A stretch of 64,000 nt of DNA from Thioclava electrotropha. Its GTDB lineage: Bacteria > Pseudomonadota > Alphaproteobacteria > Rhodobacterales > Rhodobacteraceae. Within the stretch, counting starts at the first letter, position 1; every line of letters starts with the position of its first letter. A program made the translations under genes and the position numbers. Location: assembly GCF_002085925.2 (NCBI RefSeq), contig NZ_CP053562.1:662001-726000 (forward strand), written 5' to 3'. Positions 1 to 64,000 of this stretch are shown here, one piece after another. The notes under the pieces were generated by a model. The model did not search any database, was not told the DNA's origin, and saw nothing but the letters and a program-made list of their open reading frames with translations.

Positions 1-26
1 GATTTCAGCGTGGTGGAAAAGGTCAT
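1..26 (-). CDS. Start of an unidentified gene running off the left edge
   Basis: On the minus strand an ATG at 26-24 is followed by seven codons reading TFSTTLK before the window ends. An AGGAGA Shine-Dalgarno sequence stands seven bases upstream. The gene lies about 100 bp downstream of hutD in the same orientation. It may continue the hut transcript or begin the next operon. Too little is visible to name a product. Confidence 0.45.
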
Positions 27-78
27 TGTCTTCTCTCCTGTTGGCGGGGCTTTCTGTCTCCGGCGCCGTGCCCCTTGT

Positions 79-104
79 GGCACCGGACTGTTGGCCCCGG
101 TGCC
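79..104. terminator. Stem-loop between hutD and the next gene
   Basis: A perfect 8-bp inverted repeat (GGCACCGG / CCGGTGCC) with a 10-nt loop lies between hutD and the next minus-strand gene. There is no T-run, so it is a possible attenuator, processing site or Rho-type end rather than a canonical intrinsic terminator. Confidence 0.35.
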
Positions 105-126
105 GACCCGCGTCGGCGCTGGGGAG

Positions 127-675
127 TTAATCGTGTCGTCGCAACGTAAGCGCATAGATCGGTCCATCGGCGGACAGACCCGCGAGATCGTCGTTTTCGG
201 CGAGGAGAACCGCGCCCGGCTTCAGTTTGAGGTCACCGAGGCGAGCTGGGGCTTCGCGAACAAACAGAGCGAAGGTGTGCTGGGGCGTGGGGTGGCCGGC
301 ATCAAGCAGTTCGACCCGGTGCGAAAAAGAGCCACGCCGTGTCATGATGTTGAGATCGATTACGGGCTCGTCGCTCACGCGCGCATCTACAGCGGCTTCG
401 CCGGGAAAGGCGAGGGGGGCGGAGCACGCATCGAGACGAACAAAACCGCCTTGCGAAAACCGCAGCTCCATGGCCCCGCCAGAGAGCACTGTAAGCGTCC
501 TGTCGATCCCCTCGAACCGCGAAAATGGCCCGTCGCGCGCCACTTCGGCCATGCTCAGGCGCCACAGCATACCCTCGAAACCCGCGCCCTCGGGAAAGGT
601 CGCAAGCTCCCAAGTGCGACCGCCGCCATTTTTCCATGGCTGTGCTGTCGCTTCGCTGCGGCTCAGCAGTTTCAT
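127..675 (-). CDS. hutD: HutD family protein (histidine utilisation accessory protein)
   Basis: This 182-residue protein belongs to the HutD family, cupin-like proteins that accompany hut operons and are thought to buffer urocanate or formiminoglutamate flux rather than catalyse a pathway step. The N-terminal motif around residues 12-20 ([11 protein letters not shown]) is the family hallmark. The ATG at 675 was preferred over an upstream in-frame ATG at 780 because it matches the usual family start and overlaps the hutU stop as ATGA (672-675), giving translational coupling. It is the last hut gene of the leftward operon. The length fits the family (about 180-200 residues). The family assignment is firm; its biochemical role is uncertain in general. 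Confidence 0.88.
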
Positions 676-2369
676 TTTAGGATCCCGGGAAGGTCGAGAC
701 CATGCTCGACCGCGCAGTCCTGCGCGATCTCGTAGCCCGCATCCGCGTGGCGCATCACCCCGGTGGCCGGATCGTTCCAAAGCACCCGCTCGATCCGGCG
801 ATCGGCCTCTTCGGTGCCGTCACAGCAGATCACCATTCCGGCATGCTGCGAAAAGCCCATGCCGACGCCGCCGCCGTGATGCAGCGAGACCCAGGTCGCG
901 CCCGATGCGGTGTTGAGTAGTGCGTTGAGCAGCGGCCAGTCCGAAACTGCATCCGAGCCGTCCTTCATCGCTTCGGTCTCGCGATTGGGCGAAGCAACCG
1001 AGCCGCTGTCGAGGTGATCGCGACCGATCACCACCGGAGCCTTGAGTTCACCGTTGCGCACCATCTCGTTGATCGCGAGGCCCGCCTTGTGTCGTTCGCC
1101 GAGGCCGATCCACATGATCCGCGCAGGAAGCCCCTGGAAGTCGATCCGCTCGCGCGCCATGTCAAGCCAGCGATGAAGGTGTTCGTTTTCAGGGAACAGC
1201 TCTTTCATCCGCGCGTCGGTCTTGTAGATATCCTCCGGATCGCCAGACAGTGCAGCCCAGCGGAATGGACCGACCCCGCGGCAGAATAGCGGGCGGATAT
1301 AGGCAGGCACGAAACCGGGGAAAGCGAAGGCATTCTCCAGCCCTTCCTCCTGCGCGACCTGGCGGATGTTATTGCCGTAATCGAGCGTCGGCACGCCCGC
1401 GTTCCAGAACCCGACCATCGCTGCCACGTGCTCGCGCATCGAGGCGCGGGCGGCGGTCGAGACCTTCGCGGGATCGCTCTCTTGGGTCGCACGCCATTGC
1501 GCCACTGACCAGCCTTTCGGCAGGTAGCCGTGATAGGGGTCGTGGGCCGAGGTCTGGTCGGTCACGATGTCTGGACGCCCGTTCGGCAGATCCTCGCTCG
1601 CTTGCATCCGGCGCAGGATCTCGGGGAAGATCTCGGCAGCGTTCCCGATCAGAGCGACCGATTTCGCTTCGCCTGCGGTGGTCCAGCGCGCGATCATCGC
1701 AAGCGCTTCGTCAAGCGAATGGGTCTTCTCGTCGCAATATCTGGTGCGGATGCGGAAGTCGGCGCGGCTCTCGTCGCATTCGACCGCAAGGCAACAAGCG
1801 CCCGCCATGACAGCGGCGAGCGGCTGCGCGCCTCCCATGCCGCCGAGCCCACCGGTCAGGATCCACTTGCCGCGCAGATCCCCATCGTAATGCTGGCGCC
1901 CCGCTTCGGCGAAAGTTTCGTAGGTGCCCTGAACGATGCCTTGCGCGCCGATATAGATCCACGACCCGGCTGTCATCTGGCCATACATTGCCAGACCCTT
2001 CTTATCGAGTTCGTTGAAATGGTCCCAATTGGCCCAGTGCGGCACGAGATTGGAGTTAGCGATCAACACGCGTGGTGCGTCCGTGTGGGTCCTGAAGACC
2101 CCGACTGGCTTGCCCGATTGCACGAGAAGCGTTTGATCCGCTTCGAGCTTTCGCAACGAGTCGCAGATCAGGTCGAAATCCTCCCAGGTGCGTGCGGCGC
2201 GGCCGATCCCGCCATAGACCACCAACTCGTGCGGCTTTTCGGCGACGTCCGGGTGCAAGTTGTTCATCAGCATCCGCAGTGGTGCCTCGGTCAGCCAACT
2301 CTTGGCGGTGATCTCGGTCCCGGTGGCGGGGTAGATGTCGCGCATGTTGTGACGTGGGTTGTTCATCAT
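672..2369 (-). CDS. hutU: Urocanate hydratase
   Basis: HutU adds water to urocanate to give 4-imidazolone-5-propionate, using tightly bound NAD+ as an electrophile; it is cytoplasmic. The protein is about 565 residues, normal for the family. The N-terminal region contains [13 protein letters not shown] and [12 protein letters not shown], a central glycine-rich stretch ([13 protein letters not shown]) forms the NAD site, and the C-terminal third has the conserved segment [13 protein letters not shown] followed by [20 protein letters not shown]. An ATG pair at 2369/2366 follows an AAGAAGGA Shine-Dalgarno; the further upstream ORF extension to 2630 lies inside the acyl-CoA dehydrogenase gene and is rejected. 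hutU starts 19 bp after the acyl-CoA dehydrogenase stop and overlaps hutD by four bases. Confidence 0.97.
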
Positions 2370-2388
2370 TTCGGTCCTTCTTGGCAGG

Positions 2389-3531
2389 TCAGGCGAGCAT
2401 CCGGCCCGCGATGATGTTGCGTTGAATTTCGGAGGAGCCCTCGTATATGCGCATGATGCGCAGGTCGCGGAGCTGCCGCTCGAGCGGGAAATCTCGTGTG
2501 AACCCGTAGCCGCCGTGGATCTGCAAGGCTTGATCGGTGATGCGCCCTGCGGCTTCGGACGCGAAGAGTTTGGCCTTCGAGGCTGCGGTGGTGAACCGCT
2601 CTCCGGCCTGTCGCTGGCGCGCGGCCTCATGGCCCAGAAGTTCGGCGGCCGACAATTCGATCGCCATGTCGGCGAGCATCCACTGGATGCCCTGCCGGTT
2701 CGAGAGCGCCTCGCCCCCGATGACGCGTGCGCGGGCCCAATCGCGGGCGGCGGCCAATGCGGAGCGCGCGATCCCGACAGCCATCGCCGCCACCTCGGTG
2801 CGCCCGTTGTCGAGCACTTTCATCGCGGTGCGAAAGCCGGTGCCCTCCTCGCCGAGACGGTTTGCATCGGGCACCATGACATCGACATCGAGTTCCCAGA
2901 CATGGCCGCCCCGCAGACCCATTGTCTGTTCGACTCGGCCCGGAACGAGGCCGGGTGTGCCCTTCTCAACGACGAAGGCCGAGATGCCCCGGTGACCTGC
3001 CTGTGGATCGGTCACGCAGTAGAGGATAATGAAATCGGCGACACCGCCATTCGAGATGAAGCACTTTTTGCCCTTGATGTGCCATTCGTCGCCCTGACGC
3101 ACTGCGCGGCTGCGCATGTCGGCGGGATCGGACCCCGCATTGGGTTCGGTCAGGCCGAACGCGCCGAGCATCTTCCCCTCGGCCGCGGCAGGCAGAAAGC
3201 GCGCGCGTAACGCATCATCGCCCCCGAGCAACAGGCTGTCGGTCGCAAGGAAATGCGCCGTCAGCGCCGAGACGGTGGAGCCGCAGCCGCCCGCGATCGT
3301 CGCGACCGCCTCGAAGAGCGCATGGGCCGAGATTTCGGCCCCGCCCCAGCGTTCGGGCAGATTGGCTCCCATCATTCCGGTCTCCGACAGCGCAGCGAGC
3401 TGATCATGGACAAAGGTTCCGGTTCGATCGGTCTCGCCCGCACGTGGGACAAGCTCGTCGCGGGCGAAGCGCTCCAGCATGTCGAGGAACTGTCGCTCTT
3501 CCGCGCTCAAAAGGTGGTCAAAGGCTCTCAT
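2389..3531 (-). CDS. Acyl-CoA dehydrogenase embedded in the hut operon
   Basis: This 380-residue FAD-dependent acyl-CoA dehydrogenase would introduce a trans-2 double bond into a CoA thioester and pass electrons to ETF. Family signature 1 is visible near residues 124-136 ([13 protein letters not shown]) and signature 2 near residues 335-355 ([17 protein letters not shown]). The likely catalytic Glu lies in the C-terminal [10 protein letters not shown] motif. It overlaps the preceding CoA-transferase gene by ATGA at 3528-3531 and is followed 19 bp later by hutU, so it is co-translated with the histidine genes. Standard hut operons do not contain it. One inferred role is oxidation of imidazolepropionyl-CoA to urocanyl-CoA, feeding HutU. 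A general short- or branched-chain substrate cannot be excluded. Confidence 0.9.
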
Positions 3532-4721
3532 CGGCTTGCTTCCTTTACGACGCCGGCCGCGATCAGTCGGGAAATCTGGGCGGCGCTCAGGCCGGCTTCC
3601 TGCAGGATCTTCCGGGTCTCTCCTCCAAGCGCAGGCGCTCCAGTCTCAGCGAGTGGCGCTGCGCCTTCGAACCGGATGGGTTGGCCCACGACCGGGCTTT
3701 CCCCGAGCGAATGGTGCGGTAGCTGGCGCACGAGAGCGCGCGCATGCGCATGGTGCGAAGCCAGCTGTTGGGCGAGGGTCATGATCGGTGCGCTGGGCAC
3801 CTGCGCCTCGGCGAGTGCCGCAACAACCTTCTCGGTGGGGTGACGGGTGGTCCAGCCTTCGATCACCGCGCGTAGAGCTGGCTCGTTTTGCGTGCGCTTC
3901 TCATCGGTGAGGAAGCGGGGGTCCTCTGCAGTATCAGGAGCGCCGATCAACTGGCAGAGCGCGGTGAATTGGCGACCGCTCAGGGCCGCAATGATCGCGA
4001 GGCCATCCCGCGTGCGATAGGTCCCGAACGGCGTGGAGAGGGGGTGACGATTCCCGACCCGCTCCACAGGGCGGTTTGCATAGAGATGCACCGCATGGCT
4101 GGTCGGCAGCATCGCGACGAGACTATCGAGCATCGCGACGTCGAGCGATGCGCCGCGCCCGGTTTTCTCCTTCCCGACGAGCGCGGCAAGGATCGCTATC
4201 ACCGCGTAGAGCCCGGCCGCGATGTCGCCCAAGGCCTCGCCGACCTTCAACGGTCCACCGGCCTCTTCGCCGGTCGCATCCATCCAGCCCGACATCGCCT
4301 GCACTACGAGGTCATAGGCGGGCAGGCGGGAGGCCGGGCTGTCCTGTCCGAAGCCCGAGATCGCGCAATATACGAGGCCGGGATTGTCCTTGCGCAACTC
4401 CGCCGGATCGAGGCCCAACCGAGCGGCCACACCGGGGCGGAAATTCTCCACCACGACATCGCATTGCCCGGCCAACTGGCGCGCAAGCTCTTGTCCCGCT
4501 TCCGCTCTCAAATCGATCACGATCGAACTCTTGCCGCGGTTCGTCAGCGCAAAGAGCGCGGATTCCCCGTCGCGAAACGGGCCGATATGTCGGTAGTCGT
4601 CCCCTCGCGGCGGTTCGATCTTGATTACTTGCGCCCCGAGATCCGCCAGTAAGGCGGTCGCGAACGGGCCCGAGAGGACACGGGTCAGGTCAAGGATTCG
4701 AAGCCCTTCGAGCGGTTTCAT
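3528..4721 (-). CDS. Family III (CaiB/BaiF) CoA-transferase embedded in the hut operon
   Basis: This 397-residue protein is a formyl-CoA-transferase-type (CaiB/BaiF) enzyme, which moves CoA between carboxylic acids through an aspartyl anhydride. The N-terminus has the typical GLRILDLTRVLSGPFAT segment and DLGAQVIKIEPP. The likely catalytic Asp is in the AYDLVVQAMSGWM motif near residue 135-145. The ATG at 4721 overlaps the hutG stop by four bases, and its own stop overlaps the acyl-CoA dehydrogenase start. The pair CoA-transferase plus acyl-CoA dehydrogenase is therefore tightly coupled within the histidine genes. It could activate a carboxylate related to histidine breakdown (imidazolepropionate is the obvious candidate) using another acyl-CoA as donor. 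The substrate cannot be read from the sequence. Confidence 0.9.
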   Translation of the reverse strand: MKPLEGLRILDLTRVLSGPFATALLADLGAQVIKIEPPRGDDYRHIGPFRDGESALFALTNRGKSSIVIDLRAEAGQELARQLAGQCDVVVENFRPGVAARLGLDPAELRKDNPGLVYCAISGFGQDSPASRLPAYDLVVQAMSGWMDATGEEAGGPLKVGEALGDIAAGLYAVIAILAALVGKEKTGRGASLDVAMLDSLVAMLPTSHAVHLYANRPVERVGNRHPLSTPFGTYRTRDGLAIIAALSGRQFTALCQLIGAPDTAEDPRFLTDEKRTQNEPALRAVIEGWTTRHPTEKVVAALAEAQVPSAPIMTLAQQLASHHAHARALVRQLPHHSLGESPVVGQPIRFEGAAPLAETGAPALGGETRKILQEAGLSAAQISRLIAAGVVKEASR

Positions 4722-5527
4722 GCGACAAGCTCCGGGGCGAGCATTTCGAGCGCGCGCAGTATCTCGCCCAAGTGGGGACGCAGACGCTCGGCTTTCTCGG
4801 CGCTGATATCCCAAGGCGGGGCTTCCGCGGCGAGGTGGGTCGATTGGGCCAGTTCCATCTGGATGGCGTGGACACCGCTTTCAGGCTGACCGTAGTTACG
4901 TGTTGTCCAGCCGCCACGGAACCGGCCATTGATGACATGGCTGAACCCATTTGCGCGCGCGCATATCTCCGCCGCTACGGTCTCGATGCGCGGATCGCAG
5001 CTGGTGCCATTCGCGGTGCCGATATTGAAATCGGGAAGCTTTCCGTCGAACAGGAAAGGGATGTGCGAGCGGATCGAGTGGCAATCATAGAAGACCACCA
5101 CGCCATGGCGCGCGCGGACCCGTTCAATCTGAGTGCGCAGTGCGGCGTGATAGGGCGCGTGGAACTCTGCGAGCCGACGGCTGATCTCCTCAGCGGCGGG
5201 CTCTGTCGTCCAGATCGGCGCGCCATCGAAATCAGTCAGCGGAACGAGCCCGGTCGTGTTCTGCCCGGGATAGAGGCTTTCGTTTTCGGGGCCGCGGTTC
5301 GCGTCGATCACATAGCGGTGGAAGGTCGCACGCACCGAGGTCGCGCCCGGCAGAAGCCCTGCATAGAGCTCGTGGATATTCCAGTCGGTATCCGCCAGTG
5401 CGCGGCCGCGTTCATTGAGCGCCTCTCGCATGTCCGCAGGAACCCACGTCCCGGTATGGGGAAGCCCGAGGATGACGGGGCTATCTCCCTCGATGATTTC
5501 GACGGGATCAGGGGCGATCGAACTCAT
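4718..5527 (-). CDS. hutG: N-formylglutamate deformylase (amidohydrolase)
   Basis: HutG hydrolyses N-formylglutamate to glutamate and formate, the last step of the five-step histidine route. The 269-residue protein has the N-formylglutamate amidohydrolase layout: an early LPHTGTWVP metal-binding segment, [22 protein letters not shown] near residues 74-95, [13 protein letters not shown] near residue 145, and a GGWTTRNYG segment near residue 205. Its partner HutF is encoded across the divergent promoter, which settles the choice between this enzyme and the one-step formiminoglutamase also called HutG in other bacteria. It overlaps hutH at its start and the CoA-transferase gene at its end by ATGA junctions. 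Confidence 0.95.
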
Positions 5528-7044
5528 ACTGCGACTCCCAGTCCGGCGGCGGTGACGAGCGTCGAGTCTTCTACCAGCTTTCGGGCCTTTTCGAGATCAG
5601 GCGCGAGGTAGCGATCGGCGCCCATCGTTTCGACATGGCGCCGTAAGACCTCGATTGTTCGCGCGAGCGAGGCGGATGTCGCCAAGGGCGTGCGGAACTC
5701 GATGCCCTGCGCGCCGCACAGTGCCTCCACTCCGAGTATCACCGCGAGGTTGCGCGTCATCAGTCCCAAGCGCCGTGCGCCATGGGCCGCCATGCTGACA
5801 TGGTCCTCCTGGTTGGCGCTGGTTGGTGTGCTGTCTACCGAACATGGGGCGGCGAGATGCTTGTTCTCGCTCATCAGGGCTGCAGTGGTCACCTCGGCGA
5901 TCATCAAGCCGCTGTTGAGCCCCGCTTGTGGTGTGAGAAAGGGCGGCAGCCCGAAACTGAGCGCGGGATCGACCATCAGCGCGATGCGACGCTGCGCAAT
6001 CGCGCCAATCTCGGCAACGGCCAGGGCGATCTGATCCGCAGCGAAAGCTACGGGCTCGGCGTGGAAGTTCCCCCCCGACACGATCGTGCCATCGGAGAGC
6101 ACGAGGGGGTTGTCGGTCACCGCGTTGGCCTCGGTAACCAGGGTCTGGCCGGCGAATCGCAACAGGTCGAGTGCCGCGCCGGTCACCTGAGGCTGGCAGC
6201 GGATGCAGTAGGGATCCTGCACCCGGTCGTCCCCCTCACGATGGCTCTCGCGAATCTCGCTGCCGTCGAGCAGTTCGCGCATCGCCTTCGCGACTTCGAT
6301 CTGGCCCGCATGACCGCGGAGGCTGTGAATTTCGGCCCGTGTGGGTGCTGTCGACCCCATGATCGCATCCGTCGACATCGCGCCGGTCACGATGGCCGTG
6401 CGCAGGCAGGTCATCGCGCTGAACAGACCCACAAGCGCAAGCGCGGTTGAGAATTGCGTCCCGTTGATGAGCGCGAGCCCTTCCTTTGCGCCGAGCATAA
6501 CAGGGGAGAGACCCGCAGCGGCGAGCGCGTCCACACCGGACTGTCGCTGGCCTTCGAACACGGCTTCCCCTTCGCCGATCATGACAGCGGCCATATGTGC
6601 GAGCGGCGCAAGGTCGCCCGAGGCGCCGACGCTACCTTGTTCGGGCACGACCGGCGTGACGCCGTGCTCCAGCATCCCCTCGATTAGAGCGATGATTTCC
6701 GGACGAACCCCCGAGGCGCCGCGTCCAAGGCTGAGTAACTTGAGCGCCATCATCAGACGTGTCGTCTCCACCGGCAGGGGATCGCCGACGCCGCAACAGT
6801 GAGACAGGATCAGGTTGCGTTGGAGGGTTGCGGTGTCATCGGACGCGATGCGCACCGAGGACAGCTTGCCGAAGCCGGTATTTACCCCGTAGACGGCGTC
6901 CTCCCCCTTGGCCGCCGAGGCGATCCGTGCAGCTGAGGTCGCGATCGCGCTTGCTGTGCTGGGATCGAGCCGCGCGGCCGCGCTGGTGCGCCAGAGGTTT
7001 TCGAGTTGCTCGAGGGTGACCTCGCCCGGCATCAGTGTCAGCAT
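5524..7044 (-). CDS. hutH: Histidine ammonia-lyase
   Basis: HutH deaminates L-histidine to urocanate and ammonia, the committed step. The 506-residue length matches the family. The MIO cofactor tripeptide Ala-Ser-Gly is at residues 141-143 within [10 protein letters not shown], close to its position in characterised bacterial enzymes, and the [10 protein letters not shown] motif is at residues 52-61. The ATG at 7044 overlaps the end of hutI by seven bases; a second ATG at 7032 would shorten the protein by four residues. Two alternative upstream starts lie inside hutI and are rejected. The stop overlaps the hutG start as ATGA. Confidence 0.97.
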
Positions 7045-8216
7045 TTGCGGCCTCCAAAGTAGCGGCAGTGAAGGGGGTTGAAGCCGATCCGATATGTCAG
7101 CTCGGCGGGATCGGTGACGTCCCAGATCGCGAGGTCTGCCCGCATACCGACGCCGAGCCGTCCGCAATCCTCAAGGCCGAGTGCCTGCGCGGCATGGCAA
7201 GTGACCCCGTCAAGGCATTCGGTCGGCGTCATGCGAAAGAGCGTGGCTCCCATGTTCATGGTCAAAAGGAGCGACGTGAGCGGCGATGTCCCGGGGTTGC
7301 TGTCGGTGGCGAGCGCCATAGCGGCGCCTGCTGCACGGAACTCGGCGATCGGCGGCATTCTGGTCTCGCGCAGTGTGTAGAAGGCCCCGGGCAGAAGCAC
7401 GGCGACGCTACCCGCGCGCGCCAGCGCTTCGGCGTCCTCCGCGGTCGCATATTCCACGTGATCGGCAGAGAGCCCACCGCGCGCGGCGACGAGTTGGCTG
7501 CCACCCTGGTGGCTGAGCTGTTCCGCATGAAGCTTAACCGGGAGGCCCAGTTCCCGCGCGACGTCGAAGACCCGCGCCATCTGCTCGGCAGAAAAGGCAA
7601 TCGACTCGCAGAACCCGTCGACCGCATCGACAAGTCCCTCGGCATGGGCGGCCCGTAGACCTGCGATGACCACTTCATCGAGATATACTTCCGCGCGCCC
7701 GGCATACTCCGGAGGCAAAGCGTGTGCTGCGAGCCAGGTCGTCATGATGCGGACGGGACGCTCCTTTTCGAGCCGACGCGCCGCCCGCAGCATCTTGATC
7801 TCGTCTTCAACGCTCAGCCCATAGCCTGACTTGATTTCGACCGCCGCCACGCCCTCTGCCAGCAGCGCATCGAGACGGGGCAGGGCGGAGGCGACCAGAT
7901 CGTCCTCGCTCGCGGTGCGTGTCGCATTGACTGTGGAAAGGATGCCACCGCCGCTGCGGGCGATTTCCTCGTAGCTCACACCTTCCAGGCGTTGCTCGAA
8001 TTCGCGCCCTCGACTGCCGCCATAGACGAGATGGGTATGGCAATCGATCAGGGCCGGGGTGACCAGCCGCCCGGCGAGGTCCTGGCCGTCTGCTGAGCCT
8101 TCCCCGATCTCGGCGATGCGCCCGTCTTTAAGACGCAACCACCCTGAGAAGACACGGTTCTCTGTCGCTCCGTCGCAGGGGGCCAGTGTTGCATTGGTGA
8201 GGGTGATCTCTGTCAT
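7038..8216 (-). CDS. hutI: Imidazolonepropionase
   Basis: HutI hydrolyses 4-imidazolone-5-propionate to N-formimino-L-glutamate and is a metal-dependent amidohydrolase. The 392-residue protein shows the [10 protein letters not shown] metal site near residue 58, SGGGILSTV near residue 88, HAEQLS near residue 225 and [11 protein letters not shown] near residue 300. ATG at 8216 was chosen over an upstream in-frame ATG at 8309, because the latter would overlap the divergent hutF gene. It is the first gene of the leftward operon and reads from the 72-bp hutI/hutF intergenic region. Confidence 0.97.
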
Positions 8217-8246
8217 GAACTCGATTCGTGCTTGATTTGCGGTTAA

Positions 8247-8260
8247 TATGTCTGCACATA
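8247..8260. promoter_or_regulatory. Candidate HutC operator between hutI and hutF
   Basis: A perfect inverted repeat TATGT-CTGC-ACATA lies in the 72-bp region between the divergent hutI and hutF starts. Its inner core GT-N4-AC fits the loose consensus of HutC-subfamily GntR repressors, and hutC is the second gene of the rightward transcript. The position would let one site control both operons in response to urocanate. The binding assignment is inferred. Confidence 0.5.
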
Positions 8261-8288
8261 AAAAACCTGTCAACACGGAGGGGCAACC

Positions 8289-9659
8289 ATGCAGACGATC
8301 TGGGCGCATAGGGCGCTGGTGGCGAATTCCTGGGCGGAACGGGTAAGAATTGACCTCGATGAGGACGGTCGCATCGGCGCGATCGCACCGGGAGCGACCT
8401 GCCCCGAGGGGGCGAAGAGGGTTGAAATCCTGCTACCTGCTCCGGCCAACCTGCATAGCCACGCGTTTCAACGTGCAATGGCGGGCCTCTCCGAACGGCG
8501 CGGCGAAGATCCGCATGACAGCTTCTGGACCTGGCGGCGGCTGATGTATCGGTTCCTCGACCGCCTCACTCCAGAGGACGTTCAGGCGATCGCGGCTTTC
8601 GTTCAGATGGAGATGCTCGAGGCCGGTTACGCGACCAATGTCGAGTTTCACTACCTGCATCACGCTCCGGGTGGTCGGCCCTATGAAGATCTGGCCGAGA
8701 TGGCCGGACGGATCGTGGCGGCGGCGGCCCAGACCGGGATCGGGCTGACGCTTTTGCCAGTGCTCTATACCTATGGCGGGCTCGATGGGCGCGCGCTTGT
8801 CTCGGGGCAGGACCGCTTCGGCAACGATCCCGAGCGCTTCGCGCGTCTGGTCGAGGGGGCGCGTCGCCATGTTGCAGAGCTTGGTGCAGATAGCGGACTG
8901 GGGATCGCTCCGCACAGCCTGCGCGCGGTGGACAAGAGCGGACTCGAGGCGGCGGTCTCGCTTGCAGGCGATGCACCGATCCATATTCATCTGGCCGAGC
9001 AACAGGCCGAGGTTAAGGAAGTCAGGGCCACGACAGGTGCCCGGCCCGTTGAATGGCTGCTTGAGAATGCCCCGGTCGACCGCCGGTGGTGCCTGATCCA
9101 TGCAACCCAGATGCAGCCCGCAGAAACCGAGGCGCTCGCTGCGACGGGCGCAGTGGCCGGTCTCTGTCCGATCACCGAGTCGAGCCTCGGAGACGGAATT
9201 TTCGACGGCGTGCGCTGGCGAGCCGCAGGTGGGGTGTTCGGTGTCGGGTCGGATAGCAATATTCGGATTTCGCTCACCGAGGAATTGCGCACGCTCGAAT
9301 ATTCCCAGCGTTTGCGCGATCATTCGCGTGCCGCGCTTGCCGATCCGGACCGCTCGACTGGGCGCGTCCTTTTTCAGGGGGCGGTCGAGGGAGGTGCGCA
9401 GGCGGCAGGACGCGCCAGCGGAGCCATCGCGACGGGGCTTTGGGCCGATCTTCTCGCGCTTGACGACCTTGGGCCAGACGGTCAAGGGAGGCTCGGCGAC
9501 GTCCTGCTCGATACCTGGATTTTCGCGCGTGATGATCGCGCGGTGCGCGATGTATGGTCCGCGGGGCGTCATGTGGTGCAGGACGGGCGTCACGTTCAAC
9601 GCGATGCGATCGCGCGGGCTTACGGGCGTGTGTCGAAGCGGTTGGGGTATGAGGTATGA
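8289..9659 (+). CDS. hutF: Formimidoylglutamate deiminase
   Basis: HutF deaminates N-formimino-L-glutamate to N-formyl-L-glutamate plus ammonia and defines the five-step histidine pathway together with HutG. The 456-residue amidohydrolase has the [15 protein letters not shown] metal/active-site segment near residues 52-66, HIHLAEQ near residue 233, HATQM near residue 270 and [11 protein letters not shown] near residue 318. A strong GGAGGGG Shine-Dalgarno stands just before the ATG. The gene overlaps hutC as ATGA at 9656-9659. The length agrees with characterised HutF proteins. Confidence 0.96.
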
Positions 9660-10372
9660 CGGTGACGAGAGAGGATGGGGCTGACAATTCGATCAGCTGG
9701 CAGTCGATCCGCGACGAGATGATGGCGCGGATCCGCGCGCAGCTCTATGCGCCCGGCGAATTGATCCCCAATGAGGTGGATCTCGCTGCAGAATTCGGCT
9801 GCGCGCGGGCCACGGTGAACCGCGCGCTGCGCGATCTCGCGACATCGGGTTTTCTCGACCGGCGCCGAAAGGCTGGCACCCGGGTGCGCGAAGCACCGCG
9901 CCGCAAGGCCACGCTCACGATCCCGCTGACCCATGTCGAGGTCGAAGCCAGCGGGGCGCGCTACGCATACCGCTTGCTGGAGCGCAAGATCGAGGCTCCG
10001 CCGCCGCTGGTGCGCGAGAAGTTGAGGCTGTCGGGACGCGAGCGCCTGCTCCACGTCAGCAGCCTTCATCTGGCCGATGATGTGCCGCACATGTTCGAAA
10101 ATCGCTGGATCGTGCTCGATACCGTGCCCGAGATCGAGGACGTGGACTTGTCCAAGACCAGCCCGAATGTCTGGCTCGTGCGGCAGGCACCTTATACTCA
10201 CGGCACGATGGAATTTCTGGCAGAAGCCGCCGGGGCGGCTGCAAAACATCTTGTCTGCGCGCCCGACGATCCGGTTCTCACGATGCTCCGGGTGACCTGG
10301 CTCGATGCGCAACCGATTACCTATGCGCGGCAATCCTTCTCGCCGTCCCATCGGATGCGTCTGGAGCTGTGA
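9656..10372 (+). CDS. hutC: HutC-type GntR family transcriptional repressor
   Basis: HutC is the urocanate-responsive repressor of hut genes. The 238-residue protein has an N-terminal winged helix of the GntR type (residues about 14-80, with PNEVDLAAEFGCARATVNRALRD as the recognition region) and a C-terminal UTRA ligand domain (about 95-235). It is translationally coupled to hutF, so the repressor is autoregulated from the same divergent region that holds the TATGT-N4-ACATA palindrome. The family is clear; urocanate as ligand is inferred from context. Confidence 0.94.
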   Translation: MTVTREDGADNSISWQSIRDEMMARIRAQLYAPGELIPNEVDLAAEFGCARATVNRALRDLATSGFLDRRRKAGTRVREAPRRKATLTIPLTHVEVEASGARYAYRLLERKIEAPPPLVREKLRLSGRERLLHVSSLHLADDVPHMFENRWIVLDTVPEIEDVDLSKTSPNVWLVRQAPYTHGTMEFLAEAAGAAAKHLVCAPDDPVLTMLRVTWLDAQPITYARQSFSPSHRMRLEL

Positions 10373-10596
10373 AAGGGGGCGGATCAAACGTCCACTTGTC
10401 TTTAATCGCGACTGGGTGAACAGCCGGTGGCTGGTTAGAGGTCACGGCGTGGCTGCGACCGGCGCAAGCGAGAACATTTGTGCCGTTTGCGCTAAGGGAG
10501 ATGGATGGTCGAGCGACGTGAATATTTGATCGTCGAGTCAACAATTCGCCATATTCATCGGGCAGCAATGGCACATCTTTCAGAAAGGAATTTCAG

Positions 10597-11115
10597 ATGA
10601 AACCGTTTGCCGCGACCGTGCTTGTCGTCTGTTGCGTTCCTGCGCTGAGCTGGGCCTCGCAATCTGTAGACCATATTCACATTAGGAAGTGTGTTTCCCA
10701 AGCGGAGGATCAAGTCGAGGTCTGCGCCAGAAAGCAGGTTCTCGGCTGCATGGATACGCTTGAGAATGAGGGTAAGGCTGCCGTCGAATATCGCAGCTGC
10801 AGTCGCGCGGCGTTTAATCAGGCCGATTCCATGCTCAATGAAGTCTATGCAGTTGGCATCAGTAACGTGAAGGCTGCTGATATGCAGCGAGAAGCTACCA
10901 ACGCGAATTACTCCGGGCTCGAAGCCCTCTTGCGAAAGTCACAACGCGCTTGGATCGAGGTCCGCGACAATACCTGCGAGTTGGGGGTTCGCTACGACGC
11001 GACCGGGAGTGGTGCAGAGATGCAGATGTTATTGTGCCAGACAGAGCTTACGATGCGCAGAATTGTCGCGCTTGAACAGCAGATTGGGCACTCCTATCCG
11101 AAGATCGCGCGGTAA
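10597..11115 (+). CDS. Secreted LprI/DUF1311-like protein
   Basis: This 172-residue protein starts with a signal peptide (basic start, hydrophobic core, SWA-S type cleavage near residue 20). The remainder is a helical, cysteine-bearing domain whose C-terminal half (SQRAWIEVRDNTCELG then a later Cys and the TMRRIVALEQQI segment) matches the lysozyme-inhibitor LprI / DUF1311 pattern. Members are periplasmic or lipoprotein-like; some inhibit lysozyme. Five or more cysteines suggest disulfides. An AAAGGA sequence precedes the ATG. It lies 224 bp after hutC and looks separate from the hut unit, with a second secreted protein following. Assignment rests on motif recognition only. Confidence 0.65.
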   Translation: MKPFAATVLVVCCVPALSWASQSVDHIHIRKCVSQAEDQVEVCARKQVLGCMDTLENEGKAAVEYRSCSRAAFNQADSMLNEVYAVGISNVKAADMQREATNANYSGLEALLRKSQRAWIEVRDNTCELGVRYDATGSGAEMQMLLCQTELTMRRIVALEQQIGHSYPKIAR

Positions 11116-11250
11116 TCAGCCATTCGCCCCGATGCGTCAAAATTCTGGTCCGTCACAGGTTTTCCCTAAAAGGATTGTGGGCCCTGCATAAGCAAGACGA
11201 GAAGCCAGTATTTGAGGCGTAACCTTGCTAATATCGAGGATAAATAAACC

Positions 11251-12063
11251 ATGAAATCGATTTCCATTCTGTTCGCTGCCGTGCTGCTGTCACAGGCGCT
11301 ATCGCCAGTGACGGCCTCTGCGGGAGAAGAGATGAACTCTCCATCCGGCATCGTGCGTATTGTCGGAGGGGAGCTGGAGATGAAATCCGTAGAGGTTGGG
11401 GGGAAGCGCTTTCCCCTCGGAGATTTCCATGGCGACCTCATCGAGAAAGTCGGAAGTCTGGTGCTCGTCAGTGTGGCCAGCGGTGGGGTTGCGTGCCCTA
11501 CAAACTATGCCTGGCTCGATACGACGCCCGGTCATCTTCGGTTGACAGACACTTTCGGAACTTGTTCCGAAATTTATGAGCTCAGCCATGACGCGGAGAC
11601 CGTAACGCTTACCATGCCGTCGATGGACCCTAGTGAAGGGCAGGTGGCCTTCATCTTTGACGGTCAAAGCGTCGTCCGTAAGGTCTTAGGGCTGAAGAGC
11701 TCAAAGGTGGCGCGGAATTCAGCTGGAAACGCTGATGCGTGGATCGGCGAAAGTCCCTACGAATACCTGACCGCAGCAGAAATGGAACCAACTCTGCTGC
11801 GGGAAATGACGTGGTCACAGCTTGATATGCTACGCCGATACATGACCGTGGGCTTGCAGCAGATGACAGTGGAAGGCAATTGGATCGTGGGATCGGGCTG
11901 CCTTCCGCAGGTCTGTGCTGGAAACCATGCGGCCATCGCACTTTATCGCTCTACCGGCCAGCTTGTCGCAGCGATCAAAAGGGATGGTCACGAACCCGTC
12001 TTGATCGGAGAGCCGCCTGAAGCTCTCCCGAATACGATCCGGGCCATCATGGTGGCGCATTAA
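11251..12063 (+). CDS. Secreted protein with a C-terminal Ivy-like CxPxxC segment
   Basis: This 270-residue protein has a clear signal peptide ending near TASA-G (residue 25). The middle is beta-rich without a recognised domain. Near residues 205-245 it contains NWIVGSGCLPQVC followed by GNHAAIALY and QLVAAI, resembling the Cys-x-Pro-x-x-Cys loop and following strand seen in Ivy-type vertebrate-lysozyme inhibitors and related periplasmic proteins. The preceding gene is LprI/DUF1311-like, so the pair may defend the cell wall. The resemblance is limited to the C-terminal part and the protein is better called hypothetical until tested. The gene ends about 50 bp before the IS21 left end. Confidence 0.5.
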   Translation: MKSISILFAAVLLSQALSPVTASAGEEMNSPSGIVRIVGGELEMKSVEVGGKRFPLGDFHGDLIEKVGSLVLVSVASGGVACPTNYAWLDTTPGHLRLTDTFGTCSEIYELSHDAETVTLTMPSMDPSEGQVAFIFDGQSVVRKVLGLKSSKVARNSAGNADAWIGESPYEYLTAAEMEPTLLREMTWSQLDMLRRYMTVGLQQMTVEGNWIVGSGCLPQVCAGNHAAIALYRSTGQLVAAIKRDGHEPVLIGEPPEALPNTIRAIMVAH

Positions 12064-12231
12064 ACTTCTCGCGCGCAAACCCGGCCTTGGGGCCGACTGC
12101 ATTTCGGTGTTTGGTGAGAACGGCGGCGCAATAGTCGGCCACGGTAGCGGCGGGATGATCCGGCTGCGGGCGGCGTAAAAGTCGGCCACTTTTGCCCTTT
12201 CTGGCGACGGGAGGGCGGGAGGATTTTCACC

Positions 12232-13719
12232 GTGGACTTGTATCGCAAGGTTCGACTTGCCTGCGCCGAGGGGATGAGCCAGCGCGAGGCGGCGCGTCAC
12301 TTCGGGATTTCACGCGACAGCGTGCAGAAGATGTTGGCGTATTCGGTTCCGCCGGGCTACCGGCGCAAGGCGCCGATCAAGCGCCCGAAGCTGGATGGTT
12401 TTACCGAGATCATCAACGCCTGGCTGGAAGAGGACCGCGGCGTGCCGCGCAAACAGCGGCACACCGCCAAGCGGGTGTTCGAGCGGCTCCGGGACGAACA
12501 CGGTTTCACCGGCGGCTACACGATCGTGAAGGATTACATTCGTGAGCATGACCGGCGCGGTCGCGAGATGTTCGTGCCGCTGGCCCATGCGCCCGGGCAT
12601 GCCCAGGCCGACTTTGGCGAAGCGATGGTCATCATTGATGGTGTCGAGCAGAAGGCGCATTTCTTCGCCTTCGACCTGCCACATAGCGATGCCTGCTATA
12701 TCCGGGCCTATCCGGCTGCGACCTCCGAGGCCTGGGTCGACGGGCATGTTCACGCCTTCGGCTTCTTCGGTCGGGTGCCGGTGTCGGTGCTCTACGACAA
12801 CGACAGGTGCCTGGTGGCACAGATCCTGCCGGATGGCACCCGCAAGCGGGCCAGGCTGTTCAGCGGGTTCCTGTCACATTACCTGCTCCGTGACCGCTAT
12901 GGCCGTCCCGGCAAAGGGAACGACAAAGGCAGCGTCGAGGGGCTGGTGGGCTATGCCCGGCGCAACTTCATGGTGCCGGTGCCGCGCTTCCCCTCCTGGG
13001 AGGCCTTCAACGCCTGGCTGGAAGAACAATGCCGCAAGCGTCAGGGCGATGTTCTGCGCGGCCATACCGAGACGATCGGCACGCGCCTTGACCGGGATCT
13101 CGAGGTGATGTCGGCGCTGCCGCCAGCCCCTTTCGATGCCTGCGATCAGGCGAGCGGGCGGGTCACCTCGCAGGCGCTGGTGCGTTACAAGACCAACGAC
13201 TATTCCGTGCCGATCGCCTACGGCCACCGCGATGTCTGGCTGCGCGGCTATGTCGACGAGGTGGCGATCGGCTGCGGCGGCGATCTGATCGCGCGCCATC
13301 CGCGCAGCTATGAGCGCGAGGATGTCGTCTTCGACCCGCTCCACTACCTTCCGCTGATCGAGAAGAAGATCAATGCCCTGGACCAGGCCGCGCCGCTGAC
13401 AGGCTGGGAGCTGCCGCCCGAGTTCGCAACCCTGCGCCGCCTGATGGAAGCACGCATGCTCAAAGCGGGGCGGCGTGAGTTCGTCCAGGTCCTGCGGCTG
13501 CTGGAGGCCTTCGAGCTCGACGATGTGCAAGCCGCCGTGAAGACGGCCCTGCGCATGGGAGCCATCGGCTTCGACGCCGTCAAGCATCTCGTGCTGTGTC
13601 AGGTCGAGAAGCGACCGCCGAAGCTCGACCTCGACGTCTATCCCTACCTGCCGCGGGCCGAGGTCGGAAAGACCTCGGCGGCCAGCTACATGTGCCTGAT
13701 CTCGGAGGAGGCCCGATGA
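12232..13719 (+). CDS. istA: IS21 family transposase IstA
   Basis: This 495-residue DDE transposase begins with an HTH domain (MSQREAARHFGISRDSVQKML) and contains the integrase core with Asp in QADFGE near residue 125, Asp in LYDND near residue 187 and Glu in KGSVEGLVGYARRNF near residue 235. The C-terminal beta-rich region (VRYKTNDYSVP) is typical of IstA. Start is a GTG at 12232. It appears intact. The istB start overlaps its stop by four bases. Confidence 0.96.
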   Translation: MDLYRKVRLACAEGMSQREAARHFGISRDSVQKMLAYSVPPGYRRKAPIKRPKLDGFTEIINAWLEEDRGVPRKQRHTAKRVFERLRDEHGFTGGYTIVKDYIREHDRRGREMFVPLAHAPGHAQADFGEAMVIIDGVEQKAHFFAFDLPHSDACYIRAYPAATSEAWVDGHVHAFGFFGRVPVSVLYDNDRCLVAQILPDGTRKRARLFSGFLSHYLLRDRYGRPGKGNDKGSVEGLVGYARRNFMVPVPRFPSWEAFNAWLEEQCRKRQGDVLRGHTETIGTRLDRDLEVMSALPPAPFDACDQASGRVTSQALVRYKTNDYSVPIAYGHRDVWLRGYVDEVAIGCGGDLIARHPRSYEREDVVFDPLHYLPLIEKKINALDQAAPLTGWELPPEFATLRRLMEARMLKAGRREFVQVLRLLEAFELDDVQAAVKTALRMGAIGFDAVKHLVLCQVEKRPPKLDLDVYPYLPRAEVGKTSAASYMCLISEEAR

Positions 13720-14477
13720 CCGACGCGCCCGACCTGCTGCTCGCCCATCATCTGAAGACGCTCAAGCTGCCGACCTTCCTGAGGGAATACGACAAGCTCG
13801 CGCGCCAGTGCGCCGCGGAGGGGCAGGACCACGTTCGCTTCCTGGCGCGCCTGGTGGAACTCGAACTGATCGACCGCGAACGGCGGATGGTCGAGCGCCG
13901 CATCAAGGCGGCGAAGTTCCCGGCGACCAAAAGCCTCGACAGCTTCGACTTCAAGGCGATCCCCAAGCTCAACAAGATGCAGGTGCTGGAACTCGCCCGC
14001 GGGGAATGGATCGAGCGGCGCGAGAATGTCATTGCCCTCGGCCCGAGCGGCACCGGCAAGACCCATGTCGCCTTGGGCCTTGGACTGGCCGCCTGCCAGA
14101 AGGGCCTTTCCGTCGGCTTCACCACCGCCGCCGCATTGGTCCACGAGCTGATGGAGGCCCGCGACGAGCGCCGCTTGCTACGCCTGCAAAAACAGATGGT
14201 CGGATACAAGCTCCTGATCATCGACGAGCTGGGCTTCGTGCCTCTGAGCAAGACCGGCGCCGAGCTGCTCTTCGAACTGATCTCGCAGCGCTACGAGCGG
14301 GGCGCCACCATGATCACCAGCAATCTGCCCTTCGACGAATGGACCGAAACCTTCGGCTCCGAGCGCCTGACCGGCGCTCTGCTCGACCGGCTCACCCACC
14401 ATGTCCACATCCTCGAGATGAACGGCGACAGCTATCGGCTTGCCCAAAGCCGCGCCCGAAACAGCGCCAACACCTGA
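13716..14477 (+). CDS. istB: IS21 family ATPase helper IstB
   Basis: IstB is the AAA+ ATPase that assists IstA in target selection. The 253-residue protein has Walker A GPSGTGKTH near residue 108, Walker B LLIIDELGF near residue 163, and sensor-type TSNLPFDEW near residue 205. The ATG at 13716 overlaps the istA stop, and upstream in-frame starts fall within istA. The gene seems intact. Confidence 0.96.
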   Translation: MTDAPDLLLAHHLKTLKLPTFLREYDKLARQCAAEGQDHVRFLARLVELELIDRERRMVERRIKAAKFPATKSLDSFDFKAIPKLNKMQVLELARGEWIERRENVIALGPSGTGKTHVALGLGLAACQKGLSVGFTTAAALVHELMEARDERRLLRLQKQMVGYKLLIIDELGFVPLSKTGAELLFELISQRYERGATMITSNLPFDEWTETFGSERLTGALLDRLTHHVHILEMNGDSYRLAQSRARNSANT

Positions 14478-14529
14478 TCACATCGTTCAGGTTTGGCCCG
14501 CTGGGCCAAAGCGCCCCGGCAGCCGCCAG

Positions 14530-15006
14530 CTATCTGAAAAGCGCAGCTGCCGGGGCGCGAAGCGTTCCCTTCGCTTCAATCCCATGCCCTCTCTGGCGGC
14601 AGACTTTTGCTCCGCCCCGTGGCCGGTTTTTGCTCCGCCGTTGACAGCGGCGCAAGTCCGCAAACGGCGCCCCGACGCGAAAACGCTTGAAGGCAAGCGC
14701 CAATCGCTTCACATTTTTTGCTTCGTCAACTTCAAATAGTTCGGCGCAGTGATCAGCTGTCCGAGCGGCGAGCAGTTGGGGGTATGGCCATCTGGCCGAA
14801 GGCGCGCGGCAAAACCTGACAGCGATCGTGCGTTCGGCGGCGAAGAAGCATCCACGATGATCGAACTTTCCGGTAGGGTCGGTGCGACGCTCCTTGCGGT
14901 CGATATATTCGAACGCCGCTGCGATTTCCGCGCTGGTATAGGCGAACATTGTTGCCAAGACCGCGAATTCGTGACGCGGGCCCGAGGTGGGGAGGATGTC
15001 GAGCAT
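14530..15006 (-). pseudogene. Hypothetical gene truncated by the IS21 right end
   Basis: A minus-strand gene starts at ATG 15006 behind an AAAGGA Shine-Dalgarno and reads 120 codons of plausible protein (including HEFAVLATMFAYTSAEIAAAFEYIDR split over residues 12-37) before running into the IS21 terminal repeat at 14646. The remaining codons to 14530 are IS sequence. The missing 3' portion is not recognisable on the other side of the IS. The family is unknown to me, though it has the look of a plasmid-borne conserved protein. Confidence 0.6.
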
Positions 15007-15234
15007 GATGTTGTCCTTTCCTTGGTTGATGACCTCAGTCTAGGCGAGGAGGCCGAAAATCTGGCCTTGGAAAAGCTCGAAAATCCCGCGGTTTGGTCGA
15101 ATTATGTGGACAACTCGGGCAGTCACCTCGGAAAGCCTCGTAATCAACGCGAACAACAGGGTCGCACAGCCCACCCTTGTTTTGTCGTCGATTTTGGTTA
15201 TTTTGAATACGGGTAATGTGAGAGGTGCTGAGCC

Positions 15235-15489
15235 ATGTCCCGAACGACTACGTTGACCGTCCGCCTCGGTGGGGCGCTGAGTGACTTTGTCTCGGCGAAT
15301 GTGGGTGATGACGGGTCCTATGAGAATGTCAGCGAATACATCCGCGACTTGATCCGGCGCGACAAGGAGAGGGCGGAGCAGGAGGCCTTCAGCCTCCTGA
15401 AAGCCGAGTTGACCCATGCCTTCGCAGCCCCAGAAGACACGTATCAACCGCTGAGCGCAGCCGAGGTAATCGCACGGAACCGGAGCTGA
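15235..15489 (+). CDS. ParD-like RHH antitoxin
   Basis: This 84-residue protein has the ribbon-helix-helix pattern of ParD/CopG antitoxins: TTLTVRLGGALSDFV at the start, then YENVSEYIRDLIRRDKER. It would neutralise the following toxin and repress the operon. The ATG is preceded by an AGAGG-type sequence. The toxin gene starts five bases after the stop, the usual antitoxin-toxin order. Confidence 0.88.
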   Translation: MSRTTTLTVRLGGALSDFVSANVGDDGSYENVSEYIRDLIRRDKERAEQEAFSLLKAELTHAFAAPEDTYQPLSAAEVIARNRS

Positions 15490-15493
15490 TCCG

Positions 15494-15811
15494 GTGGCCG
15501 AAATCCGTATTCAGGACGGGGCGTCCCACCGCCTCGATGTCATTTACCGCTACACCCGTGACAGGTGGGGAGAGGATCAGGCCGCGAACTACATCACTGG
15601 CCTGTTCGCAGCCTTCGACAAGATCGCGGCACATGGTGTCGCGTCGAAACCGATCCCAGCCGAGTTCGGTGTTGATGGGTTCTTCTTTCGATACGAGCAT
15701 CATTTCGTCTACTGGCGATATCTCTCGAACGGGGACATCGGGATCGTGACGATCCTGCATGAGCGCATGCATCAGTCTGACCGTTTCCGGGATGATTTTG
15801 GCTCTGCCTGA
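15494..15811 (+). CDS. ParE-family toxin
   Basis: This 105-residue protein belongs to the RelE/ParE superfamily. Conserved features include the helical YRYTRDRWGEDQAANYI segment and the C-terminal strand pattern RYEHHFVYWRYL then IGIVTILHERM. Start is GTG at 15494, four bases after the antitoxin stop codon, implying coupling. ParE toxins usually poison DNA gyrase, but substrate varies in the superfamily. Both genes look intact, so this is a candidate active toxin-antitoxin module next to the IS21 insertion. Confidence 0.88.
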   Translation: MAEIRIQDGASHRLDVIYRYTRDRWGEDQAANYITGLFAAFDKIAAHGVASKPIPAEFGVDGFFFRYEHHFVYWRYLSNGDIGIVTILHERMHQSDRFRDDFGSA

Positions 15812-16085
15812 TCGGTCTCCGCCCCCTGAGGGCAGAACCGCGAGTGAAGCAATGCTTCGACTATGCGGGGCCTCAGAGACACGGGAAGCTCTCAGCTTCT
15901 CTGCCGCTCGACGAACTGTCTCGGCCTGGACAGGTTCTTGCTCGTCTCGGCAAAAGATGAACAACATCGATCCGCAGGCATGACTGTCCGATGTGCTCGC
16001 CCGTCTGCCGGATATGCCGGTGTCGCTTTGCATGACTTGCTGCCAGGAATTGGAACGCCGCAACAGAATTGAAAAGGATTGCTGC
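15812..16085. other. Intergenic gap of 274 bp
   Basis: Between the ParE toxin and the pRiA4b ORF-3 type gene. Short ORFs here lack Shine-Dalgarno sequences and family resemblance. I see only a Shine-Dalgarno (AAAGGA) for the next gene at its right end. Confidence 0.4.
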
Positions 16086-16688
16086 ATGACGCTGGTCGCG
16101 CGCCTCAAGGTGACATTATCTGACGTCGAGCCTCAGGTGCTTCGACGCTTCGATGTGCCACTGAAGATCAAGCTGAACCGCCTGCACGATGTTATCCAGT
16201 CCGCCATGGGATGGACTGATAGCCACCTCTATGAGTTCAGGGCTGGCGGCGTCGGCTGGGGCGTGCCAGATCCAGATGGTTTTTACGAGGGCCCCATGCC
16301 GGCCAGTAAGACCAGCCTACTTGATGTGCTCGAAGATGTGGGAACCAAGACCATCCATTACATCTACGATTTTGGCGACAACTGGCATCACGTGATCAAG
16401 GTCGAGAAAATCGATGATGCCGTCCCGGGTGCCGCATATCCGCGTCTTGTCAGAGCCATAGGGGCTTGCCCGCCGGAAGATATCGGCGGCTCTCCCGGTT
16501 ACGCGGACTTCCTGGACGCCATCGCCGATCCGCAACACGAAGCCCACGCAGACATGTTGGAATGGCATGGCGCAAAGTTCGATCCTGATGAGGCAGATAT
16601 CGGCCGTATCCTCGACAACTTCGAACGCCTCGCCCGGAAATGGGCACCAAAGCCTCGGAAACCCAAAGCTTCTACCAGGCGTATCTGA
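16086..16688 (+). CDS. Plasmid pRiA4b ORF-3 family protein
   Basis: This 200-residue protein matches the pRiA4b ORF-3 (IS1096 TnpR-like) family: VARLKVTLSDVEPQVLRRFDV near the start, then LHDVIQSAMGWTDSHLYEF, and later FDYGD-like YIYDFGDNWHHVI and CPPEDIGG. The family's molecular role is unknown; members are common on plasmids and islands. ATG at 16086 follows AAAGGA at a good spacing; the longer ORF from 15993 lacks one. It sits alone between two toxin-antitoxin pairs. Confidence 0.85.
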   Translation: MTLVARLKVTLSDVEPQVLRRFDVPLKIKLNRLHDVIQSAMGWTDSHLYEFRAGGVGWGVPDPDGFYEGPMPASKTSLLDVLEDVGTKTIHYIYDFGDNWHHVIKVEKIDDAVPGAAYPRLVRAIGACPPEDIGGSPGYADFLDAIADPQHEAHADMLEWHGAKFDPDEADIGRILDNFERLARKWAPKPRKPKASTRRI

Positions 16689-16748
16689 TCGAGTGAACGC
16701 CCGCAGTCTTCGCCGAATGCCTACCTTGTATTTCCTGCCGGTATCCTC

Positions 16749-17030
16749 TCAGTAATCCGTCCCCTGCCTGTTATCCCAAAGGCGGAGAATTTCGATCTGA
16801 GTGGGCATGACGCGATATATCAGCGAGAACGGTGTCCGAGGAAGCGAGAGTTCTCGCACAGCGCGCCCTGAAACGCTGGGATGTCCCGCATAAGGATTGG
16901 CGGCCAGCGTCTGCTGGATGGCTTTCAGGCTCGCGCGGGCCTTGGAGCTACCTTCCGGAAAAACCGATTGATAGTGATAGCGAAACCATTGGATGTCCTG
17001 GGCCGCCTCTTCAACAAAGACGATCTTCAT
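16749..17030 (-). CDS. RelE/ParE-family toxin
   Basis: This 93-residue protein is a type II toxin of the RelE/ParE superfamily: AAQDIQWFRYHY early helix, then ANPYAGHPSV, VRELSLPRTPFSLIYRV and the terminal ILRLWDNRQ, where the last segment corresponds to the catalytic-site strand of the fold. It is the second gene of a minus-strand pair and overlaps the antitoxin by ATGA (17027-17030). Confidence 0.87.
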   Translation of the reverse strand: MKIVFVEEAAQDIQWFRYHYQSVFPEGSSKARASLKAIQQTLAANPYAGHPSVSGRAVRELSLPRTPFSLIYRVMPTQIEILRLWDNRQGTDY

Positions 17031-17311
17031 GCGTCGTCAGGCGTGATGTCCGGTTTCGGGGCAGGGGACTCATGGCCTGTGTCCCATGAATCGATCCAGG
17101 CGTTCATCGCTTCGGCGGAAATGAAAGCGTCCTCTTCGGCACGCGCCAAAGCGTTGTCTATGGCGGTCCGCTTTGCAGCCTTGGCGTCCAGCATGGATCG
17201 AATGGCGCGCACTGCGAGCTGGGCAGGCGAACGATCTTCGATTTCCGCTTCGCGTTCGAGAGATTGTCTTAGCTCGTCGTCCAGACGGATGGAGTATGGC
17301 GAGGTGCCCAT
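17027..17311 (-). CDS. RHH-type antitoxin
   Basis: This 94-residue antitoxin begins with the ribbon-helix-helix pattern (YSIRLDDELRQSLEREAEIEDRSPAQLAVRAI) and has an acidic, flexible C-terminus (DISWDTGH-type tail) expected to wrap the toxin. A direct repeat lies about 25 bp upstream of its start and may be its operator. Coupled to the toxin gene through a four-base overlap. Confidence 0.87.
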   Translation of the reverse strand: MGTSPYSIRLDDELRQSLEREAEIEDRSPAQLAVRAIRSMLDAKAAKRTAIDNALARAEEDAFISAEAMNAWIDSWDTGHESPAPKPDITPDDA

Positions 17312-17336
17312 GATTTGCTCTTACGATTGAGACGTC

Positions 17337-17353
17337 ATACATCGTAATACATC
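17337..17353. promoter_or_regulatory. Direct-repeat operator candidate upstream of RHH antitoxin
   Basis: Two ATACATC heptamers (17337-17343 and 17347-17353) spaced ten bases apart lie just upstream of the antitoxin start on the minus strand. RHH repressors commonly bind short tandem sites at helical-turn spacing, so this is a plausible autoregulatory operator. Confidence 0.45.
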
Positions 17354-17454
17354 TCTCATGGAAAGCAAGATTTGATCAGATAGGCGCTCGAAAGTGGGTT
17401 CAATGCGTGATGACGGCGAACGAATAGGGCTTTTCGCTTGAGTGACCTAATGTC

Positions 17455-17537
17455 TCGAAAAACCTTCGAGCAGATGAACCTCCCCCACCAATCCCGTAGG
17501 TTGGAAAGGAGTTTCGGATCAGGCAGCTGCCTGATCC
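17455..17537 (-). ncRNA. TnpB-element right end / possible omega-RNA scaffold
   Basis: Immediately 3' of the tnpB relic on its coding strand are two structured segments. The first is a perfect 22-bp palindrome (17516-17537) spanning the tnpB stop codon. The second is a hairpin CCAACC-nnnn-GGATTGG followed by a G-rich tract and GTTCATCT (17472-17510, minus strand). This is where the guide RNA of TnpB systems is normally encoded. A second copy of the hairpin segment lies at 50741-50777. Function is inferred. Confidence 0.4.
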
Positions 17538-18247
17538 CCGACCGTCCCGGCCGGATTGATCGTTTCCGTGTCCCGCCGCTTCCGGCTCTCCTCGAGCCCC
17601 CAGTTCAGCAGGACGCGGGCCGCGGCCTCGTCTCTTCCGAGACGACAGCCACAGTCGCAATCATGATGGCGCTCCGCGAGCGTCTTCTTCCGCACGGCAC
17701 CGCAGTCCAGGCAGCGCTGTGACGGCTTCAGCTCTCGCGTCTTCGGCTCAAGGAACTCCGCACCAGCTTCTTCCGCTTTGTATCGGAGCATGTTCAAAAA
17801 CCCGGCCGGAGCCGTGTCCAGGATCGATCCGTTCAGGCCCGCCTTTTGGGCCACATTCCGGCCCGGCGCCTCCGCGGTGCCCCGGGCTGAAGCGGTCATG
17901 TTGCGCACAGCCAGCGCCTCGGTCGCGATCAGGCGATGCCGCCCGGCGATCCGCGCGCTCGCCTTGTGCAGGAAGTCCTTTCGGCGCGCGGCGATCTTCG
18001 CATGACGACGCGCCAGAGCGCGGCGGTGTGCCCGCAGCGCCCGTCGGGAGATCTTCCGCGCCCGGGCCGCGACCGAGAGCCGGCGCTGCTCAGCCTTAAG
18101 GTCCTCGGCTTCGAGAGCCCAGTGGCGCGGGTTCGGCAGTGCCTCGAAGGCACCGTCTTCATGCGCGAGCGTGACGAAGGTCGATACGCCCCAGTCGAGC
18201 CCCGCAGTCGCTGACAGCTTGACGCGGGGCCAGGGGAGCCATGCTTT
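17519..18247 (-). pseudogene. TnpB (IS200/IS605-family OrfB) C-terminal part
   Basis: The reading frame keeps the RuvC-like nuclease half of a TnpB: GLDWGVSTFVTLA carries the first Asp, ATEALAVRNM the Glu, a CxxC...CxC zinc ribbon follows (CLDCGAVRKK and DCDCG), and GRDEAAARVLL carries the final Asp. The region upstream of the first RuvC motif, normally about 170-190 residues, is missing: similarity ends near 18247, at the start of the next gene's promoter palindrome. No TnpA is present. The element is therefore probably unable to make a full nuclease, though catalytic residues and RNA-encoding end remain. Confidence 0.75.
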
Positions 18248-18274
18248 CCTACACAAAGTAATATAATGTGTAGG
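18248..18274 (+). promoter_or_regulatory. Palindromic promoter of the nucleotidyltransferase-like gene
   Basis: CCTACACA (18248-18255) and TGTGTAGG (18267-18274) form a perfect 8-bp inverted repeat. The AT-rich spacer runs into a consensus -10 box TATAAT (18262-18267). The start codon at 18283 is only about 15 nt beyond the -10 box, so the transcript would be nearly leaderless. A repressor bound here would block the promoter. Confidence 0.5.
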
Positions 18275-18282
18275 AATGCCTG

Positions 18283-18762
18283 ATGGAGCATCTCCCGGTC
18301 CCGATCCAGACTGCGTATCATGAGCTGATGCAGAGGTTCCGGGCCCGGCCACCCCTCTCCGTCCCTGGGTCCATCATGCGGATCGAGAAGTCCGGTCGGG
18401 GCTATTGGGTGTCGAGGCGCCGCATCGGGGACCGGGTCGTGGAGAAAACGATTGGCCCTGAAACGCCGGAGGTCCTGGCGACCGTCGCGGCCGCGCGCGC
18501 CGAGCGGGAGGTCTGCGACGGTTGGCGAAAGAAGAACGCGACCCTGGTCTCGATGCTGAGGGCCGCCGGGCTCCTCTCGCTCGACGTTAACACCGGAAAG
18601 GTCCTCTCTTCCTTGTCTCGGGTCGGATTCTTCGAGATCGGCGGGATCCTCGGGGGGACGAACGCGTTCCGCCTCTACCCCGCCCTTCTTGGGGTCGCCG
18701 CCCCCGCATCGGAGATGGTCTTCACCGGTGACGTAGACATGCTCGCGCCCTCGCATATCCCG
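18283..18762 (+). pseudogene. Truncated GSU2403-type nucleotidyltransferase-fold protein
   Basis: The first 160 codons resemble the GSU2403 family nucleotidyltransferase-like proteins: a winged N-terminal region (GYWVSRRRIGDRVVEKTIG), then a domain with the FFEIGGILGGTNAFRLYP segment and MVFTGDVDML, where Gly-Gly-Thr and the Asp-x-Asp could be nucleotidyltransferase-type residues. At about 18762 the sequence switches abruptly to a copy of the 3' end of the aldehyde dehydrogenase gene found at 63.3 kb, read out of frame to a stop at 18909. The C-terminal half is therefore lost. Family members have been noted in mobile and defence-like contexts, but no function is claimed here. Confidence 0.6.
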
Positions 18763-18875
18763 CGTCCACGAACTTCGGCGCGACCTCGGTCGGCACCCTT
18801 TCGATCCGGCGCTTCCTGCGCCCGGTCTGCTACCAGAACATCCCCGAGGGCGTGCTGCCCGCGGACCTTGCGTGA
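18762..18875 (+). pseudogene. Stray 3' end of an aldehyde dehydrogenase gene
   Basis: Thirty-seven codons here encode the last residues of a 2-oxoglutarate-semialdehyde dehydrogenase (STNFGATSVGTLSIRR then FLRPVCYQNIPEGVLPADLA, stop at 18873-18875), the same as the C-terminus of the intact gene at 61902-63416 apart from silent changes. It marks the left edge of a direct repeat that continues through noncoding DNA into a relaxase gene. It is a recombination or deletion scar. Confidence 0.9.
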
Positions 18876-19092
18876 GTTTCGTCGGCTTTCGTTTCAGGCA
18901 GAACGATGAACAGCCTGAAGTGGTCGCTTAAGCTACACGCTCTTGAGGATGTTGCTGCGTTTGGCAGGCCTTCGATTTTTGGTCGGGCGAAGTCCTTCCC
19001 GGGGGGGGGGCGAGCTATGGTGCCCCCCGCGTGCCGCCTTTTTTGAGCATAAGCCGACGCTGCCGCGCCGGCTCGCAATCCAGCCGTTCAAG

Positions 19093-19126
19093 AAAGCTAG
19101 CTACAGTCTGTCATATAGCTAGTTTT
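19093..19126 (+). other. 13-8-13 palindromic site, copy 1 (oriT- or recombination-like)
   Basis: Arms AAAGCTAGCTACA and TATAGCTAGTTTT flank the 8-nt spacer GTCTGTCA, with one mismatch and one wobble pair. The site lies 106 bp upstream of the relaxase start. Same-architecture copies occur at 40985-41018 and 63632-63665. The architecture (13-bp arms ending in TATA around an 8-bp spacer) resembles lox-type sites; the location before a Mob/Pre gene favours an oriT. The T-rich right end also allows a weak bidirectional terminator. Confidence 0.55.
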
Positions 19127-19231
19127 TCCCGACAGACCCCCGGCGACGTTTTTCGCACCGGTCTCCTGCCCGTTTTTTTCAGGTCACCAACTTATCCTCG
19201 GAGGAGAGCCAAGGAAGAGAAGAGGTGATCC

Positions 19232-20479
19232 ATGAGCTATCAGTTTGTCCATATCGAATGTTATTCGGCCGCCCCGCGCAAAGTGAAGGGGGCGCTCGAC
19301 CAGGTGAACACGGCCGAGCAGGTCTTTGGCGAGGCGATGCGGGTGCCGCGCTATTCGCGTCATGTCGACGAGCCAAAGGCTCCCACCAAGCTTGACGGGA
19401 CGACGACGCTCGAAGAGCTCGAAGTGCTCTGGACCGAGAAGGTGGAGACGATCCGTGAGACCGTGAAAAGTGCGAAAGGCACGAGCTATCAGCGTCGGCT
19501 GCGCCGCGATGCGGCGACGCTTTATGCGGAAATCCATTCGCATCCGATGACCGCCGCGGCCTTAAGGGACGACTGGGAGCGCCATAAACGAGAGATTCTC
19601 AGCTGGGCGGAAAGGGTGCTCACGCATTTCGAAGCGCGTATGCCGCCGGGCGTGGAGTGGGTGGCGGTGCTGCATGTCGACGAGGCGCAGGTCCATCTCC
19701 ACATTCTCGCAGTCAATGCCGAAGACCCGAAACTTGATGCAAACAAACTACATGCGGGCAAGCGCGCAGCCGCGGAGGTGCGCGCCTCCCGCGAGATCCC
19801 CTCAGCCATCGTCTCTCTCCCGCGCCCTGCTCTCAGGCCGCTTCCGCCGAGACCGCGCAAACGGGCTCTCGGCAAACGACCGAAGACCATCGCGCGCAAC
19901 AAGGAGCATAATGCCGCGCGTCTCGAGGCTTGGCGCTCGGACTGTCGCACCGTGCGCGCCGACAATGCCGCGGCACTTGCAAGGTGGGAGGACGCGAACC
20001 GCGCTCATCTGAAGGCGGCTCGAAAACTGCGGGGTGAGGTTCCGGAAATGGTCGCCTACCGTGCGGCCATGCGTCAGTTCCAGGACGACTACTACGCGGC
20101 GGTCGGAGAGCACTGCGGGCTCTTGCGTGACGGGCCGCGAAAAGCGCGGCTAACGACGAAACAACATGCCGCGCGCAAGGCGATCGCGGAGCAGATGCGA
20201 GTGCAGTCTGCGGAGCTCGACCGAAGAACTCTCGAGTTTGCGCAAAAGCAAGCCGCCCTGCGTGAGGTCATCGCAGCACTTGCCGAAGGCCGTGCTGAAA
20301 TCTTCAGAGGGGACATCGTGATGGAAGATATGCCTGCCTCCCTCAAGGAACTCGGTGAGAAGAAGGAGGATTGGATGATCCAAGCTGTTCTCGATCTCCT
20401 AGTGCGTGCAGGGGAGGTCGGGGTTGGTGCGCTGCAGCTGTCGCGCGATGACGAGATTGATGGGCTTGGATTAGGTTAG
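19232..20479 (+). CDS. Mob/Pre-like relaxase (mobilisation protein)
   Basis: This 415-residue protein has the hallmark histidine triad of Mob/Pre (MOBV-like) relaxases in VLHVDEAQVHLHILAVN near residues 147-163, i.e. H-x-DE-x3-H-x-H, preceded by a WAERVLTHFEARMPPGVEW segment. Such enzymes nick oriT and can also catalyse site-specific recombination between such sites. The C-terminal half is rich in basic residues and coiled-coil helices (about 210-370). A GAGGTGATCC segment precedes the ATG. Upstream lies a structured noncoding region with a 13-8-13 palindrome, a candidate oriT. A second copy of the gene begins at 63759. No other mobilisation gene is adjacent; Fic follows convergently. Confidence 0.75.
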   Translation: MSYQFVHIECYSAAPRKVKGALDQVNTAEQVFGEAMRVPRYSRHVDEPKAPTKLDGTTTLEELEVLWTEKVETIRETVKSAKGTSYQRRLRRDAATLYAEIHSHPMTAAALRDDWERHKREILSWAERVLTHFEARMPPGVEWVAVLHVDEAQVHLHILAVNAEDPKLDANKLHAGKRAAAEVRASREIPSAIVSLPRPALRPLPPRPRKRALGKRPKTIARNKEHNAARLEAWRSDCRTVRADNAAALARWEDANRAHLKAARKLRGEVPEMVAYRAAMRQFQDDYYAAVGEHCGLLRDGPRKARLTTKQHAARKAIAEQMRVQSAELDRRTLEFAQKQAALREVIAALAEGRAEIFRGDIVMEDMPASLKELGEKKEDWMIQAVLDLLVRAGEVGVGALQLSRDDEIDGLGLG

Positions 20480-20491
20480 GTCTGGTGGAAT

Positions 20492-22000
20492 TCAGTCGGG
20501 AGGCCAGGCTGCCGCATAGGCCTCCTCGATCAGGGTGACTTCCTCTTCCGTCAGCGCCGAGAACTCCTTGCGCAAGGCACGTCCGGATAGCGTGCCGTTG
20601 CCTTGTTCCAGAAAACCTCGCAGTAAATCCACCATTGGGGCGGGCATGTCCAGCAACGCGTCGACACTGGATTTGAACCGATCATAGCGCTCAATGTAGT
20701 CGATTTCCCTGGGGAGGTCCTGCTCGACCGTTTCCCTGACACAATCGGCGATGAACTCGGCATGCATGGTGCTGTCGAAGAAGCGGTAAAGCGCCGCTGT
20801 GTCCGACAGGACTTCCACATTCCCCCGGGCCGTGGGCTTCCACTCGATGAACTCCATCATAGGTTCCGAGACGGATTTTAGAACATCGCTGTATTCCTCG
20901 ATACGCCGGTAGACCACGACGCTGATCGGGAAGACCAGGCCCGTCGGATTGAACCCGCCACGGGCCAAAACATGGTGCAGCAGATATCGATGGAGACGAC
21001 CGTTCCCATCCTCGAAGGGGTGGATGTAGACAAAACCGAACGACACCGCGGCCGCGACCACCATCGGATCAACACCGCCCTCGAGAGCCCGCGTTTCATA
21101 GAGCGCGATTCCCTCCAGGAGGTCAGCCAGATCTTCATACCGGGCGCTGATATGCACCGGCTCCGGGACCCTTCCGTCGCGGCTGTGGCTACCAATGAAG
21201 CCACCCTCCTTGCGAACCCCCATCTTCACGAAGCGTGTATCTCGCAAGACAATTTGTTGCAGGCGCTCAAGCTCGCCCAGCGATAGCGGATGGCTTCCCG
21301 CCTCGCCGATCGCGCGTGCCCAGCGGGCTGCTCGTTGGGGGCCTGGTTTCTCCTGCTCGATCGCAAAGGAAGCCTTGGAATCGTCAAGCAACAGGAAAGC
21401 CGCGGCGCGCGATACGATATGTTGCGGCGCCTTTCCTGTGATCTCCCTTGCCAGAGCTGGCAGTTGCAGCGCGATCAGCTTCTCGAGCCTCGGGGATCTC
21501 TGCACGAGAGGACAAAAGGCCGGGGTGCCGGGCAGGTTATCGATAATCTTGTGGCGGGCCGATCGAATCCCTGGATCGATAGCGAAATAGATGTCTGGAT
21601 CGAGCGCGGGTTGATACTTCACTTTCCCAAGGTCAGGCAGATCCAGCATCTCGCCTGTCAGCCATTCCCAAAAGAACCAAAGCCGACGCGCGACGAGGCC
21701 GGTCGCTCCCATCAGGGCTCGGGAAATCTCGGAATGGTCTGCAACCCTTGTGACCTCATGCATGATCCGAAGATCGATGCCTTCGTTCTTGATGGCAAAC
21801 GTCAGGTGATCGAAGACGGCCTCACCCGGCCATTGCTCCGATCGAAATATTTCCCATTCCGGTTCGGACCGGCGTTCGTGGTGGTCGGAGACAAGAGCCA
21901 GGCGGCGCGGCATGGGCGTGCGCAGACCGAGCTCACTGATCAGCCAGCCATATCCTGCAATCCGGCCTTGGCCGGGAAGCTTGCGTCCGTAGAAAGTCAT
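20492..22000 (-). CDS. Fic family protein (putative AMP transferase)
   Basis: This roughly 502-residue protein contains the full Fic motif HPFEDGNGR near residue 327, so it could transfer AMP (or another nucleotide group) onto a protein hydroxyl. A segment SFAIEQ near residue 211 resembles the (S/T)xxxE(G/N) inhibitory helix of class II Fic proteins except for a Gln in place of Gly/Asn. An N-terminal domain of about 200 residues and a C-terminal winged-helix-like region (residues 440-500) complete the protein. ATG at 22000 was chosen over two upstream GTG codons; the Shine-Dalgarno is weak. It is convergent with the relaxase gene, 12 bp apart. Its role (toxin, regulator) is open. Confidence 0.85.
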   Translation of the reverse strand: MTFYGRKLPGQGRIAGYGWLISELGLRTPMPRRLALVSDHHERRSEPEWEIFRSEQWPGEAVFDHLTFAIKNEGIDLRIMHEVTRVADHSEISRALMGATGLVARRLWFFWEWLTGEMLDLPDLGKVKYQPALDPDIYFAIDPGIRSARHKIIDNLPGTPAFCPLVQRSPRLEKLIALQLPALAREITGKAPQHIVSRAAAFLLLDDSKASFAIEQEKPGPQRAARWARAIGEAGSHPLSLGELERLQQIVLRDTRFVKMGVRKEGGFIGSHSRDGRVPEPVHISARYEDLADLLEGIALYETRALEGGVDPMVVAAAVSFGFVYIHPFEDGNGRLHRYLLHHVLARGGFNPTGLVFPISVVVYRRIEEYSDVLKSVSEPMMEFIEWKPTARGNVEVLSDTAALYRFFDSTMHAEFIADCVRETVEQDLPREIDYIERYDRFKSSVDALLDMPAPMVDLLRGFLEQGNGTLSGRALRKEFSALTEEEVTLIEEAYAAAWPPD

Positions 22001-22527
22001 CACCACGCCACGAAAATAATCACCCTCATGGCGTTTATTTAGATTCTTTTCACCAAAGCTACAAGATCATCCGCGTAGAGAACCGTCACCTCGTGTCGAT
22101 TTTCTTCACTTTAAGCGCTTTTCTTTCGAATTTCGTCACTGTTGCCGCCGCCAAGCGCTCGCAGGCGGCTCAGGTCCGGTCTCGCGGGCGAAATTTTGGG
22201 ACGTTCTCTCCAAACACGCGCTTCATGCTGGCGTTGAACATGCCAAACCCGACGCGGCTGTCATCGACCGAACTGCAGGAAGCGGCGCGCAAGGATGGAC
22301 CACTCGAAGAGATCCTTTCCGTCGTGCGTCTCTTCCAGTGGTTGCTGCCGGGGCTTGCGGTCAACGTGGCTTTCCTGCGCGACCAGTTGCAGGAATTGTA
22401 AGGCGCACAGAGGCGCGGCCAGACGCTCGACTGCATCGTGCGCGCCCGTCGAGGAAAGACAGCAACGGGCCGGAAGTGGATAGGCGTTATGGGCAGACTT
22501 GTTCAAGCGCACTGCGGATCGATCCCG
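22001..22527. other. Intergenic region without a supported gene
   Basis: 527 bp between the Fic start and the LysR gene end. A plus-strand ORF at 22093-22401 (102 codons) contains a helical tail but no Shine-Dalgarno and no family resemblance; it may be a relic. Promoter elements for the Fic gene presumably lie at the left end. Nothing else was recognised. Confidence 0.4.
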
Positions 22528-23418
22528 TTATTGCGATCCGTAAACCTCACTCAGCCAGTCGAGAAATGCCCCAAGTCTTCGAAGCCCGGCCGCACGCGTC
22601 ATGTAGACGGCCTGAACCGGCAGCGGCTCGACGCTGAGCCTGCCGGGAAACAGTTCGACCAGCCGCCCCTCGGCAATGTCCCGCGCTACCATGAAATCGG
22701 AAAACCGCGCGACCCCGAGACCCGCGCAGACGAGCGCCCGGGCGGCCTCGCCATTCCCCGCTGTGACCGAGGGCGCGAGCGCAACCGGCTCGGGGTCATC
22801 GTCGAAGCGCAGTTCGTTGATATGAGCGGGGCTCTGGAAGCGCACCTGCCGGAGCCGCGTCAAATCTTGCGGCGTCTCGGGGGGGCCCATACGTGCGAGA
22901 TAATCCGGCGCGGCCACGAGCCGCCAGACAGCATAACCCAAAGGACGGCGCAAAAGCTCGCTATCGCCCAGCGTGCCCATACGGATTGCGACATCGGCCT
23001 GCGCGCCGATCAGGTCGACGACGCTATCGGTCATCTCGATGCTGATCTCGATTTCGGGATAGCGCGCGATGAAATCGGGCAGGGCGGGGGCGAGCACATG
23101 CAGCACCCAAGGCACCGGCGCGTTGATCCGAAGCGGCCCGCGCGGCGTGCCCCCTTGCGTCGCGAGATCGGCCAGCGCCTCGGTCCGGTCGACGATCTCG
23201 CGCGCGGCTTCGAGCAGGTCGCGCCCCTCCGGGGTCAGTTCCAGCGCACGCGTCGTGCGACGCAGAAGGACCACCGAAAGCCGCTCTTCCAATCGGCTCA
23301 CCGTGCGGCTCAGCGTCGAAGGCGCCACACCCAAGCGCCGCGCGGCTTCGGCGAAACCGCCCGCCTCGACGACGCTCACGAAGGTCGCCAGATCGCGGGT
23401 TTGCGGCAATTCGTGCAT
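22528..23418 (-). CDS. LysR family transcriptional regulator
   Basis: This 296-residue protein has an N-terminal winged helix (FVSVVEAGGFAEAARRLGVAPSTLSRTVSRLEERL, residues about 12-46) and a periplasmic-binding-like effector domain (about 90-290, beginning GPLRINAPVPW). The ATG at 23418 gives the normal LysR length; the ORF extension to 23601 crosses the divergent gene's 5' region. It faces an MFS transporter gene across 97 bp, the standard arrangement for a LysR protein controlling a divergent efflux gene. The effector is unknown. It belongs to the CrgA-like subgroup by its DNA-binding domain. Confidence 0.95.
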   Translation of the reverse strand: MHELPQTRDLATFVSVVEAGGFAEAARRLGVAPSTLSRTVSRLEERLSVVLLRRTTRALELTPEGRDLLEAAREIVDRTEALADLATQGGTPRGPLRINAPVPWVLHVLAPALPDFIARYPEIEISIEMTDSVVDLIGAQADVAIRMGTLGDSELLRRPLGYAVWRLVAAPDYLARMGPPETPQDLTRLRQVRFQSPAHINELRFDDDPEPVALAPSVTAGNGEAARALVCAGLGVARFSDFMVARDIAEGRLVELFPGRLSVEPLPVQAVYMTRAAGLRRLGAFLDWLSEVYGSQ

Positions 23419-23515
23419 TTTGCGCAATGATCCTTTCCAGACCTGTCTGTTCACGCAAAGGCTGACCCATGACAGATGGGATGTCGATATCCAATTCAAC
23501 CAAAGGGAGATCGAC

Positions 23516-24694
23516 ATGCCTCTTGCTCTCTGGGCGCTCACGATCAGCGCCTTTGCCGTCGGCACGACCGAGTTCGTGATCGTCGGCCTCATCCCCACCA
23601 TCGCCCAGTCGCTGGGTGTGCCGCTGCCCTCGGCGGGGCTTCTCGTGAGCCTTTACGCGCTTGGCGTCACCATCGGTGCGCCGGTGCTGACCGCGCTTGC
23701 CGACCGGCCGCCGCGCAAGACGCTGCTGCTGGCGCTTCTGGCGCTGTTTGTCGGCGGCAACGCCTTCGCAGCGGTTGCCCCAAGCTTCGGCGCGCTGATC
23801 GCGGCACGCTTCATCACCGGCCTCGCACATGGGGTGTTCTTCGCCATCGCCTCGACCATTGCGACGAGCCTCGTGCCGCGCGAAAAGGAATCGAGCGCGA
23901 TCGCCATGGTCTTCATGGGGCTCACTGTCGCGCTGGTGACCGGCGTGCCCTTTGGCACATGGATCGGGGCGCATTTCGGCTGGCACGCGACCTTCCTCGG
24001 CGTCGTCGGGCTGGGCGTGATCGGCTTCATCGCCTCGGCGCTTCTGGTGCCCTCGAACCTGCCGCGCGGTGCGTCGCCGTCGCTGAAGCAACAGCTGAGC
24101 GTTCTGACCTCGCCGCGGCTTTTGCTGGTCTATCTGATCACGGCCGTGGGCTATGGCGGCAACTTCATCGCCTTCACCTACCTAGCGCCCATGCTGACCG
24201 ATGTGACGGGGCTGAGCGCCGGATCGGTGAGCCTCGTGATCCTGCTCTATGGGATCTCGGTCGCGGTCGGGAATATCGCGGGCGGCAAGCTGTCCGACCG
24301 GATCGGGCCGGTGCCGGCGCTCACGCTGATCTTCGCGGGGCTAGCCGCGTCGCTCGCGCTGCTGGGGCTGAGCCTCGCCACGCCCTGGGCCGCCATCGCG
24401 GTGGTGCTGTTCTGGGGTGGTTTCGCCTTCGGCAACGTGCCGCCCCTGCAGGCCTATGTTGTCGATATCGCGCGCAGCGTTGCGCCGGGGGCGGTCGATG
24501 TGGCCTCTGGCCTCAATATCGGGGCCTTCAACCTCGGCATCGCGGGCGGGGCCTGGGTCGGCGGTCTCGCGGTCGATCAGCTCGGCCTGTCGGTCACGCC
24601 CTTCCTCGGCGCGGTCGTCGTGCTGGGCGCGCTGGCGCTGACCCGGTTGAGCGGACGTCTTGCGAAGAGTGCGTTTCCACATCCAGCGGAGTGA
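23516..24694 (+). CDS. MFS efflux transporter (DHA1-type, AraJ/YdhP-like)
   Basis: This 392-residue inner-membrane protein has 12 predicted hydrophobic segments and starts with LALWALTISAFAVGTTEFVIVGL, the typical opening of the sugar-efflux/drug-efflux DHA1 subgroup. The loop between helices 2 and 3 has the ALADRPPRKTLL pattern (MFS motif A variant). ATG at 23516 follows AAGGGAGA. The divergent LysR regulator suggests substrate-induced expression. The substrate is not predictable; an export role for an arabinose-like sugar or small antimicrobial is possible. Confidence 0.92.
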   Translation: MPLALWALTISAFAVGTTEFVIVGLIPTIAQSLGVPLPSAGLLVSLYALGVTIGAPVLTALADRPPRKTLLLALLALFVGGNAFAAVAPSFGALIAARFITGLAHGVFFAIASTIATSLVPREKESSAIAMVFMGLTVALVTGVPFGTWIGAHFGWHATFLGVVGLGVIGFIASALLVPSNLPRGASPSLKQQLSVLTSPRLLLVYLITAVGYGGNFIAFTYLAPMLTDVTGLSAGSVSLVILLYGISVAVGNIAGGKLSDRIGPVPALTLIFAGLAASLALLGLSLATPWAAIAVVLFWGGFAFGNVPPLQAYVVDIARSVAPGAVDVASGLNIGAFNLGIAGGAWVGGLAVDQLGLSVTPFLGAVVVLGALALTRLSGRLAKSAFPHPAE

Positions 24695-24856
24695 TACGGT
24701 TTGAGCCCTGAAATTGGGGCGGGCGTGCGCATGAAGACAGAGGGGCGCCCGCCCCTCCCTCACACTCACGAATTTTGCAGCCCGATGCCTATCGCCTGTT
24801 TGATACTGGCTTCAGGCATTAGTCGAAGTCACTTTCGCGTTTCACCACGGTCTGAC

Positions 24857-24892
24857 ACCGGACGTTCGCAACACTTGGCACTAACGTCCGGT
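24857..24892. repeat. 10-bp perfect inverted repeat downstream of the MFS gene
   Basis: ACCGGACGTT (24857-24866) and AACGTCCGGT (24883-24892) are separated by 16 nt. There is no T-run after either arm. It may be a stem-loop at the 3' end of the MFS transcript or a remnant of a mobile element. The rest of 24695-25064 holds no recognisable gene. Confidence 0.4.
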
Positions 24893-25064
24893 TCGGGCCA
24901 GATGGCCCACCCAGCTCTGCTGTGCCCGTCAAGCACGTCGAGCTGCTGAAGCTACGTGGCAGTATTTTCGTCCCCGCGCAGTTGCTTCACCTTCCATAGA
25001 TACCCTGCCCTTTCGAGAGAGAGAACGTTTGACGGCTACCACTTTATCTTGGGAAGGCTGCACA

Positions 25065-25496
25065 TCATTGCCCTTGCTCATCGGTAAAGAAGGGATCGTC
25101 GGCGTTCTTCAGGCTGCACACGTTGCCGTCGGGGTCGAGGAACGCGCCGGTCGTGCCCCAGCTGTGCATTTTGACTTCGACCGGCACGCCCTGAGTCTCC
25201 AGCAGGCGCGCCGCAGCCTTCACGTCTGAGACGTTGAAGCGCAAGGCAACCGGGTTCTGAGAGATGTCTTTCCGGGCATTCTCTGCGCGTCCGCCGGTCT
25301 CGATCATCAGATATCCGTCGCCAAAGCGAAGGCAGGTCAGCCCCGGCTTTTCATACCAGAGCGGCAGGCCGAGCTTGGTTTGATAGAACTCCACGCAGGC
25401 CTCGTAGCGCTCGGTGAAGAGGATGAGGCCATGACATTCGATCATGTCTGCAAACTTGTTCGCGGGGCCGGTTTCGCTGTCGATTTCCATGGGCAT
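25065..25496 (-). CDS. VOC (glyoxalase/bleomycin-resistance fold) protein
   Basis: This 143-residue protein has a vicinal-oxygen-chelate fold pattern: HGLILFTERYEACVEFYQ with LGLPLWYEKPGL, and in the second half VALRFNVSDV followed by FLDPDGNVCSLK. The YGRP/PDGN loop is characteristic. ATG at 25496 has AGGAGATCAGAG just upstream; a second ATG lies two codons later. It is probably the second gene of a small minus-strand unit read from a MerR/SoxR-type promoter near 25.9 kb. Specific substrate unknown. Confidence 0.88.
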   Translation of the reverse strand: MPMEIDSETGPANKFADMIECHGLILFTERYEACVEFYQTKLGLPLWYEKPGLTCLRFGDGYLMIETGGRAENARKDISQNPVALRFNVSDVKAAARLLETQGVPVEVKMHSWGTTGAFLDPDGNVCSLKNADDPFFTDEQGQ

Positions 25497-25524
25497 CTCT
25501 GATCTCCTGTCAGTGCAATTCATC

Positions 25525-25737
25525 TTATCGCGTCGGGTTCGGCGGCGCGGGTGGTAGGCCAACGTCGCGCCGGATATGCGAGCGAAGGGTAGTCGTGGCG
25601 ATCGATTTGGGCCTCCGCCGTGACTGCAGCAACGTCCACAGCAGGGCGTGAAGGACAGACGTCGCTCCATGGCGGCGAAGCAAGCAATGAAGTTCATCGC
25701 GCAGCTGCAAAGCTTGCGGGGGCGCCTCTGGCTTCAT
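25525..25737 (-). CDS. Small hypothetical protein upstream of the VOC gene
   Basis: A 70-residue ORF ends 28 bp before the VOC start, on the same strand and downstream of the SoxR-type promoter. It reads LRDELHCLLRRHGATSVLHALL and ends SHIRRDVGLPPAPPNPTR; the last part recalls the LxxHLRRDIGL ending of DUF1127-like small proteins. No clear Shine-Dalgarno is visible before the ATG at 25737, so the start or even coding status is uncertain. Confidence 0.5.
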   Translation of the reverse strand: MKPEAPPQALQLRDELHCLLRRHGATSVLHALLWTLLQSRRRPKSIATTTLRSHIRRDVGLPPAPPNPTR

Positions 25738-25873
25738 GATGCGCTGCCCACGGTCAAACGGTCGCGCCGGCTGCCGACTTCTCCTGGCATGCGAAAAGTC
25801 TGCATCTTTTGAGCCGAAGGATAAGCGTGACTCTGTCGCATGGTTTCCCTCCGTTGACTGTCGGACGAGCGAC

Positions 25874-25904
25874 GTTCTAAAAGTTGAAGCTAACTTTAGG
25901 TCAA
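25874..25904 (-). promoter_or_regulatory. SoxR/MerR-type promoter with 19-bp spacer
   Basis: On the minus strand a TTGACC -35 element (25904-25899) and a TAGAAC -10 element (25879-25874) are separated by exactly 19 bp. The spacer holds the inverted half-sites CTAAAGTT and AACTTT. A 19-bp spacer is the signature of MerR-family activated promoters, and SoxR is encoded just 28 bp to the right, divergently. It would drive the small ORF and the VOC gene. Confidence 0.65.
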
Positions 25905-25931
25905 TGCTGAAATTCGAGAAACAACCGAACC

Positions 25932-26372
25932 ATGGAAACGACGCTGACCATCAACCAGATTTCACGCCGCAGCGGCATCGCCTCCTCGGCGCTGCGCTAT
26001 TACGAGGAGCGCGGGCTCATCTCGTCCGAGCGGGCTGGCTCCGGGCACAGACGCTTCCCGCGCCACGTTCTGCGGCGCCTCGCCTTTATCACTTTCGCTC
26101 AGACCCTCGGCATGACGCTTGAAGAGATCAAAACCGAACTCGACAAGCTGCCGACAGACCATGTTCCGACCGGGGAAGACTGGGCGGCGCTGTCAGAGAA
26201 GTGGACGCACCGGGTCGACGAGCAGATTGCCCAACTTCAGCGCCTGCGAAAGACCCTGACCGCTTGCATCGGCTGCGGCTGCCTTTCTTTGAAATCCTGC
26301 AAGATGTTCAATCCCAAGGATGAACTGCGTCAGCGAGGGACCGGTCCAAGAAAGTGGATCGAGGATATCTGA
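25932..26372 (+). CDS. soxR: Redox-sensitive regulator SoxR
   Basis: This 146-residue MerR-family protein has the N-terminal HTH (TINQISRRSGIASSALRYYEERGLI), a dimerisation helix, and the C-terminal SoxR iron-sulfur motif CIGCGCLSLKSC at about residues 117-128, with four Cys for a [2Fe-2S] cluster, followed by MFNPKDELRQRGTGPR. It senses redox-cycling compounds. It is divergent from the small ORF/VOC unit, with the 19-bp-spaced promoter in between, so direct control and probable autoregulation are inferred. Confidence 0.95.
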   Translation: METTLTINQISRRSGIASSALRYYEERGLISSERAGSGHRRFPRHVLRRLAFITFAQTLGMTLEEIKTELDKLPTDHVPTGEDWAALSEKWTHRVDEQIAQLQRLRKTLTACIGCGCLSLKSCKMFNPKDELRQRGTGPRKWIEDI

Positions 26373-26608
26373 GACTGTAGCCAAGGCAGGGCTTAAAAAA
26401 TGGCGCGATCACCCTAAAGAGTTGGGTGAATTCGCAATAGACGTCATCTTTCAAAGCGCTATCCCGTTTGACGCTGAATGCGCCCACCGACCGTCGACAT
26501 GTCGGGCATCGGCGTTTCGGATTGCGTGAGCAGTTGACGCTCACGTTGCTCCTTGTGAGGCTTTGCCCCGGAAGTCGGCCCGATCGGGGCATGTCGAGGG
26601 GGCTACGA

Positions 26609-27016
26609 ATGGATAACGAGGTGAACGGAAAGTGCCTGTGTGGAGCCGTGCGGTTTCGCATATCGGGAGAGTTCGAGAGCTTCTTCCTGTGCCATTGCGG
26701 ACGCTGCCGCAAAGATAGCGGCACGGCTCATTCTGCGAACCTGTTTTCATCGACGGCTGAAATCACCTGGCTGTCCGGGACGGAAAAAATCAGGATATTT
26801 CGCGTTCCCGGGACGCAGCACGTGAAGAGCTTCTGTGCAGACTGCGGGTCGGCACTGCCGTTCTCTCAAGCGCATGATGGCTCCCTCGTCGCCCCAGCAG
26901 GCTCACTCGATAGCCCGATCGACATACGACCCACCGCGCATATTTGCCTCTCCAGTCGCGCGAATTGGGACGACGATCTGGCCTCAGTTAAAAGAATCGA
27001 CGAACTTCCCAGTTGA
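26609..27016 (+). CDS. GFA (glutathione-dependent formaldehyde-activating) family protein
   Basis: This 135-residue protein has the CENP-V/GFA zinc-binding fold: KCLCGAVRFRISGEF, then CHCGRCRKDSGTAHSANLF, and SFCADCGSALP supplying the second metal site. Family members include a formaldehyde-glutathione adduct enzyme, but most are uncharacterised. ATG at 26609 follows GAGGGGG; upstream in-frame ATG codons (26591, 26468) lack such a site. No clear operon partner. Confidence 0.85.
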   Translation: MDNEVNGKCLCGAVRFRISGEFESFFLCHCGRCRKDSGTAHSANLFSSTAEITWLSGTEKIRIFRVPGTQHVKSFCADCGSALPFSQAHDGSLVAPAGSLDSPIDIRPTAHICLSSRANWDDDLASVKRIDELPS

Positions 27017-27389
27017 TATGACAATCTTGCGTTCAATCGGATAGAGCAGCTAACCGATGTAGAGACGAACGACTACTATGTCCGTTCTCCCGTCCAACAG
27101 CTCGGAAAAGGAAGTCCGGGGCTAAGTCCGGTTCAGGGAAGCTGCGCGGCGACATTCGAGCGGCCTCGATCGCCGGCTTTGAACTTGGCGCTACGGGTCT
27201 GGTGACTCTGGGCTCGAAGCGGCCATGCGGCGTCGCGGTAAGCCTGTCTTGAGACCCGCCCGGCCGTATTGCTCTGCCCCCGGAAAGTTGGACCGTTTGA
27301 AACTGGAGTTTTCAAAGAAGTTTTCCTGGCTGGGAGAGGAGCGCAACCGCATGAAAGCATCGAAGGTCACGGAAGCGCGAGACAGGCGT
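27017..27389. other. Intergenic region without a supported gene
   Basis: About 370 bp between the GFA gene and the higA relic. The short ORFs on both strands have no Shine-Dalgarno sequence and no recognisable domain. I see nothing else. Confidence 0.4.
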
Positions 27390-27698
27390 TCATTCCGCCG
27401 GACAGAGCGTCGGAATGGCCGACACATCCAGCTCGCGGGATGCGTGCCCGGCATCATGGGCGCCCTGCATCCTGCTCCAGATCAGCGGCGCGTTTCCGAA
27501 TAGCTCGCCCAGACTCACGGCGACCTCAGCGCTCACGGGCTTCCGTTCGGCAAGGATGTCATGCCGGTGCTGGCGCGAGATCCCGAGCCTCCTCGCGATC
27601 TCGGTCTTGGATTTCCTGGTCGCGGGAATCAGCTCCTCGCGGAGCAGTTCGCCCGGATGCGTCGGGCAGCGATCAGGATTGCAGCTCTTCTTTGCCTC
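27390..27698 (-). pseudogene. HigA-type antitoxin relic lacking its start codon
   Basis: The frame encodes a HigA-family XRE antitoxin: CPTHPGELLREELIPATRKS, then IARRLGISRQHRHDIL and a helical C-terminus. A TAGGAGG Shine-Dalgarno is present, but at the position where the paralogue at 38.9 kb has ATGAAG this copy reads AAGAGC, and no ATG/GTG/TTG follows at proper spacing. It lies directly after the higB relic, the normal toxin-antitoxin order for higBA. Probably not translated. Confidence 0.75.
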
Positions 27699-27979
27699 CT
27701 AGTGATATTGCTCGTAGTCCAGCACATAGGCGTCGCCGTCGCGGAACTCGAAGGTGATGCACCACGGGCCATTCGCATGGGTCGTGTAGCGGGTTGGGTT
27801 GTGACCTCGCAGGCTGTGACAGTCGAAGCCCGGAAGGTTCATGTCTTCTGGCGCGGTCGCGGCGTCGAGGGCATCCAGTCGACGCAGAATACGGCTGTGC
27901 ATCCGTGCATCGATCTATGACTTTCCCATCTCCCACAGGGCTTTCAGCTGCTTGTTCGCGAAGGTCTTTATATATCTAT
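27699..27979 (-). pseudogene. HigB-type toxin relic with an in-frame stop
   Basis: The frame reads IKTFANKQLKALWEMGKS, then a TAG stop (27917-27915) where family members have a sense codon, then IDARMHSRILRRLDALDA and ends FRDGDAYVLDYEQYH. This is the RelE-like HigB fold. The usual start codon is also not at its expected place. A shorter product from the ATG at 27902 would lack the N-terminal helix. Inactivation of both toxin and antitoxin frames points to a dead module. Confidence 0.75.
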
Positions 27980-27989
27980 GCGTAAGCTA

Positions 27990-28237
27990 TTAGCCTACAA
28001 TCGTAAGCAGTTGGTTTACGGATGGGGCGGCCCGGATCTCGGTCTCGAACCGCCTCATCTGCGAGGCCGCTTGTGCATTGGCCGCGCGACCACCGACAAT
28101 CTGACACATGACAGGGGCGTGGGCCAGGCGGTCGGCGTTGTCGACATTCTGGTGTTCGGCTTGCCATGGCTCTTGGGAAAGAACGGGCGCAACCGCGGCA
28201 TCCGCTCGTCGGTCAGCCCAAAAAGATTTCTTATCAT
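27990..28237 (-). mobile_element. Chimeric relic: IS5-like N-terminus joined to an IS1380-like fragment
   Basis: From 28237 leftwards the first 27 codons read NLFGLTDERMPRLRPFF and PKSHGKP, the start of IS5-family transposases. Near 28157 this switches to another frame encoding QNVDNADRLAHAPVM and SQMRRFETEIRAAPS, as in the N-terminal part of IS1380-family transposases, ending at TAA 27992-27990. Neither transposase is complete. This is a double-insertion or deletion scar. Confidence 0.6.
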
Positions 28238-28417
28238 GCTCTTCTGAGCGTCAACGCATCGCCTGATATAAATAAAGCTGTCGATGACCTCCCGGGGCGC
28301 TGGTGACCAGTGCCTCGAGATTGTGCGTGGTATCTGATGCGCTCGTTACAGCAGAAGGAGTGCGGCGCGGAACTACGATAGAGGCGTGACCAGGCGGGGA
28401 CACCGCTTCTCTCTGCG
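28238..28417. other. Short gap without a gene
   Basis: 180 bp between IS relics and the 5-formyl-THF cyclo-ligase gene end; nothing recognised. Confidence 0.4.
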
Positions 28418-29065
28418 CTATCTCGTCAAATGGGTGCCATCCGACAGAAGGATCTCATCCATCGGCACATCCCAAGGCATCGGGTAGATGGTTGGCAAGA
28501 GGCAGCCCGAAAAACCTATGCCGACGATCCGCGGTTTTTTCTCGAAACGGGGGAGCGTCCGGTCGTAATAGCCGCCCCCGTTTCCAAGGCGGTGGAGGGT
28601 CGTGTCGACCCCGACAAGGGGGACAATCACGATGTCGGGCGTGCGAGGTTCGCCTGCGGCCGGCACGGGAATGTTCCAGACGCCGCGCACCATCCGGCAT
28701 TCCGGGGACCACCTATGGAATTCGAGCGGCGCATCTCGCGCGACGACGACGGGCAACAGAACCTCGGCCTCGACGTCGTGTGCCTTGCGCATCCAGGGCC
28801 GCAGATCCGGTTCGCCCCGGATTGGCCAGTAGGTGGCCACTGTCGTGGCGGCGTCGAGGGGGAGGATTCTCTCGAGACCGTCAATCAAGCGCGCGGTCGC
28901 GCGCTCTCGGTCTTCTGTTGACAAGGCCCGCGCGGCCACAAGCCGCGCGCGCTCCGCCCGTCTGAACCGCGCCACATCGCGTGCTGTCTCGGGATCGACC
29001 AGGTGCCCGTCGACCAGAAGATGAGCAAAGCAGGCGGGGGCTCCTCCGGTCGCATCGTCATCCAT
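28418..29065 (-). CDS. 5-formyltetrahydrofolate cyclo-ligase
   Basis: This 215-residue enzyme converts 5-formyl-THF to 5,10-methenyl-THF with ATP, a folate-salvage step. Family features are the basic early helix (RFRRAERARLVAARAL), PLDAATTVATYWPIRGEPD, and the C-terminal LGNGGGYYDRTLPRF substrate/phosphate loop near residue 160. It follows the PACE efflux gene by two bases on the same strand, suggesting co-transcription. The genome very likely has another copy; this accessory copy may serve stress or drug tolerance, which is inference. Confidence 0.93.
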   Translation of the reverse strand: MDDDATGGAPACFAHLLVDGHLVDPETARDVARFRRAERARLVAARALSTEDRERATARLIDGLERILPLDAATTVATYWPIRGEPDLRPWMRKAHDVEAEVLLPVVVARDAPLEFHRWSPECRMVRGVWNIPVPAAGEPRTPDIVIVPLVGVDTTLHRLGNGGGYYDRTLPRFEKKPRIVGIGFSGCLLPTIYPMPWDVPMDEILLSDGTHLTR

Positions 29066-29067
29066 GT

Positions 29068-29496
29068 TTATGCCATCCGATCACGTTTCTGAGGCGGGAA
29101 GATCGTATCGTATCCCCAAGTGAAAACGAAGGCGTAGACGAGGTAAAAGCCTGCAAAGGACAGTTCCATCACGAGAATGGTCAGCAGGGAGGCGTCGAGC
29201 CACCATGCGAAAATCGGCAGAAGCAGGGTGAGCAGAGACACCTCGAAAAGCACCGCGTGAGAGATCCGAATTGGCATAGTCTTACGGACATCGCCACGAC
29301 GCCAGAGCAGGAGATGATCGAAGGCCAGGTTGAAAAGATAGTTCCAGGCAGTGGCCGCTGTTGCGCCAAGGACGACCAGCACGCCCATTTTCTCCATGGG
29401 ATGATCGAAAGCCCAAGCGAAAAGCGGCGTCACGATGAGGAGACCAATGAGTTCGAAGCTCACGGCTTGGCGGATACGGTCTGGGGTGCTGCGCAT
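29068..29496 (-). CDS. PACE family efflux transporter (AceI-like)
   Basis: This 142-residue membrane protein is made of a tandem Bacterial Transmembrane Pair domain with four hydrophobic helices: RIRQAVSFELIGLLIVTPL, then AWNYLFNLAFDHLLLWR, RISHAVLFEVSLLTLLLPIFAWW and YLVYAFVFTWGYDTIFP. The conserved membrane Glu residues (in SFELIG and LFEVSL), needed for proton coupling in the AceI family, are present. Members export biguanides and related biocides. A C-terminal fragment of a paralogue remains at 37.9 kb. The stop is two bases before the next gene's ATG. Confidence 0.93.
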   Translation of the reverse strand: MRSTPDRIRQAVSFELIGLLIVTPLFAWAFDHPMEKMGVLVVLGATAATAWNYLFNLAFDHLLLWRRGDVRKTMPIRISHAVLFEVSLLTLLLPIFAWWLDASLLTILVMELSFAGFYLVYAFVFTWGYDTIFPPQKRDRMA

Positions 29497-30552
29497 GGAA
29501 GGTCTTCAAGTGTCGGGCTGGAGATTAAGCGTGCCGGCCTTCTGGTCGGGCGAGGTCATCCTCGGGTCTCCCTATGGTGGGACCCGTGCGTCGGCTTTTC
29601 AAGCTTGGGGGCACTGCGCTGTCCAGAGACCACGGGGGCCGTGCCTCGCGGACTTCGCTCGCTGAGGAAACGGACGAGCCGGGATGGGGTGTCCAAGGCC
29701 GCTTGCCCAAATGAGGCGAGACACCAAGAGAGACCGCCACCCCGAAAGACGCTGCTGATTTTCTCAGACCAAGATCGCCATTCGGTTAGAAGCCCGTTGC
29801 AGTCGGGCGGGATCCTATGCAGCGAGTTTCGCCCCTGAACGTCCATGAAGATTGCAGATATCCGGAAGATCATAGTGTCGGGTGGAACTTGAGCCGAGAT
29901 CAGGTGTTCTGTCGTCGAAAGGCCGTCGGCGAGCGCGAACGAAAGTGCCGATGTGCTACCACGTCATCGTTCGCTCGGTCTTCGCAGTGTCTCCATTCTT
30001 GACGCTTCGATGATCTGCGGTGCTCATATCGGTGGCAAGCATGGGCGGCAATTGAATGTGACGAACCCGGTCTGGCTTCCTCCCTAGGTATATTGCCTGC
30101 CAGAACGGTCTCGCGGCCCCTGCCATGTCTCTCGTGGGGGCCGCAGAGGCCGTCCGATTTCGCTAACAAGTCATTTGACGAGAGATGAAAAGCGTTCCGG
30201 AACACCCCCCGATTCCCGTAGCCTTTCATAGGTTTGCTGATGACCTGCAGACTCTCGTTATGAACGAGGGACCCAAGGGGGCAGGTCAGCGCGGATATCT
30301 AGGGCAAACTTTGCCTAGTCGAAATCTCTGGTCTTTCGCCACTGACTGTGCCGCGCGAATGTCTCGGACATCGGATCGAGATCCGCGTGGGGAAATCGGG
30401 GGCCGGACCGGAGATCGCACCTGCTCTCAGATTCCCTGGCGCCTGATCATCGTAAAGCAGGTCCCTCGTCCCCATATACATTAGGCCGACGGCAAGAATC
30501 CCGGTCCGACATGGGCCAAGAGTTGACGTCGGGCGATAAAAGGATCGATGAC
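29497..30552. other. 1-kb region without a supported gene
   Basis: Short ORFs occur on both strands (for example 29556-29873 minus and 30185-30484 plus), but none combine a Shine-Dalgarno with recognisable protein features and their codon use looks random. PACE genes often have a divergent LysR gene; none is found here, so it may have been lost. Promoters of the PACE operon and of the 30.5-kb genes must lie within. Confidence 0.4.
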
Positions 30553-30690
30553 ATGTCCTTCAAGGACCTGACTACTCGGGCCGCAGCGGCGATGAAGCCA
30601 ACGCCCGAGAAGACTGCCGAGCTTTCTGCCGAGAAGAGCGAGACCAAGGCCGCCAGCAAGGAAGCGCCGGCGAAATCCAAGACTTCTTGA
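30553..30690 (+). CDS. Small Lys/Ala/Glu-rich hypothetical protein
   Basis: A 45-residue ORF starting MSFKDLTTRAAAAMKP and continuing with an alternating acidic/basic, alanine-rich tail (TAELSAEKSETKAASKE). AAAGGATCGATGAC precedes the ATG at good spacing; an in-frame ATG at 30511 would add 14 residues. The composition is that of a soluble, disordered or nucleoid-type small protein. It is followed by a strong stem-loop and a second hypothetical gene on the same strand. Function unknown. Confidence 0.6.
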   Translation: MSFKDLTTRAAAAMKPTPEKTAELSAEKSETKAASKEAPAKSKTS

Positions 30691-30700
30691 GACCTGCGCC

Positions 30701-30734
30701 GACCCGCGCCCCGGCCCTGGCAAGGGCGCGGGTC
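30701..30734 (+). terminator. GC-rich stem-loop between two small genes
   Basis: An 11-bp perfect inverted repeat (GACCCGCGCCC / GGGCGCGGGTC) with a 12-nt loop begins 10 bp after the stop of the small 30.55-kb gene. There is no T-run, so it may attenuate or protect the 3' end rather than terminate fully. Confidence 0.5.
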
Positions 30735-30764
30735 ATTCGCTCATCATGTGAGAGGAGTGCGCCA

Positions 30765-31271
30765 GTGGAAGAACTTACACGCAAGACCGTCGTGGTTTTT
30801 TCCCGCCCGTTCAGCCTTCCGGGATTTGCCGAGACTCTCCCGGCGGGAGAGTATGAGATCGAGACGGAGCTGGCCCCTCCTCCGGATCGGAAGGATCCCG
30901 AAATCTGGAAAGCGTCCGTCTTGGTGAAACGGCGTCCCAACGCCTCACATCCTGGCCTGGAAAGGACGCTGACCGTTACCTTGGCTGATCTCGCCCACGC
31001 GCGTGCCAGGGACAGGCTTACGGGCCGCGCCCTGTTGGACTTTTTTGTGGAAGAGATGCTTTCGGATCCGATGGTGCGCCTCGTCATGAAGGCCGATGGT
31101 GTCTCGGAGGCGCATCTGCGCCATCTCTACTCGGTATTCCGGTCGCCTGATCCGGATCTATCCAGACTGGAGCCCCTGCCGGCTCCCGAAAGACGGCGCT
31201 ACGAAGCGTCCATTCTGGCCGCCGAAAACGAAGGGATGCCGACGAGGCCGGAAACACGACCGAGAAATTAG
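30765..31271 (+). CDS. Hypothetical protein, about 168 residues
   Basis: The likely start is GTG at 30765, seven bases after AGGAG; the longer ORF from 30687 overlaps the stem-loop. The N-terminal half reads like a small beta domain (RPFSLPGFAETLPAGEYEIETEL), a motif seen in other alphaproteobacterial hypothetical proteins, and the C-terminal half (residues about 85-165) is helical and basic. No catalytic motif was recognised. It sits between a small stem-loop-associated gene and a transglutaminase-like gene. Confidence 0.7.
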   Translation: MEELTRKTVVVFSRPFSLPGFAETLPAGEYEIETELAPPPDRKDPEIWKASVLVKRRPNASHPGLERTLTVTLADLAHARARDRLTGRALLDFFVEEMLSDPMVRLVMKADGVSEAHLRHLYSVFRSPDPDLSRLEPLPAPERRRYEASILAAENEGMPTRPETRPRN

Positions 31272-31361
31272 CGGCTTAACGAGGCGTCTGGCTGCCCCAT
31301 TGCTAGCCGACATGGCTGTGGGCGTGGCTGCCACTATTATCTGACCGTATTTGAGCGTCAT

Positions 31362-32282
31362 TTGGCCCGCCTCGACATTCTTCACAAAACGACCTACCGA
31401 TACCGGGGAGACGTCTCTCTCGGGCCGCACAGGTTGATGCTGCGCCCGCGCGAGACGCGCGAATTGCGGCTGCTCTCGCACGCGCTCTCCATTACGCCGG
31501 CGGCGCACATAACATGGGCGCATGATGTGGCGGGCAACGCCATCGCCACTGCCGTGTTCGACGACCAGACTGATCATCTGGCAATCGAAAGCCGTGCGTC
31601 CGTGGAGCTGACTGCTTCGGCCTGGCCGGTCTTCGCCATCGCTTCTTCTGCTGCCCAATATCCTTTTCTCTACGCTGCGGACGACTGGACGGACTTGGGG
31701 GCGCTGACCACCCCGCAATATCAAGACATCCAAGGCCGCCTTTCCCGCTGGGTCGAGAACTTCGTCATGGGGCGCCCGACTGACACATTGTCTCTGCTGA
31801 AGGACATCAGCACCGGGGTGTTCAAGCAGATTTCCTACCAGAGCCGGGAGGATGAGGGCACCCAATCGCCGGCCGAAACACTCGACCGGTGCTGGGGTTC
31901 GTGCCGCGACTTCGCGGTCCTGCTTGCCGAGGCCGTCCGCCATCTCGGTTTCGGAGCACGCATCGTCTCGGGATATCTCTTCAATCCCGAAATGAACCTT
32001 GTGGGATCGGCTGGCTCAGGGGCGACCCACGCATGGGTCGAGATATTCGTCCCCGGCGCCGGATGGATCGCATTCGATCCGACAAATCGCAGCGTCGGGT
32101 CGCAGAACCTGATACCGGTCGCGGTCGGTCGAGGTATCCATCAGGTCTCACCAATTTCGGGCAGCTTCTCAGGATTTGGCAACGCGCTCTATGATCTCTC
32201 TGTTGAGGTCTCCGTTCAAAGCGGGCGCGCCGACGTGCCCGTGGCGGAGGAGGCAAGTTTCGACGACCTGCCAAGGCGTTAA
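31362..32282 (+). CDS. Transglutaminase-like cysteine protease family protein
   Basis: This 306-residue protein has a bacterial transglutaminase-like N-terminal beta domain ([27 protein letters not shown]) and a transglutaminase core with Cys in [20 protein letters not shown] near residue 180, His in [11 protein letters not shown] near residue 222 and Asp in [10 protein letters not shown] near residue 237, the expected catalytic triad. Such cytoplasmic proteins often act as peptidases or in peptide ligation and are usually linked to circularly permuted ATP-grasp/alpha-E genes, which are absent here. The start appears to be TTG at 31362; no strong Shine-Dalgarno is visible. Confidence 0.9.
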
Positions 32283-32306
32283 TCAGGTGATGGGTGCTTT
32301 GCGCGT

Positions 32307-32513
32307 TCAGTCGCGATGAAAGTCGATATTTCCGAATTCCTTCCGGGTGCGCTTTTTGACCGCTTGAATACAATCCTCTGGCACGTCGCAGGTGAAGCCG
32401 CCTGATCCGCTAATAGTGACGAAGCCATCCCGTGCGCGTCCTTCAAATCGGAAGATCGTTTTTTCTGCGCCAGTCACGAATACGCCTTGGCCGAGCTGAA
32501 TTGGGTCTTCCAT
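32307..32513 (-). CDS. Small hypothetical protein, 68 residues
   Basis: This protein reads like a small beta-strand-rich domain: QLGQGVFVTGAEKTIFRFEG, then DGFVTISGSGGFTCDVP, ending basic. A strong AGGGAGA Shine-Dalgarno stands before ATG 32513. It converges with the transglutaminase gene and lies downstream of cbpM on the same strand, but 142 bp away. No family recognised. Confidence 0.65.
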   Translation of the reverse strand: MEDPIQLGQGVFVTGAEKTIFRFEGRARDGFVTISGSGGFTCDVPEDCIQAVKKRTRKEFGNIDFHRD

Positions 32514-32655
32514 TTTTAATCTCCCTGTAGTGTCCGCACTTCGAGGCAGTTAATGAAACGAGCCGCCATACTACTGCAAGACAGGTGACCTGTTCCCCTG
32601 AAATGTCCTCGTTTTGAGGTTAGTCTTTTCTCCAAAGGGGAGAGGCGCATTTTGT

Positions 32656-32985
32656 TCATGGCCGTTTCATTGCTGCCAGGACACTCGTCTGAAGTTCCGG
32701 TGGCAGGCTGTCTAGCGCGCGGGCAATCGTAACGAGGTCCTGTCGCGCAGCATGCAGCTGGTCAAGGAGCGAGACCACGATAGCCAGCGCCGTTTCGTCG
32801 AGGTCAAGATCATGGGAGAGATCGCACAATAGCTCCAATCGCGCGATGTCGACGCGGCGGAAAATATAGCCGGTGTCACTCTTTTCCGGTCGGACGAGTT
32901 CGCCTTCGACATAGCTCAAAAGCTGACTTCGTGTGAGGCGGGTGACGTTGGAGATCACGTCCTCTTCGGAAAACCTGTCCGTCAT
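32656..32985 (-). CDS. cbpM: Chaperone modulator CbpM
   Basis: CbpM binds the J-domain of CbpA and inhibits its co-chaperone activity. The 109-residue protein matches the family: FSEEDVISNVTRLTRSQLLSYVE at the start, VRPEKSDTGYIFRRVDIARLELLCDLSHDL in the centre (read in two parts), and a helical C-terminus. The ATG overlaps the cbpA stop by four bases, ensuring coordinated synthesis of modulator and co-chaperone. Confidence 0.93.
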   Translation of the reverse strand: MTDRFSEEDVISNVTRLTRSQLLSYVEGELVRPEKSDTGYIFRRVDIARLELLCDLSHDLDLDETALAIVVSLLDQLHAARQDLVTIARALDSLPPELQTSVLAAMKRP

Positions 32986-33926
32986 GCGCTGGCCCTTTTC
33001 ATCAAGTCGACACGCGGATTGAAGCTATGTGTCTTGCGCCACTCGGTGAGGAAATCACGCAGGCCGTCGTCAATGTCGGGCGGAGTAACAATCTTCAGCT
33101 CAACCCGCTGATCACCCTTGGTTTTGCGCTTCGCGTTGGCGATGCCACGTCCACGCAAACGTAAGACCTGGCCCGAATTCGCACCTGCTGGGATCGTGAG
33201 CCCGACGGGGCCGTCAATCGTCGGTGCGGTGACCTTACCGCCGAGAACGGCCTCTTCGATGGTGATGGGGAGCGTTACCAGGATATCATCGCCGTCTCGG
33301 TCGAACACCGGATGAGACCCCACCAGAACGGTGATCAACGCATCCCCCGCAGGAGCACCGCCATAGCCAGGCGCCCCCTTGCCGCGTAACCGAAGTGTCT
33401 GGCCGTCTTCAGTGCCTCGTGGGATCTTGACGGTCAGGCTTTGTCCATCGGGCAGCATGATGTGGGTTTCCGCTCCGCGCGCAGCATCCAGAAACGGCAC
33501 GGTGAGCGAATAGCGCGCGTCGGCGCCGCGTGCGGAAAAACCACGGTCGCCGAAGTCGCCAGCGCCAGACTGCCCGCGATTGCGCAATATGTCCGCGAAG
33601 ATATCTGCCGGATCGACATCCGGCCCAAACCCGCGCTGTCGCTGATATGTATTGTCGGATGAGCCCGAGAAATCGCGGTAATACTGGCGCCGCGGACGTT
33701 CTGCACCGAGACCATCGATTTCTCCGGCGTCGTAGCGCGCACGGGTTTCGGGATCTTTCAGGATATCGTAGGCGGCCGATATCGCCTTGAACCGCGCTTC
33801 GGCTCCTGCGTCATCCGGGTGCAAATCAGGATGGCTCGTCCGCACAAGTTTGCGATACGCCTTCTTGATTTCGTCAGCTGTCGCGGCCTTGGTCAGGCCA
33901 AGGACTTTGTATGGATCATTGGGCAT
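32982..33926 (-). CDS. cbpA: DnaJ-like co-chaperone CbpA
   Basis: This 314-residue protein has an N-terminal J-domain (YKVLGLTKAATADEIKKAYRK, then the HPD triad in TSHPDLHPD near residue 33), a Gly/Phe-rich linker, and the DnaJ C-terminal beta domains (LRLRGKGAPGYGG and VLRLRGRGIANAK) with no zinc finger, which distinguishes CbpA from DnaJ. It would assist DnaK under stress and may bind DNA. ATG at 33926 has AGGAAA upstream. Followed by the overlapping cbpM gene. No convincing heat-shock promoter was found. Confidence 0.95.
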   Translation of the reverse strand: MPNDPYKVLGLTKAATADEIKKAYRKLVRTSHPDLHPDDAGAEARFKAISAAYDILKDPETRARYDAGEIDGLGAERPRRQYYRDFSGSSDNTYQRQRGFGPDVDPADIFADILRNRGQSGAGDFGDRGFSARGADARYSLTVPFLDAARGAETHIMLPDGQSLTVKIPRGTEDGQTLRLRGKGAPGYGGAPAGDALITVLVGSHPVFDRDGDDILVTLPITIEEAVLGGKVTAPTIDGPVGLTIPAGANSGQVLRLRGRGIANAKRKTKGDQRVELKIVTPPDIDDGLRDFLTEWRKTHSFNPRVDLMKRASA

Positions 33927-34263
33927 CCAGGTTTCCTGTTCGGCGAGCGACGCATCGTAAGACGCAGCGCGTGCAGAAGTGGGTTCACTTGTCGTTGGAT
34001 GCCACGAGAAGGGAGCTTGAGTCCGTGATCCACGTCAATGCGAAAATGACGTGAGTGACTGTGCTGAGCGATGTGGGGCCAAGCGGCTGCGAACCCACGG
34101 CAAACGCGGCGAGCGAGGAGGCTGCCACCCATGAGGGTGTCTTGGCCCAAAGCTAGGATTAAGGCGTCTCAATAAGCATTCAGGAAAGTGGCTCGCGCTG
34201 AACGCCGACTGATCAGCCCCGTCTCTCGGGGAGCGGGGAAATCAATTAACTCGGTGCAGCTGT

Positions 34264-34416
34264 TTATTTCGCCGTGGCCTGTTTTGCGCCGGCTTTGACA
34301 GGGGTCGGATTTGTCGGCGCGCGTCGAAAACCGACGCCTTTCCGGAAGCCTTTTTTGGCGGGCTGGCTCAGGAAATCCTTGAGGTCGAGTTGTTTCTTTT
34401 GAGGGGAATAGCCCAT
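34264..34416 (-). CDS. Small basic protein, 50 residues
   Basis: ATG at 34416, preceded by GCGGAGA, opens a 50-residue ORF: GYSPQKKQLDLKDFLSQPAK then KGFRKGVGFRRAP and a Lys/Ala tail. The charge and repeated Lys/Arg suggest a nucleic-acid-binding or ribosome-associated peptide. It is too short for most ORF callers. It lies between cbpA and a cold-shock gene, both minus strand. No family known to me. Confidence 0.6.
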   Translation of the reverse strand: MGYSPQKKQLDLKDFLSQPAKKGFRKGVGFRRAPTNPTPVKAGAKQATAK

Positions 34417-34597
34417 GATCGTTCTCCGCGTAGACAGGTGAATTTTGAACCCGCCCGCACATCCTGATCCTCAATGCCGGATGGGTGGTTCTACAGATGT
34501 TTCGAACCTGGACTGCGCAATGGTATTCGAGCAGAGAAGACTCTCGCCACATGGGCGCGTTCGCGGACCGGAAGACACCAGTCCGCGAACGGTTTTA

Positions 34598-34804
34598 TCA
34601 GGCGAGTTCGAGATCCTTGGCGGATTCCCGGCCATCGCGGCCGGTTTCGATCTCGAAGGTCACTTTCTGACCGTCGTCGATCTCGGAAAGGCCCGCTCGT
34701 TCGAGCGCGCTGATGTGCAGGAACACGTCCTTGCGACCGTTCTCGGGTTGGATGAAGCCGAAGCCTTTGCCGGGGTTGAACCATTTCACGGTGCCATTGG
34801 CCAT
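34598..34804 (-). CDS. Cold-shock protein (CspA family)
   Basis: This 68-residue single cold-shock domain protein carries both RNA-binding motifs: GFGFIQPE (RNP1 type) and DVFLHIS (RNP2 type), with the opening MANGTVKWFNPGK. It binds single-stranded RNA/DNA as an RNA chaperone. ATG at 34804 is the family start; the ORF extension upstream to 34873 is leader. A close paralogue is at 36253-36459 on the opposite strand (same ending pattern ETGRDGRES). Confidence 0.96.
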   Translation of the reverse strand: MANGTVKWFNPGKGFGFIQPENGRKDVFLHISALERAGLSEIDDGQKVTFEIETGRDGRESAKDLELA

Positions 34805-35272
34805 CGTGTTGTCTCCTTGATTGAAAATCTGCCCGCATAAGGCGGCAGGTCGGCCGGTCAGATCGGAAAGCAAACTGAGGCCGATGAAGGAGACAGGGTG
34901 CGGTCGGAATAACGAAGCTCCTCATAGATGGAGCGGGCGGGCGGCGATACAAGATGCAACCGAGAAATGAGATGAAAAATGCATCTCTCAACCCAGATGC
35001 GCATTCGGGGCCGAGGGCGGGCGGCCTTTCTCGATATCGAGAAAGGTCTCGATCTGCCGCTCACTTCGGCGGCAGGAAGCCAGGGCGGGATCACCAAGAC
35101 GGAGGCGCCCGTGCCCTTGCGCCAGACATCGTCCGCCTTATCCACGATCGGCAGGGTCAGCTCACCGTGAAGGTAACAGGCCGTCAAAAGGTTTCGATCA
35201 CATAGCCTGCAGCTTTTGCGCTTCGCGCGGAGGGCCCTTCGCTGCGGACGGGTGCCTCAGGGCTAACCGGTG
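34805..35272. other. Gap holding the csp leader
   Basis: The 5' leader of the minus-strand csp gene occupies the left part; csp mRNAs typically have long structured leaders. Short ORFs here lack Shine-Dalgarno sequences and recognisable domains. No other gene was found. Confidence 0.4.
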
Positions 35273-35599
35273 TCAGGCCGCAAGGGCATGAGCCGCTGGT
35301 TCAAATGGCACGAAACCCGCGGTGCCGGCGGCGCCAAGGAAGGCGCTGCGCGCATCGTCCACGGAGCCCAGGCAGTCCATAGCGGCCTCGATGCGTCCGA
35401 TCGCATAGTCTTGCGCGGTGTCGGCGACGGGCCACTTCTTGCGAAGCCAGTAATGCACCTGCTCGATGGTGCTGAAGTTCTTGACGTCGCCTTCGGGCGA
35501 CACGACGAGAGAGATGGGTTTGCCCCAGTAAATTTCGATCAAGGTTCGTATCTTTCCAAGAGATCGTGACGGGACCAGTTTGACCGGTCGCGCGATCAC
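35273..35599 (-). CDS. DUF982 family protein
   Basis: This 108-residue protein shows the DUF982 layout: a first strand with KPISLVVSPEGDVKNFSTIEQ, then WLRKKWPVADTAQDYAIGRIEAAMDCLG and a C-terminal helix DARSAFLGAAGTAGF. DUF982 proteins are small, common in Rhizobiales and Rhodobacterales plasmid and stress regions, and have no known activity. Start at ATG 35599 is the longest; a later start is possible as the first 25 residues are not typical of the domain. Confidence 0.75.
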   Translation of the reverse strand: MIARPVKLVPSRSLGKIRTLIEIYWGKPISLVVSPEGDVKNFSTIEQVHYWLRKKWPVADTAQDYAIGRIEAAMDCLGSVDDARSAFLGAAGTAGFVPFEPAAHALAA

Positions 35600-36252
35600 G
35601 GAGGCACGGTGCGGGCGATGCCTGCGCCATGCGGTGAATTAGGTCGGCGCGCGGTATTGCGCGCGGGATGTCTTTACGTTCGGATCGAGACGCGTCAGCG
35701 TCAACGCGCGCGGATCACGATCCGGCACTTTCGATGCGCGAAGCCCGCGGCGAACGCGCAAGGGGTGCAATATGCGCAATCGGCCAGAACCCGCACGGCG
35801 CGGTTGCTAAGGGGTTGGTCTGCTCGAATGGCTTCACGTCGCTATGGGCCGGGTGAGGCTCCTTTTCCTTATGCCGGCTTCGAAAACGCGCGGCCCGACA
35901 AAGCTCAAGATCGTCGCTGAGCCGGAAGGAACAGGGTCTGAGAATTAAGATATGCGAGTTCTCAGGTAAGCGATCTCCGCCACGATTGCGAGGAAATTGC
36001 AGCGCGCGCCCGCGTTTTTGCACAACAGATTGATTGTGCTCGATATTAATCAGCTTTCGTCAGGGGAGGCCGGACGACGCGATGGTGCGCCGCGCATTTC
36101 CTTTGCTAATTTAGCCAAACTGGCGTAGGCAGATCGGGCAACGCTATTCCCTTCTGCAACCTGTCTCCCTCCTTGGCTTCAGTCTGCCTTATTGAATTGA
36201 CTGAGCCGGGCTGTCGCATTCCGCGGACCGCAATATTTGAGGAGACATCACG
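35600..36252. other. 650-bp gap upstream of the second csp gene
   Basis: No supported ORF. The right end (about 36100-36252) should contain the promoter and leader of the plus-strand csp gene, with a GAGGAGA Shine-Dalgarno just before its ATG. ORFs at 35609-35920 and 36106-36474 have no recognisable protein character. Confidence 0.4.
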
Positions 36253-36459
36253 ATGGCCAATGGCACCGTGAAGTGGTTCAACCAGACCAAAGGCTTCGGC
36301 TTTATCGAAGCGAAGACCGGTGGACGTGACATTTTCGTCCACATTTCGGCCCTCGAGCGCGCGGGCCTCTCGCAGCTCGATGACGGACAGGCCGTCACCT
36401 ACGAGATCGAAACCGGCCGCGACGGGCGTGAGTCCGCCTGCGATCTGGCGCTCGGCTGA
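36253..36459 (+). CDS. Cold-shock protein (CspA family), second copy
   Basis: A 68-residue cold-shock domain protein with GFGFIEAK and DIFVHIS nucleic-acid-binding motifs and the opening MANGTVKWFNQTK. It is about three-quarters identical by eye to the 34.6-kb paralogue. The gene has a GAGGAGA Shine-Dalgarno at good distance. Two csp copies pointing away from each other bracket the DUF982 gene. Probably a general RNA chaperone under cold or stationary-phase stress. Confidence 0.96.
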   Translation: MANGTVKWFNQTKGFGFIEAKTGGRDIFVHISALERAGLSQLDDGQAVTYEIETGRDGRESACDLALG

Positions 36460-36515
36460 ACGCAAAGGTTCCATATCCGGCCCGGTGGGCCGGATTTCGC
36501 AACCAAGGAGGGCAT

Positions 36516-36734
36516 ATGCCCCGTAATTACAATGTGGACGGTTTTTTCCGTGATCTGCCTCGGAAAGCCGTGACGGCTCAGGACAAGACGGATGCCGCAG
36601 TGCGCCTCATCCGTGACGATGACTCCGCGAAAAGAGCGGAGCTGACCGCGAGTTTGCGCGCGGCGCGTTTGGAACGGAATTCGGACGAAAGTGCTGCGGC
36701 ACCGTTCCCGCGCGAGAAAAAGCCGCGACGCTGA
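36516..36734 (+). CDS. Small charged hypothetical protein, 72 residues
   Basis: Following the csp gene by 56 bp, this 72-residue ORF reads NYNVDGFFRDLPRKAVTAQDK, then a helical segment rich in Arg/Ala/Asp and a basic tail ending KKPRR. AAGGAGGGC precedes the ATG, a strong ribosome site. It may be co-transcribed with csp. No family was recognised. Confidence 0.65.
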   Translation: MPRNYNVDGFFRDLPRKAVTAQDKTDAAVRLIRDDDSAKRAELTASLRAARLERNSDESAAAPFPREKKPRR

Positions 36735-36801
36735 CCGGATATTTCGGTCATCCACAGGAATTTCCTGAGTATCTCTCGGGGTTTAAAGGGAGGGCCGAAA
36801 T

Positions 36802-36963
36802 ATGGCTGTCGAAAAAATGCCTGCGGGCAAGACGTCCCAGACGAGGGACCACGCGCATTCCAAGGGCCATGCTGCTCTTGCTTGGCATCACTTCTTCCGG
36901 AGTTTGTCCGAAGAAAAGATATCGGACGAGCGCAGCGCCCTGCCGGGCGGAATTCAGGAATAG
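36802..36963 (+). CDS. Small hypothetical protein, 53 residues
   Basis: ATG at 36802 is preceded by GGGAGGG at seven bases. The 53-residue product (AVEKMPAGKTSQTRDHAHSK, then HAALAWHHFFRSLSEEKISD) is histidine-rich and helical. It lies 67 bp after the previous small gene on the same strand. Coding status rests on the Shine-Dalgarno and position only. Confidence 0.45.
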   Translation: MAVEKMPAGKTSQTRDHAHSKGHAALAWHHFFRSLSEEKISDERSALPGGIQE

Positions 36964-37223
36964 TCTTGCCTGAAATTCGGGACCGGAGTTCCTGGCAAGA
37001 GGGCTGAGCGATGTGAGGTTTCGCAAAAACTTAACGACGCGCGCCACACTACTTGTCGGGAGGCAAGGCGGCGGGAGGAAACTCCTGCCGCTTCGCTTTC
37101 TTAGCGGATAGGTCATTCGGCTGTCAGAATTCTAATCCAGGAACCGGACACCGCGCCAGCCGGCACGACCTTCACGCTGAGGATGCCGTCTTAGGCGCAA
37201 TCGCGGATATTCAGAGCTTTTCG

Positions 37224-37577
37224 TCAGGTGAAGGTCGCTGCGAGTTCGCCAGGGCTGATCGGTTTTGGCATAAAAGCACTGCGCTTGGGGAGGTCTAGCG
37301 TTTCGGGCGCTGAATGCCCCGACATGATGATGATCTGGCACGCGGGATACCTGCGCCGCACCTCATGCGCGAGCCCCACTCCGTTCATTTTTCCGGGCAT
37401 GTCGATATCGGTAATTAGCAGGTCAATTTCCTGCCACGCGTCTAGTAGGCTGAGTGCAGCATCAGCGGAGTTCGCCTCAAGCACATAATAGCCCAGTTCT
37501 TCGAGCCCGAGAACGAGATCCATCCTTATAATGGCCTCGTCTTCGACCACGAGAACTTTGGTCGCATCGTTGCGCAT
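37224..37577 (-). CDS. Single-domain response regulator (CheY-like receiver)
   Basis: This 117-residue protein is a receiver domain alone: acidic pocket VLVVEDEAIIRMDL, phosphorylation Asp in LLITDIDMPGKMNGV near residue 57, Ser in IIIMSGHSAP and Lys in FMPKPISPGEL. There is no output domain, so it signals by protein contact, like the single-domain regulators of stress kinases in alphaproteobacteria. ATG at 37577 is preferred; the ORF extension to 37652 has no domain content. No histidine kinase gene is in the window. Confidence 0.92.
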   Translation of the reverse strand: MRNDATKVLVVEDEAIIRMDLVLGLEELGYYVLEANSADAALSLLDAWQEIDLLITDIDMPGKMNGVGLAHEVRRRYPACQIIIMSGHSAPETLDLPKRSAFMPKPISPGELAATFT

Positions 37578-37876
37578 CGTATTACCCTGGTGCCTGAGGA
37601 GAAGGTGCGCTTTGTCGAGACACAGGGACAATACGCAATTGCGATAGAGCAATTGTCGGTCAGAAGACTTAGACCAACGCTATCGCACATCTGCGGTTCC
37701 CTGGCGAAATTAATATTTATCTATTTTGGCAGCGTGTTGAGCGGGCCGTGCCCGCTGGCTGCGTCACATGGCGTCTAGTCACATCAAGCCTCTTATCCTG
37801 AGAGGCACGGGCGGCTAAGAAGTGCCAGGCCAAGCAGGGGGGCGATTCCTCCCGCCGCTTTTTCTTCCATCGTAAT
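37578..37876. other. Gap without a gene
   Basis: 299 bp upstream of the receiver gene. It contains its promoter region, with an AT-rich stretch at about 37710-37730. No coding region recognised. Confidence 0.35.
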
Positions 37877-38000
37877 GCCATCCGTCCCCGTTGTTGCGGG
37901 GAAAGGTCGTATCGTATCCCCAAGTGAAGATGAAAGAGTAGGCGAGATAGACGCCTGCAAACGACGCTTCCATCACGAGAATGGTCAGCAGAGAGGTCTT
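37877..38000 (-). pseudogene. C-terminal fragment of a PACE efflux gene
   Basis: The minus strand encodes LLTILVMEASFAGVYLAYSF then IFTWGYDTTFP, matching the last third of the PACE protein at 29068-29496 at both protein and DNA level. Similarity stops abruptly near 38000 and the rest of the gene is missing. It is the second relic shared between the 27-29.5 kb and 38-39 kb segments, with HigA. Confidence 0.85.
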
Positions 38001-38640
38001 TTCGCCTCATGTTCTAGCGTCAGTTTTCGTAGGTTCGTTCCTGCTCGTTTTCTAGTCTTCCAATCATCCGCCGGCGCACGCGGAAGCACCATTCCTCCGC
38101 GGAGAAGATCTGTATCGTCTCGGGAGGGCTTCGACATGGCAGTAACATCGAGGTGTTCGTTTTGCAGCATCTCGCGGCACGAGTTTCGAATGTATATCAA
38201 TTAGTTGGCGTGGGGCCGGGGTGTTCGATAACTGACATGCTGTGTCGCGATCCGAACACCACCGTGAGAAAGAGTGTTGTGTATCGAACACCCGAAGCCC
38301 ATCGGCGCTGCATGTTCGATAATATTCACTCAGGTCGCGAAATGGCTGTTGTCGAATACGGTGAGGGTAGGGGATGACCTTCTTCCACCGGGCCCGTTCA
38401 AAGCTCGCCATCACACCTCTGATTTTGAAAGAGGATGCGGCCTCTGCCTGCTGACCCCATATTGTCCAGACGGAGGTTGCTGCATATTCACGATTCCAGC
38501 TTTCTGGAATCGTGCCGCAGATCTTGCACCTGGCGCGGGACGGCAAATCTCCCGCGCCCGTCTTCGGAATCGTGGCTTATTCAGCCGCACACAGTGTCGG
38601 AATCGTCGACACATTCACCTCTCGGGATGCGTGCCAGGCA
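38001..38640. other. Accessory noncoding stretch with repeated TGTTCGATA elements
   Basis: No convincing gene. It carries a perfect 12-bp inverted repeat (listed separately) and several partial copies of TGTTCGATA on both strands between 38219 and 38360. Confidence 0.4.
38219..38293. repeat. Spaced 12-bp inverted repeat GGGTGTTCGATA
   Basis: GGGTGTTCGATA (38219-38230) and TATCGAACACCC (38282-38293) form a perfect inverted repeat with a 51-nt spacer. A further TGTTCGATA copy lies at 38313 and a weaker one follows. The spacing suggests paired protein-binding sites or ends of a small lost element. Confidence 0.5.
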
Positions 38641-38877
38641 TCATGGGCCGCCTGCATCCTGATCCCAGATCAGCGGCGCGTTTCCGAATGGCTTACCCAG
38701 ACGCACGGCGACCTCAGCGCTCACGGGCTTCCGTTCGGCCAGGATGTCATGCCGGTGCTGGCGCGAGATTCCGAGCATCCGCGCGATCTCGGCGTTGGAT
38801 TTCCTGGTCGCGGGGATCAGCTCCTCGCGGAGCAGTTCGCCCGGATGCGTCGGGCAGCGGGCAGGATTGCACTTCAT
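38641..38877 (-). pseudogene. HigA-type antitoxin with a frameshifted C-terminus, no toxin partner
   Basis: ATG at 38877 opens MKCNPARCPTHPGELLREEL followed by the XRE helix-turn-helix (EIARMLGISRQHRHDIL). After NAPLIW the frame shifts: an extra base relative to the 27.4-kb copy replaces the expected IRMQAAHDAW segment with DQDAGGP and a stop. About 30 C-terminal residues are lost. No HigB frame is found upstream. The protein could still bind DNA as an orphan regulator. Confidence 0.65.
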
Positions 38878-38974
38878 TTTGCCGTCTCTGAAGGGATCGG
38901 AGAACGTCTGGAAAACGAGCAACCGCGCGGTCTTCGTGTCTGAGTTGTGCCTCATCTCGAGCGGGCTTGCGCTC

Positions 38975-40660
38975 TCAGACGCGACTGCGGATCGCGATTG
39001 CATCGGCAATGTTCTGCGCAGCGCGCCGTCCCAACGCCTCGGCATTTTCCAGTCCCTGCACGAAGGGGTTGCGTTTCAGCACTACCGGGATCGCCACGCA
39101 GGTTATCGTTCCGGCTGGTTGATGCGGGCCGCTGACTAGTAGGGTCTCCGGATCGAGATCGGCCGCATCGCGGAGCGTCGGGAACATCAACTCGGTGAGG
39201 TCGGTAGGCCGTTGGCCGCGCGCATCGATCAAGTGCTCGACCGTGATCGTGCCGGAAGCACCGGTGATTCTAACCGTCTGTCGCTCCGCCGCGATCGAAT
39301 AGTCCTCTCCAAGCCGCACGAGTTCGAGCACACCGGCCTCGTGCAGCGCGATCATCCGCTCGATTGATCGATGCGGCACCGATGCATAGACATCGGAGAA
39401 AACCCGAAACAATTCACGATCAAACACTGCGCGGTCTTCCGGTGTTAGATGCTCAAGGAGGCCCTGGTAGACTTCATGTGCTGCCAACAGAACGACGCGC
39501 CATGGTTCGCTGACCTTCGAAGCGCGGTTCGCCTTCGCGAGACTCAAATCGGAGCGCACATCCTCCCAAGAGTTCTTTGACAGCCGATCGGCAAAATGGC
39601 GCTGTGCAAACCCTTCAAGCTGCGCGGGTCGCGTGCGTGCGGCGTATGCGGGATCCAGTGCCTCGAGTTCTTTCGCAAGAACCGATTGGCATTGGATAAG
39701 AAAATTGTCCCGTCCGATGAGGTCCGAAATCGCTTCGCGGGTGAAAAGCGAAAGTGACGGTAGAGGGTAGGGGTAATACCAGTCTGCATCGGGCAAGACA
39801 CCACGGCGCGACATCATCACCATCGTGAACCCGGCGTCGGGAGTGTGGGGGACCCAGCGCACCTGGTTCTCATTCTCTTCAAATCGCCCGTGGAAAGACG
39901 CCAGGGCGACAGCGGCATCAATCGCAGTAAGAGAACTGCCAAGGAGTCCTACTGCGCAGCCAATGAAGCGTCGCAACGATTCCGCGGGCCACGGCGAATG
40001 GAGCTGAACTCCCGAGTTATCAGTCCGATCGCGCCATTGATGCCCGGTCGCCAGGATGACGTGGTCGAAAGTTTCCGTGCCTCTTTCGTGCGGCGTTTCC
40101 CACTTCACACGCGTCCCGAGCTGGGTCGGCTCTATGTCCAAAACAGTATGGCGCGAGCGGACCTCTACACTATGTCCGCGGCCACGCGCTTTTGCTATGA
40201 GAGCCGCGATTTGAGCGATAAAGTAGCGGCCGAGGACGAGGCGAGGATAGAAGGTCTCTGGCCCGATTTCCGCGTGAGTGATCCCGAATTCTGCGAGCGT
40301 TGCCGCATTGCTATTCAGTAAAAACGCTTCCAGGCTCTCCCCCACGGGCGGGATCTCTCGACTGCCAATATTGGCGAGCATCTGCGGGTGGTTAACCCCA
40401 TTTCGATAGGGCATCCCGGGCCCGATCTCGCGCTCGCGCTCGAAGATATGGATTGTGAGCGGGGAGGAGATCTCAATCAGGTGCTTGAGCGCGTAAATGG
40501 CTGTAGCTCCGCTCCCGACAAGCGCGACCGATTGTGGCGCATTTGCGCTTTTGCGGGAGGAGAGACCGGCCGCCGGGCTGGCTATCGGCGTGCCATGAGA
40601 TGGGCGCGGAGTGGGGCGTCTCACGATCCGACCTTTCGAAAGACTTCGCAGGGCTAACAA
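38975..40660 (-). CDS. FAD/NAD(P)-binding protein (PF13454-type)
   Basis: This 561-residue flavoprotein-like protein has an N-terminal dinucleotide-binding segment SVALVGSGATAIYALKHLI near residues 44-62, then the family-typical IFEREREIGPGMPYRNGVNH and MLANIGSREIPPV, and a second conserved motif FDHVILATGHQW near residue 195. Such proteins are putative oxidoreductases of unknown substrate, occasionally found with siderophore or amino-acid-modifying genes. The first 43 residues are low-complexity and the true start may be internal. No operon partner. It is the last gene before the orphan palindromic site at 41.0 kb. Confidence 0.85.
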   Translation of the reverse strand: MLALRSLSKGRIVRRPTPRPSHGTPIASPAAGLSSRKSANAPQSVALVGSGATAIYALKHLIEISSPLTIHIFEREREIGPGMPYRNGVNHPQMLANIGSREIPPVGESLEAFLLNSNAATLAEFGITHAEIGPETFYPRLVLGRYFIAQIAALIAKARGRGHSVEVRSRHTVLDIEPTQLGTRVKWETPHERGTETFDHVILATGHQWRDRTDNSGVQLHSPWPAESLRRFIGCAVGLLGSSLTAIDAAVALASFHGRFEENENQVRWVPHTPDAGFTMVMMSRRGVLPDADWYYPYPLPSLSLFTREAISDLIGRDNFLIQCQSVLAKELEALDPAYAARTRPAQLEGFAQRHFADRLSKNSWEDVRSDLSLAKANRASKVSEPWRVVLLAAHEVYQGLLEHLTPEDRAVFDRELFRVFSDVYASVPHRSIERMIALHEAGVLELVRLGEDYSIAAERQTVRITGASGTITVEHLIDARGQRPTDLTELMFPTLRDAADLDPETLLVSGPHQPAGTITCVAIPVVLKRNPFVQGLENAEALGRRAAQNIADAIAIRSRV

Positions 40661-41065
40661 CTTTGAAAAGGTAAGAGTTTCTGCGCGATTGGCCGCGCAT
40701 TATCGAAACAAGCTTCCAACGAATTGGTTCCTTCCGAGGAGCCTCGACCCCTGAACGGAAGGCCCGATGACCGCGACTTTCCGATGCATTATCTTCGAAT
40801 GGGACCGATGCATCTGGAACTTCTGCTTACATCGGACGCCCACCACTTGGGCCCCTGCAATAAAAGAGCTTCTCAGGTTCCTGCGTGGGCTAGGAAGGGC
40901 TAACGTTTGGATGCGACGAAGAAAAGGGTGCCCACGCGACCCTTTACGGCGCTGCCGCACCAGCTCGCAATCCAGCCGTTCGAGAAAGCTACCTATAGTC
41001 TGTCATATAGGTAGCTTTTCCGGGCCGGCGTTGCCCGCTCTGCCCAGCATCGCCCGCCAACCCGT
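40661..41065. other. Junction region containing the orphan palindromic site
   Basis: About 400 bp separate the FAD protein start from the end of the catabolic island regulator. From about 40927 to 41030 the sequence is related to the noncoding DNA upstream of both relaxase genes. A small perfect hairpin (AAAGGGT / ACCCTTT, 40923-40945) precedes the 13-8-13 palindrome. No relaxase gene follows here. Confidence 0.55.
40985..41018 (+). other. 13-8-13 palindromic site, copy 2 (perfect arms)
   Basis: Arms AAAGCTACCTATA and TATAGGTAGCTTT are perfectly complementary around the spacer GTCTGTCA, identical to the spacer of copy 1. The inner arm bases differ from copies 1 and 3 on both sides at once (CC/GG instead of GC/GC), so pairing is kept by compensating changes. 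It lies 48 bp from the 3' end of the leftmost island gene, with no relaxase gene nearby. Confidence 0.55.
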
Positions 41066-41743
41066 TCACCCGCGCTCGGCGTCGCTCTCCTTGAGGCTGG
41101 CGAGGATCACTTCGTAGGCGCTGTCGATATCCTCGCGCAGGGCTGCGATGGCCGCCGCGCTGTCACCGTCCCGGATCGCTTCGAACAGCCTGCGGTGCTG
41201 CTTGTTGGAAACACGGTAGTGGCCATGGCGTTGCAGCAGGTGGAACTGCGGATTTATCCGTAGCCAGATATTGCCGATGATCTCGAGGAGCAGGGGGGAA
41301 CCTGCCTGCCGGTAGATGGTGAAGTGGAAGTCGTAATTCGCGTGGATGAATTCGCGCACCTGACCCGCGGCTTCCGCAGCTTCCATCGCGTAGAGGACTT
41401 TCTCCAGCCGTGCGATGAACTCGGGATCGCGGCGCTCGACCGCCCAGGCCACCGCGGTGGTCTCGATCTCCGAGCGGACTTTGCGCAGGTCGGCGAGTTC
41501 CTCTGCCCCAAGACGCGGCACTCCGATGGATCGTCCCGACACGATGGTCAGGGCTCCGAGGGCCATGAGCCGGGAAATTGCTTCGCGCACAGGCATCGGA
41601 CTGACGTCGAGCGCCTTGGCGATGCTGGCGACAGTGATCGACTCGCCGGGTGCGATCTCGCCCTGCAGAATCAGATCGCAAAGCCGCTGATGCACCAGCG
41701 TCTGCAGGGTTTCGCGCTTTAGCGGCGTGACGCTTTCGAACAT
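41066..41743 (-). CDS. GntR family regulator, FCD subgroup
   Basis: This 225-residue regulator has a GntR winged helix (RLCDLILQGEIAPGESITVA, then SIAKALDVSPMPVREAISRLMALGAL) and an all-helical FCD ligand domain (about 85-215) with the metal/ligand His residues in YDFHFTIYRQAG and QHRRLFEAI. ATG at 41743, after AAAGG, is favoured over 41758 and 41869. It is divergent from the ABC transporter operon, with a TTTGATCAAA palindrome in between, so it probably represses that operon until a sugar acid binds. Confidence 0.93.
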   Translation of the reverse strand: MFESVTPLKRETLQTLVHQRLCDLILQGEIAPGESITVASIAKALDVSPMPVREAISRLMALGALTIVSGRSIGVPRLGAEELADLRKVRSEIETTAVAWAVERRDPEFIARLEKVLYAMEAAEAAGQVREFIHANYDFHFTIYRQAGSPLLLEIIGNIWLRINPQFHLLQRHGHYRVSNKQHRRLFEAIRDGDSAAAIAALREDIDSAYEVILASLKESDAERG

Positions 41744-41809
41744 GGTCAGACCTTTCATTTCACGGCCTAAACTACGCCGGCTCGAAAAAGAATAAAACAC
41801 GTTTTGACT

Positions 41810-41819
41810 TTTGATCAAA
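41810..41819. promoter_or_regulatory. Palindrome between the FCD regulator and ABC operon
   Basis: TTTGATCAAA is a perfect 10-bp palindrome in the 137-bp region between divergent starts. It is a plausible operator for the adjacent GntR/FCD protein, although typical FCD operators are longer and other half-sites were not resolved. Confidence 0.35.
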
Positions 41820-41880
41820 GATATCGGATCGTGAATCCCGTGAGGCGGCCGGGGAGAGTCGCCGGACATGGGAGGAAGAA

Positions 41881-42996
41881 ATGATCAAACGCTATATCGC
41901 GGGCGCCGCCTGCGCCCTTGGTCTCGTGGCTGGAGCCGCCCAGGCGCAGAGCGACGGGCCTTACAAAGTCTATCTTTCGATGAGCTATATCGGGAACGAT
42001 TGGCAGGCCGAGGCCTCGAACATGGTCAAGGCGCTCGCCGCGTCAAAGGACTATGCCGACAAGGTGGATCTCGAAGTCCAGGTCGCCGGGCCGAACGCCC
42101 AGCGCCAGATTCAGCAGATCAACGCGATGGTGCAGGCCGGGGCGGACGCGATCGTCGTCTACCCGATCTCGCCCACTGCGCTGAACAGCGTGGTCAAGAG
42201 CGCCTGCTCGCGTGGTGTGACGGTCATCGCCTATGACGCCGAGATCACGGAGCCCTGCGCCTATAACGTGACGATCGACCAAGAGGAGGCCGGTCGAAAG
42301 ACGGCGGAATGGCTGGTCGACAAGATGGGCGGCAAGGGCGATGTCGTGATGGTGACGGGCGTGCCCGGCACGTCCGTGGATACCGCCCGAACCAAGGCGG
42401 CCAAGGAAGTCTTCGCTCAGCATGACGGCATCAATATCGTCGGCGAGGCCGTGGGCATGTGGAGCCAGGCGGTGGCCCGGACTGAACTCAACAAGCTGAT
42501 GGCCACCCGCGACTGGTCCGATATCAACGGGCTCTGGATGCAGGTTGGCTGCTACACGGCGGATTCCATGCAGCTCGAAGCGGGACGCGATCCTTCCGAA
42601 CTGCTGCCTTGTGCAGGTGAGGGATCGAATGGCGGGCGCATCCAAATGCTTCCGGCAGATACAGCGGTCGAAGGGGCGAGCAAGCCCTATGCGCCGATGG
42701 GCGCGCCCCGGATTTCCTACGCCTCGCCGCCCTATTCCGGCGCGCTGGCCCTCAAGCTCGCGGTCGATAAGCTCGAAGGGAAGGACATCCCGAAGCATAC
42801 CACCTTGCCGCTGCCCCTCGTCACCAACGAAACGGTGCAGCTTTGCGAGACGGGAAGCTGGGATGAGCAGAAGGCGGGGTGCAATGTGTTCCAGCCCTCG
42901 ATGGTGTCGAACCCCGGCTGGTTCGCCTCGATCTTCTCGGAAGATCTGCCGCAGCTTGGTCTGAACGCCGCGCTTGTCGGCCAGCCCGAGAACTGA
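41881..42996 (+). CDS. Sugar ABC transporter substrate-binding protein (RbsB-like)
   Basis: This 371-residue periplasmic protein has a signal peptide (basic start, hydrophobic core, cleavage near AQAQ-S at residue 23) and a type 1 periplasmic-binding fold: KVYLSMSYIGNDWQAE, QQINAMVQAGADAIVVYPIS and DVVMVTGVPGTSVDTART. Cys pairs in the second half may form disulfides. GGGAGGAAGAA precedes the ATG. It begins the ABC operon and would deliver a pentose or sugar acid to the fused permease; ligand not predictable. Confidence 0.93.
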   Translation: MIKRYIAGAACALGLVAGAAQAQSDGPYKVYLSMSYIGNDWQAEASNMVKALAASKDYADKVDLEVQVAGPNAQRQIQQINAMVQAGADAIVVYPISPTALNSVVKSACSRGVTVIAYDAEITEPCAYNVTIDQEEAGRKTAEWLVDKMGGKGDVVMVTGVPGTSVDTARTKAAKEVFAQHDGINIVGEAVGMWSQAVARTELNKLMATRDWSDINGLWMQVGCYTADSMQLEAGRDPSELLPCAGEGSNGGRIQMLPADTAVEGASKPYAPMGAPRISYASPPYSGALALKLAVDKLEGKDIPKHTTLPLPLVTNETVQLCETGSWDEQKAGCNVFQPSMVSNPGWFASIFSEDLPQLGLNAALVGQPEN

Positions 42997-43071
42997 GGTC
43001 ACACGCCCGGCGGCGGGGATTTCCGCCGCCGGGCGCAGACCGCACCCTACATACGCATTCCGGAGAATTGC

Positions 43072-44643
43072 ATGTCACGCATCGCCGATTCAGCGCCTGC
43101 GGTGGAAGTTCACGACTTATCGAAGGCCTACGGTCCCACCGTCGCCAATGACAAGGTCAGCTTCTCCGTCGCTCGCGGCCGCGTCCACGCCCTGCTCGGC
43201 GAAAACGGCGCCGGCAAGTCGACCACCATGAAACTGCTCTCGGGGCTCGTGCGGCCAGATTCTGGCACGATCCGAATAGGCGGACGCGACGTAAATTTGC
43301 GCAATGCGCGCGATGCCCATGCCGCGGGGATCCAGACCGCCTTTCAGGAGCTGACGCTGGTGCCGGACCTGAGCGTGCTCGACAACATGCTGCTGGGGCG
43401 GTCGCGCCGGACGATCATCGGCACGCTGGACCGCAGCCGTGCGCGGCGCGAGGTGACCGCACATTTCGAAGCGCTGGGCCTCGACGTCGATCTCGATGCG
43501 TTGGCCGAGGAACTGACTTTGGCTGTGCGCCAGAAGATCGAGATCGCCCGCGCCCTCTACCGCCAGCCCGAAATCCTTTTGCTCGACGAGCCGACATCGG
43601 CGCTCTCTGGCAGCGATGTCGACTGGCTCGGCCGGATCATCGCGGACGCGGCCGCGCAGGGAATTACCGTGCTGTTCATCTCGCACCGCTTGCCCGAAGT
43701 GCGCGCCTTCTGCGACACGCTCACCATCTTGCGCAACGGACGGTCCGTGACTTCGGCGAAGGTCGCGGATGTCAGCGATGCCGAAGTGGTCGAGATGATC
43801 GTGGGCCGCTCGGTCGAGAATGCCTTCCCGCCGCGCCGCGCCCCGAAGGCGATCGCGGGGCAGGTCCCGGTTCTCGCCACCCGTGGGCTGTCGGCGGGGC
43901 CGAAGCTGCGCAAGGCCGAAATTTCTCTACATAAGGGAGAAATCCTCGGGATCGCCGGGCTGCAAGGCATGGGGCAGGAGGCGCTGTTCTCCGCCCTTTT
44001 CGGACAGGAGCGGTTGCGCGCGGGCCATATCGAGCTGGACGGGACGCCCCTCCATCTGCGCGCCCCGGCCGATGCGCTGCATCCGTCGGTCGCGATCGGG
44101 CTCGTGCCCGAGGAACGCAAGACGCAAGGTTTGTTCCTGGAACTCAGTGGGCGGCAGAATGCCAGCCTGCCCGTGCTCTCGCGGTTTCACCGGGGGCCGG
44201 TTCTCGATGACGGGGCGGAGGCGCGTGCCGCTGCGGGGGCTTTCGCCGCCGTCGAGGTGGACGAACGCGCGCATTACCTGCCCGCGGGCGCGTTCTCGGG
44301 CGGCAATCAGCAGAAGATCGTGCTGGCCAAGTGGCTCGTGGCGCAAAGTCGGATTCTGCTCCTCTTCGACCCGACGCGCGGCATCGATGTCGGGACGAAA
44401 GAGCAAATCTATGCGCTGCTGCGCGCCTATACGGATGCAGGCGGTTCGGTCCTGCTCCATTCCACCGAAATCCCTGAACTCGTGCATCTGTGCGACCGGG
44501 TCGGCGTCCTCTACGAGGGTCGGCTGTCGTGTTGGCTCGAGGGTGAAGAATTGAGCGAGAACGCGATCATGCAGGCCACGCTCGGCGGCAACGCACCGCT
44601 GAAGGGAGACACGACGCATCCGAAACAGGAGGTCCGGGCATGA
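43072..44643 (+). CDS. Sugar ABC transporter ATPase (RbsA/XylG-type, two domains)
   Basis: This 523-residue ATPase contains two tandem ABC domains. The first has Walker A GENGAGKST near residue 42, signature-like EELTLAVRQKIEIARAL and Walker B ILLLDEPTSAL near residue 168. The second has the degenerate Walker A-like GLQGMGQEALF, signature FSGGNQQKIVLAKWL and ILLLFDPTRGIDVGTK. This asymmetry is normal for CUT2-class importers. It overlaps the permease gene by ATGA. Confidence 0.95.
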   Translation: MSRIADSAPAVEVHDLSKAYGPTVANDKVSFSVARGRVHALLGENGAGKSTTMKLLSGLVRPDSGTIRIGGRDVNLRNARDAHAAGIQTAFQELTLVPDLSVLDNMLLGRSRRTIIGTLDRSRARREVTAHFEALGLDVDLDALAEELTLAVRQKIEIARALYRQPEILLLDEPTSALSGSDVDWLGRIIADAAAQGITVLFISHRLPEVRAFCDTLTILRNGRSVTSAKVADVSDAEVVEMIVGRSVENAFPPRRAPKAIAGQVPVLATRGLSAGPKLRKAEISLHKGEILGIAGLQGMGQEALFSALFGQERLRAGHIELDGTPLHLRAPADALHPSVAIGLVPEERKTQGLFLELSGRQNASLPVLSRFHRGPVLDDGAEARAAAGAFAAVEVDERAHYLPAGAFSGGNQQKIVLAKWLVAQSRILLLFDPTRGIDVGTKEQIYALLRAYTDAGGSVLLHSTEIPELVHLCDRVGVLYEGRLSCWLEGEELSENAIMQATLGGNAPLKGDTTHPKQEVRA

Positions 44644-46703
44644 GTGACCAAAGCCTATCATCCGGGGCCGCGCCGCGGCGCAAGTCCTCCAACTGGCTAC
44701 GCAGCCTGCGTCACGGACAGGCCGTGATCGTCGCGGCGCTGGTGCTGGCGGGGCTCATGGCGTTGAACGCGGGGCTGAGCCCCTATCCGCTGAGCTATTT
44801 CGACATTTCCTTCCTAGCTAGTGGCGGGGCGACCTCCGCGATTGCGGCTGCGGGACAAACGCTGGTTATCCTGTCGGGCGGGTTCGACCTGTCGGCAGGG
44901 GCGGTGGTCTCGCTGGTCAACGCGGTGCTTGCGACCTCTATGGACCCGGCGAACATGGAGGCCTCCGTGCCGCTCTGGACCGCGATCGGGATCGGTATCG
45001 GCATGGCTGTGGGCGCGGTGAACGGGTTTTTCGTAGCCGTGGTGCGCCTGCAGCCCATCGTGGTCACCTTGGCGGTGATGTTCATCGTTCAGGGGCTGAC
45101 GCTTCTTGTGATGGCGATGCCGGGCGGATTCGTCGCGCCTTCGCTCGCATCTGTCTATCTTGGTGACACGATCCCCGGCCTGCTGCCTGCACCGATCACG
45201 CTGATGCTCGTGCTGGTGGCGCTGTGGCTCTGGCTCAAGCGCACGGGCTACGGGATCACGCTCTATGCAGTGGGCAGCGACGCCGAGGCTGCCCGCGCGA
45301 CGGGGCTTCACGCGCGCACCGTTACCTTCGCGACCTACGTGCTCGCAGGTGGGCTTTACGGGCTCGCGGGTGTTTTCGTCAGCGCCCAGACCGGCAGCGG
45401 CGACCCGTTGGTGGGGAACTCGCTCCTGCTGCCGACCTTCGCGGCTGTGGTGATCGGCGGCACCCGTCTTGGCGGTGGCAAAGGCGGCGTGCTGGGCACG
45501 ATCCTCGGGGCCTATATCCTGATGATCGTGGTGAACCTGCTGCTGTCGCTCAACGTCTCGGCTTACTATTCGACCATTGCGGAAAGCGCAGTGCTCCTGA
45601 TCGCCGTGCTCGCGGGCTCGTTGCGCCGTGACAGCACGCTCTCGCAACGCCTGCGCGAAGTCACCGATGCGATCGGCGCCCGGCGGCGCGGATGGCTCGT
45701 TGGCCAACGCTCGGGCGAGGATCACAGGCTGGCTTTCACGCGACCGGCAGAGACCGCCCCCGCGCAAAGCTTCCTGCAGCGTCACGGCCATACGCTGCGC
45801 CACGTCCTGCCCGCCTGGATCTGCCTCGTGGTGGTCGTGATCGCGACGCAACTGGTGCTGGGCAATGTCTTCAGCGGCTGGCGCTACTGGGACTCGCTCC
45901 TCGTGCTCTCGAGCTTCCTCGCGATCCTCGCTCTGGGGCAGGGCGCGGTGATCCTGACCGGGGGGCTGGACCTGTCGCTGCCCTGGAGCATCGCGCTGTC
46001 GGGCGTGATGTTGACCGGGCTCGTTGGCGGGCAGGACATGGGGTTGCTCACGGCGCTGCCGGTGGTCTTCGCGGTGGCTGCGCTGATCGGGCTCGCGAAC
46101 GGGTTGGGCGTCGTGGCGCTGGGCTTGTCGCCGATCGTCGTGACGCTCGCGATGAACGGCATTCTTCAGGGCGCGGCGCTGATCTGGTCGGGCGGCACGC
46201 CCGCCGGGTTCGCACCGCCCTCGCTGCGTTGGCTGATGACCGGCAAGCTGATGGGGGTGACCCCGGTGATCATCTTCATGGCCGCCTTCGTCGCTCTCGC
46301 GATTGTCCTATTGGGGCGCACCGCGTTCGGGCGCCGGGTCTACGCGGTCGGCAACAGCGAACTTGCGGCGCGCCTCTCGGGGGTGCGCACAGGAAGGGTC
46401 ATCATCTCTGTCTACATCCTCTCGGCGCTCTGCGCGGCGCTGGTCGGCGTTCTGCTGGCGGGCTTCTCCGGACAGGCGAGCCTAGGGATGGGGGATGACT
46501 ACCTTCTGCCCTCGATCGCGGTCGTCGTCGTGGGCGGGGCGCTGATCACGGGTGGCCGCGGGCATTACGCGGGCATGCTGGGCGGCGCACTGCTGCTGAC
46601 CGCGATGCAGACCCTGCTTGCCGGCACCGCGCTGCCCTTCGCATTCCGCTCAGTGTTCTTCGGGCTCGTCATCCTGATGGCCGTGATCGCATTGCGCAAA
46701 TAA
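44640..46703 (+). CDS. Fused double sugar ABC permease (two RbsC-like domains)
   Basis: This 687-residue inner-membrane protein is two CUT2 permease domains in one chain. Domain 1 (about 20-325) and domain 2 (about 380-685) each have about eight to ten membrane helices and each contains the family pattern near the middle (GGFDLSAGAVVSLV in the first, GGLDLSLPWSIALS in the second) and the conserved cytoplasmic loop GYGITLYAVGSDAEAARATG / FGRRVYAVGNSELAARLSG. A hydrophilic linker of about 50 residues joins them. Most CUT2 importers use a homodimer of a single-domain permease or two genes. No stop or frameshift is present between the halves. Confidence 0.94.
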   Translation: MSDQSLSSGAAPRRKSSNWLRSLRHGQAVIVAALVLAGLMALNAGLSPYPLSYFDISFLASGGATSAIAAAGQTLVILSGGFDLSAGAVVSLVNAVLATSMDPANMEASVPLWTAIGIGIGMAVGAVNGFFVAVVRLQPIVVTLAVMFIVQGLTLLVMAMPGGFVAPSLASVYLGDTIPGLLPAPITLMLVLVALWLWLKRTGYGITLYAVGSDAEAARATGLHARTVTFATYVLAGGLYGLAGVFVSAQTGSGDPLVGNSLLLPTFAAVVIGGTRLGGGKGGVLGTILGAYILMIVVNLLLSLNVSAYYSTIAESAVLLIAVLAGSLRRDSTLSQRLREVTDAIGARRRGWLVGQRSGEDHRLAFTRPAETAPAQSFLQRHGHTLRHVLPAWICLVVVVIATQLVLGNVFSGWRYWDSLLVLSSFLAILALGQGAVILTGGLDLSLPWSIALSGVMLTGLVGGQDMGLLTALPVVFAVAALIGLANGLGVVALGLSPIVVTLAMNGILQGAALIWSGGTPAGFAPPSLRWLMTGKLMGVTPVIIFMAAFVALAIVLLGRTAFGRRVYAVGNSELAARLSGVRTGRVIISVYILSALCAALVGVLLAGFSGQASLGMGDDYLLPSIAVVVVGGALITGGRGHYAGMLGGALLLTAMQTLLAGTALPFAFRSVFFGLVILMAVIALRK

Positions 46704-46717
46704 CCAAGGAGATTTCG

Positions 46718-47512
46718 ATGAGTGATACATCCAGGATGAAATTGCCCGGCCTCGAGGGTAAACGCGTTGCGGTCACGGCGGGCGCTTCCGGCATCGGTCT
46801 GTGCATCGCGCGGGAACTGGCTCGGCAAGGCGCGCGGTTGGCTATCTGCGATATCGATGAAGCCGCGCTTGAACGGGCCGCGCAGGAGCTGGGCGCCGAA
46901 GTGGCCCTGCGCGCCGACGTCTCGGATGAAGCGGCGGTGGCATCTTTCTTCGAGGCGATCGGAAAGACCCTCGGCGGGCTCGATGCGCTGGTCAACAATG
47001 CCGGCATTGCGGGGCCTACCGGCTCGGTCGACGAAATCTCGCCCGAGGATTGGCGGCGCTGCCTCGATATCGGCCTGACGGGTCAGTTCCTATGCACGCG
47101 GAAAGCGGTCCCGATGCTGCGCGCGGCAGGGGGCGGAGCGATCGTCAACATCTCCTCCTCGGCGGGCAAGTTCGGCTATGCGTTCCGCACGCCCTACGCC
47201 TCGGCGAAATGGGGGGTGATCGGGTTCACCCAGAGCCTCGCGAAAGAGCTCGGCCCCGAGAATATCCGTGCCAATGCGATCCTGCCCGGCATTATCGAAG
47301 GGCCGCGGATCGAAGGCGTGATCGCAGCTCGCGCGAAGCAGACCGGGATCAGCCATGAAGAGATGACCGAGCGGTATCTGTCGAACGTCTCTCTGCGCCG
47401 GATGACCCCGCCTGAGGACGTGGCGGACATGGCCGCCTTCCTGATCGCCGATACCGGGCGCAACCTGTCGGGGCAGAGCTTCCCCGTCGATGGCAACGTG
47501 GAGACCTTGTGA
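46718..47512 (+). CDS. SDR family oxidoreductase (possible sugar dehydrogenase)
   Basis: This 264-residue short-chain dehydrogenase has the cofactor motif TAGASGIGLCIA near residue 20, NNAG near residue 95, catalytic Ser in VNISSSAGKFG and the YxxxK pair in TPYASAKWG near residue 165. Asp after the second strand (CDIDE) suggests NAD+ preference. It is fourth in the ABC operon and would oxidise the imported sugar to a lactone or an alcohol of a sugar acid. It overlaps the next gene by one base (TGATG). Confidence 0.93.
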   Translation: MSDTSRMKLPGLEGKRVAVTAGASGIGLCIARELARQGARLAICDIDEAALERAAQELGAEVALRADVSDEAAVASFFEAIGKTLGGLDALVNNAGIAGPTGSVDEISPEDWRRCLDIGLTGQFLCTRKAVPMLRAAGGGAIVNISSSAGKFGYAFRTPYASAKWGVIGFTQSLAKELGPENIRANAILPGIIEGPRIEGVIAARAKQTGISHEEMTERYLSNVSLRRMTPPEDVADMAAFLIADTGRNLSGQSFPVDGNVETL

Positions 47513-48453
47513 TGAAAGACCCTGTCGCCTGCGTCGGTTCGGGGCTTATCGGGCGCGCCTGGGCCATCGTATTCGCCCGCGCCGGTCATCCGGTGAGGTT
47601 GTGGGACGAGGTCCCCGCCGCGCCAAAGGCCGCGCGCGACTTCGCCGCCAAGATGCTGCCGGAACTGGAGCGCCTGGGCCTCATCCCTGGCACCGCCGAG
47701 GAAGCCCTCGCGCGCATCGAGCCGGTCGCCACGCTCGAAGAGGCGCTCGAGGGCGCGCGGCACGTGCAGGAGAGCACCTTCGAGGAGATCGGGGTGAAGC
47801 GCGAAATCTTCGCGCGTCTCGACGCGATTGCCGGACCCGATGCCGTGCTCGCCTCCTCGTCGTCGGCCCTGCTGCCTTCGGCCATTTCCGAGGGGCTCGC
47901 GGGACGTCACCGGGTCATGGTCAATCATCCGATCAATCCCGCCTATCTCGTGCCCGCAGCAGAGTTGGTGCCTGCGCCCTGGACCGATCCTGCGCTTCTT
48001 GAGCGCACGGCGGATCTTCTGCGCGACGCCGGCATGCGCCCGATCGTCATGCAGAAGGAAATCGACGGCTTCGTGATGAACCGCCTTCAGGGCGCCCTTC
48101 TGCATGAGGCGTTCCGGCTTGTGGCCGATGGATATGCCAGCACCGAAGACGTCGATATCGGGTTGCGCGAAGGGCTCGCGCTTCGCTGGTCCTTCATCGG
48201 CCCGTTCGAGACCATCGACCTCAACGCGCCCGAGGGCGTGCGGCAATATGTGACGCGCTATGGCGGCATTTATGACGGCATGGCGGGGCAACCCGCAGCG
48301 GACTGGCGCGGCCCCGTGCTGGACCGGATCGAGGCGGAGCGCCGTGCGGCGCTTCCCGCAGACGAGCTTGCTCAGCGTCAGGCGTGGCGAGACCGGCGCC
48401 TCATGGCGCTCGCCGCTCACAAGCGCCGCGCAACAGACGAAATCGGAGATTGA
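47512..48453 (+). CDS. 3-hydroxyacyl-CoA-dehydrogenase-like enzyme (L-gulonate/carnitine 3-dehydrogenase type)
   Basis: This 313-residue NAD-dependent dehydrogenase has the Rossmann motif GSGLIGRAWAIVFARAGH near residue 9, catalytic His in MVNHPINPAYLVP near residue 140 with the neighbouring Glu of AAELVPAPW, and Asn in IDGFVMNRLQGALLHEAF. It belongs to the group that oxidises the 3-hydroxyl of free acids (lambda-crystallin/L-gulonate 3-dehydrogenase, L-carnitine dehydrogenase). It directly precedes a BKACE gene, which would consume a 3-keto acid; the pair recalls carnitine clusters but here sits with sugar genes. Confidence 0.9.
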   Translation: MKDPVACVGSGLIGRAWAIVFARAGHPVRLWDEVPAAPKAARDFAAKMLPELERLGLIPGTAEEALARIEPVATLEEALEGARHVQESTFEEIGVKREIFARLDAIAGPDAVLASSSSALLPSAISEGLAGRHRVMVNHPINPAYLVPAAELVPAPWTDPALLERTADLLRDAGMRPIVMQKEIDGFVMNRLQGALLHEAFRLVADGYASTEDVDIGLREGLALRWSFIGPFETIDLNAPEGVRQYVTRYGGIYDGMAGQPAADWRGPVLDRIEAERRAALPADELAQRQAWRDRRLMALAAHKRRATDEIGD

Positions 48454-48457
48454 TAGA

Positions 48458-49384
48458 ATGCCAGACAAGGTCATCCTCACCTGCGCCGTGACCGGCGCCA
48501 TCCACACGCCGACGATGTCGGATCACCTGCCCATCACGCCCGACGAGATCGCCGAAGCCGCGATCGGGGCGGCCGAGGCGGGGGCCGCGATCCTGCACCT
48601 GCATGCTCGTGACCCGAAAACCGGCAAGCCTGACCAGTCGGCCGAGGCCTTCGCGCCGTTCCTGGGCCGGATCAAGCAGGCGACGAATGCGGTGGTGAAT
48701 ATCACCACCGGCGGCTCGCCCTACATGACGGTGGACGAACGCACGAAGCCCGCTGCGCAATGGGCGCCCGAGGTCGCCTCGCTCAACATGGGGTCGATGA
48801 ATTTCGGCTTCTTCCCGCTTCTCGCGAAATACAAGGAGTTCAAGCACGCATGGGAGCGCGAGCATCTCGAGGGGTCGCGTGACCTCGTCTTCCGCAATTC
48901 GTTCAAGGACATCGAATACGTTCTGGAGACCTGCTACGACAACGGCACCCGGTTCGAGTTCGAATGCTACGATATCTCGCATCTCTACAACCTCGCACAT
49001 TTCGCCGATCGTGGCCTCGTGAAGCCGCCGTTCTTCGTTCAGTCCGTTTTTGGTCTTCTGGGGGGGATCGGCACCCATCCCGAGGATGTCATGCACATGA
49101 AGCGCACGGCAGACCGTCTCTTCGGAAAGGATTTCCGCTGGTCGGTTCTGGGGGCCGGCAAGGACCAGTTTCGCATCGCGACACAGGCACTGAGCATGGG
49201 GGGCAATATCCGCGTCGGTCTCGAGGACAGCATCTGGATCTCGCGCGGCAAACTTGCAGAGAGCAACGCCCAACAGGTCGCCAAGGCGCGCGCCCTCGTC
49301 GAGGGGCTGGGCCTCGAGCTCGCGACGCCGGACGAGGCGCGCGAGATGCTCGCGCTCAAGGGCGGCGACGCCGTGAACTTCTGA
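48458..49384 (+). CDS. BKACE family beta-keto acid cleavage enzyme (DUF849)
   Basis: This 308-residue TIM-barrel enzyme cleaves a beta-keto acid with acetyl-CoA to give acetoacetate and a new acyl-CoA in characterised members. Motifs: AAILHLHARDPKTGKPDQ near residues 43-60 (metal-binding His-x-His), NITTGGSPYMTVDER near 90, NMGSMNFG near 112 and the conserved VLGAGKDQFR near residue 230. Starts four bases after the previous stop. The upstream dehydrogenase could supply the 3-keto acid. Substrate specificity pocket residues were not assigned. Confidence 0.92.
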   Translation: MPDKVILTCAVTGAIHTPTMSDHLPITPDEIAEAAIGAAEAGAAILHLHARDPKTGKPDQSAEAFAPFLGRIKQATNAVVNITTGGSPYMTVDERTKPAAQWAPEVASLNMGSMNFGFFPLLAKYKEFKHAWEREHLEGSRDLVFRNSFKDIEYVLETCYDNGTRFEFECYDISHLYNLAHFADRGLVKPPFFVQSVFGLLGGIGTHPEDVMHMKRTADRLFGKDFRWSVLGAGKDQFRIATQALSMGGNIRVGLEDSIWISRGKLAESNAQQVAKARALVEGLGLELATPDEAREMLALKGGDAVNF

Positions 49385-49410
49385 ACCGGATACCAAGGGA
49401 GGAGACCAAC

Positions 49411-50289
49411 ATGCAGATCGATATTCTGCTCGACGTGAAGACGACACTGGGCGAGGGCCCGGTCTGGGACGTCGAAAGCCAGCGGCTCTATTTCATCGAC
49501 TCGATGGATGGACGGGTGTTTCGCTGCACTGCGGACGGCACAGAACTGCGTGCCTGGGACGTGCCGGGCAAGATCGGCTCGATGGCGGTGCGCAAGGACG
49601 GCAAGGGGGCCATCGTCTCGCTCGACAAGGGGTTCTGGTTGCTGGATTTCGACAGCGGCGATTGCGAGTTGCTGCACGACCCGGAGGCCAATCTCGCGAC
49701 GACTCGTATCAACGACGGCAAATGCGACCGGCGCGGTCGGTTTTTCGCTGGTTCGATGGATATGCAGGAGGAGGGGCCGCTGGGCGCACTCTACCGCGTC
49801 GATCCCGACCTGAGCGTTACCAAGCTCGAGGAGGGGATCATCTGCTCGAACGGGCCTTGCTTCTCGCCGGACGACAAGACCTTCTACTTCACCGATACCT
49901 GGACCGGTGAGATGTGGGCCTATGACTATGACATCGAGACGGGCGGCATTTCGAACCGTCGCACCTTTGCGAAGGCGGATACCTCGAACGGGGGCGCCGC
50001 GGATGGGGCGACGGTCGATGCGGAGGGCTATTACTGGATGGCGCTGGTCTATGACGGGCGGATCTGCCGCTTCGCACCGGACGGCACGCTCGACATGGAA
50101 ATCCCGATGCCAGTGAAGAAGGTCACGAGCGTCCAGTTCGGCGGCCCCGATCTCGACGTGCTCTACGTCACGTCGATGGCGAAGCCGCCGCTGCCGCGTT
50201 TTCCCGACGACGGTGTTCAGCGCGGCAGCCTGTTCGCGATCCGCGGTCTCGGCGTGAAAGGCGTGTCCGAGCCGCGCTTCGGCGGCTGA
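49411..50289 (+). CDS. SMP-30/gluconolactonase family sugar lactonase
   Basis: This 292-residue six-bladed beta-propeller lactonase hydrolyses aldonolactones. Metal-binding residues are visible in LGEGPVWD (Glu near residue 15), RINDGKCDRRGRFFAGSMD (Asn near residue 100), FSPDDKTFYFTDT and DGATVDAEGYYWMA (Asp near residue 200). It matches XylC/AraB-type lactonases of oxidative pentose pathways. AAGGGAGGAG precedes the ATG. Last gene of the ABC operon; a stem-loop follows 27 bp after its stop. Confidence 0.93.
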   Translation: MQIDILLDVKTTLGEGPVWDVESQRLYFIDSMDGRVFRCTADGTELRAWDVPGKIGSMAVRKDGKGAIVSLDKGFWLLDFDSGDCELLHDPEANLATTRINDGKCDRRGRFFAGSMDMQEEGPLGALYRVDPDLSVTKLEEGIICSNGPCFSPDDKTFYFTDTWTGEMWAYDYDIETGGISNRRTFAKADTSNGGAADGATVDAEGYYWMALVYDGRICRFAPDGTLDMEIPMPVKKVTSVQFGGPDLDVLYVTSMAKPPLPRFPDDGVQRGSLFAIRGLGVKGVSEPRFGG

Positions 50290-50316
50290 GTAGTCGAAGT
50301 CGCCCCCCTCCAAAGC

Positions 50317-50339
50317 CCTGCGCGCACTCGGCGCGCAGG
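50317..50339 (+). terminator. Stem-loop after the ABC operon
   Basis: CCTGCGCGC and GCGCGCAGG form a perfect 9-bp stem with a 5-nt loop, 27 bp downstream of the lactonase gene. No T-run follows. Likely a 3' end structure. Confidence 0.5.
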
Positions 50340-50740
50340 CGCATCCAGAGGGGCTGCGTGAGACCGGAGAGCGGCCAAACGTGTCGTCGCGAAAATCAGT
50401 GTTCAGGCGGGCTGTGCGCCGGTCATTGCTCGCTCCCATATGTTAGCTCACCGACCGCAGAGTGACCGTTCGACGATAGGTCAAAGAGCTGGTCGCAGAG
50501 CAGCTTTCAGATTGTCGCGACCGATTTGAAAATAGGCTGCACGGGTCATTTGAAGGTCACTCAGCACGGCACTTAAGTCCAAAGCTCTTAGCGTCGCCCG
50601 CCTTCAATTGTTATTGGCTCGGCTCGCGCTCTCCTCCGAGACAGGCAATAGAAATAGCTGCTTTCACTTCTCGGGGGCATGGACCGCAGGATTGTCGCCT
50701 GCGGCCCGGCCAATTTGACCAAAAGACCTCACCACAAGCC
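50340..50740. other. Convergent intergenic region
   Basis: About 400 bp between the two convergent catabolic operons. No ORF with protein character. Its right end merges with the solo TnpB-element end. Confidence 0.4.
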
Positions 50741-50777
50741 CCTTCCAACCGATCGGATTGGTGGGGGAGGTTCATCT
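50741..50777 (+). repeat. Solo copy of the TnpB-element right end
   Basis: The 37 bp from CCTTCCAACC through GGATTGGTGGGGGAGGTTCATCT match, in the same reading sense, the segment downstream of the tnpB relic (minus strand 17510-17472). Only the 4-nt hairpin loop differs (GATC here, TACG there). No transposase sequence is nearby. It abuts the stop codon of the dehydratase gene, so it may be a minimal or decayed element end. Confidence 0.65.
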
Positions 50778-52552
50778 CAGTGATTGTGCCGCGGCAGTCT
50801 CTTCGCAAGCTGACGGAACTGCTCGGCGTCGCGGATCGTCGCACCGTCGGCCATCTGCGTGACGGTCTCGCGGTAGAGCTTCTGCCACGGGGTCGCTGCC
50901 TCGGGGGTCGGCGGCAGGTCGCCAGCCTTGCGCGCTGCCAGTTCGTCGTCGGCAACGAGCATGTCGCAGCGCCCGGTGTTCAGATCGATCCGGATCGTAT
51001 CGCCCGTGCGCAGCCATGCCAGCCCGCCGCCCGCCGCGCTCTCGGGTGAGGCGTTCAGGATCGAGGGGCTGTCCGAGGTGCCCGATTGTCGCCCGTCACC
51101 GATCGTCGGCAGGCTGGTTATGCCGCGTTTCAGCAAGCGATCCGGCGGCTGCATGTTCACCACTTCCGCAGAGCCCGGCCAGCCGAGCGGACCCGCCCCC
51201 CGGATCACGAGGATCGAGGATTCGTCGATCACGAGTGCGGGGTCGTTGATGCGGGCATGATAGTCTTCCGAGCCGTCGAAGACGAAGGCCGTGCCCTCGA
51301 GAATTCCCTCGCGGCCCGGCTCACTGAGATAACGCTCTCGGAACTCCGGCGAAATCACCGAGGTTTTCAGGATCGCGAAGTCGAAGAGATTGCCAGAGAG
51401 GACACAGAAGCCCGCGCGCTCCATCATCGGCTCCTCGAAACGGTAGATCACCTCGCGATCGGTGCTCTCGTGCCCGTCTAAGTTCTCCGCCACGCTGTGA
51501 CCGGTGACGGTGGGACAATCGCCGTTCAGCTGTCCCGCCTGCAGTAGTTCCCACAGGATCGCAGGGACACCGCCCGCGCGGTGGAACCGTTCGCCCAGAT
51601 ATTTCCCGGCGGGCTGCACATTGGCCAGCAGCGGGATGTCGTAGCCATGCGTTTGCCAGTCCGACGGATCGAGCGTCACGCCCGCATGTTTCGCCATTGC
51701 CATGATATGCGGCTGGGCATTAGTCGAGCCGCCGATCGCCGCGTTCAGTTTGATCGCGTTCAGGAAGGCCTCGCGGGTAAGGATGTTCGAGGGCCGGATG
51801 TCCTCGTGGACCAGTTCAACGGCACGTCGCCCGGTGCGATAGGCCATCTGGCCGCGGGCGCGATAGGCTGCCGGTATCGCCGCACAGCCAGTGAGCGACA
51901 TACCCAGCGCCTCCGCGATGGCGTTCATGGTAGAGGCCGTGCCCATCGTGTTGCAGTGGCCAATCGAGGGCGCGCTGTCGAGCGCGGTTTCGAGAAACTC
52001 GTCGCGGGTGATTTCGCCCGCGGCGTATTTGCGGCGTGAACGCCAGATCACCGTGCCCGAGCCCACGAGTTCTCCCTCGTGCCAGCCGTCGAGCATCGGC
52101 CCGCCGGACAGAACGATCGCGGGTAGGTCGACCGTCGCCGCGGCCATCAGGGCCGACGGGGTGGTCTTGTCGCAACCCGTGGTCAGCACGACACCGTCGA
52201 ACGGGTAGCCGTAAAGCAGTTCGACAAGACCCAGATAGGCGAGGTTGCGATCGAGCGCGGCGGTCGGACGCTTGCAGTTCTCAAAGAGCGTATGCGTCGG
52301 GAATTCGATCGGGATGCCGCCTGCATCGCGGATCCCGTCGCGCACGCGCTTGGCGAGATCCAGATGGTGGCGGTTGCATGGGTTCAGGTCGCTGCCCGAC
52401 TGGGCGATCCCGATGATCGGCTTGCCCGCGCGCAACTCTTCAGGCGTCGTGCCGTAATTCATGAAGCGTTCGAGATAAAGCGCAGTCAGGTCGGCATGAT
52501 CGGGATTGTCGAACCAGTCTTGCGAGCGCAGGCGGCGTTCGGTTTTGGTCAT
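50777..52552 (-). CDS. IlvD/Edd family sugar-acid dehydratase (xylonate/arabonate type)
   Basis: This 591-residue Fe-S dehydratase would convert an aldonate to a 2-keto-3-deoxy aldonate. Cluster-ligand cysteines lie in SDLNPCNRHH, LTTGCDKTTPSALM near residue 130 and GHCNTMGTASTM near residue 205; NAAIGGSTNAQPH near residue 277 and the C-terminal PTIGDGRQSGTSDSPSILN are also typical of the sugar-acid branch rather than dihydroxyacid dehydratase. Length agrees with L-arabonate/D-xylonate dehydratases. It overlaps the upstream oxidoreductase gene by ATGA. It fits the XylD step of a Weimberg-type route. Confidence 0.94.
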   Translation of the reverse strand: MTKTERRLRSQDWFDNPDHADLTALYLERFMNYGTTPEELRAGKPIIGIAQSGSDLNPCNRHHLDLAKRVRDGIRDAGGIPIEFPTHTLFENCKRPTAALDRNLAYLGLVELLYGYPFDGVVLTTGCDKTTPSALMAAATVDLPAIVLSGGPMLDGWHEGELVGSGTVIWRSRRKYAAGEITRDEFLETALDSAPSIGHCNTMGTASTMNAIAEALGMSLTGCAAIPAAYRARGQMAYRTGRRAVELVHEDIRPSNILTREAFLNAIKLNAAIGGSTNAQPHIMAMAKHAGVTLDPSDWQTHGYDIPLLANVQPAGKYLGERFHRAGGVPAILWELLQAGQLNGDCPTVTGHSVAENLDGHESTDREVIYRFEEPMMERAGFCVLSGNLFDFAILKTSVISPEFRERYLSEPGREGILEGTAFVFDGSEDYHARINDPALVIDESSILVIRGAGPLGWPGSAEVVNMQPPDRLLKRGITSLPTIGDGRQSGTSDSPSILNASPESAAGGGLAWLRTGDTIRIDLNTGRCDMLVADDELAARKAGDLPPTPEAATPWQKLYRETVTQMADGATIRDAEQFRQLAKRLPRHNH

Positions 52553-53451
52553 GATCTTTCCTCGAGAAGGGACACGCAGTTGAGCGTCTCAAGATGAAGC
52601 AGCAGCCCGGAATGATCGACGTCGCCGTTTCCAGCGGCGACGAAGGCCTCGTAGGCCGCACGCACGGTATCGGTCAGCGGGAGCTCGAGATGGTTTGCGT
52701 TCGCAAGCGTTTCGACGCCGCGAAGGTCTTTCAGCTGCAGTCGCGACGGGCCGCCTAGGGTGAAATCGCGGGCGATCATCCGCGCGCCATGCAGTTCGAG
52801 GATGCGGCTTTCGGCAAAGCCACCGCGGATCGCGTCGCGGAATCTCGCGGGATCTGCGCCGCCCGCTCTCACGAGGACCATCGCCTCGGCGACCGCGCCG
52901 ATGGTAATCGCGACGATCTGCTGATTGGCCAGTTTGCAGACCTGACCGGCGCCCGCAGGGCCGACATGGGTCATTCGCCCAAGTGGTTCGAGCACGGGCG
53001 CGATCCGCGCGATCGTCTCTTTCGGCCCACCCGCCATCAAAGCGAGCGTTCCGCTCTCGGCGCCCGCAGTGCCGCCCGAGACAGGGCAGTCGATCTGCGT
53101 CACGCCAAGCTCTTCGAGCCGGGCGGCATGATCGCGCGCCACGTCCGGCGCGATCGACGAGGTGTCGATCAGCACGCTGCCCGGGCGCAGGGCTTCGGCT
53201 GTGACTTGCGCAAACAGCACGTCGGCCACCGCTGCGCCATCAGAAAGCATGGTGAAGGTGATATCCGCCTTCGCGACGGCCTCGGCGGGGCTCCCCGCCT
53301 GCTCGGCCCCGGCGGCGACCAGCGCGCGGGCCTTTTCGGCAGCGCGGTTCCATGCGGTGACGGGATAGCCCGCCCCGAGGAGGCGCCGAACCATCGGCGC
53401 CCCCATTAGACCTGTGCCCAGAAAAGCAATATTGGGGAGCGGCTGTGTCAC
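52549..53451 (-). CDS. NAD(P)-dependent oxidoreductase, 3-hydroxyisobutyrate dehydrogenase family
   Basis: This 300-residue beta-hydroxyacid dehydrogenase has the N-terminal GxGxMGxPM motif (FLGTGLMGAPMVRRLL), the substrate motif DCPVSGGTAGAESGTLALM near residue 120 and the catalytic Lys in GAGQVCKLANQQIV near residue 172. Relatives reduce tartronate semialdehyde or oxidise L-threonate and similar hydroxyacids. Middle gene of a three-gene minus-strand operon with ATGA overlaps on both sides. Exact substrate unknown. Confidence 0.92.
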   Translation of the reverse strand: MTQPLPNIAFLGTGLMGAPMVRRLLGAGYPVTAWNRAAEKARALVAAGAEQAGSPAEAVAKADITFTMLSDGAAVADVLFAQVTAEALRPGSVLIDTSSIAPDVARDHAARLEELGVTQIDCPVSGGTAGAESGTLALMAGGPKETIARIAPVLEPLGRMTHVGPAGAGQVCKLANQQIVAITIGAVAEAMVLVRAGGADPARFRDAIRGGFAESRILELHGARMIARDFTLGGPSRLQLKDLRGVETLANANHLELPLTDTVRAAYEAFVAAGNGDVDHSGLLLHLETLNCVSLLEERS

Positions 53452-54431
53452 GCGGCACCTTCCAGTTCATCCTCGATATGCGCTTGGATGATCGCGTCAA
53501 AGCTGTCTTCCGAGGTAAAGCCGAGCTGGCGGGCGCGGGTCGCGTCGAAGCCTGCGGCCCAGCTCTCGCACATCTTGGTGATCATCGCGTCTGGCTCGCG
53601 CCGGATCAGGGCGACAGCCTTTTGTCCTGCAACTCGGCGCAAGGCTTCGATCTGTTCGCCGACTGTGGCGCTGACACCCGGCATCGAAAGGTTGCGGCGC
53701 GGCCCGACCTCATCCAGATCGATATCGGCTGCGTGCATCATGAAACCCACTGCCGAGCGCGGCGAGGTGTGCCAGTGCCGGATCGTCTCGGGCACCGGAA
53801 GCACGGCTTCCTGACCCACCAAGGGTTCGCGCAGGATGTTCGAGAAGAAGCCTGACGCTGCGGCATTCGGTTTGCCCGGACGGATGCAGATCGTGGGCAG
53901 GCGGATGCCGATCCCGTCGAAGAAACCATGGCGCGAATAGTCCGACAGCAGCAATTCGCAGATCGCCTTCTGGGTGCCGTAGCTGGTCAGGGGCGTCGCG
54001 TGGAACTCGTCGGGGATCGGATAGGGCAGGGGCGCGCCCACCACCGCGATGGAAGAGGCGAAGACCACCCGCGGACGATAGCCATCGGCGAGGTTCGCGT
54101 GACGGATTGCCTCGAAGAGCGCGCGGCTGCCGTCGAGATTGATCCGGTAGCCCTTTTCGAAATCTTTCTCGGCCTCGCCCGAGACGATCGCGGCTAGGTG
54201 GAAGATCACATCAGGCCGCGCGGCGATCAGTTTCTCTGCCGTGCCTGCTTCGGACAGGTCGGCTTGCAGGCAATCGGTGGTGCCTGAGTATCCCTCCGGC
54301 GTTTCCGGGGCGACTACGTCGACCAGCGACAGGTGGTCGACCGATTTGCCCTGAAGCGGCGCTCCTCGGACGATTCGATCGGTGAGTTTTCGGCCAACCA
54401 TTCCCGCCGCGCCGACAATGAGTGCGTGCAT
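53448..54431 (-). CDS. NAD-dependent epimerase/dehydratase, D-erythronate dehydrogenase (DenD)-like
   Basis: This 327-residue extended SDR starts ALIVGAAGMVGRKLTDRIV (nucleotide motif GxxGxxG) and has FHLAAIVSGEAEKDFEKGY, VFASSIAVVGAPLPYPIPDEF and the SYGTQKAICELLL active-site Tyr/Lys near residue 150. The combination closely resembles DenD, which oxidises D-erythronate at C2. First gene of the minus-strand operon with the 3-HIBADH-like and dehydratase genes. Its 5' flank carries a GTTGTAATGTTGTCTGA element shared with the xylX promoter region. A wider role on four- or five-carbon acids is possible. Confidence 0.85.
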   Translation of the reverse strand: MHALIVGAAGMVGRKLTDRIVRGAPLQGKSVDHLSLVDVVAPETPEGYSGTTDCLQADLSEAGTAEKLIAARPDVIFHLAAIVSGEAEKDFEKGYRINLDGSRALFEAIRHANLADGYRPRVVFASSIAVVGAPLPYPIPDEFHATPLTSYGTQKAICELLLSDYSRHGFFDGIGIRLPTICIRPGKPNAAASGFFSNILREPLVGQEAVLPVPETIRHWHTSPRSAVGFMMHAADIDLDEVGPRRNLSMPGVSATVGEQIEALRRVAGQKAVALIRREPDAMITKMCESWAAGFDATRARQLGFTSEDSFDAIIQAHIEDELEGAA

Positions 54432-54475
54432 AACGTGTCTCCTCCCTGAGAAATTCGCAGTCCAGCATCAAAAAT

Positions 54476-54492
54476 GTTGTAATGTTGTCTGA
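54476..54492. promoter_or_regulatory. Candidate shared regulator site, copy 1
   Basis: GTTGTAATGTTGTCTGA lies between divergent denD-like and FAD-oxidase genes. The same sequence with one change occurs upstream of the xylX-like gene (56810-56826), where it runs into a perfect CTGACAT/ATGTCAG repeat. Probably bound by the GntR/FCD regulator encoded at 56034. Confidence 0.5.
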
Positions 54493-54585
54493 TAACCAGA
54501 TATATGCGGGATGCAAATCATTTTTGTCCAGCTGGTCGAGATGGGGCGACGGGCGAGCACGAAGAACAAGAGTGGGGGGAGAGGC

Positions 54586-56004
54586 ATGCAGAAAGGTGAG
54601 GCGGCGGAGGAACTTTGCACGATGCTGGACGGCGACATGGTCTCGACCGATGCCGGGCTGATCGCGCGCCATTGCCAGGACTGGCACGGCGACATCACCA
54701 GTTCTGCCATTGCGCTTTTGCGACCGCGGAGCACCGAAGACGTATCCCGCGCCGTGCGAGCCTGTGCAAAGCTCGGGCTCGGCGTTGTGCCACAGGGGGG
54801 GCGTAGCGGACTTGCTCTGGGCGCGGTGCCCGATGCGCCTGAGTCTCAGGTCGTGTTGTCGCTCGAGCGTATGGACCGGGTCCGCAGCCTGAGCGCACAG
54901 GATTTCACGGCGGTTGTCGAAGCTGGTGTCGTGCTCGAGTCGTTCAAGGAAGAAGTGGCCGAGGCCGGTCTCTACTTCCCGCTCGCGCTCGGCGCGCAAG
55001 GCACCTGCCAGATCGGTGGCAATGTCTCGACCAATGCGGGCGGGGTGAACGTCCTGCGCTATGGAATGACGCGCGAGCTGGTGCTCGGGCTTGAGGTCGT
55101 CCTGCCGGACGGTCGCGTGCTCGATCGGCTCAGTCGGCTGCGCAAGGATAATCGCGGGATCGATCTCAAGCAGCTTTTCATCGGAGCCGAAGGGGTGCTG
55201 GGCATCGTCACGGCCGTGTCCTTCAAGCTGATGCCCGCACCCGACCAAGTCTCGACCGCGTTGCTGGCGCTCGACTCGCTAGAAGACGCGATCGAGCTTT
55301 ACCGTCTCGCGCGTCGCCAGTGCTGTGACCTGATGTCGGCCTTCGAATTCCTGCCCGCTGAGGCATTCACGCTCGCGCGCGAGGGTATTCCCGATCTTTC
55401 GTTGCCGCTTGAGCCCGCACATCGCGCCTATGCGCTGGTTGAGCTTTCGGGCTCGGGTCTCGTCGATATCGAGGCTCTTCTTTCTCAATTCCTCGAACTG
55501 GCGATGGAAGAGGGGCTCGTGCGCGACGGCGTGGTCGCGCAGTCGAAAGCTCAGGCGCAGAATATCTGGCTGGTGCGTGAGGGGATGAACGAGGGGCAGG
55601 CGCGGCGCGGAAAACATCTGCGCACGGATCTCTCGGTGCCGCTTTCAGAACTGGCTGCGTTCGTCGCTGAGGCCGAGGCGGCGGTCGGAGAAGCCTTGCC
55701 CGGGGCGGTCTGCGTCTCCTACGGTCACGTGGGGGATGGCAATGTGCATCTGAACGTGCTGCCAGACCCGGAGGGCATGGAGGCGCTCGATCAGCAGATT
55801 TTTCGAGCTAAAACAGTTCTCAACGGGGTCTTGGATCGCTATGACGGTTCGATCAGCGCAGAGCACGGGGTCGGACGTCTCAAGAAGGCCGACTTCGCCG
55901 CGCGCGCGTCTTCGGTTCAGCATGATCTGCTGGGGCGGATCAAGCGGGCGATCGATCCAAATTTGACGATGAACCCCGGGTGTCTGATCGACCTCGAAAG
56001 TTGA
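54586..56004 (+). CDS. FAD-linked 2-hydroxyacid dehydrogenase (GlcD/D2HGDH family)
   Basis: This 472-residue flavoprotein has a PCMH-type FAD domain (GLGVVPQGGRSGLALGAVP near residue 70, then GAQGTCQIGGNVSTNAGG near residue 137) and an FAD-oxidase C domain ending YGHVGDGNVHLNVLPDPEG, SAEHGVGRLKK and a closing MNPGCL. Relatives oxidise D-2-hydroxyglutarate, D-lactate or glycolate with an electron-transfer acceptor. Start at 54586 behind GGGGGAGA; 25 upstream codons to 54511 are less plausible and overlap the promoter. Next to a regulator and the route to 2-oxoglutarate, so D-2-hydroxyglutarate or a 2-hydroxy sugar acid are reasonable substrates. Confidence 0.9.
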   Translation: MQKGEAAEELCTMLDGDMVSTDAGLIARHCQDWHGDITSSAIALLRPRSTEDVSRAVRACAKLGLGVVPQGGRSGLALGAVPDAPESQVVLSLERMDRVRSLSAQDFTAVVEAGVVLESFKEEVAEAGLYFPLALGAQGTCQIGGNVSTNAGGVNVLRYGMTRELVLGLEVVLPDGRVLDRLSRLRKDNRGIDLKQLFIGAEGVLGIVTAVSFKLMPAPDQVSTALLALDSLEDAIELYRLARRQCCDLMSAFEFLPAEAFTLAREGIPDLSLPLEPAHRAYALVELSGSGLVDIEALLSQFLELAMEEGLVRDGVVAQSKAQAQNIWLVREGMNEGQARRGKHLRTDLSVPLSELAAFVAEAEAAVGEALPGAVCVSYGHVGDGNVHLNVLPDPEGMEALDQQIFRAKTVLNGVLDRYDGSISAEHGVGRLKKADFAARASSVQHDLLGRIKRAIDPNLTMNPGCLIDLES

Positions 56005-56033
56005 CGGACTTGGGACGAGATGAGGAATGAGTG

Positions 56034-56750
56034 ATGGATAATGAGTTCGAGCAGATTGCCCGCACGGATCACCTGCCAACGCGGATCGCCACGCAGTTCG
56101 CCAAGCGGATTTATGATGGCGTGCTGAAAGCCGGTGACAAGCTGCCGACAGAGCATGCGATGTCCAAGACCTTCGGCGTGAGCCGCACCGTCGTGCGCGA
56201 AGCGATTGCGCAACTGCGCAACGAAGGGCTGGTCGAGACGCGACAGGGTGTCGGTGCCTTCGTGGTGGAGCGCAAAGCACGCCAGATCCGTCTCGAGGAC
56301 GGCAAGAAGATGGACCGGCACGCCTTCAACGATCTCTATCAGGTGCGCGTGCCGCTGGAGATGGAAGCGGCTGCACTCGCAGCAGTGAACCACACCGAGG
56401 CCCAGATGGCGGCGCTCGACGCCGCGATGATGGGCCTGTCGGGTATTCGTGATTGGGGCAAGTCGGGCGTCACCGCCGATCTCGATTTCCACCGCATCAT
56501 CGCCGAGGCGACGGGCAATGACTATTTCGTGCAATTCGTCACCGCGATCTCGGAGCGGATCAGCCATGTCATTACGATCGCGCGCGCCGAGGGGCAGCTC
56601 GACGATGTGATCGCGTGGACGATCGAAGAGCACGGGGCGATTTGCGAGGCCATTCGAGCGCGCAATCCCGCCGCGGCACGGGCCGCGATGCAGCGCCATC
56701 TGGTCAACTCCGCGGAGCGTGTCGGCCTGCAGTTCGAGTTCGTCGAGTAA
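56034..56750 (+). CDS. GntR family regulator, FCD (FadR-like) subgroup
   Basis: This 238-residue regulator has the winged helix RIYDGVLKAGDKLPTEHAMS, then KTFGVSRTVVREAIAQLRNEGLV, and an FCD domain with metal/ligand His in DLDFHRIIAEATGNDYF and EEHGAICEAI. ATG at 56034 follows GAGGA; a GTG one codon earlier is an alternative. Lies between two transcription units sharing the TGTTGTCTGA motif, so it most likely controls the denD, FAD-oxidase and xylX units in response to a sugar acid. Confidence 0.93.
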   Translation: MDNEFEQIARTDHLPTRIATQFAKRIYDGVLKAGDKLPTEHAMSKTFGVSRTVVREAIAQLRNEGLVETRQGVGAFVVERKARQIRLEDGKKMDRHAFNDLYQVRVPLEMEAAALAAVNHTEAQMAALDAAMMGLSGIRDWGKSGVTADLDFHRIIAEATGNDYFVQFVTAISERISHVITIARAEGQLDDVIAWTIEEHGAICEAIRARNPAAARAAMQRHLVNSAERVGLQFEFVE

Positions 56751-56810
56751 GCTGAGCATCACATACGCTTGAGCCGCATAGGCGGCGCAGAATAGGGGTT
56801 GTATTTTAGG

Positions 56811-56839
56811 TTGTAGTGTTGTCTGACATCATATGTCAG
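56811..56839. promoter_or_regulatory. Candidate shared regulator site, copy 2 with palindrome
   Basis: TTGTAGTGTTGTCTGA overlaps a perfect inverted repeat CTGACAT-CAT-ATGTCAG (56823-56839), upstream of the xylX-like gene. Length and symmetry suit a GntR/FCD operator. The left part is shared with 54476-54492. Confidence 0.55.
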
Positions 56840-56891
56840 TGCGGTATGAGGAGATACTGCGCCCGACAACATGGAGGGGGAATTGGCACCT

Positions 56892-58049
56892 ATGCTCAAT
56901 TTGGAAACGGGCCGTATTTTGCCCGAGGATGACGCACGCGCCCTGCTGATCGGCCGGGTCTGGTCGAAGGCGGAAGGCGGGCCCTGCGTAACCGTTCTGC
57001 GCAACGGAATCCTGCACGATCTTTCTCATATCGCAGCGACGGTTTCCGGGCTTCTGGAGTGCGACGATTTGCAAGCATGCCTGAGGCGCGACGATCTGCC
57101 GGTGCTCGGAGCTTTGGAGGGTTTCATGTCCGGCGAGGCCGGTCATCTCTTGGCGCCGATCGATCTTCAGGCGGTGAAGGCCGCGGGCGTCACCTTCGCT
57201 GAAAGTATGCTGGAGCGCGTGATCGAAGAACGCGCCGGCGGCAACCTTCAGGCCGCGCAGGACATTCGCGCCAAGCTTGCTCCGGTGATCGGTGAGAACC
57301 TGCGCGATATCTCTGCCGGATCGGAAGCCGCTGCGAAAGTGAAGGCACTGCTGCAGGAGATGGGCCTCTGGTCGCAATATCTCGAGGTCGGCATTGGTCC
57401 GGACGCAGAGATCTTCACGAAGGCCCAGCCCATGTCATCTGTCGGATGCGGTACCGAGATCGGCATCCACCCGATTTCGGACTGGAACAATCCCGAGCCC
57501 GAGATTGTGCTGGCGATCCGCTCGGATGGCACGATTCTTGGTGCGACGTTGGGCAATGACGTGAACCTGCGCGACGTCGAAGGTCGCTCGGCGCTCCTGC
57601 TCGGCAAGGCCAAGGATAACAATGCCTCCTGCGCGATCGGGCCGTTCCTGCGGATTTTCGACGACCATTTCACGCTCGCCGATGTCGAGACCGCGGTCGT
57701 CACTCTGCGCGTGCGCGGCACCGACGGGTTCGAGATGGCGGGTGAGAGCCGCATGGAGGCGATCAGCCGCTCGCCCGCCGAACTCGCCCGGCAGATGCTC
57801 AATCGCAGCCACCAATATCCCGACGGCGCGGTCCTGTTCCTCGGCACGCTTTTCGCGCCGGTGCAGGATCGCCGTGCGCCAGGGCAGGGCTTCACCCACG
57901 AGACCGGCGACGAGGTCGAGATTGCTTCGCCGCGGCTCGGGACTCTGGTGAACCGCGTCGCTCGCTGTGATGCCTGTCCCGAATGGGTCTTTGGCAGCCG
58001 CGCGCTGATTGCCAACCTGGTCGCCCGCGGCCTCGGCGACAGGGTGTAA
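56892..58049 (+). CDS. XylX-like 2-keto-3-deoxy-pentonate dehydratase (FAH family)
   Basis: This 385-residue fumarylacetoacetate-hydrolase-fold enzyme resembles Caulobacter XylX: KAAGVTFAESMLERVIEERAG is followed by SQYLEVGIGPDAEIFTKAQP, NNPEPEIVL (metal-binding Glu residues), GNDVNLRDVEGRSALLLGKAKDNNASCAIGP (in two parts) and the closing GSRALIANLVARGL. It would dehydrate a 2-keto-3-deoxy-pentonate to 2-oxoglutarate semialdehyde. The ATG at 56892 gives the family start; an ATG at 56871 lies within the GGAGGGGG Shine-Dalgarno itself. First gene of an operon with TRAP transporter and KGSA dehydrogenase. Confidence 0.9.
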   Translation: MLNLETGRILPEDDARALLIGRVWSKAEGGPCVTVLRNGILHDLSHIAATVSGLLECDDLQACLRRDDLPVLGALEGFMSGEAGHLLAPIDLQAVKAAGVTFAESMLERVIEERAGGNLQAAQDIRAKLAPVIGENLRDISAGSEAAAKVKALLQEMGLWSQYLEVGIGPDAEIFTKAQPMSSVGCGTEIGIHPISDWNNPEPEIVLAIRSDGTILGATLGNDVNLRDVEGRSALLLGKAKDNNASCAIGPFLRIFDDHFTLADVETAVVTLRVRGTDGFEMAGESRMEAISRSPAELARQMLNRSHQYPDGAVLFLGTLFAPVQDRRAPGQGFTHETGDEVEIASPRLGTLVNRVARCDACPEWVFGSRALIANLVARGLGDRV

Positions 58050-58053
58050 GCGG

Positions 58054-58590
58054 ATGCAGAAACTTATCGCACTCTTCTACCGAGGCCTCGACATCCTGCT
58101 GGCGCTTCTGCTCGCCGGGATGGCTCTGATGGTCTTTCTCAATGTCATCCTGCGCTACGCGTTCGATAGCGGCATTGCCGTCTCGGAGGAAATGTCGCGC
58201 TTCTTCTTCGTCTGGCTGACCTTCATCGGCGCCGTCGTCGCACACCATCACCATATGCATATGGGCATGGAGACAGTGGCCGCGGCCTTCGGTCGTCGCG
58301 GACGCATGGTCCTGATGGGGCTGAGCGAGATCGTGATCATCGGCTGTTCGGCGGTGCTCTTTATCGGCACATGGAAGCAGCTGCCGATCAACATGACGAT
58401 GGGCGCTCCGGTAACGATGATGCCGATGGGCTTTGTCTACGGCACCGGGCTGTTCACGGGTGCCGGGATCATCCTCATCTCGCTCGAGCGGCTCTTCCGG
58501 TTGCTGACCGGTCGGATGAGCGACGCCGAGTTCGCCCGCTTCGCAGGCCAACATCATGACGCTGAAGATATCGAGGGGCGTGCATCATGA
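58054..58590 (+). CDS. dctQ: TRAP transporter small permease (DctQ-type)
   Basis: This 178-residue protein has four hydrophobic helices (LLALLLAGMALMVFLNVILRYAF, then WLTFIGAVVAHHHHMHMGM region and two more) and the family pattern SEEMSRFFFVWLTFIGAVVA. It is the small membrane subunit of a tripartite ATP-independent importer for organic or sugar acids. ATG at 58054; overlaps the large permease gene by ATGA. Confidence 0.92.
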   Translation: MQKLIALFYRGLDILLALLLAGMALMVFLNVILRYAFDSGIAVSEEMSRFFFVWLTFIGAVVAHHHHMHMGMETVAAAFGRRGRMVLMGLSEIVIIGCSAVLFIGTWKQLPINMTMGAPVTMMPMGFVYGTGLFTGAGIILISLERLFRLLTGRMSDAEFARFAGQHHDAEDIEGRAS

Positions 58591-59864
58591 CCCTCGTTGT
58601 CTTTCTTGTCGCGCTCATCGGCGCCATGGCCATCGGGGTTCCTGTTGCCTTCGCTCTGATCTTCTGCGGCATCGCGCTGATGGAATATCTGGGGATGTTC
58701 AACACCCAGATCATCGCCCAGAATATGGCGATCGGGGCGAATACCTTCACCCTTCTCGCGATCCCGTTCTTCATTCTCGCAGGCGAACTGATGAATGCCG
58801 GCGGGCTCTCGCGCCGGATCATCGACTTCGCGATCGCCTGCGTCGGGCATATCCGCGGCGGTCTGGGCATCGTCGCCATCATGGCGGCGGTGATCCTCGC
58901 CTCGATCTCTGGCTCGGCTGCCGCCGATAGTGCCGCACTCGCTGCGATCTTGCTGCCGATGATGAGCCGCGCCGGCTATGACGTGCCGCGTTCCGCCGGC
59001 CTGATCGCCGCAGGTGGCGTGATCGCGCCGGTCATCCCGCCCTCGATGGCCTTCATTATCTTCGGCGTCGCGAGCAACCTTTCGATCTCCAAGCTGTTCA
59101 TGGCTGGCATCGCACCTGGTGTCCTGATGGGGACCGTGCTGATCGTCACTTGGCTCTTCGTTGCCCGGAAGGACAAGGCCGAGACGCTGCCGCGTGCCAG
59201 CTGGGGCGAGAAAGGCCGGGCAGGGATGCGCGCAATCTGGGCGCTTGGCATGCCGGTGATCATTCTCGGCGGTATCAAGTTCGGTGTCGTCACCCCGACC
59301 GAGGCTGCGGTGATCGCGACCTTCTATGCGCTCTTCGTCGGGCTCTTCGTCTATCGCGAACTCACCTTGAAATCCCTGCCGGGCGTGTTCATCGCGGCAG
59401 GTCGTACAACGGCGGCGATCATGTTCCTTGTCTGTGCCGCGCTGGTCTCGGCTTGGCTCATCACGATGGCGAATATCCCCGCCGAGCTCGGCAGCATCAT
59501 CGAACCGCTGATCGAGCATCCGAAGCTGCTCATGGCCTTCATCATGGTGCTGATTATTATGGTCGGCACCGCCCTCGATCTCACGCCGACGATCCTGATC
59601 CTGACCCCGGTGCTCTTGCCGCTGGTGCAGAAGGCGGGGATCGATCCGATCTACTTCGGTGTGATGTTCATCATGAACTGCTGCATCGGACTTCTGACGC
59701 CGCCTGTCGGTGTCGTCCTCAACGTGGTCAGCGGGGTCGGGAGGATCCCCCTTGGCCGTGTGATCATCGGTGTCTGGCCCTTCCTCGTGGCCGAGATCCT
59801 GGTGCTCTTCGTTCTCGTGGCCTTTCCGCAGATCGTGCTCGTTCCGGCACATTGGTTCTACTGA
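58587..59864 (+). CDS. dctM: TRAP transporter large permease (DctM-type)
   Basis: This 425-residue protein has about 12 membrane helices and the DctM signature segments: AIPFFILAGELMNAGGLSRRII, ASISGSAAADSAALAAILLPMM, AAGGVIAPVIPPSMAFIIFG and the C-terminal LTPPVGVVLNVVSGVGRIPLG (quoted in parts). It forms the transport channel, driven by Na+ or proton gradient. Overlaps dctQ, and dctP follows after 50 bp. Confidence 0.95.
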   Translation: MTLVVFLVALIGAMAIGVPVAFALIFCGIALMEYLGMFNTQIIAQNMAIGANTFTLLAIPFFILAGELMNAGGLSRRIIDFAIACVGHIRGGLGIVAIMAAVILASISGSAAADSAALAAILLPMMSRAGYDVPRSAGLIAAGGVIAPVIPPSMAFIIFGVASNLSISKLFMAGIAPGVLMGTVLIVTWLFVARKDKAETLPRASWGEKGRAGMRAIWALGMPVIILGGIKFGVVTPTEAAVIATFYALFVGLFVYRELTLKSLPGVFIAAGRTTAAIMFLVCAALVSAWLITMANIPAELGSIIEPLIEHPKLLMAFIMVLIIMVGTALDLTPTILILTPVLLPLVQKAGIDPIYFGVMFIMNCCIGLLTPPVGVVLNVVSGVGRIPLGRVIIGVWPFLVAEILVLFVLVAFPQIVLVPAHWFY

Positions 59865-59914
59865 CCGGTCACGGGTCAACATTTGCCAACGTTAATTTCC
59901 AAAGGGAGGAAACA

Positions 59915-60943
59915 ATGAAAACCAAGGCAATTAAAGCAGCGCTTCTGCTTGGCACGATGGTAGCGGTCGCAAGCCCTGCCGCAGCCGAATTCCACGACCG
60001 CACGATCCGGATTTCCAACGGTGTCGCCGAGAACCACCCGGTGCATAATGGCGTCGATGCGATGCAGCAGTGTCTTGACGACAAGACCGGCGGCAAGATG
60101 AAGCTTCAGGCTTACTGGAGCGGTTCGCTTGGCGGCGACCTTCAGGCGACCCAGGCGCTTCGCTCAGGCACGCTCGACGCGGTGGTGACCTCGTCCTCGC
60201 CGCTTGTCGGGATCGAACCAGCGCTCGGTGTGTTTGATCTGCCGTTCCTGTTCCAGACCAACGAGGAAGCCTACGCCGTCATGGATGGCGATTTCGGCAA
60301 GTTCCTGAATGACAAGCTGGCCGACAAAGGGCTGGTCAACCTCGCCTATTGGGAGAACGGGTTCCGTAACGTGTCGAACTCGAAGCGTCCGATCACCAAG
60401 TGGGAAGACCTCAAGGGCATCAAGATCCGCGTGATGCAGAACAATATCTTCCTTGACACCTTCGACAATCTCGGTGCCAACGCGACGCCGATGGCCTTCG
60501 GCGAAGTGTTCTCTGCACTGGAGACCGGCGCGATCGATGCACAGGAAAACCCCTATGTCACGATCGACACTTCGAAGTTCTACGAAGTGCAGAAATATAT
60601 CAGCGAGACGAAGCACGCGTATACGCCCTTCCTCTTCCTGTTCTCGAAGCCGATCTTCGATACGTTCGATCCCGACGAACAGGATGCGCTGCGCACCTGT
60701 GCAGTCAAGGGCGGCTCAGTCGAGCGCAACGTGATCCAGGATCTCAACAAGAAATCGCTCGAGAAGATGGAAAAGGCCGGGATCAAGTTCAACAAAGTCT
60801 CGCCTGAAGAGCTGGCTCGCATGCGTGAGAAGTCGCAGGTCGTCTACGACAAGCACCGCGACGAAATCGGTGGCGACGTCATCGATCGGGTGCAGAAGAC
60901 GATCGACGGGCTTCGCTCCGAGAAGAAAGCGAGCAGCAACTGA
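59915..60943 (+). CDS. dctP: TRAP transporter substrate-binding protein (DctP-type)
   Basis: This 342-residue periplasmic protein has a signal peptide (ending AAAE-F near residue 25) and the DctP fold: RISNGVAENHPVHNGVDAM, PFLFQTNEEAYAVMDG, LKGIKIRVMQN with the conserved Arg that binds the ligand carboxylate, and PMAFGEVFSALETGAIDAQEN. The Arg supports a carboxylate substrate such as an aldonate. AAGGGAGGAAACA precedes the ATG. Confidence 0.95.
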   Translation: MKTKAIKAALLLGTMVAVASPAAAEFHDRTIRISNGVAENHPVHNGVDAMQQCLDDKTGGKMKLQAYWSGSLGGDLQATQALRSGTLDAVVTSSSPLVGIEPALGVFDLPFLFQTNEEAYAVMDGDFGKFLNDKLADKGLVNLAYWENGFRNVSNSKRPITKWEDLKGIKIRVMQNNIFLDTFDNLGANATPMAFGEVFSALETGAIDAQENPYVTIDTSKFYEVQKYISETKHAYTPFLFLFSKPIFDTFDPDEQDALRTCAVKGGSVERNVIQDLNKKSLEKMEKAGIKFNKVSPEELARMREKSQVVYDKHRDEIGGDVIDRVQKTIDGLRSEKKASSN

Positions 60944-61062
60944 GGCTGCGTAATGTAGTCTCAAGCTGATCCGCCCATTCCCTCGGGCGGATCAAGAGGC
61001 GGGCCATGTCCTCCGGCCCGCCTCTCCCTTTTTGGTCACGACACGGACACGAGGATAGGGCG

Positions 61063-61824
61063 ATGAACACATTCGATCTCTCAGGCAAAACCGCACTGGT
61101 CACCGGCTCGTCTCGCGGTCTGGGCAGAACCTTCGCGGAGGCGCTGGCGGCCGCGGGCGCGCACGTGGTGCTCAACGGGTTTGATGCCGCACGGCTCGAG
61201 CAGACTCGAAAGGAAATGATCGAACAAGGCTACGACGTGAGCGCCGCGGCCTTCGACGTCTCCGACGAGGCCGCCGTGCGCGCGGCGTTCGAGAGGCTCG
61301 ACGCGGAGGGGCGCACCCCGGACATTCTGGTGAACAATGCCGGTATCCAGTTGCGCCGTCCGATGTTGGAACTGAGCGCGGCGGACTGGCAGCGCGTGCT
61401 CGATACCAACCTGACCTCTGCATTCCTTTGTGGCCGCGAAGCAGCTTCGCGGATGATCGCGAAAGGGGGCGGCAAGATCATCAATATCGGCTCGCTGATG
61501 AGCGACCTCGCCCGCGTCACGGTCGCGCCCTACACGGTCGCCAAAGGGGGCGTCAAAATGCTGACGCGGTCGATGGCGGCGGAGTGGGCCGGCTCGAACA
61601 TTCAAGCGAACGCCATCGGACCCGGCTACATGATGACCGACATGACGCGCCCGCTTCAGGAAGATCAGGATTTCGACAGCTGGGTCCGCGGGCGCACACC
61701 CGCCGGGCGCTGGGGAAAGCCCGAGGAATTGCAGGGCGCGGTGGTATTTCTCGCCTCGTCGGCCTCGGATTTCGTGAACGGACAAATCCTCTACATCGAC
61801 GGCGGCATGACGGCGGTTCTTTGA
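61063..61824 (+). CDS. SDR oxidoreductase (gluconate 5-dehydrogenase-like)
   Basis: This 253-residue short-chain dehydrogenase has TGSSRGLGRTFAEAL near residue 15, NNAGIQLRRPM near residue 90, Ser in INIGSLMSD and Tyr-x3-Lys in APYTVAKGGVKM near residue 155. RSMAAEWAG and AIGPGYMMTDMT are typical of gluconate/idonate 5-dehydrogenases. NADP preference may follow from the basic/polar motif. ATG at 61063 was preferred over an upstream ATG at 61006 lacking domain content. Located between dctP and the semialdehyde dehydrogenase. Confidence 0.92.
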   Translation: MNTFDLSGKTALVTGSSRGLGRTFAEALAAAGAHVVLNGFDAARLEQTRKEMIEQGYDVSAAAFDVSDEAAVRAAFERLDAEGRTPDILVNNAGIQLRRPMLELSAADWQRVLDTNLTSAFLCGREAASRMIAKGGGKIINIGSLMSDLARVTVAPYTVAKGGVKMLTRSMAAEWAGSNIQANAIGPGYMMTDMTRPLQEDQDFDSWVRGRTPAGRWGKPEELQGAVVFLASSASDFVNGQILYIDGGMTAVL

Positions 61825-61901
61825 AACCGCGCGCATTGAACGAAGGGTCTCTGCGACGCCGTTCTGCGTCGGGCCCGGTGACGAATTAACAAGGAGACAT
61901 C

Positions 61902-63416
61902 ATGACCTTCACCCCGCACGGACAACACCTGATCGCCGGCGAATGGATCGGCACCGACAAAACGTTCTCTTCCGACCCAGCCCATGGGCCGAGCCATGAG
62001 TTCTGCGTCGGCACGGTCGAGATGGTGAACGCGGCCTGCGAGGCAGCTGAGGAGGCATTCTGGGACTACGGCTATTCGAGCCGTGAGACCCGCGCCAAGT
62101 TCCTCGAGACTATCGCCGACGAGATCGACGCACGCGGCGAGGCGATCACCGAGATCGGCACGCAGGAAAGCGGTTTGCCCGAGGCGCGCCTGAATGGCGA
62201 GCGCGGGCGCACCGTGGGCCAGCTGCGTCTCTTTGCGAGCCACATCCGCAACGGCGACTATCTCGACCGCCGCCATGACGAGGCACTCCCCGATCGCCAG
62301 CCGCTGCCGCGCCCGGATCTGCGGATGATGCAGCGTCCGATCGGTCCGGTCGCGGTCTTCGGCGCGTCGAACTTCCCGCTGGCGTTTTCGACAGCGGGCG
62401 GCGACACCGCCGCCGCGCTGGCCGCAGGCTGCCCGGTCGTGGTGAAGGGCCACTCTGCCCATCCAGGCACCGGCGAAATCGTGGCCGAGGCGATCAAGGC
62501 CGCAGTCGAGAAGACCGGCATGCCCAAAGGCGTCTTCAGTCTGATCCAGGGCGGACGCCGTGACGTGGGGCAAGGGCTCGTGCAGCATCCGCTGATCAAG
62601 GCGGTGGGCTTCACCGGTAGCTTGGGCGGGGGCCGTGCGCTGTTCGATCTGTGTGCCCAACGCCCCGAGCCGATCCCCTTCTTCGGTGAACTCGGTTCGG
62701 TCAACCCGATGTTCCTGCTGCCCGAGGCCGCAAAGGCGCGCGGCGCCGAGATCGGCACCGGCTGGGCAGGCTCGCTGACGATGGGCGCGGGCCAGTTCTG
62801 CACCAACCCGGGCATCGCCGTGGTCGAGGAAGGCCCGGCAGGCGACGCCTTCGTCGCCGCCGCGAAAGAAGCGCTGTCGGCTTCCGGCCCGCAGGTCATG
62901 CTGACAGACGGCATCGCGCAGGCTTATCGCGACGGCAAGGACCGGTTCGATACCCGCAATTCCGTGACTCCGGTGCTGACGACCGAGCAAGAGGGCCGCA
63001 ACGCCTCCCCGAACCTCTACGAGACGAGCGCCGAGAACTATCTGCAGGACCATGCGCTTGGCGAAGAAGTCTTCGGGCCGCTCGGTCTTGTGGTCCGGGT
63101 CTCTGATCCGGCACAGATGGTCGATCTTGCGAAGGGCTTCGAGGGCCAGCTGACAGCAACCATGCATCTCGATGACGGCGATGCGGAGCTTGCCCGCAAG
63201 CTGCTGCCGGTGCTCGAGCGCAAGGCGGGCCGCGTGATGGCCAACGGCTTCCCGACCGGCGTGGAGGTCTGTGACGCAATGGTCCATGGCGGGCCCTACC
63301 CGGCGTCCACGAACTTCGGCGCGACCAGCGTCGGCACGCTCTCGATCCGGCGCTTCCTGCGCCCGGTCTGCTACCAGAACATCCCCGAGGGCGTGCTGCC
63401 CGCGGACCTTGCGTGA
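61902..63416 (+). CDS. 2-oxoglutarate-semialdehyde dehydrogenase (KGSADH), aldehyde dehydrogenase
   Basis: This 504-residue aldehyde dehydrogenase oxidises 2-oxoglutarate semialdehyde to 2-oxoglutarate, the end of Weimberg-type pathways. Motifs: FGASNFPLAFSTAGGDTAAALAAG with PVVVKGHSAHPGTG, catalytic Glu in FFGELGSVNP near residue 265, catalytic Cys in GAGQFCTNPG near residue 305, and EEVFGPLGLVV. Length and C-terminal pattern fit the KGSADH subgroup. Its last 37 codons are repeated at 18.76 kb. Last gene of the island before the second relaxase copy. Confidence 0.93.
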   Translation: MTFTPHGQHLIAGEWIGTDKTFSSDPAHGPSHEFCVGTVEMVNAACEAAEEAFWDYGYSSRETRAKFLETIADEIDARGEAITEIGTQESGLPEARLNGERGRTVGQLRLFASHIRNGDYLDRRHDEALPDRQPLPRPDLRMMQRPIGPVAVFGASNFPLAFSTAGGDTAAALAAGCPVVVKGHSAHPGTGEIVAEAIKAAVEKTGMPKGVFSLIQGGRRDVGQGLVQHPLIKAVGFTGSLGGGRALFDLCAQRPEPIPFFGELGSVNPMFLLPEAAKARGAEIGTGWAGSLTMGAGQFCTNPGIAVVEEGPAGDAFVAAAKEALSASGPQVMLTDGIAQAYRDGKDRFDTRNSVTPVLTTEQEGRNASPNLYETSAENYLQDHALGEEVFGPLGLVVRVSDPAQMVDLAKGFEGQLTATMHLDDGDAELARKLLPVLERKAGRVMANGFPTGVEVCDAMVHGGPYPASTNFGATSVGTLSIRRFLRPVCYQNIPEGVLPADLA

Positions 63417-63631
63417 GTTTCGTCGGCTTTCGTTTCAGGCAGAACGATGAACAGCCTGAAGTGGTCGCTTAAGCTACACGCTCTTGAGGATGTTGCTGCG
63501 TTTGGGAGGCCTTCGATTTTTGGTCGGGCGAAGTCCTTCCCGGGGGGGGGCGAACTATGGTGCCCCCGCGTGCCGCCTTTTTTGAGCATAAGCCGACGCT
63601 GCCGCGCTGGCCCGCAATCCGGCCGTTCAAA

Positions 63632-63665
63632 AAAGCTAACTATAGTCTTTCGTATAGCTAGTTTT
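63632..63665 (+). other. 13-8-13 palindromic site, copy 3
   Basis: Arms AAAGCTAACTATA and TATAGCTAGTTTT flank the spacer GTCTTTCG (two differences from the other copies). One mismatch and one wobble in the arms. It lies 93 bp upstream of the second relaxase start. Confidence 0.55.
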
Positions 63666-63758
63666 CCTGGCGCCGTTTTTCGTGTGCGCCGTCCTGCCCG
63701 TTTTTTCAGGTCACCCTCTTATCCTCGAGTGAGAGCGAAGGAAGAGAAGAGGTGATCC

Positions 63759-64000
63759 ATGAGCTATCAGTTCGTCCATATCGAATGTTACTCGGCCGCC
63801 CCGCGCAAAGTTAAGGGGGCGCCTGCGCAGGTGAACACGGCCGAGCAGGTCTTTGGCGAGGCGATGCGGGTGCCACGCTATTCGGGCCATTTCGCCGAGC
63901 CAAAGGCTCCCACCAAGCTTGACGGGACGACGACGCTCGAAGAACTCGAAGCGCTCTGGACCGAGAAAGTGGAGACGATCCGTGAGACCGTGAAAAGTGC
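63759..64000 (+). CDS. Mob/Pre-like relaxase, second copy (partial at window end)
   Basis: The first 80 codons are visible: MSYQFVHIECYSAAPRKVKG as in copy 1, then APAQVNTAEQVFGEAMRVPR and TLEELEALWTEKVETIRETV. Differences from copy 1 (LD to PA near residue 22, RHVD to GHFA near residue 43, V to A near residue 68) are protein-changing but conservative overall, so it is a diverged paralogue. The histidine motif would lie beyond the edge. Whether it is intact cannot be told. Confidence 0.8.
   Translation, partial: MSYQFVHIECYSAAPRKVKGAPAQVNTAEQVFGEAMRVPRYSGHFAEPKAPTKLDGTTTLEELEALWTEKVETIRETVKS

Follow-up and report, generated by a model that had tools for sequence, protein, structure and literature searches.

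Putative MOBV-type oriT palindromes at the borders of accessory gene blocks on a Thioclava electrotropha chromosome

Genomic islands that carry a relaxase gene together with an oriT and have direct repeats at their borders are known as IMEs and CIMEs. For the MOBV oriT (RSA) of the plasmids pMV158, pT181 and pE194, paired with MobM or Pre, an inverted repeat that precedes the relaxase gene is described as bearing the nick motif in its loop (PMC5863519, PMC5714925), and the nick region of pMV158 is given as 5'-TGTG/TTATAC-3' (PMC5863519). Pre is reported to join DNA at the site independently of RecA, forming cointegrates at RSA (PMC5714925), and TrwC is reported to integrate DNA at a chromosomal oriT (PMC3264647). 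In a Bacillus thuringiensis system that was built in the laboratory from plasmid pBMB0228, Mob02281 is described as excising a chromosomal cassette placed between direct 24-bp core oriTs (PMC4902927), and IS91 and ISCR elements are described as working by a rolling-circle enzyme, with their cargo next to the origin (PMC5714925). Recombination of oriTs by relaxases is already known, from plasmids and from laboratory constructs.

The window described here (the whole stretch of DNA analysed, 64 kb) lies on a 4.27-Mb contig of T. electrotropha and is therefore a chromosomal locus. Its features are as follows.

18759..18868, + strand: aldehyde dehydrogenase 3'-end remnant of about 110 bp on the left side of oriT 1; a counterpart lies to the left of oriT 3
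19093..19126, + strand: putative oriT 1, a 13-8-13 palindrome with a conserved core at 19055-19129 (sequence, motif searches)
19127..40984, no strand: segment between oriT 1 and oriT 2, with mob1, a Fic protein and accessory genes
19232..20479, + strand: mob1, an intact MobV-like relaxase of 415 aa with the motif HVDEAQVHLH (profile and alignment)
40862..40950, no strand: flank F remnant, short and diverged, about 75% identical to genome G404
40985..41018, + strand: putative oriT 2, solo with no mob gene adjoining, perfectly symmetric (sequence, comparison)
41019..50409, no strand: island block 1, with a GntR regulator, sugar ABC transporter, SDR, 3HCDH and BKACE
50776..63416, no strand: island block 2, with an IlvD/Edd dehydratase, dehydrogenases, a TRAP transporter and an aldehyde dehydrogenase
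63632..63665, + strand: putative oriT 3, spacer GTCTTTCG, probably decayed (sequence)
63759..64000, + strand: start of mob3, a frameshifted copy in two overlapping pieces that leaves the window

The three 34-bp sites (13-8-13) lie where a preliminary description of the window had placed them, and the spacers of copies 1 and 2 are identical as it had reported (both GTCTGTCA), that of copy 3 being GTCTTTCG. Two of its details needed amendment: the arms end in TATA except in copy 1, whose left arm ends in TACA, and the position ahead of the mob genes, given as 93-106 bp, holds with gaps of 105 bp at site 1 and 93 bp at site 3. Searched with a 16-base core pattern, at most 2 mismatches being allowed, the window gives exactly these three places (mean of 0.02 places in shuffled windows, none of 100 reaching three). 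In the 4.4-Mb genome a 28-base pattern, at a tolerance of 3 mismatches, picks out the same three sites and no others, all on one strand, with no match to the reversed control pattern. Sites 1 and 3 lie within a longer repeat (18759-20465 and from 63299 onward, 86% identity over 1.7 kb) that takes in the mob gene and the 3' end of the aldehyde dehydrogenase gene.

The loop of the inverted repeat reads GTCTG/TCA in sites 1 and 2, with a putative G/T nick dinucleotide, and its GTCTG/TC resembles the nick region of pMV158; by analogy with that plasmid the nick is predicted at 19110/19111 in oriT 1 and at 41002/41003 in oriT 2. In oriT 3 a T replaces the G before the predicted nick, and this site has probably decayed. 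Location just upstream of a MobV-like gene is true of sites 1 and 3 but not of site 2. The oriT of pMV158 has three overlapping inverted repeats; relatives show GGTAGCT...AGCTACC before the predicted nick, and the Thioclava DNA folds chiefly as the long repeat around it. Judged from loop, geometry and position before a MobV-like gene, we take the palindromes to be MOBV-type oriTs on the Thioclava chromosome and not lox sites. Compared with pMV158-type oriTs, the sites are chromosomal and alphaproteobacterial, have longer arms of 13 bp and no clear IR1, include a solo copy that borders an island, and accompany an enzyme that scores below family cut-offs.

The perfect symmetry of copy 2 was confirmed. 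Selection for symmetry, which had been claimed from a compensating change in the arms, is at most suggested: the change is there (C-G versus G-C), but it concerns one of the 13 pairs, which across nine Thioclava sites is C-G in three, G-C in three and unpaired in three. Among 500 shuffles of these nine sites the share of paired cells was reached by 62, the number of two-sided pairs by 474 and the covariation score by 14. Folding as good as that of the site itself was found in 7 of 200 shuffles for site 1, in none of 200 for site 2 and in 161 of 200 for site 3.

The link to relaxase genes extends across genomes; the scans covered samples of 394, 390, 379 and 16 genomes. Among 394 sampled genomes of the family, 9 contain the core motif, with 12 occurrences in all, and for 8 of the 12 a relative of the relaxase lies no more than 200 bp away. 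Conversely, in the family search the motif stands upstream of all nine close mob relatives from other genomes that retain their N-terminus, seven times within 200 bp, once at about 470 bp with one mismatch and once at 1.6 kb. A Thioclava genome with a C-terminal mob match (G254, residues 208-415) is devoid of the motif, and a scan of viral contigs gave a single contig in which a complete oriT precedes a mob match that covers no more than the first 42 residues. The first pattern search in Thioclava was specific to one site subtype, and one Thioclava genome counted as site-less in it (G395) carries the other oriT subtype next to a mob gene. The proposal of oriT-type sites linked to genes for Mob/Pre-like relaxases is supported.

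The same association argues against the earlier comparison with lox sites. The 13-8-13 geometry and the T-run after the right arm would agree with lox- or dif-like sites at which a tyrosine recombinase acts, or with terminators of transcription; however, the motif accompanies mob genes across genera, no tyrosine recombinase is present among the 50 ORF translations scanned in the window, and the 4.4-Mb genome has only three copies. We rejected both readings as very improbable. The motif was found linked both to relaxase genes and to rearrangement borders, and not as a terminator after unrelated genes.

In genome G404 and T. pacifica the locus is empty and has the order flank F-oriT-mob, flank F being the DNA left of oriT in empty-site genomes. 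In the genome studied here, T. sediminum TAW-CT134 and Thioclava sp. JE_KL1 it is filled, with the order flank F-oriT-[island]-oriT-mob. Of 16 Thioclava genomes, 3 have the island start (the first 2 kb, GntR block), and it lies at a solo oriT each time. In six comparisons of a solo with a mob-linked site, homology ends 0, 3, 3, 3, 5 and 14 nt to the right of the palindrome. Because homology stops at the palindrome and the island start is found only at solo oriTs, the putative oriT is the island border. Left borders lie 19-35 nt from the palindrome. It counts against the proposed joining at oriT that flank F is short or interrupted at two of the three filled sites, site 2 of our genome (change point at 36 nt against T. 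sediminum) and JE_KL1 (change point at 44 nt, F resuming after a gap), and that the three filled loci represent one history and not three independent events. That the sites delimit accessory segments, as first proposed, is supported by the filled and empty loci and by the points where homology breaks, and was largely right.

In the mechanism that we favour, for which the Mob02281 system is a laboratory precedent, the MobV-like relaxase would cut within the loop of the + strand (GTCTG/TC) and join the cut end to another cut oriT. An oriT-bearing block, as a circle or a transferred strand, would then recombine at the resident oriT to give flank-oriT-block-oriT-mob, and could leave again if the two direct repeats reacted in the opposite sense. 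The oriT-like sequence and its position, the two versions of the locus and the borders near the palindrome are observed, and from them we infer nicking, catalysis by the relaxase, a circle or strand intermediate and present-day mobility; no circle junction was seen. We consider it an evenly balanced proposition that the palindromes are the oriTs of chromosomal oriT-mob modules at which accessory blocks were joined by relaxase-catalysed recombination between oriTs.

Ordinary homologous recombination by RecA could also have built the locus, the oriT core and mob then being no more than the sequence that resident and incoming mobilizable DNA have in common, with the core kept as functional. JE_KL1 and G404 differ by 32 mismatches in 16783-17094 and by 2 in the next 8.4 kb; this recent exchange therefore had one end within mob, some 280 bp to the right of where the palindrome begins, as RecA would leave. 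The mob genes are a patchwork, and in the oriT-mob stretch at 63550-64799 our genome and T. sediminum are 86-91% identical compared with 92-98% in neighbouring bins, both of which favour RecA. On the other hand, the tract shared by solo and mob sites is about 70 bp at 85-89% identity, which is short for RecA, and the breaks fall 0-14 nt from the right arm in all six comparisons, with a like break in another genus, where a solo and a mob-linked oriT of one genome (G309) are alike over about 800 bp upstream and diverge about 9 nt past the right arm. We regard RecA as a strong rival, though short of an even chance. Counting against the relaxase mechanism, though not decisively, the arm haplotypes at the mob site of T. 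sediminum depart from what one simple crossover within the loop would give. G309 also has an insert between oriT and mob without a second oriT, and among the two genomes of its genus no second one has the motif. As a separate observation, the G404 tract at 17095-25500 starts near oriT and runs in the presumed direction of transfer, a single case that is no proof of transfer.

Modules of oriT and mob of 1.63-1.68 kb recur in differing contexts in two genera (two in G203, two in G467, where they are direct and 19.7 kb apart, and one in G480), with shared left (...TTGTTTAACGATC) and right (ACACRAACGGCCC) ends. These ends would fit an IS-like rolling-circle element, IS91-like in logic but with a MobV enzyme, the islands having come between copies by later shuffling. 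This is improbable: site-bearing genomes have 1-3 oriT copies, module DNA matches 16 of 379 genomes (several matches marginal and short), no empty target site of the module was found, solo oriTs occur without mob, and ACACRAACGGCCC is absent after the aligned Thioclava mob genes. Compared with IS91 and ISCR, the Thioclava enzyme is of a different family, in low copy and with no demonstrated termini.

The relaxase itself is MobV-like. Its HxDE...HxH metal-binding motif (H148, D150, E151, H155 and H157, invariant in 15 aligned proteins) aligns to HLDESTPHMH of MobM, and mob1 scores 20.9 bits with Mob_Pre of Pfam (cut-off 25.5) and 24.7 with the NCBIfam MobV model (cut-off 100), below both thresholds. 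A PDB search with the family profile gave MobM (4lvi) as its single match, a weak one (E 0.024), and a search with the single relaxase sequence gave chance matches only, MobM being absent. No conserved His was seen at the likely place of the catalytic His22 of MobM, and the weak alignment to 4lvi ends short of it. The genome encodes no VirB4-family protein (PF03135), and transfer would therefore need a helper.

No integrase gene is among the 50 ORF translations of the window, which together with the use of the putative oriT itself as border repeat sets the locus apart from IMEs and CIMEs. Neither the window nor seven neighbour loci contain a tRNA, and the window has no Rfam match at gathering score; therefore no tRNA-site integration is seen in these loci. 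The Mob02281 system resembles the locus in arrangement, a chromosomal cassette being flanked by direct oriT repeats with a Mob gene, and is laboratory-built (PMC4902927), whereas the Thioclava locus occurs naturally and contains catabolic genes. It is tempting to speculate, though we put this somewhat below even, that relaxase-catalysed joining forms a natural integrase-free island system, in which MOBV oriTs serve as attachment sites, catabolic blocks bounded by oriTs are taken up, stacked and let go by the resident relaxase, and a helper conjugation system could carry them to other cells. If relaxases naturally install and move chromosomal islands without an integrase, border prediction that relies on tRNA sites and integrases overlooks a class of islands, which solo oriTs would mark; Thioclava genomes with a filled or an empty locus allow a direct test. 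The T. sediminum oriT pair looks intact. The 41-63 kb segment of our genome is probably locked, since site 3 and mob3 look decayed.

The island described as one unit at 41.07-63.4 kb between copies 2 and 3 is bordered by putative oriTs but consists of two blocks. The part at 41.0-50.4 kb is common to three Thioclava genomes, and that at 50.8-63.4 kb is common to our genome and T. sediminum, where 19.3 kb lie between the blocks. No plasmid record covers 80% of either block; the best plasmid place matches 13% of block 1 at 74.6% identity and 41% of block 2 at 74.5%, and plasmid matches to the block 2 dehydrogenases are annotated as D-erythronate dehydrogenase.

All three 34-bp palindromes (13-bp arms around an 8-nt spacer) claimed by the preliminary description were found where it had placed them, at 19093-19126 (site 1), 40985-41018 (site 2) and 63632-63665 (site 3), but the TATA ending it gave to the arms does not hold for the left arm of site 1, which ends in TACA. 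A genome-wide search of the Thioclava electrotropha genome with the palindrome pattern matched these three only, all in identical orientation, with no control matches, and the core motif is expected 0.02 times by chance in the window. The window spans 662001-726000 of a 4.27-Mb contig, one of two in a 4.4-Mb genome, so the locus is chromosomal. The longer repeat in which sites 1 and 3 are embedded takes in a relaxase gene (mob) and the 3'-terminal part of an aldehyde dehydrogenase gene. Site 2 has no mob beside it (a solo site), and the stretch common to it and site 1 is only about 75 bp. At site 3 the G at the predicted nick is lost and the adjacent mob is frameshifted.

The 415-aa protein encoded after site 1 matches Mob_Pre (20.9 bits, cut-off 25.5) and MobV (24.7 bits, cut-off 100) weakly, below both cut-offs. 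Its HxDE...HxH motif is invariant across 15 aligned relatives. With the family profile, 4lvi, the relaxase MobM, was the single PDB match at E of 1 or below (E 0.024), and the protein alone gave chance matches only. Matches to the protein occur in 26 of 394 sampled family genomes. The site motif lies upstream of all nine close relatives from other genomes (N-terminus present, E below 1e-70): within 200 bp in seven, about 470 bp away (one mismatch) in one, and at about 1.6 kb in one. The exact motif is absent from distant MobV-like genes (~30-38% identity), many of which carry a similar motif, ATAGTCGGTC, at the same place and some neither; it is also absent from the Thioclava genome G254, where the mob match is C-terminal only. 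The exact 16-base motif occurs at 12 places in 9 of the 394 genomes (reversed control, 4 matches in 4 genomes), eight within 200 bp of mob, one at 1.6 kb and three solo, i.e., site 2, one in G309 (another genus) and one in G013, about 108 kb from a broken mob. The ten places outside T. electrotropha are not chance matches, since all have in common the long context GGAGCGCC...GGGGCAGA with a few changes. In an order-level sample of 390 genomes the motif was found at 9 places in 7 genomes (no control matches). Excerpts of PMC5863519 place the pMV158 MobM nick, 5'-TGTG/TTATAC-3', inside inverted-repeat arms upstream of mobM, and report this particular hairpin as undetected on plasmid DNA. The pMV158 nick region TGTG/TTATAC compares with GTCTG/TCA in the loop of sites 1 and 2. 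The three sites are read as MOBV-type oriTs with a putative nick position.

Sites 2 and 3 enclose an island of two catabolic blocks:

41.0-50.4 kb, block 1: GntR regulator, sugar ABC transporter, dehydrogenases, BKACE
50.8-63.4 kb, block 2: IlvD/Edd dehydratase, dehydrogenases, TRAP transporter, aldehyde dehydrogenase

Plasmid matches to block 2 are annotated as D-erythronate genes. At this locus Thioclava sp. JE_KL1 carries block 1 only, and 19.3 kb separates the blocks in T. sediminum TAW-CT134. The 50 window ORF translations include no integrase and no secretion gene, and VirB4 (PF03135), the sole secretion family sought genome-wide, gave no match. A 38-bp piece at 17472-17509 is repeated inverted at 50740-50777, the seam between the blocks; an IS605-type OrfB (TnpB-like) gene (17519-18352, minus strand) lies directly left of the aldehyde dehydrogenase remnant at site 1.

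Sites of this subtype occur at 9 places in 5 of 16 Thioclava genomes (one control match, in another genome). G395 is a sixth genome with an oriT, of the other subtype and accompanied by its own mob; its location shows no long matches to these loci. Between T. electrotropha, T. sediminum, JE_KL1 and the Thioclava genome G404, the left chromosomal flank is collinear with 95-97% identity. Two genomes, G404 and T. pacifica DSM 10166, have an empty site, in the order flank F-oriT-mob; their alignment (10.8 kb at 88.5%, two pieces) runs across the site, and in T. pacifica the match to mob ends at residue 141. In T. electrotropha, T. sediminum and JE_KL1 the order is F-oriT-GntR block-...-oriT-mob, F being a remnant of ~90 bp (~75%) in T. 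electrotropha and the spacing from F to the core having fewer bases in JE_KL1 than in G404. Of the 16 genomes, 3 contain the first 2 kb of the GntR block, always fused to a solo oriT. By bins, the T. sediminum solo site agrees with G404 leftward and falls to chance level rightward beyond the palindrome; G404 and the mob-linked site of JE_KL1 agree rightward and are at chance level leftward beyond about -40. Six solo-versus-mob comparisons have their change points 0, 3, 3, 3, 5 and 14 nt beyond the right edge of the palindrome; in ten comparisons of different left contexts they lie 19-35 nt to its left, and most comparisons expected to share flank extend 225-400 nt. Three are short on the left despite an expected shared flank: site 2/T. 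sediminum solo (36), T. sediminum solo/JE_KL1 solo (44) and G404/T. pacifica (60), the last reflecting a gap, since gapped 250-nt bins hold 85-88%. The junction island end-oriT-GntR, which an excised circle would carry, was not seen among the compared loci.

Relaxase-catalysed recombination between oriTs would leave duplicate sites in direct orientation, would set the borders at the palindrome and would require no integrase, which would fit its absence from the scanned window ORFs. In excerpts of PMC4902927, Mob02281 excises a chromosomal cassette flanked by direct 24-bp oriTs in a laboratory system, and in PMC3264647 TrwC integrates at a chromosomal oriT. Alternatively, RecA could have recombined the repeats. 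G404 and JE_KL1 have 32 differences in 16783-17094 of the G404 locus L059 and then 2 across the next 8.4 kb, an exchange with an end inside mob of the kind expected from RecA; the oriT-mob stretches are patchworks. Relaxase catalysis is ranked somewhat ahead of RecA; under both readings the oriT is the border, so that the earlier proposal of delimiting sites largely stands. Among the literature matches listed, seen as abstract openings and with few subscription journals in scope, none described a naturally occurring island in a chromosome with MOBV oriTs as its borders.

The G404 tract with 2 differences from JE_KL1 (G404:C1:647095-655500; L059 17095 to L060 5500) lies beside ~4% divergence, begins near oriT and extends in the presumed transfer direction. 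It carries genes for a LysR regulator, an ABC transporter and aldehyde dehydrogenase. Adjoining the mob of site 1 is a gene for a 504-aa Fic-domain protein (20492-22006, minus strand) with a PADLOC match to PDC-S24 (E 1e-176), a candidate defence family. Its G404 counterpart comes after ~0.2 kb of mob 3' sequence, at a distance of 20 kb from the intact copy of mob. The segment between sites 1 and 2 has further repeats at 79-89% identity (27385-27696/38574-38883 and 34619-34817/36438-36240). An element with a Mu-type transposase C-terminal domain, probably IS21-like, is present as two inverted copies (12115-14650 and G000:C1:655535-658069 of the same genome; 99.96% identical, ~16 kb apart), which could invert the stretch between them.

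The layout recurs, with no empty counterpart, in genomes of other genera. G309 has a solo oriT and a mob-linked one with ~800 bp of upstream sequence in common (87%), which diverge ~9 nt past the right arm; the insert between its other oriT and mob holds no second oriT, with 3 mismatches allowed. In G467 two oriT-mob modules in direct orientation (96.2% identity) lie 19.7 kb apart, with a heavy-metal P-type ATPase gene among those between them; a single module is present in G480, which belongs to that genus. A few hundred bp after the G309 solo oriT lies a gene for a 606-aa AAA_15 ATPase (L119 7753-9573, minus strand) with defence-family matches (best PADLOC AriA, 8e-28), where a plasmid would have its leading region. 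An IMG/VR viral-collection contig (L175), with a match at 7715-7732 (minus strand), carries a full oriT followed by a match to just the first 42 mob residues.
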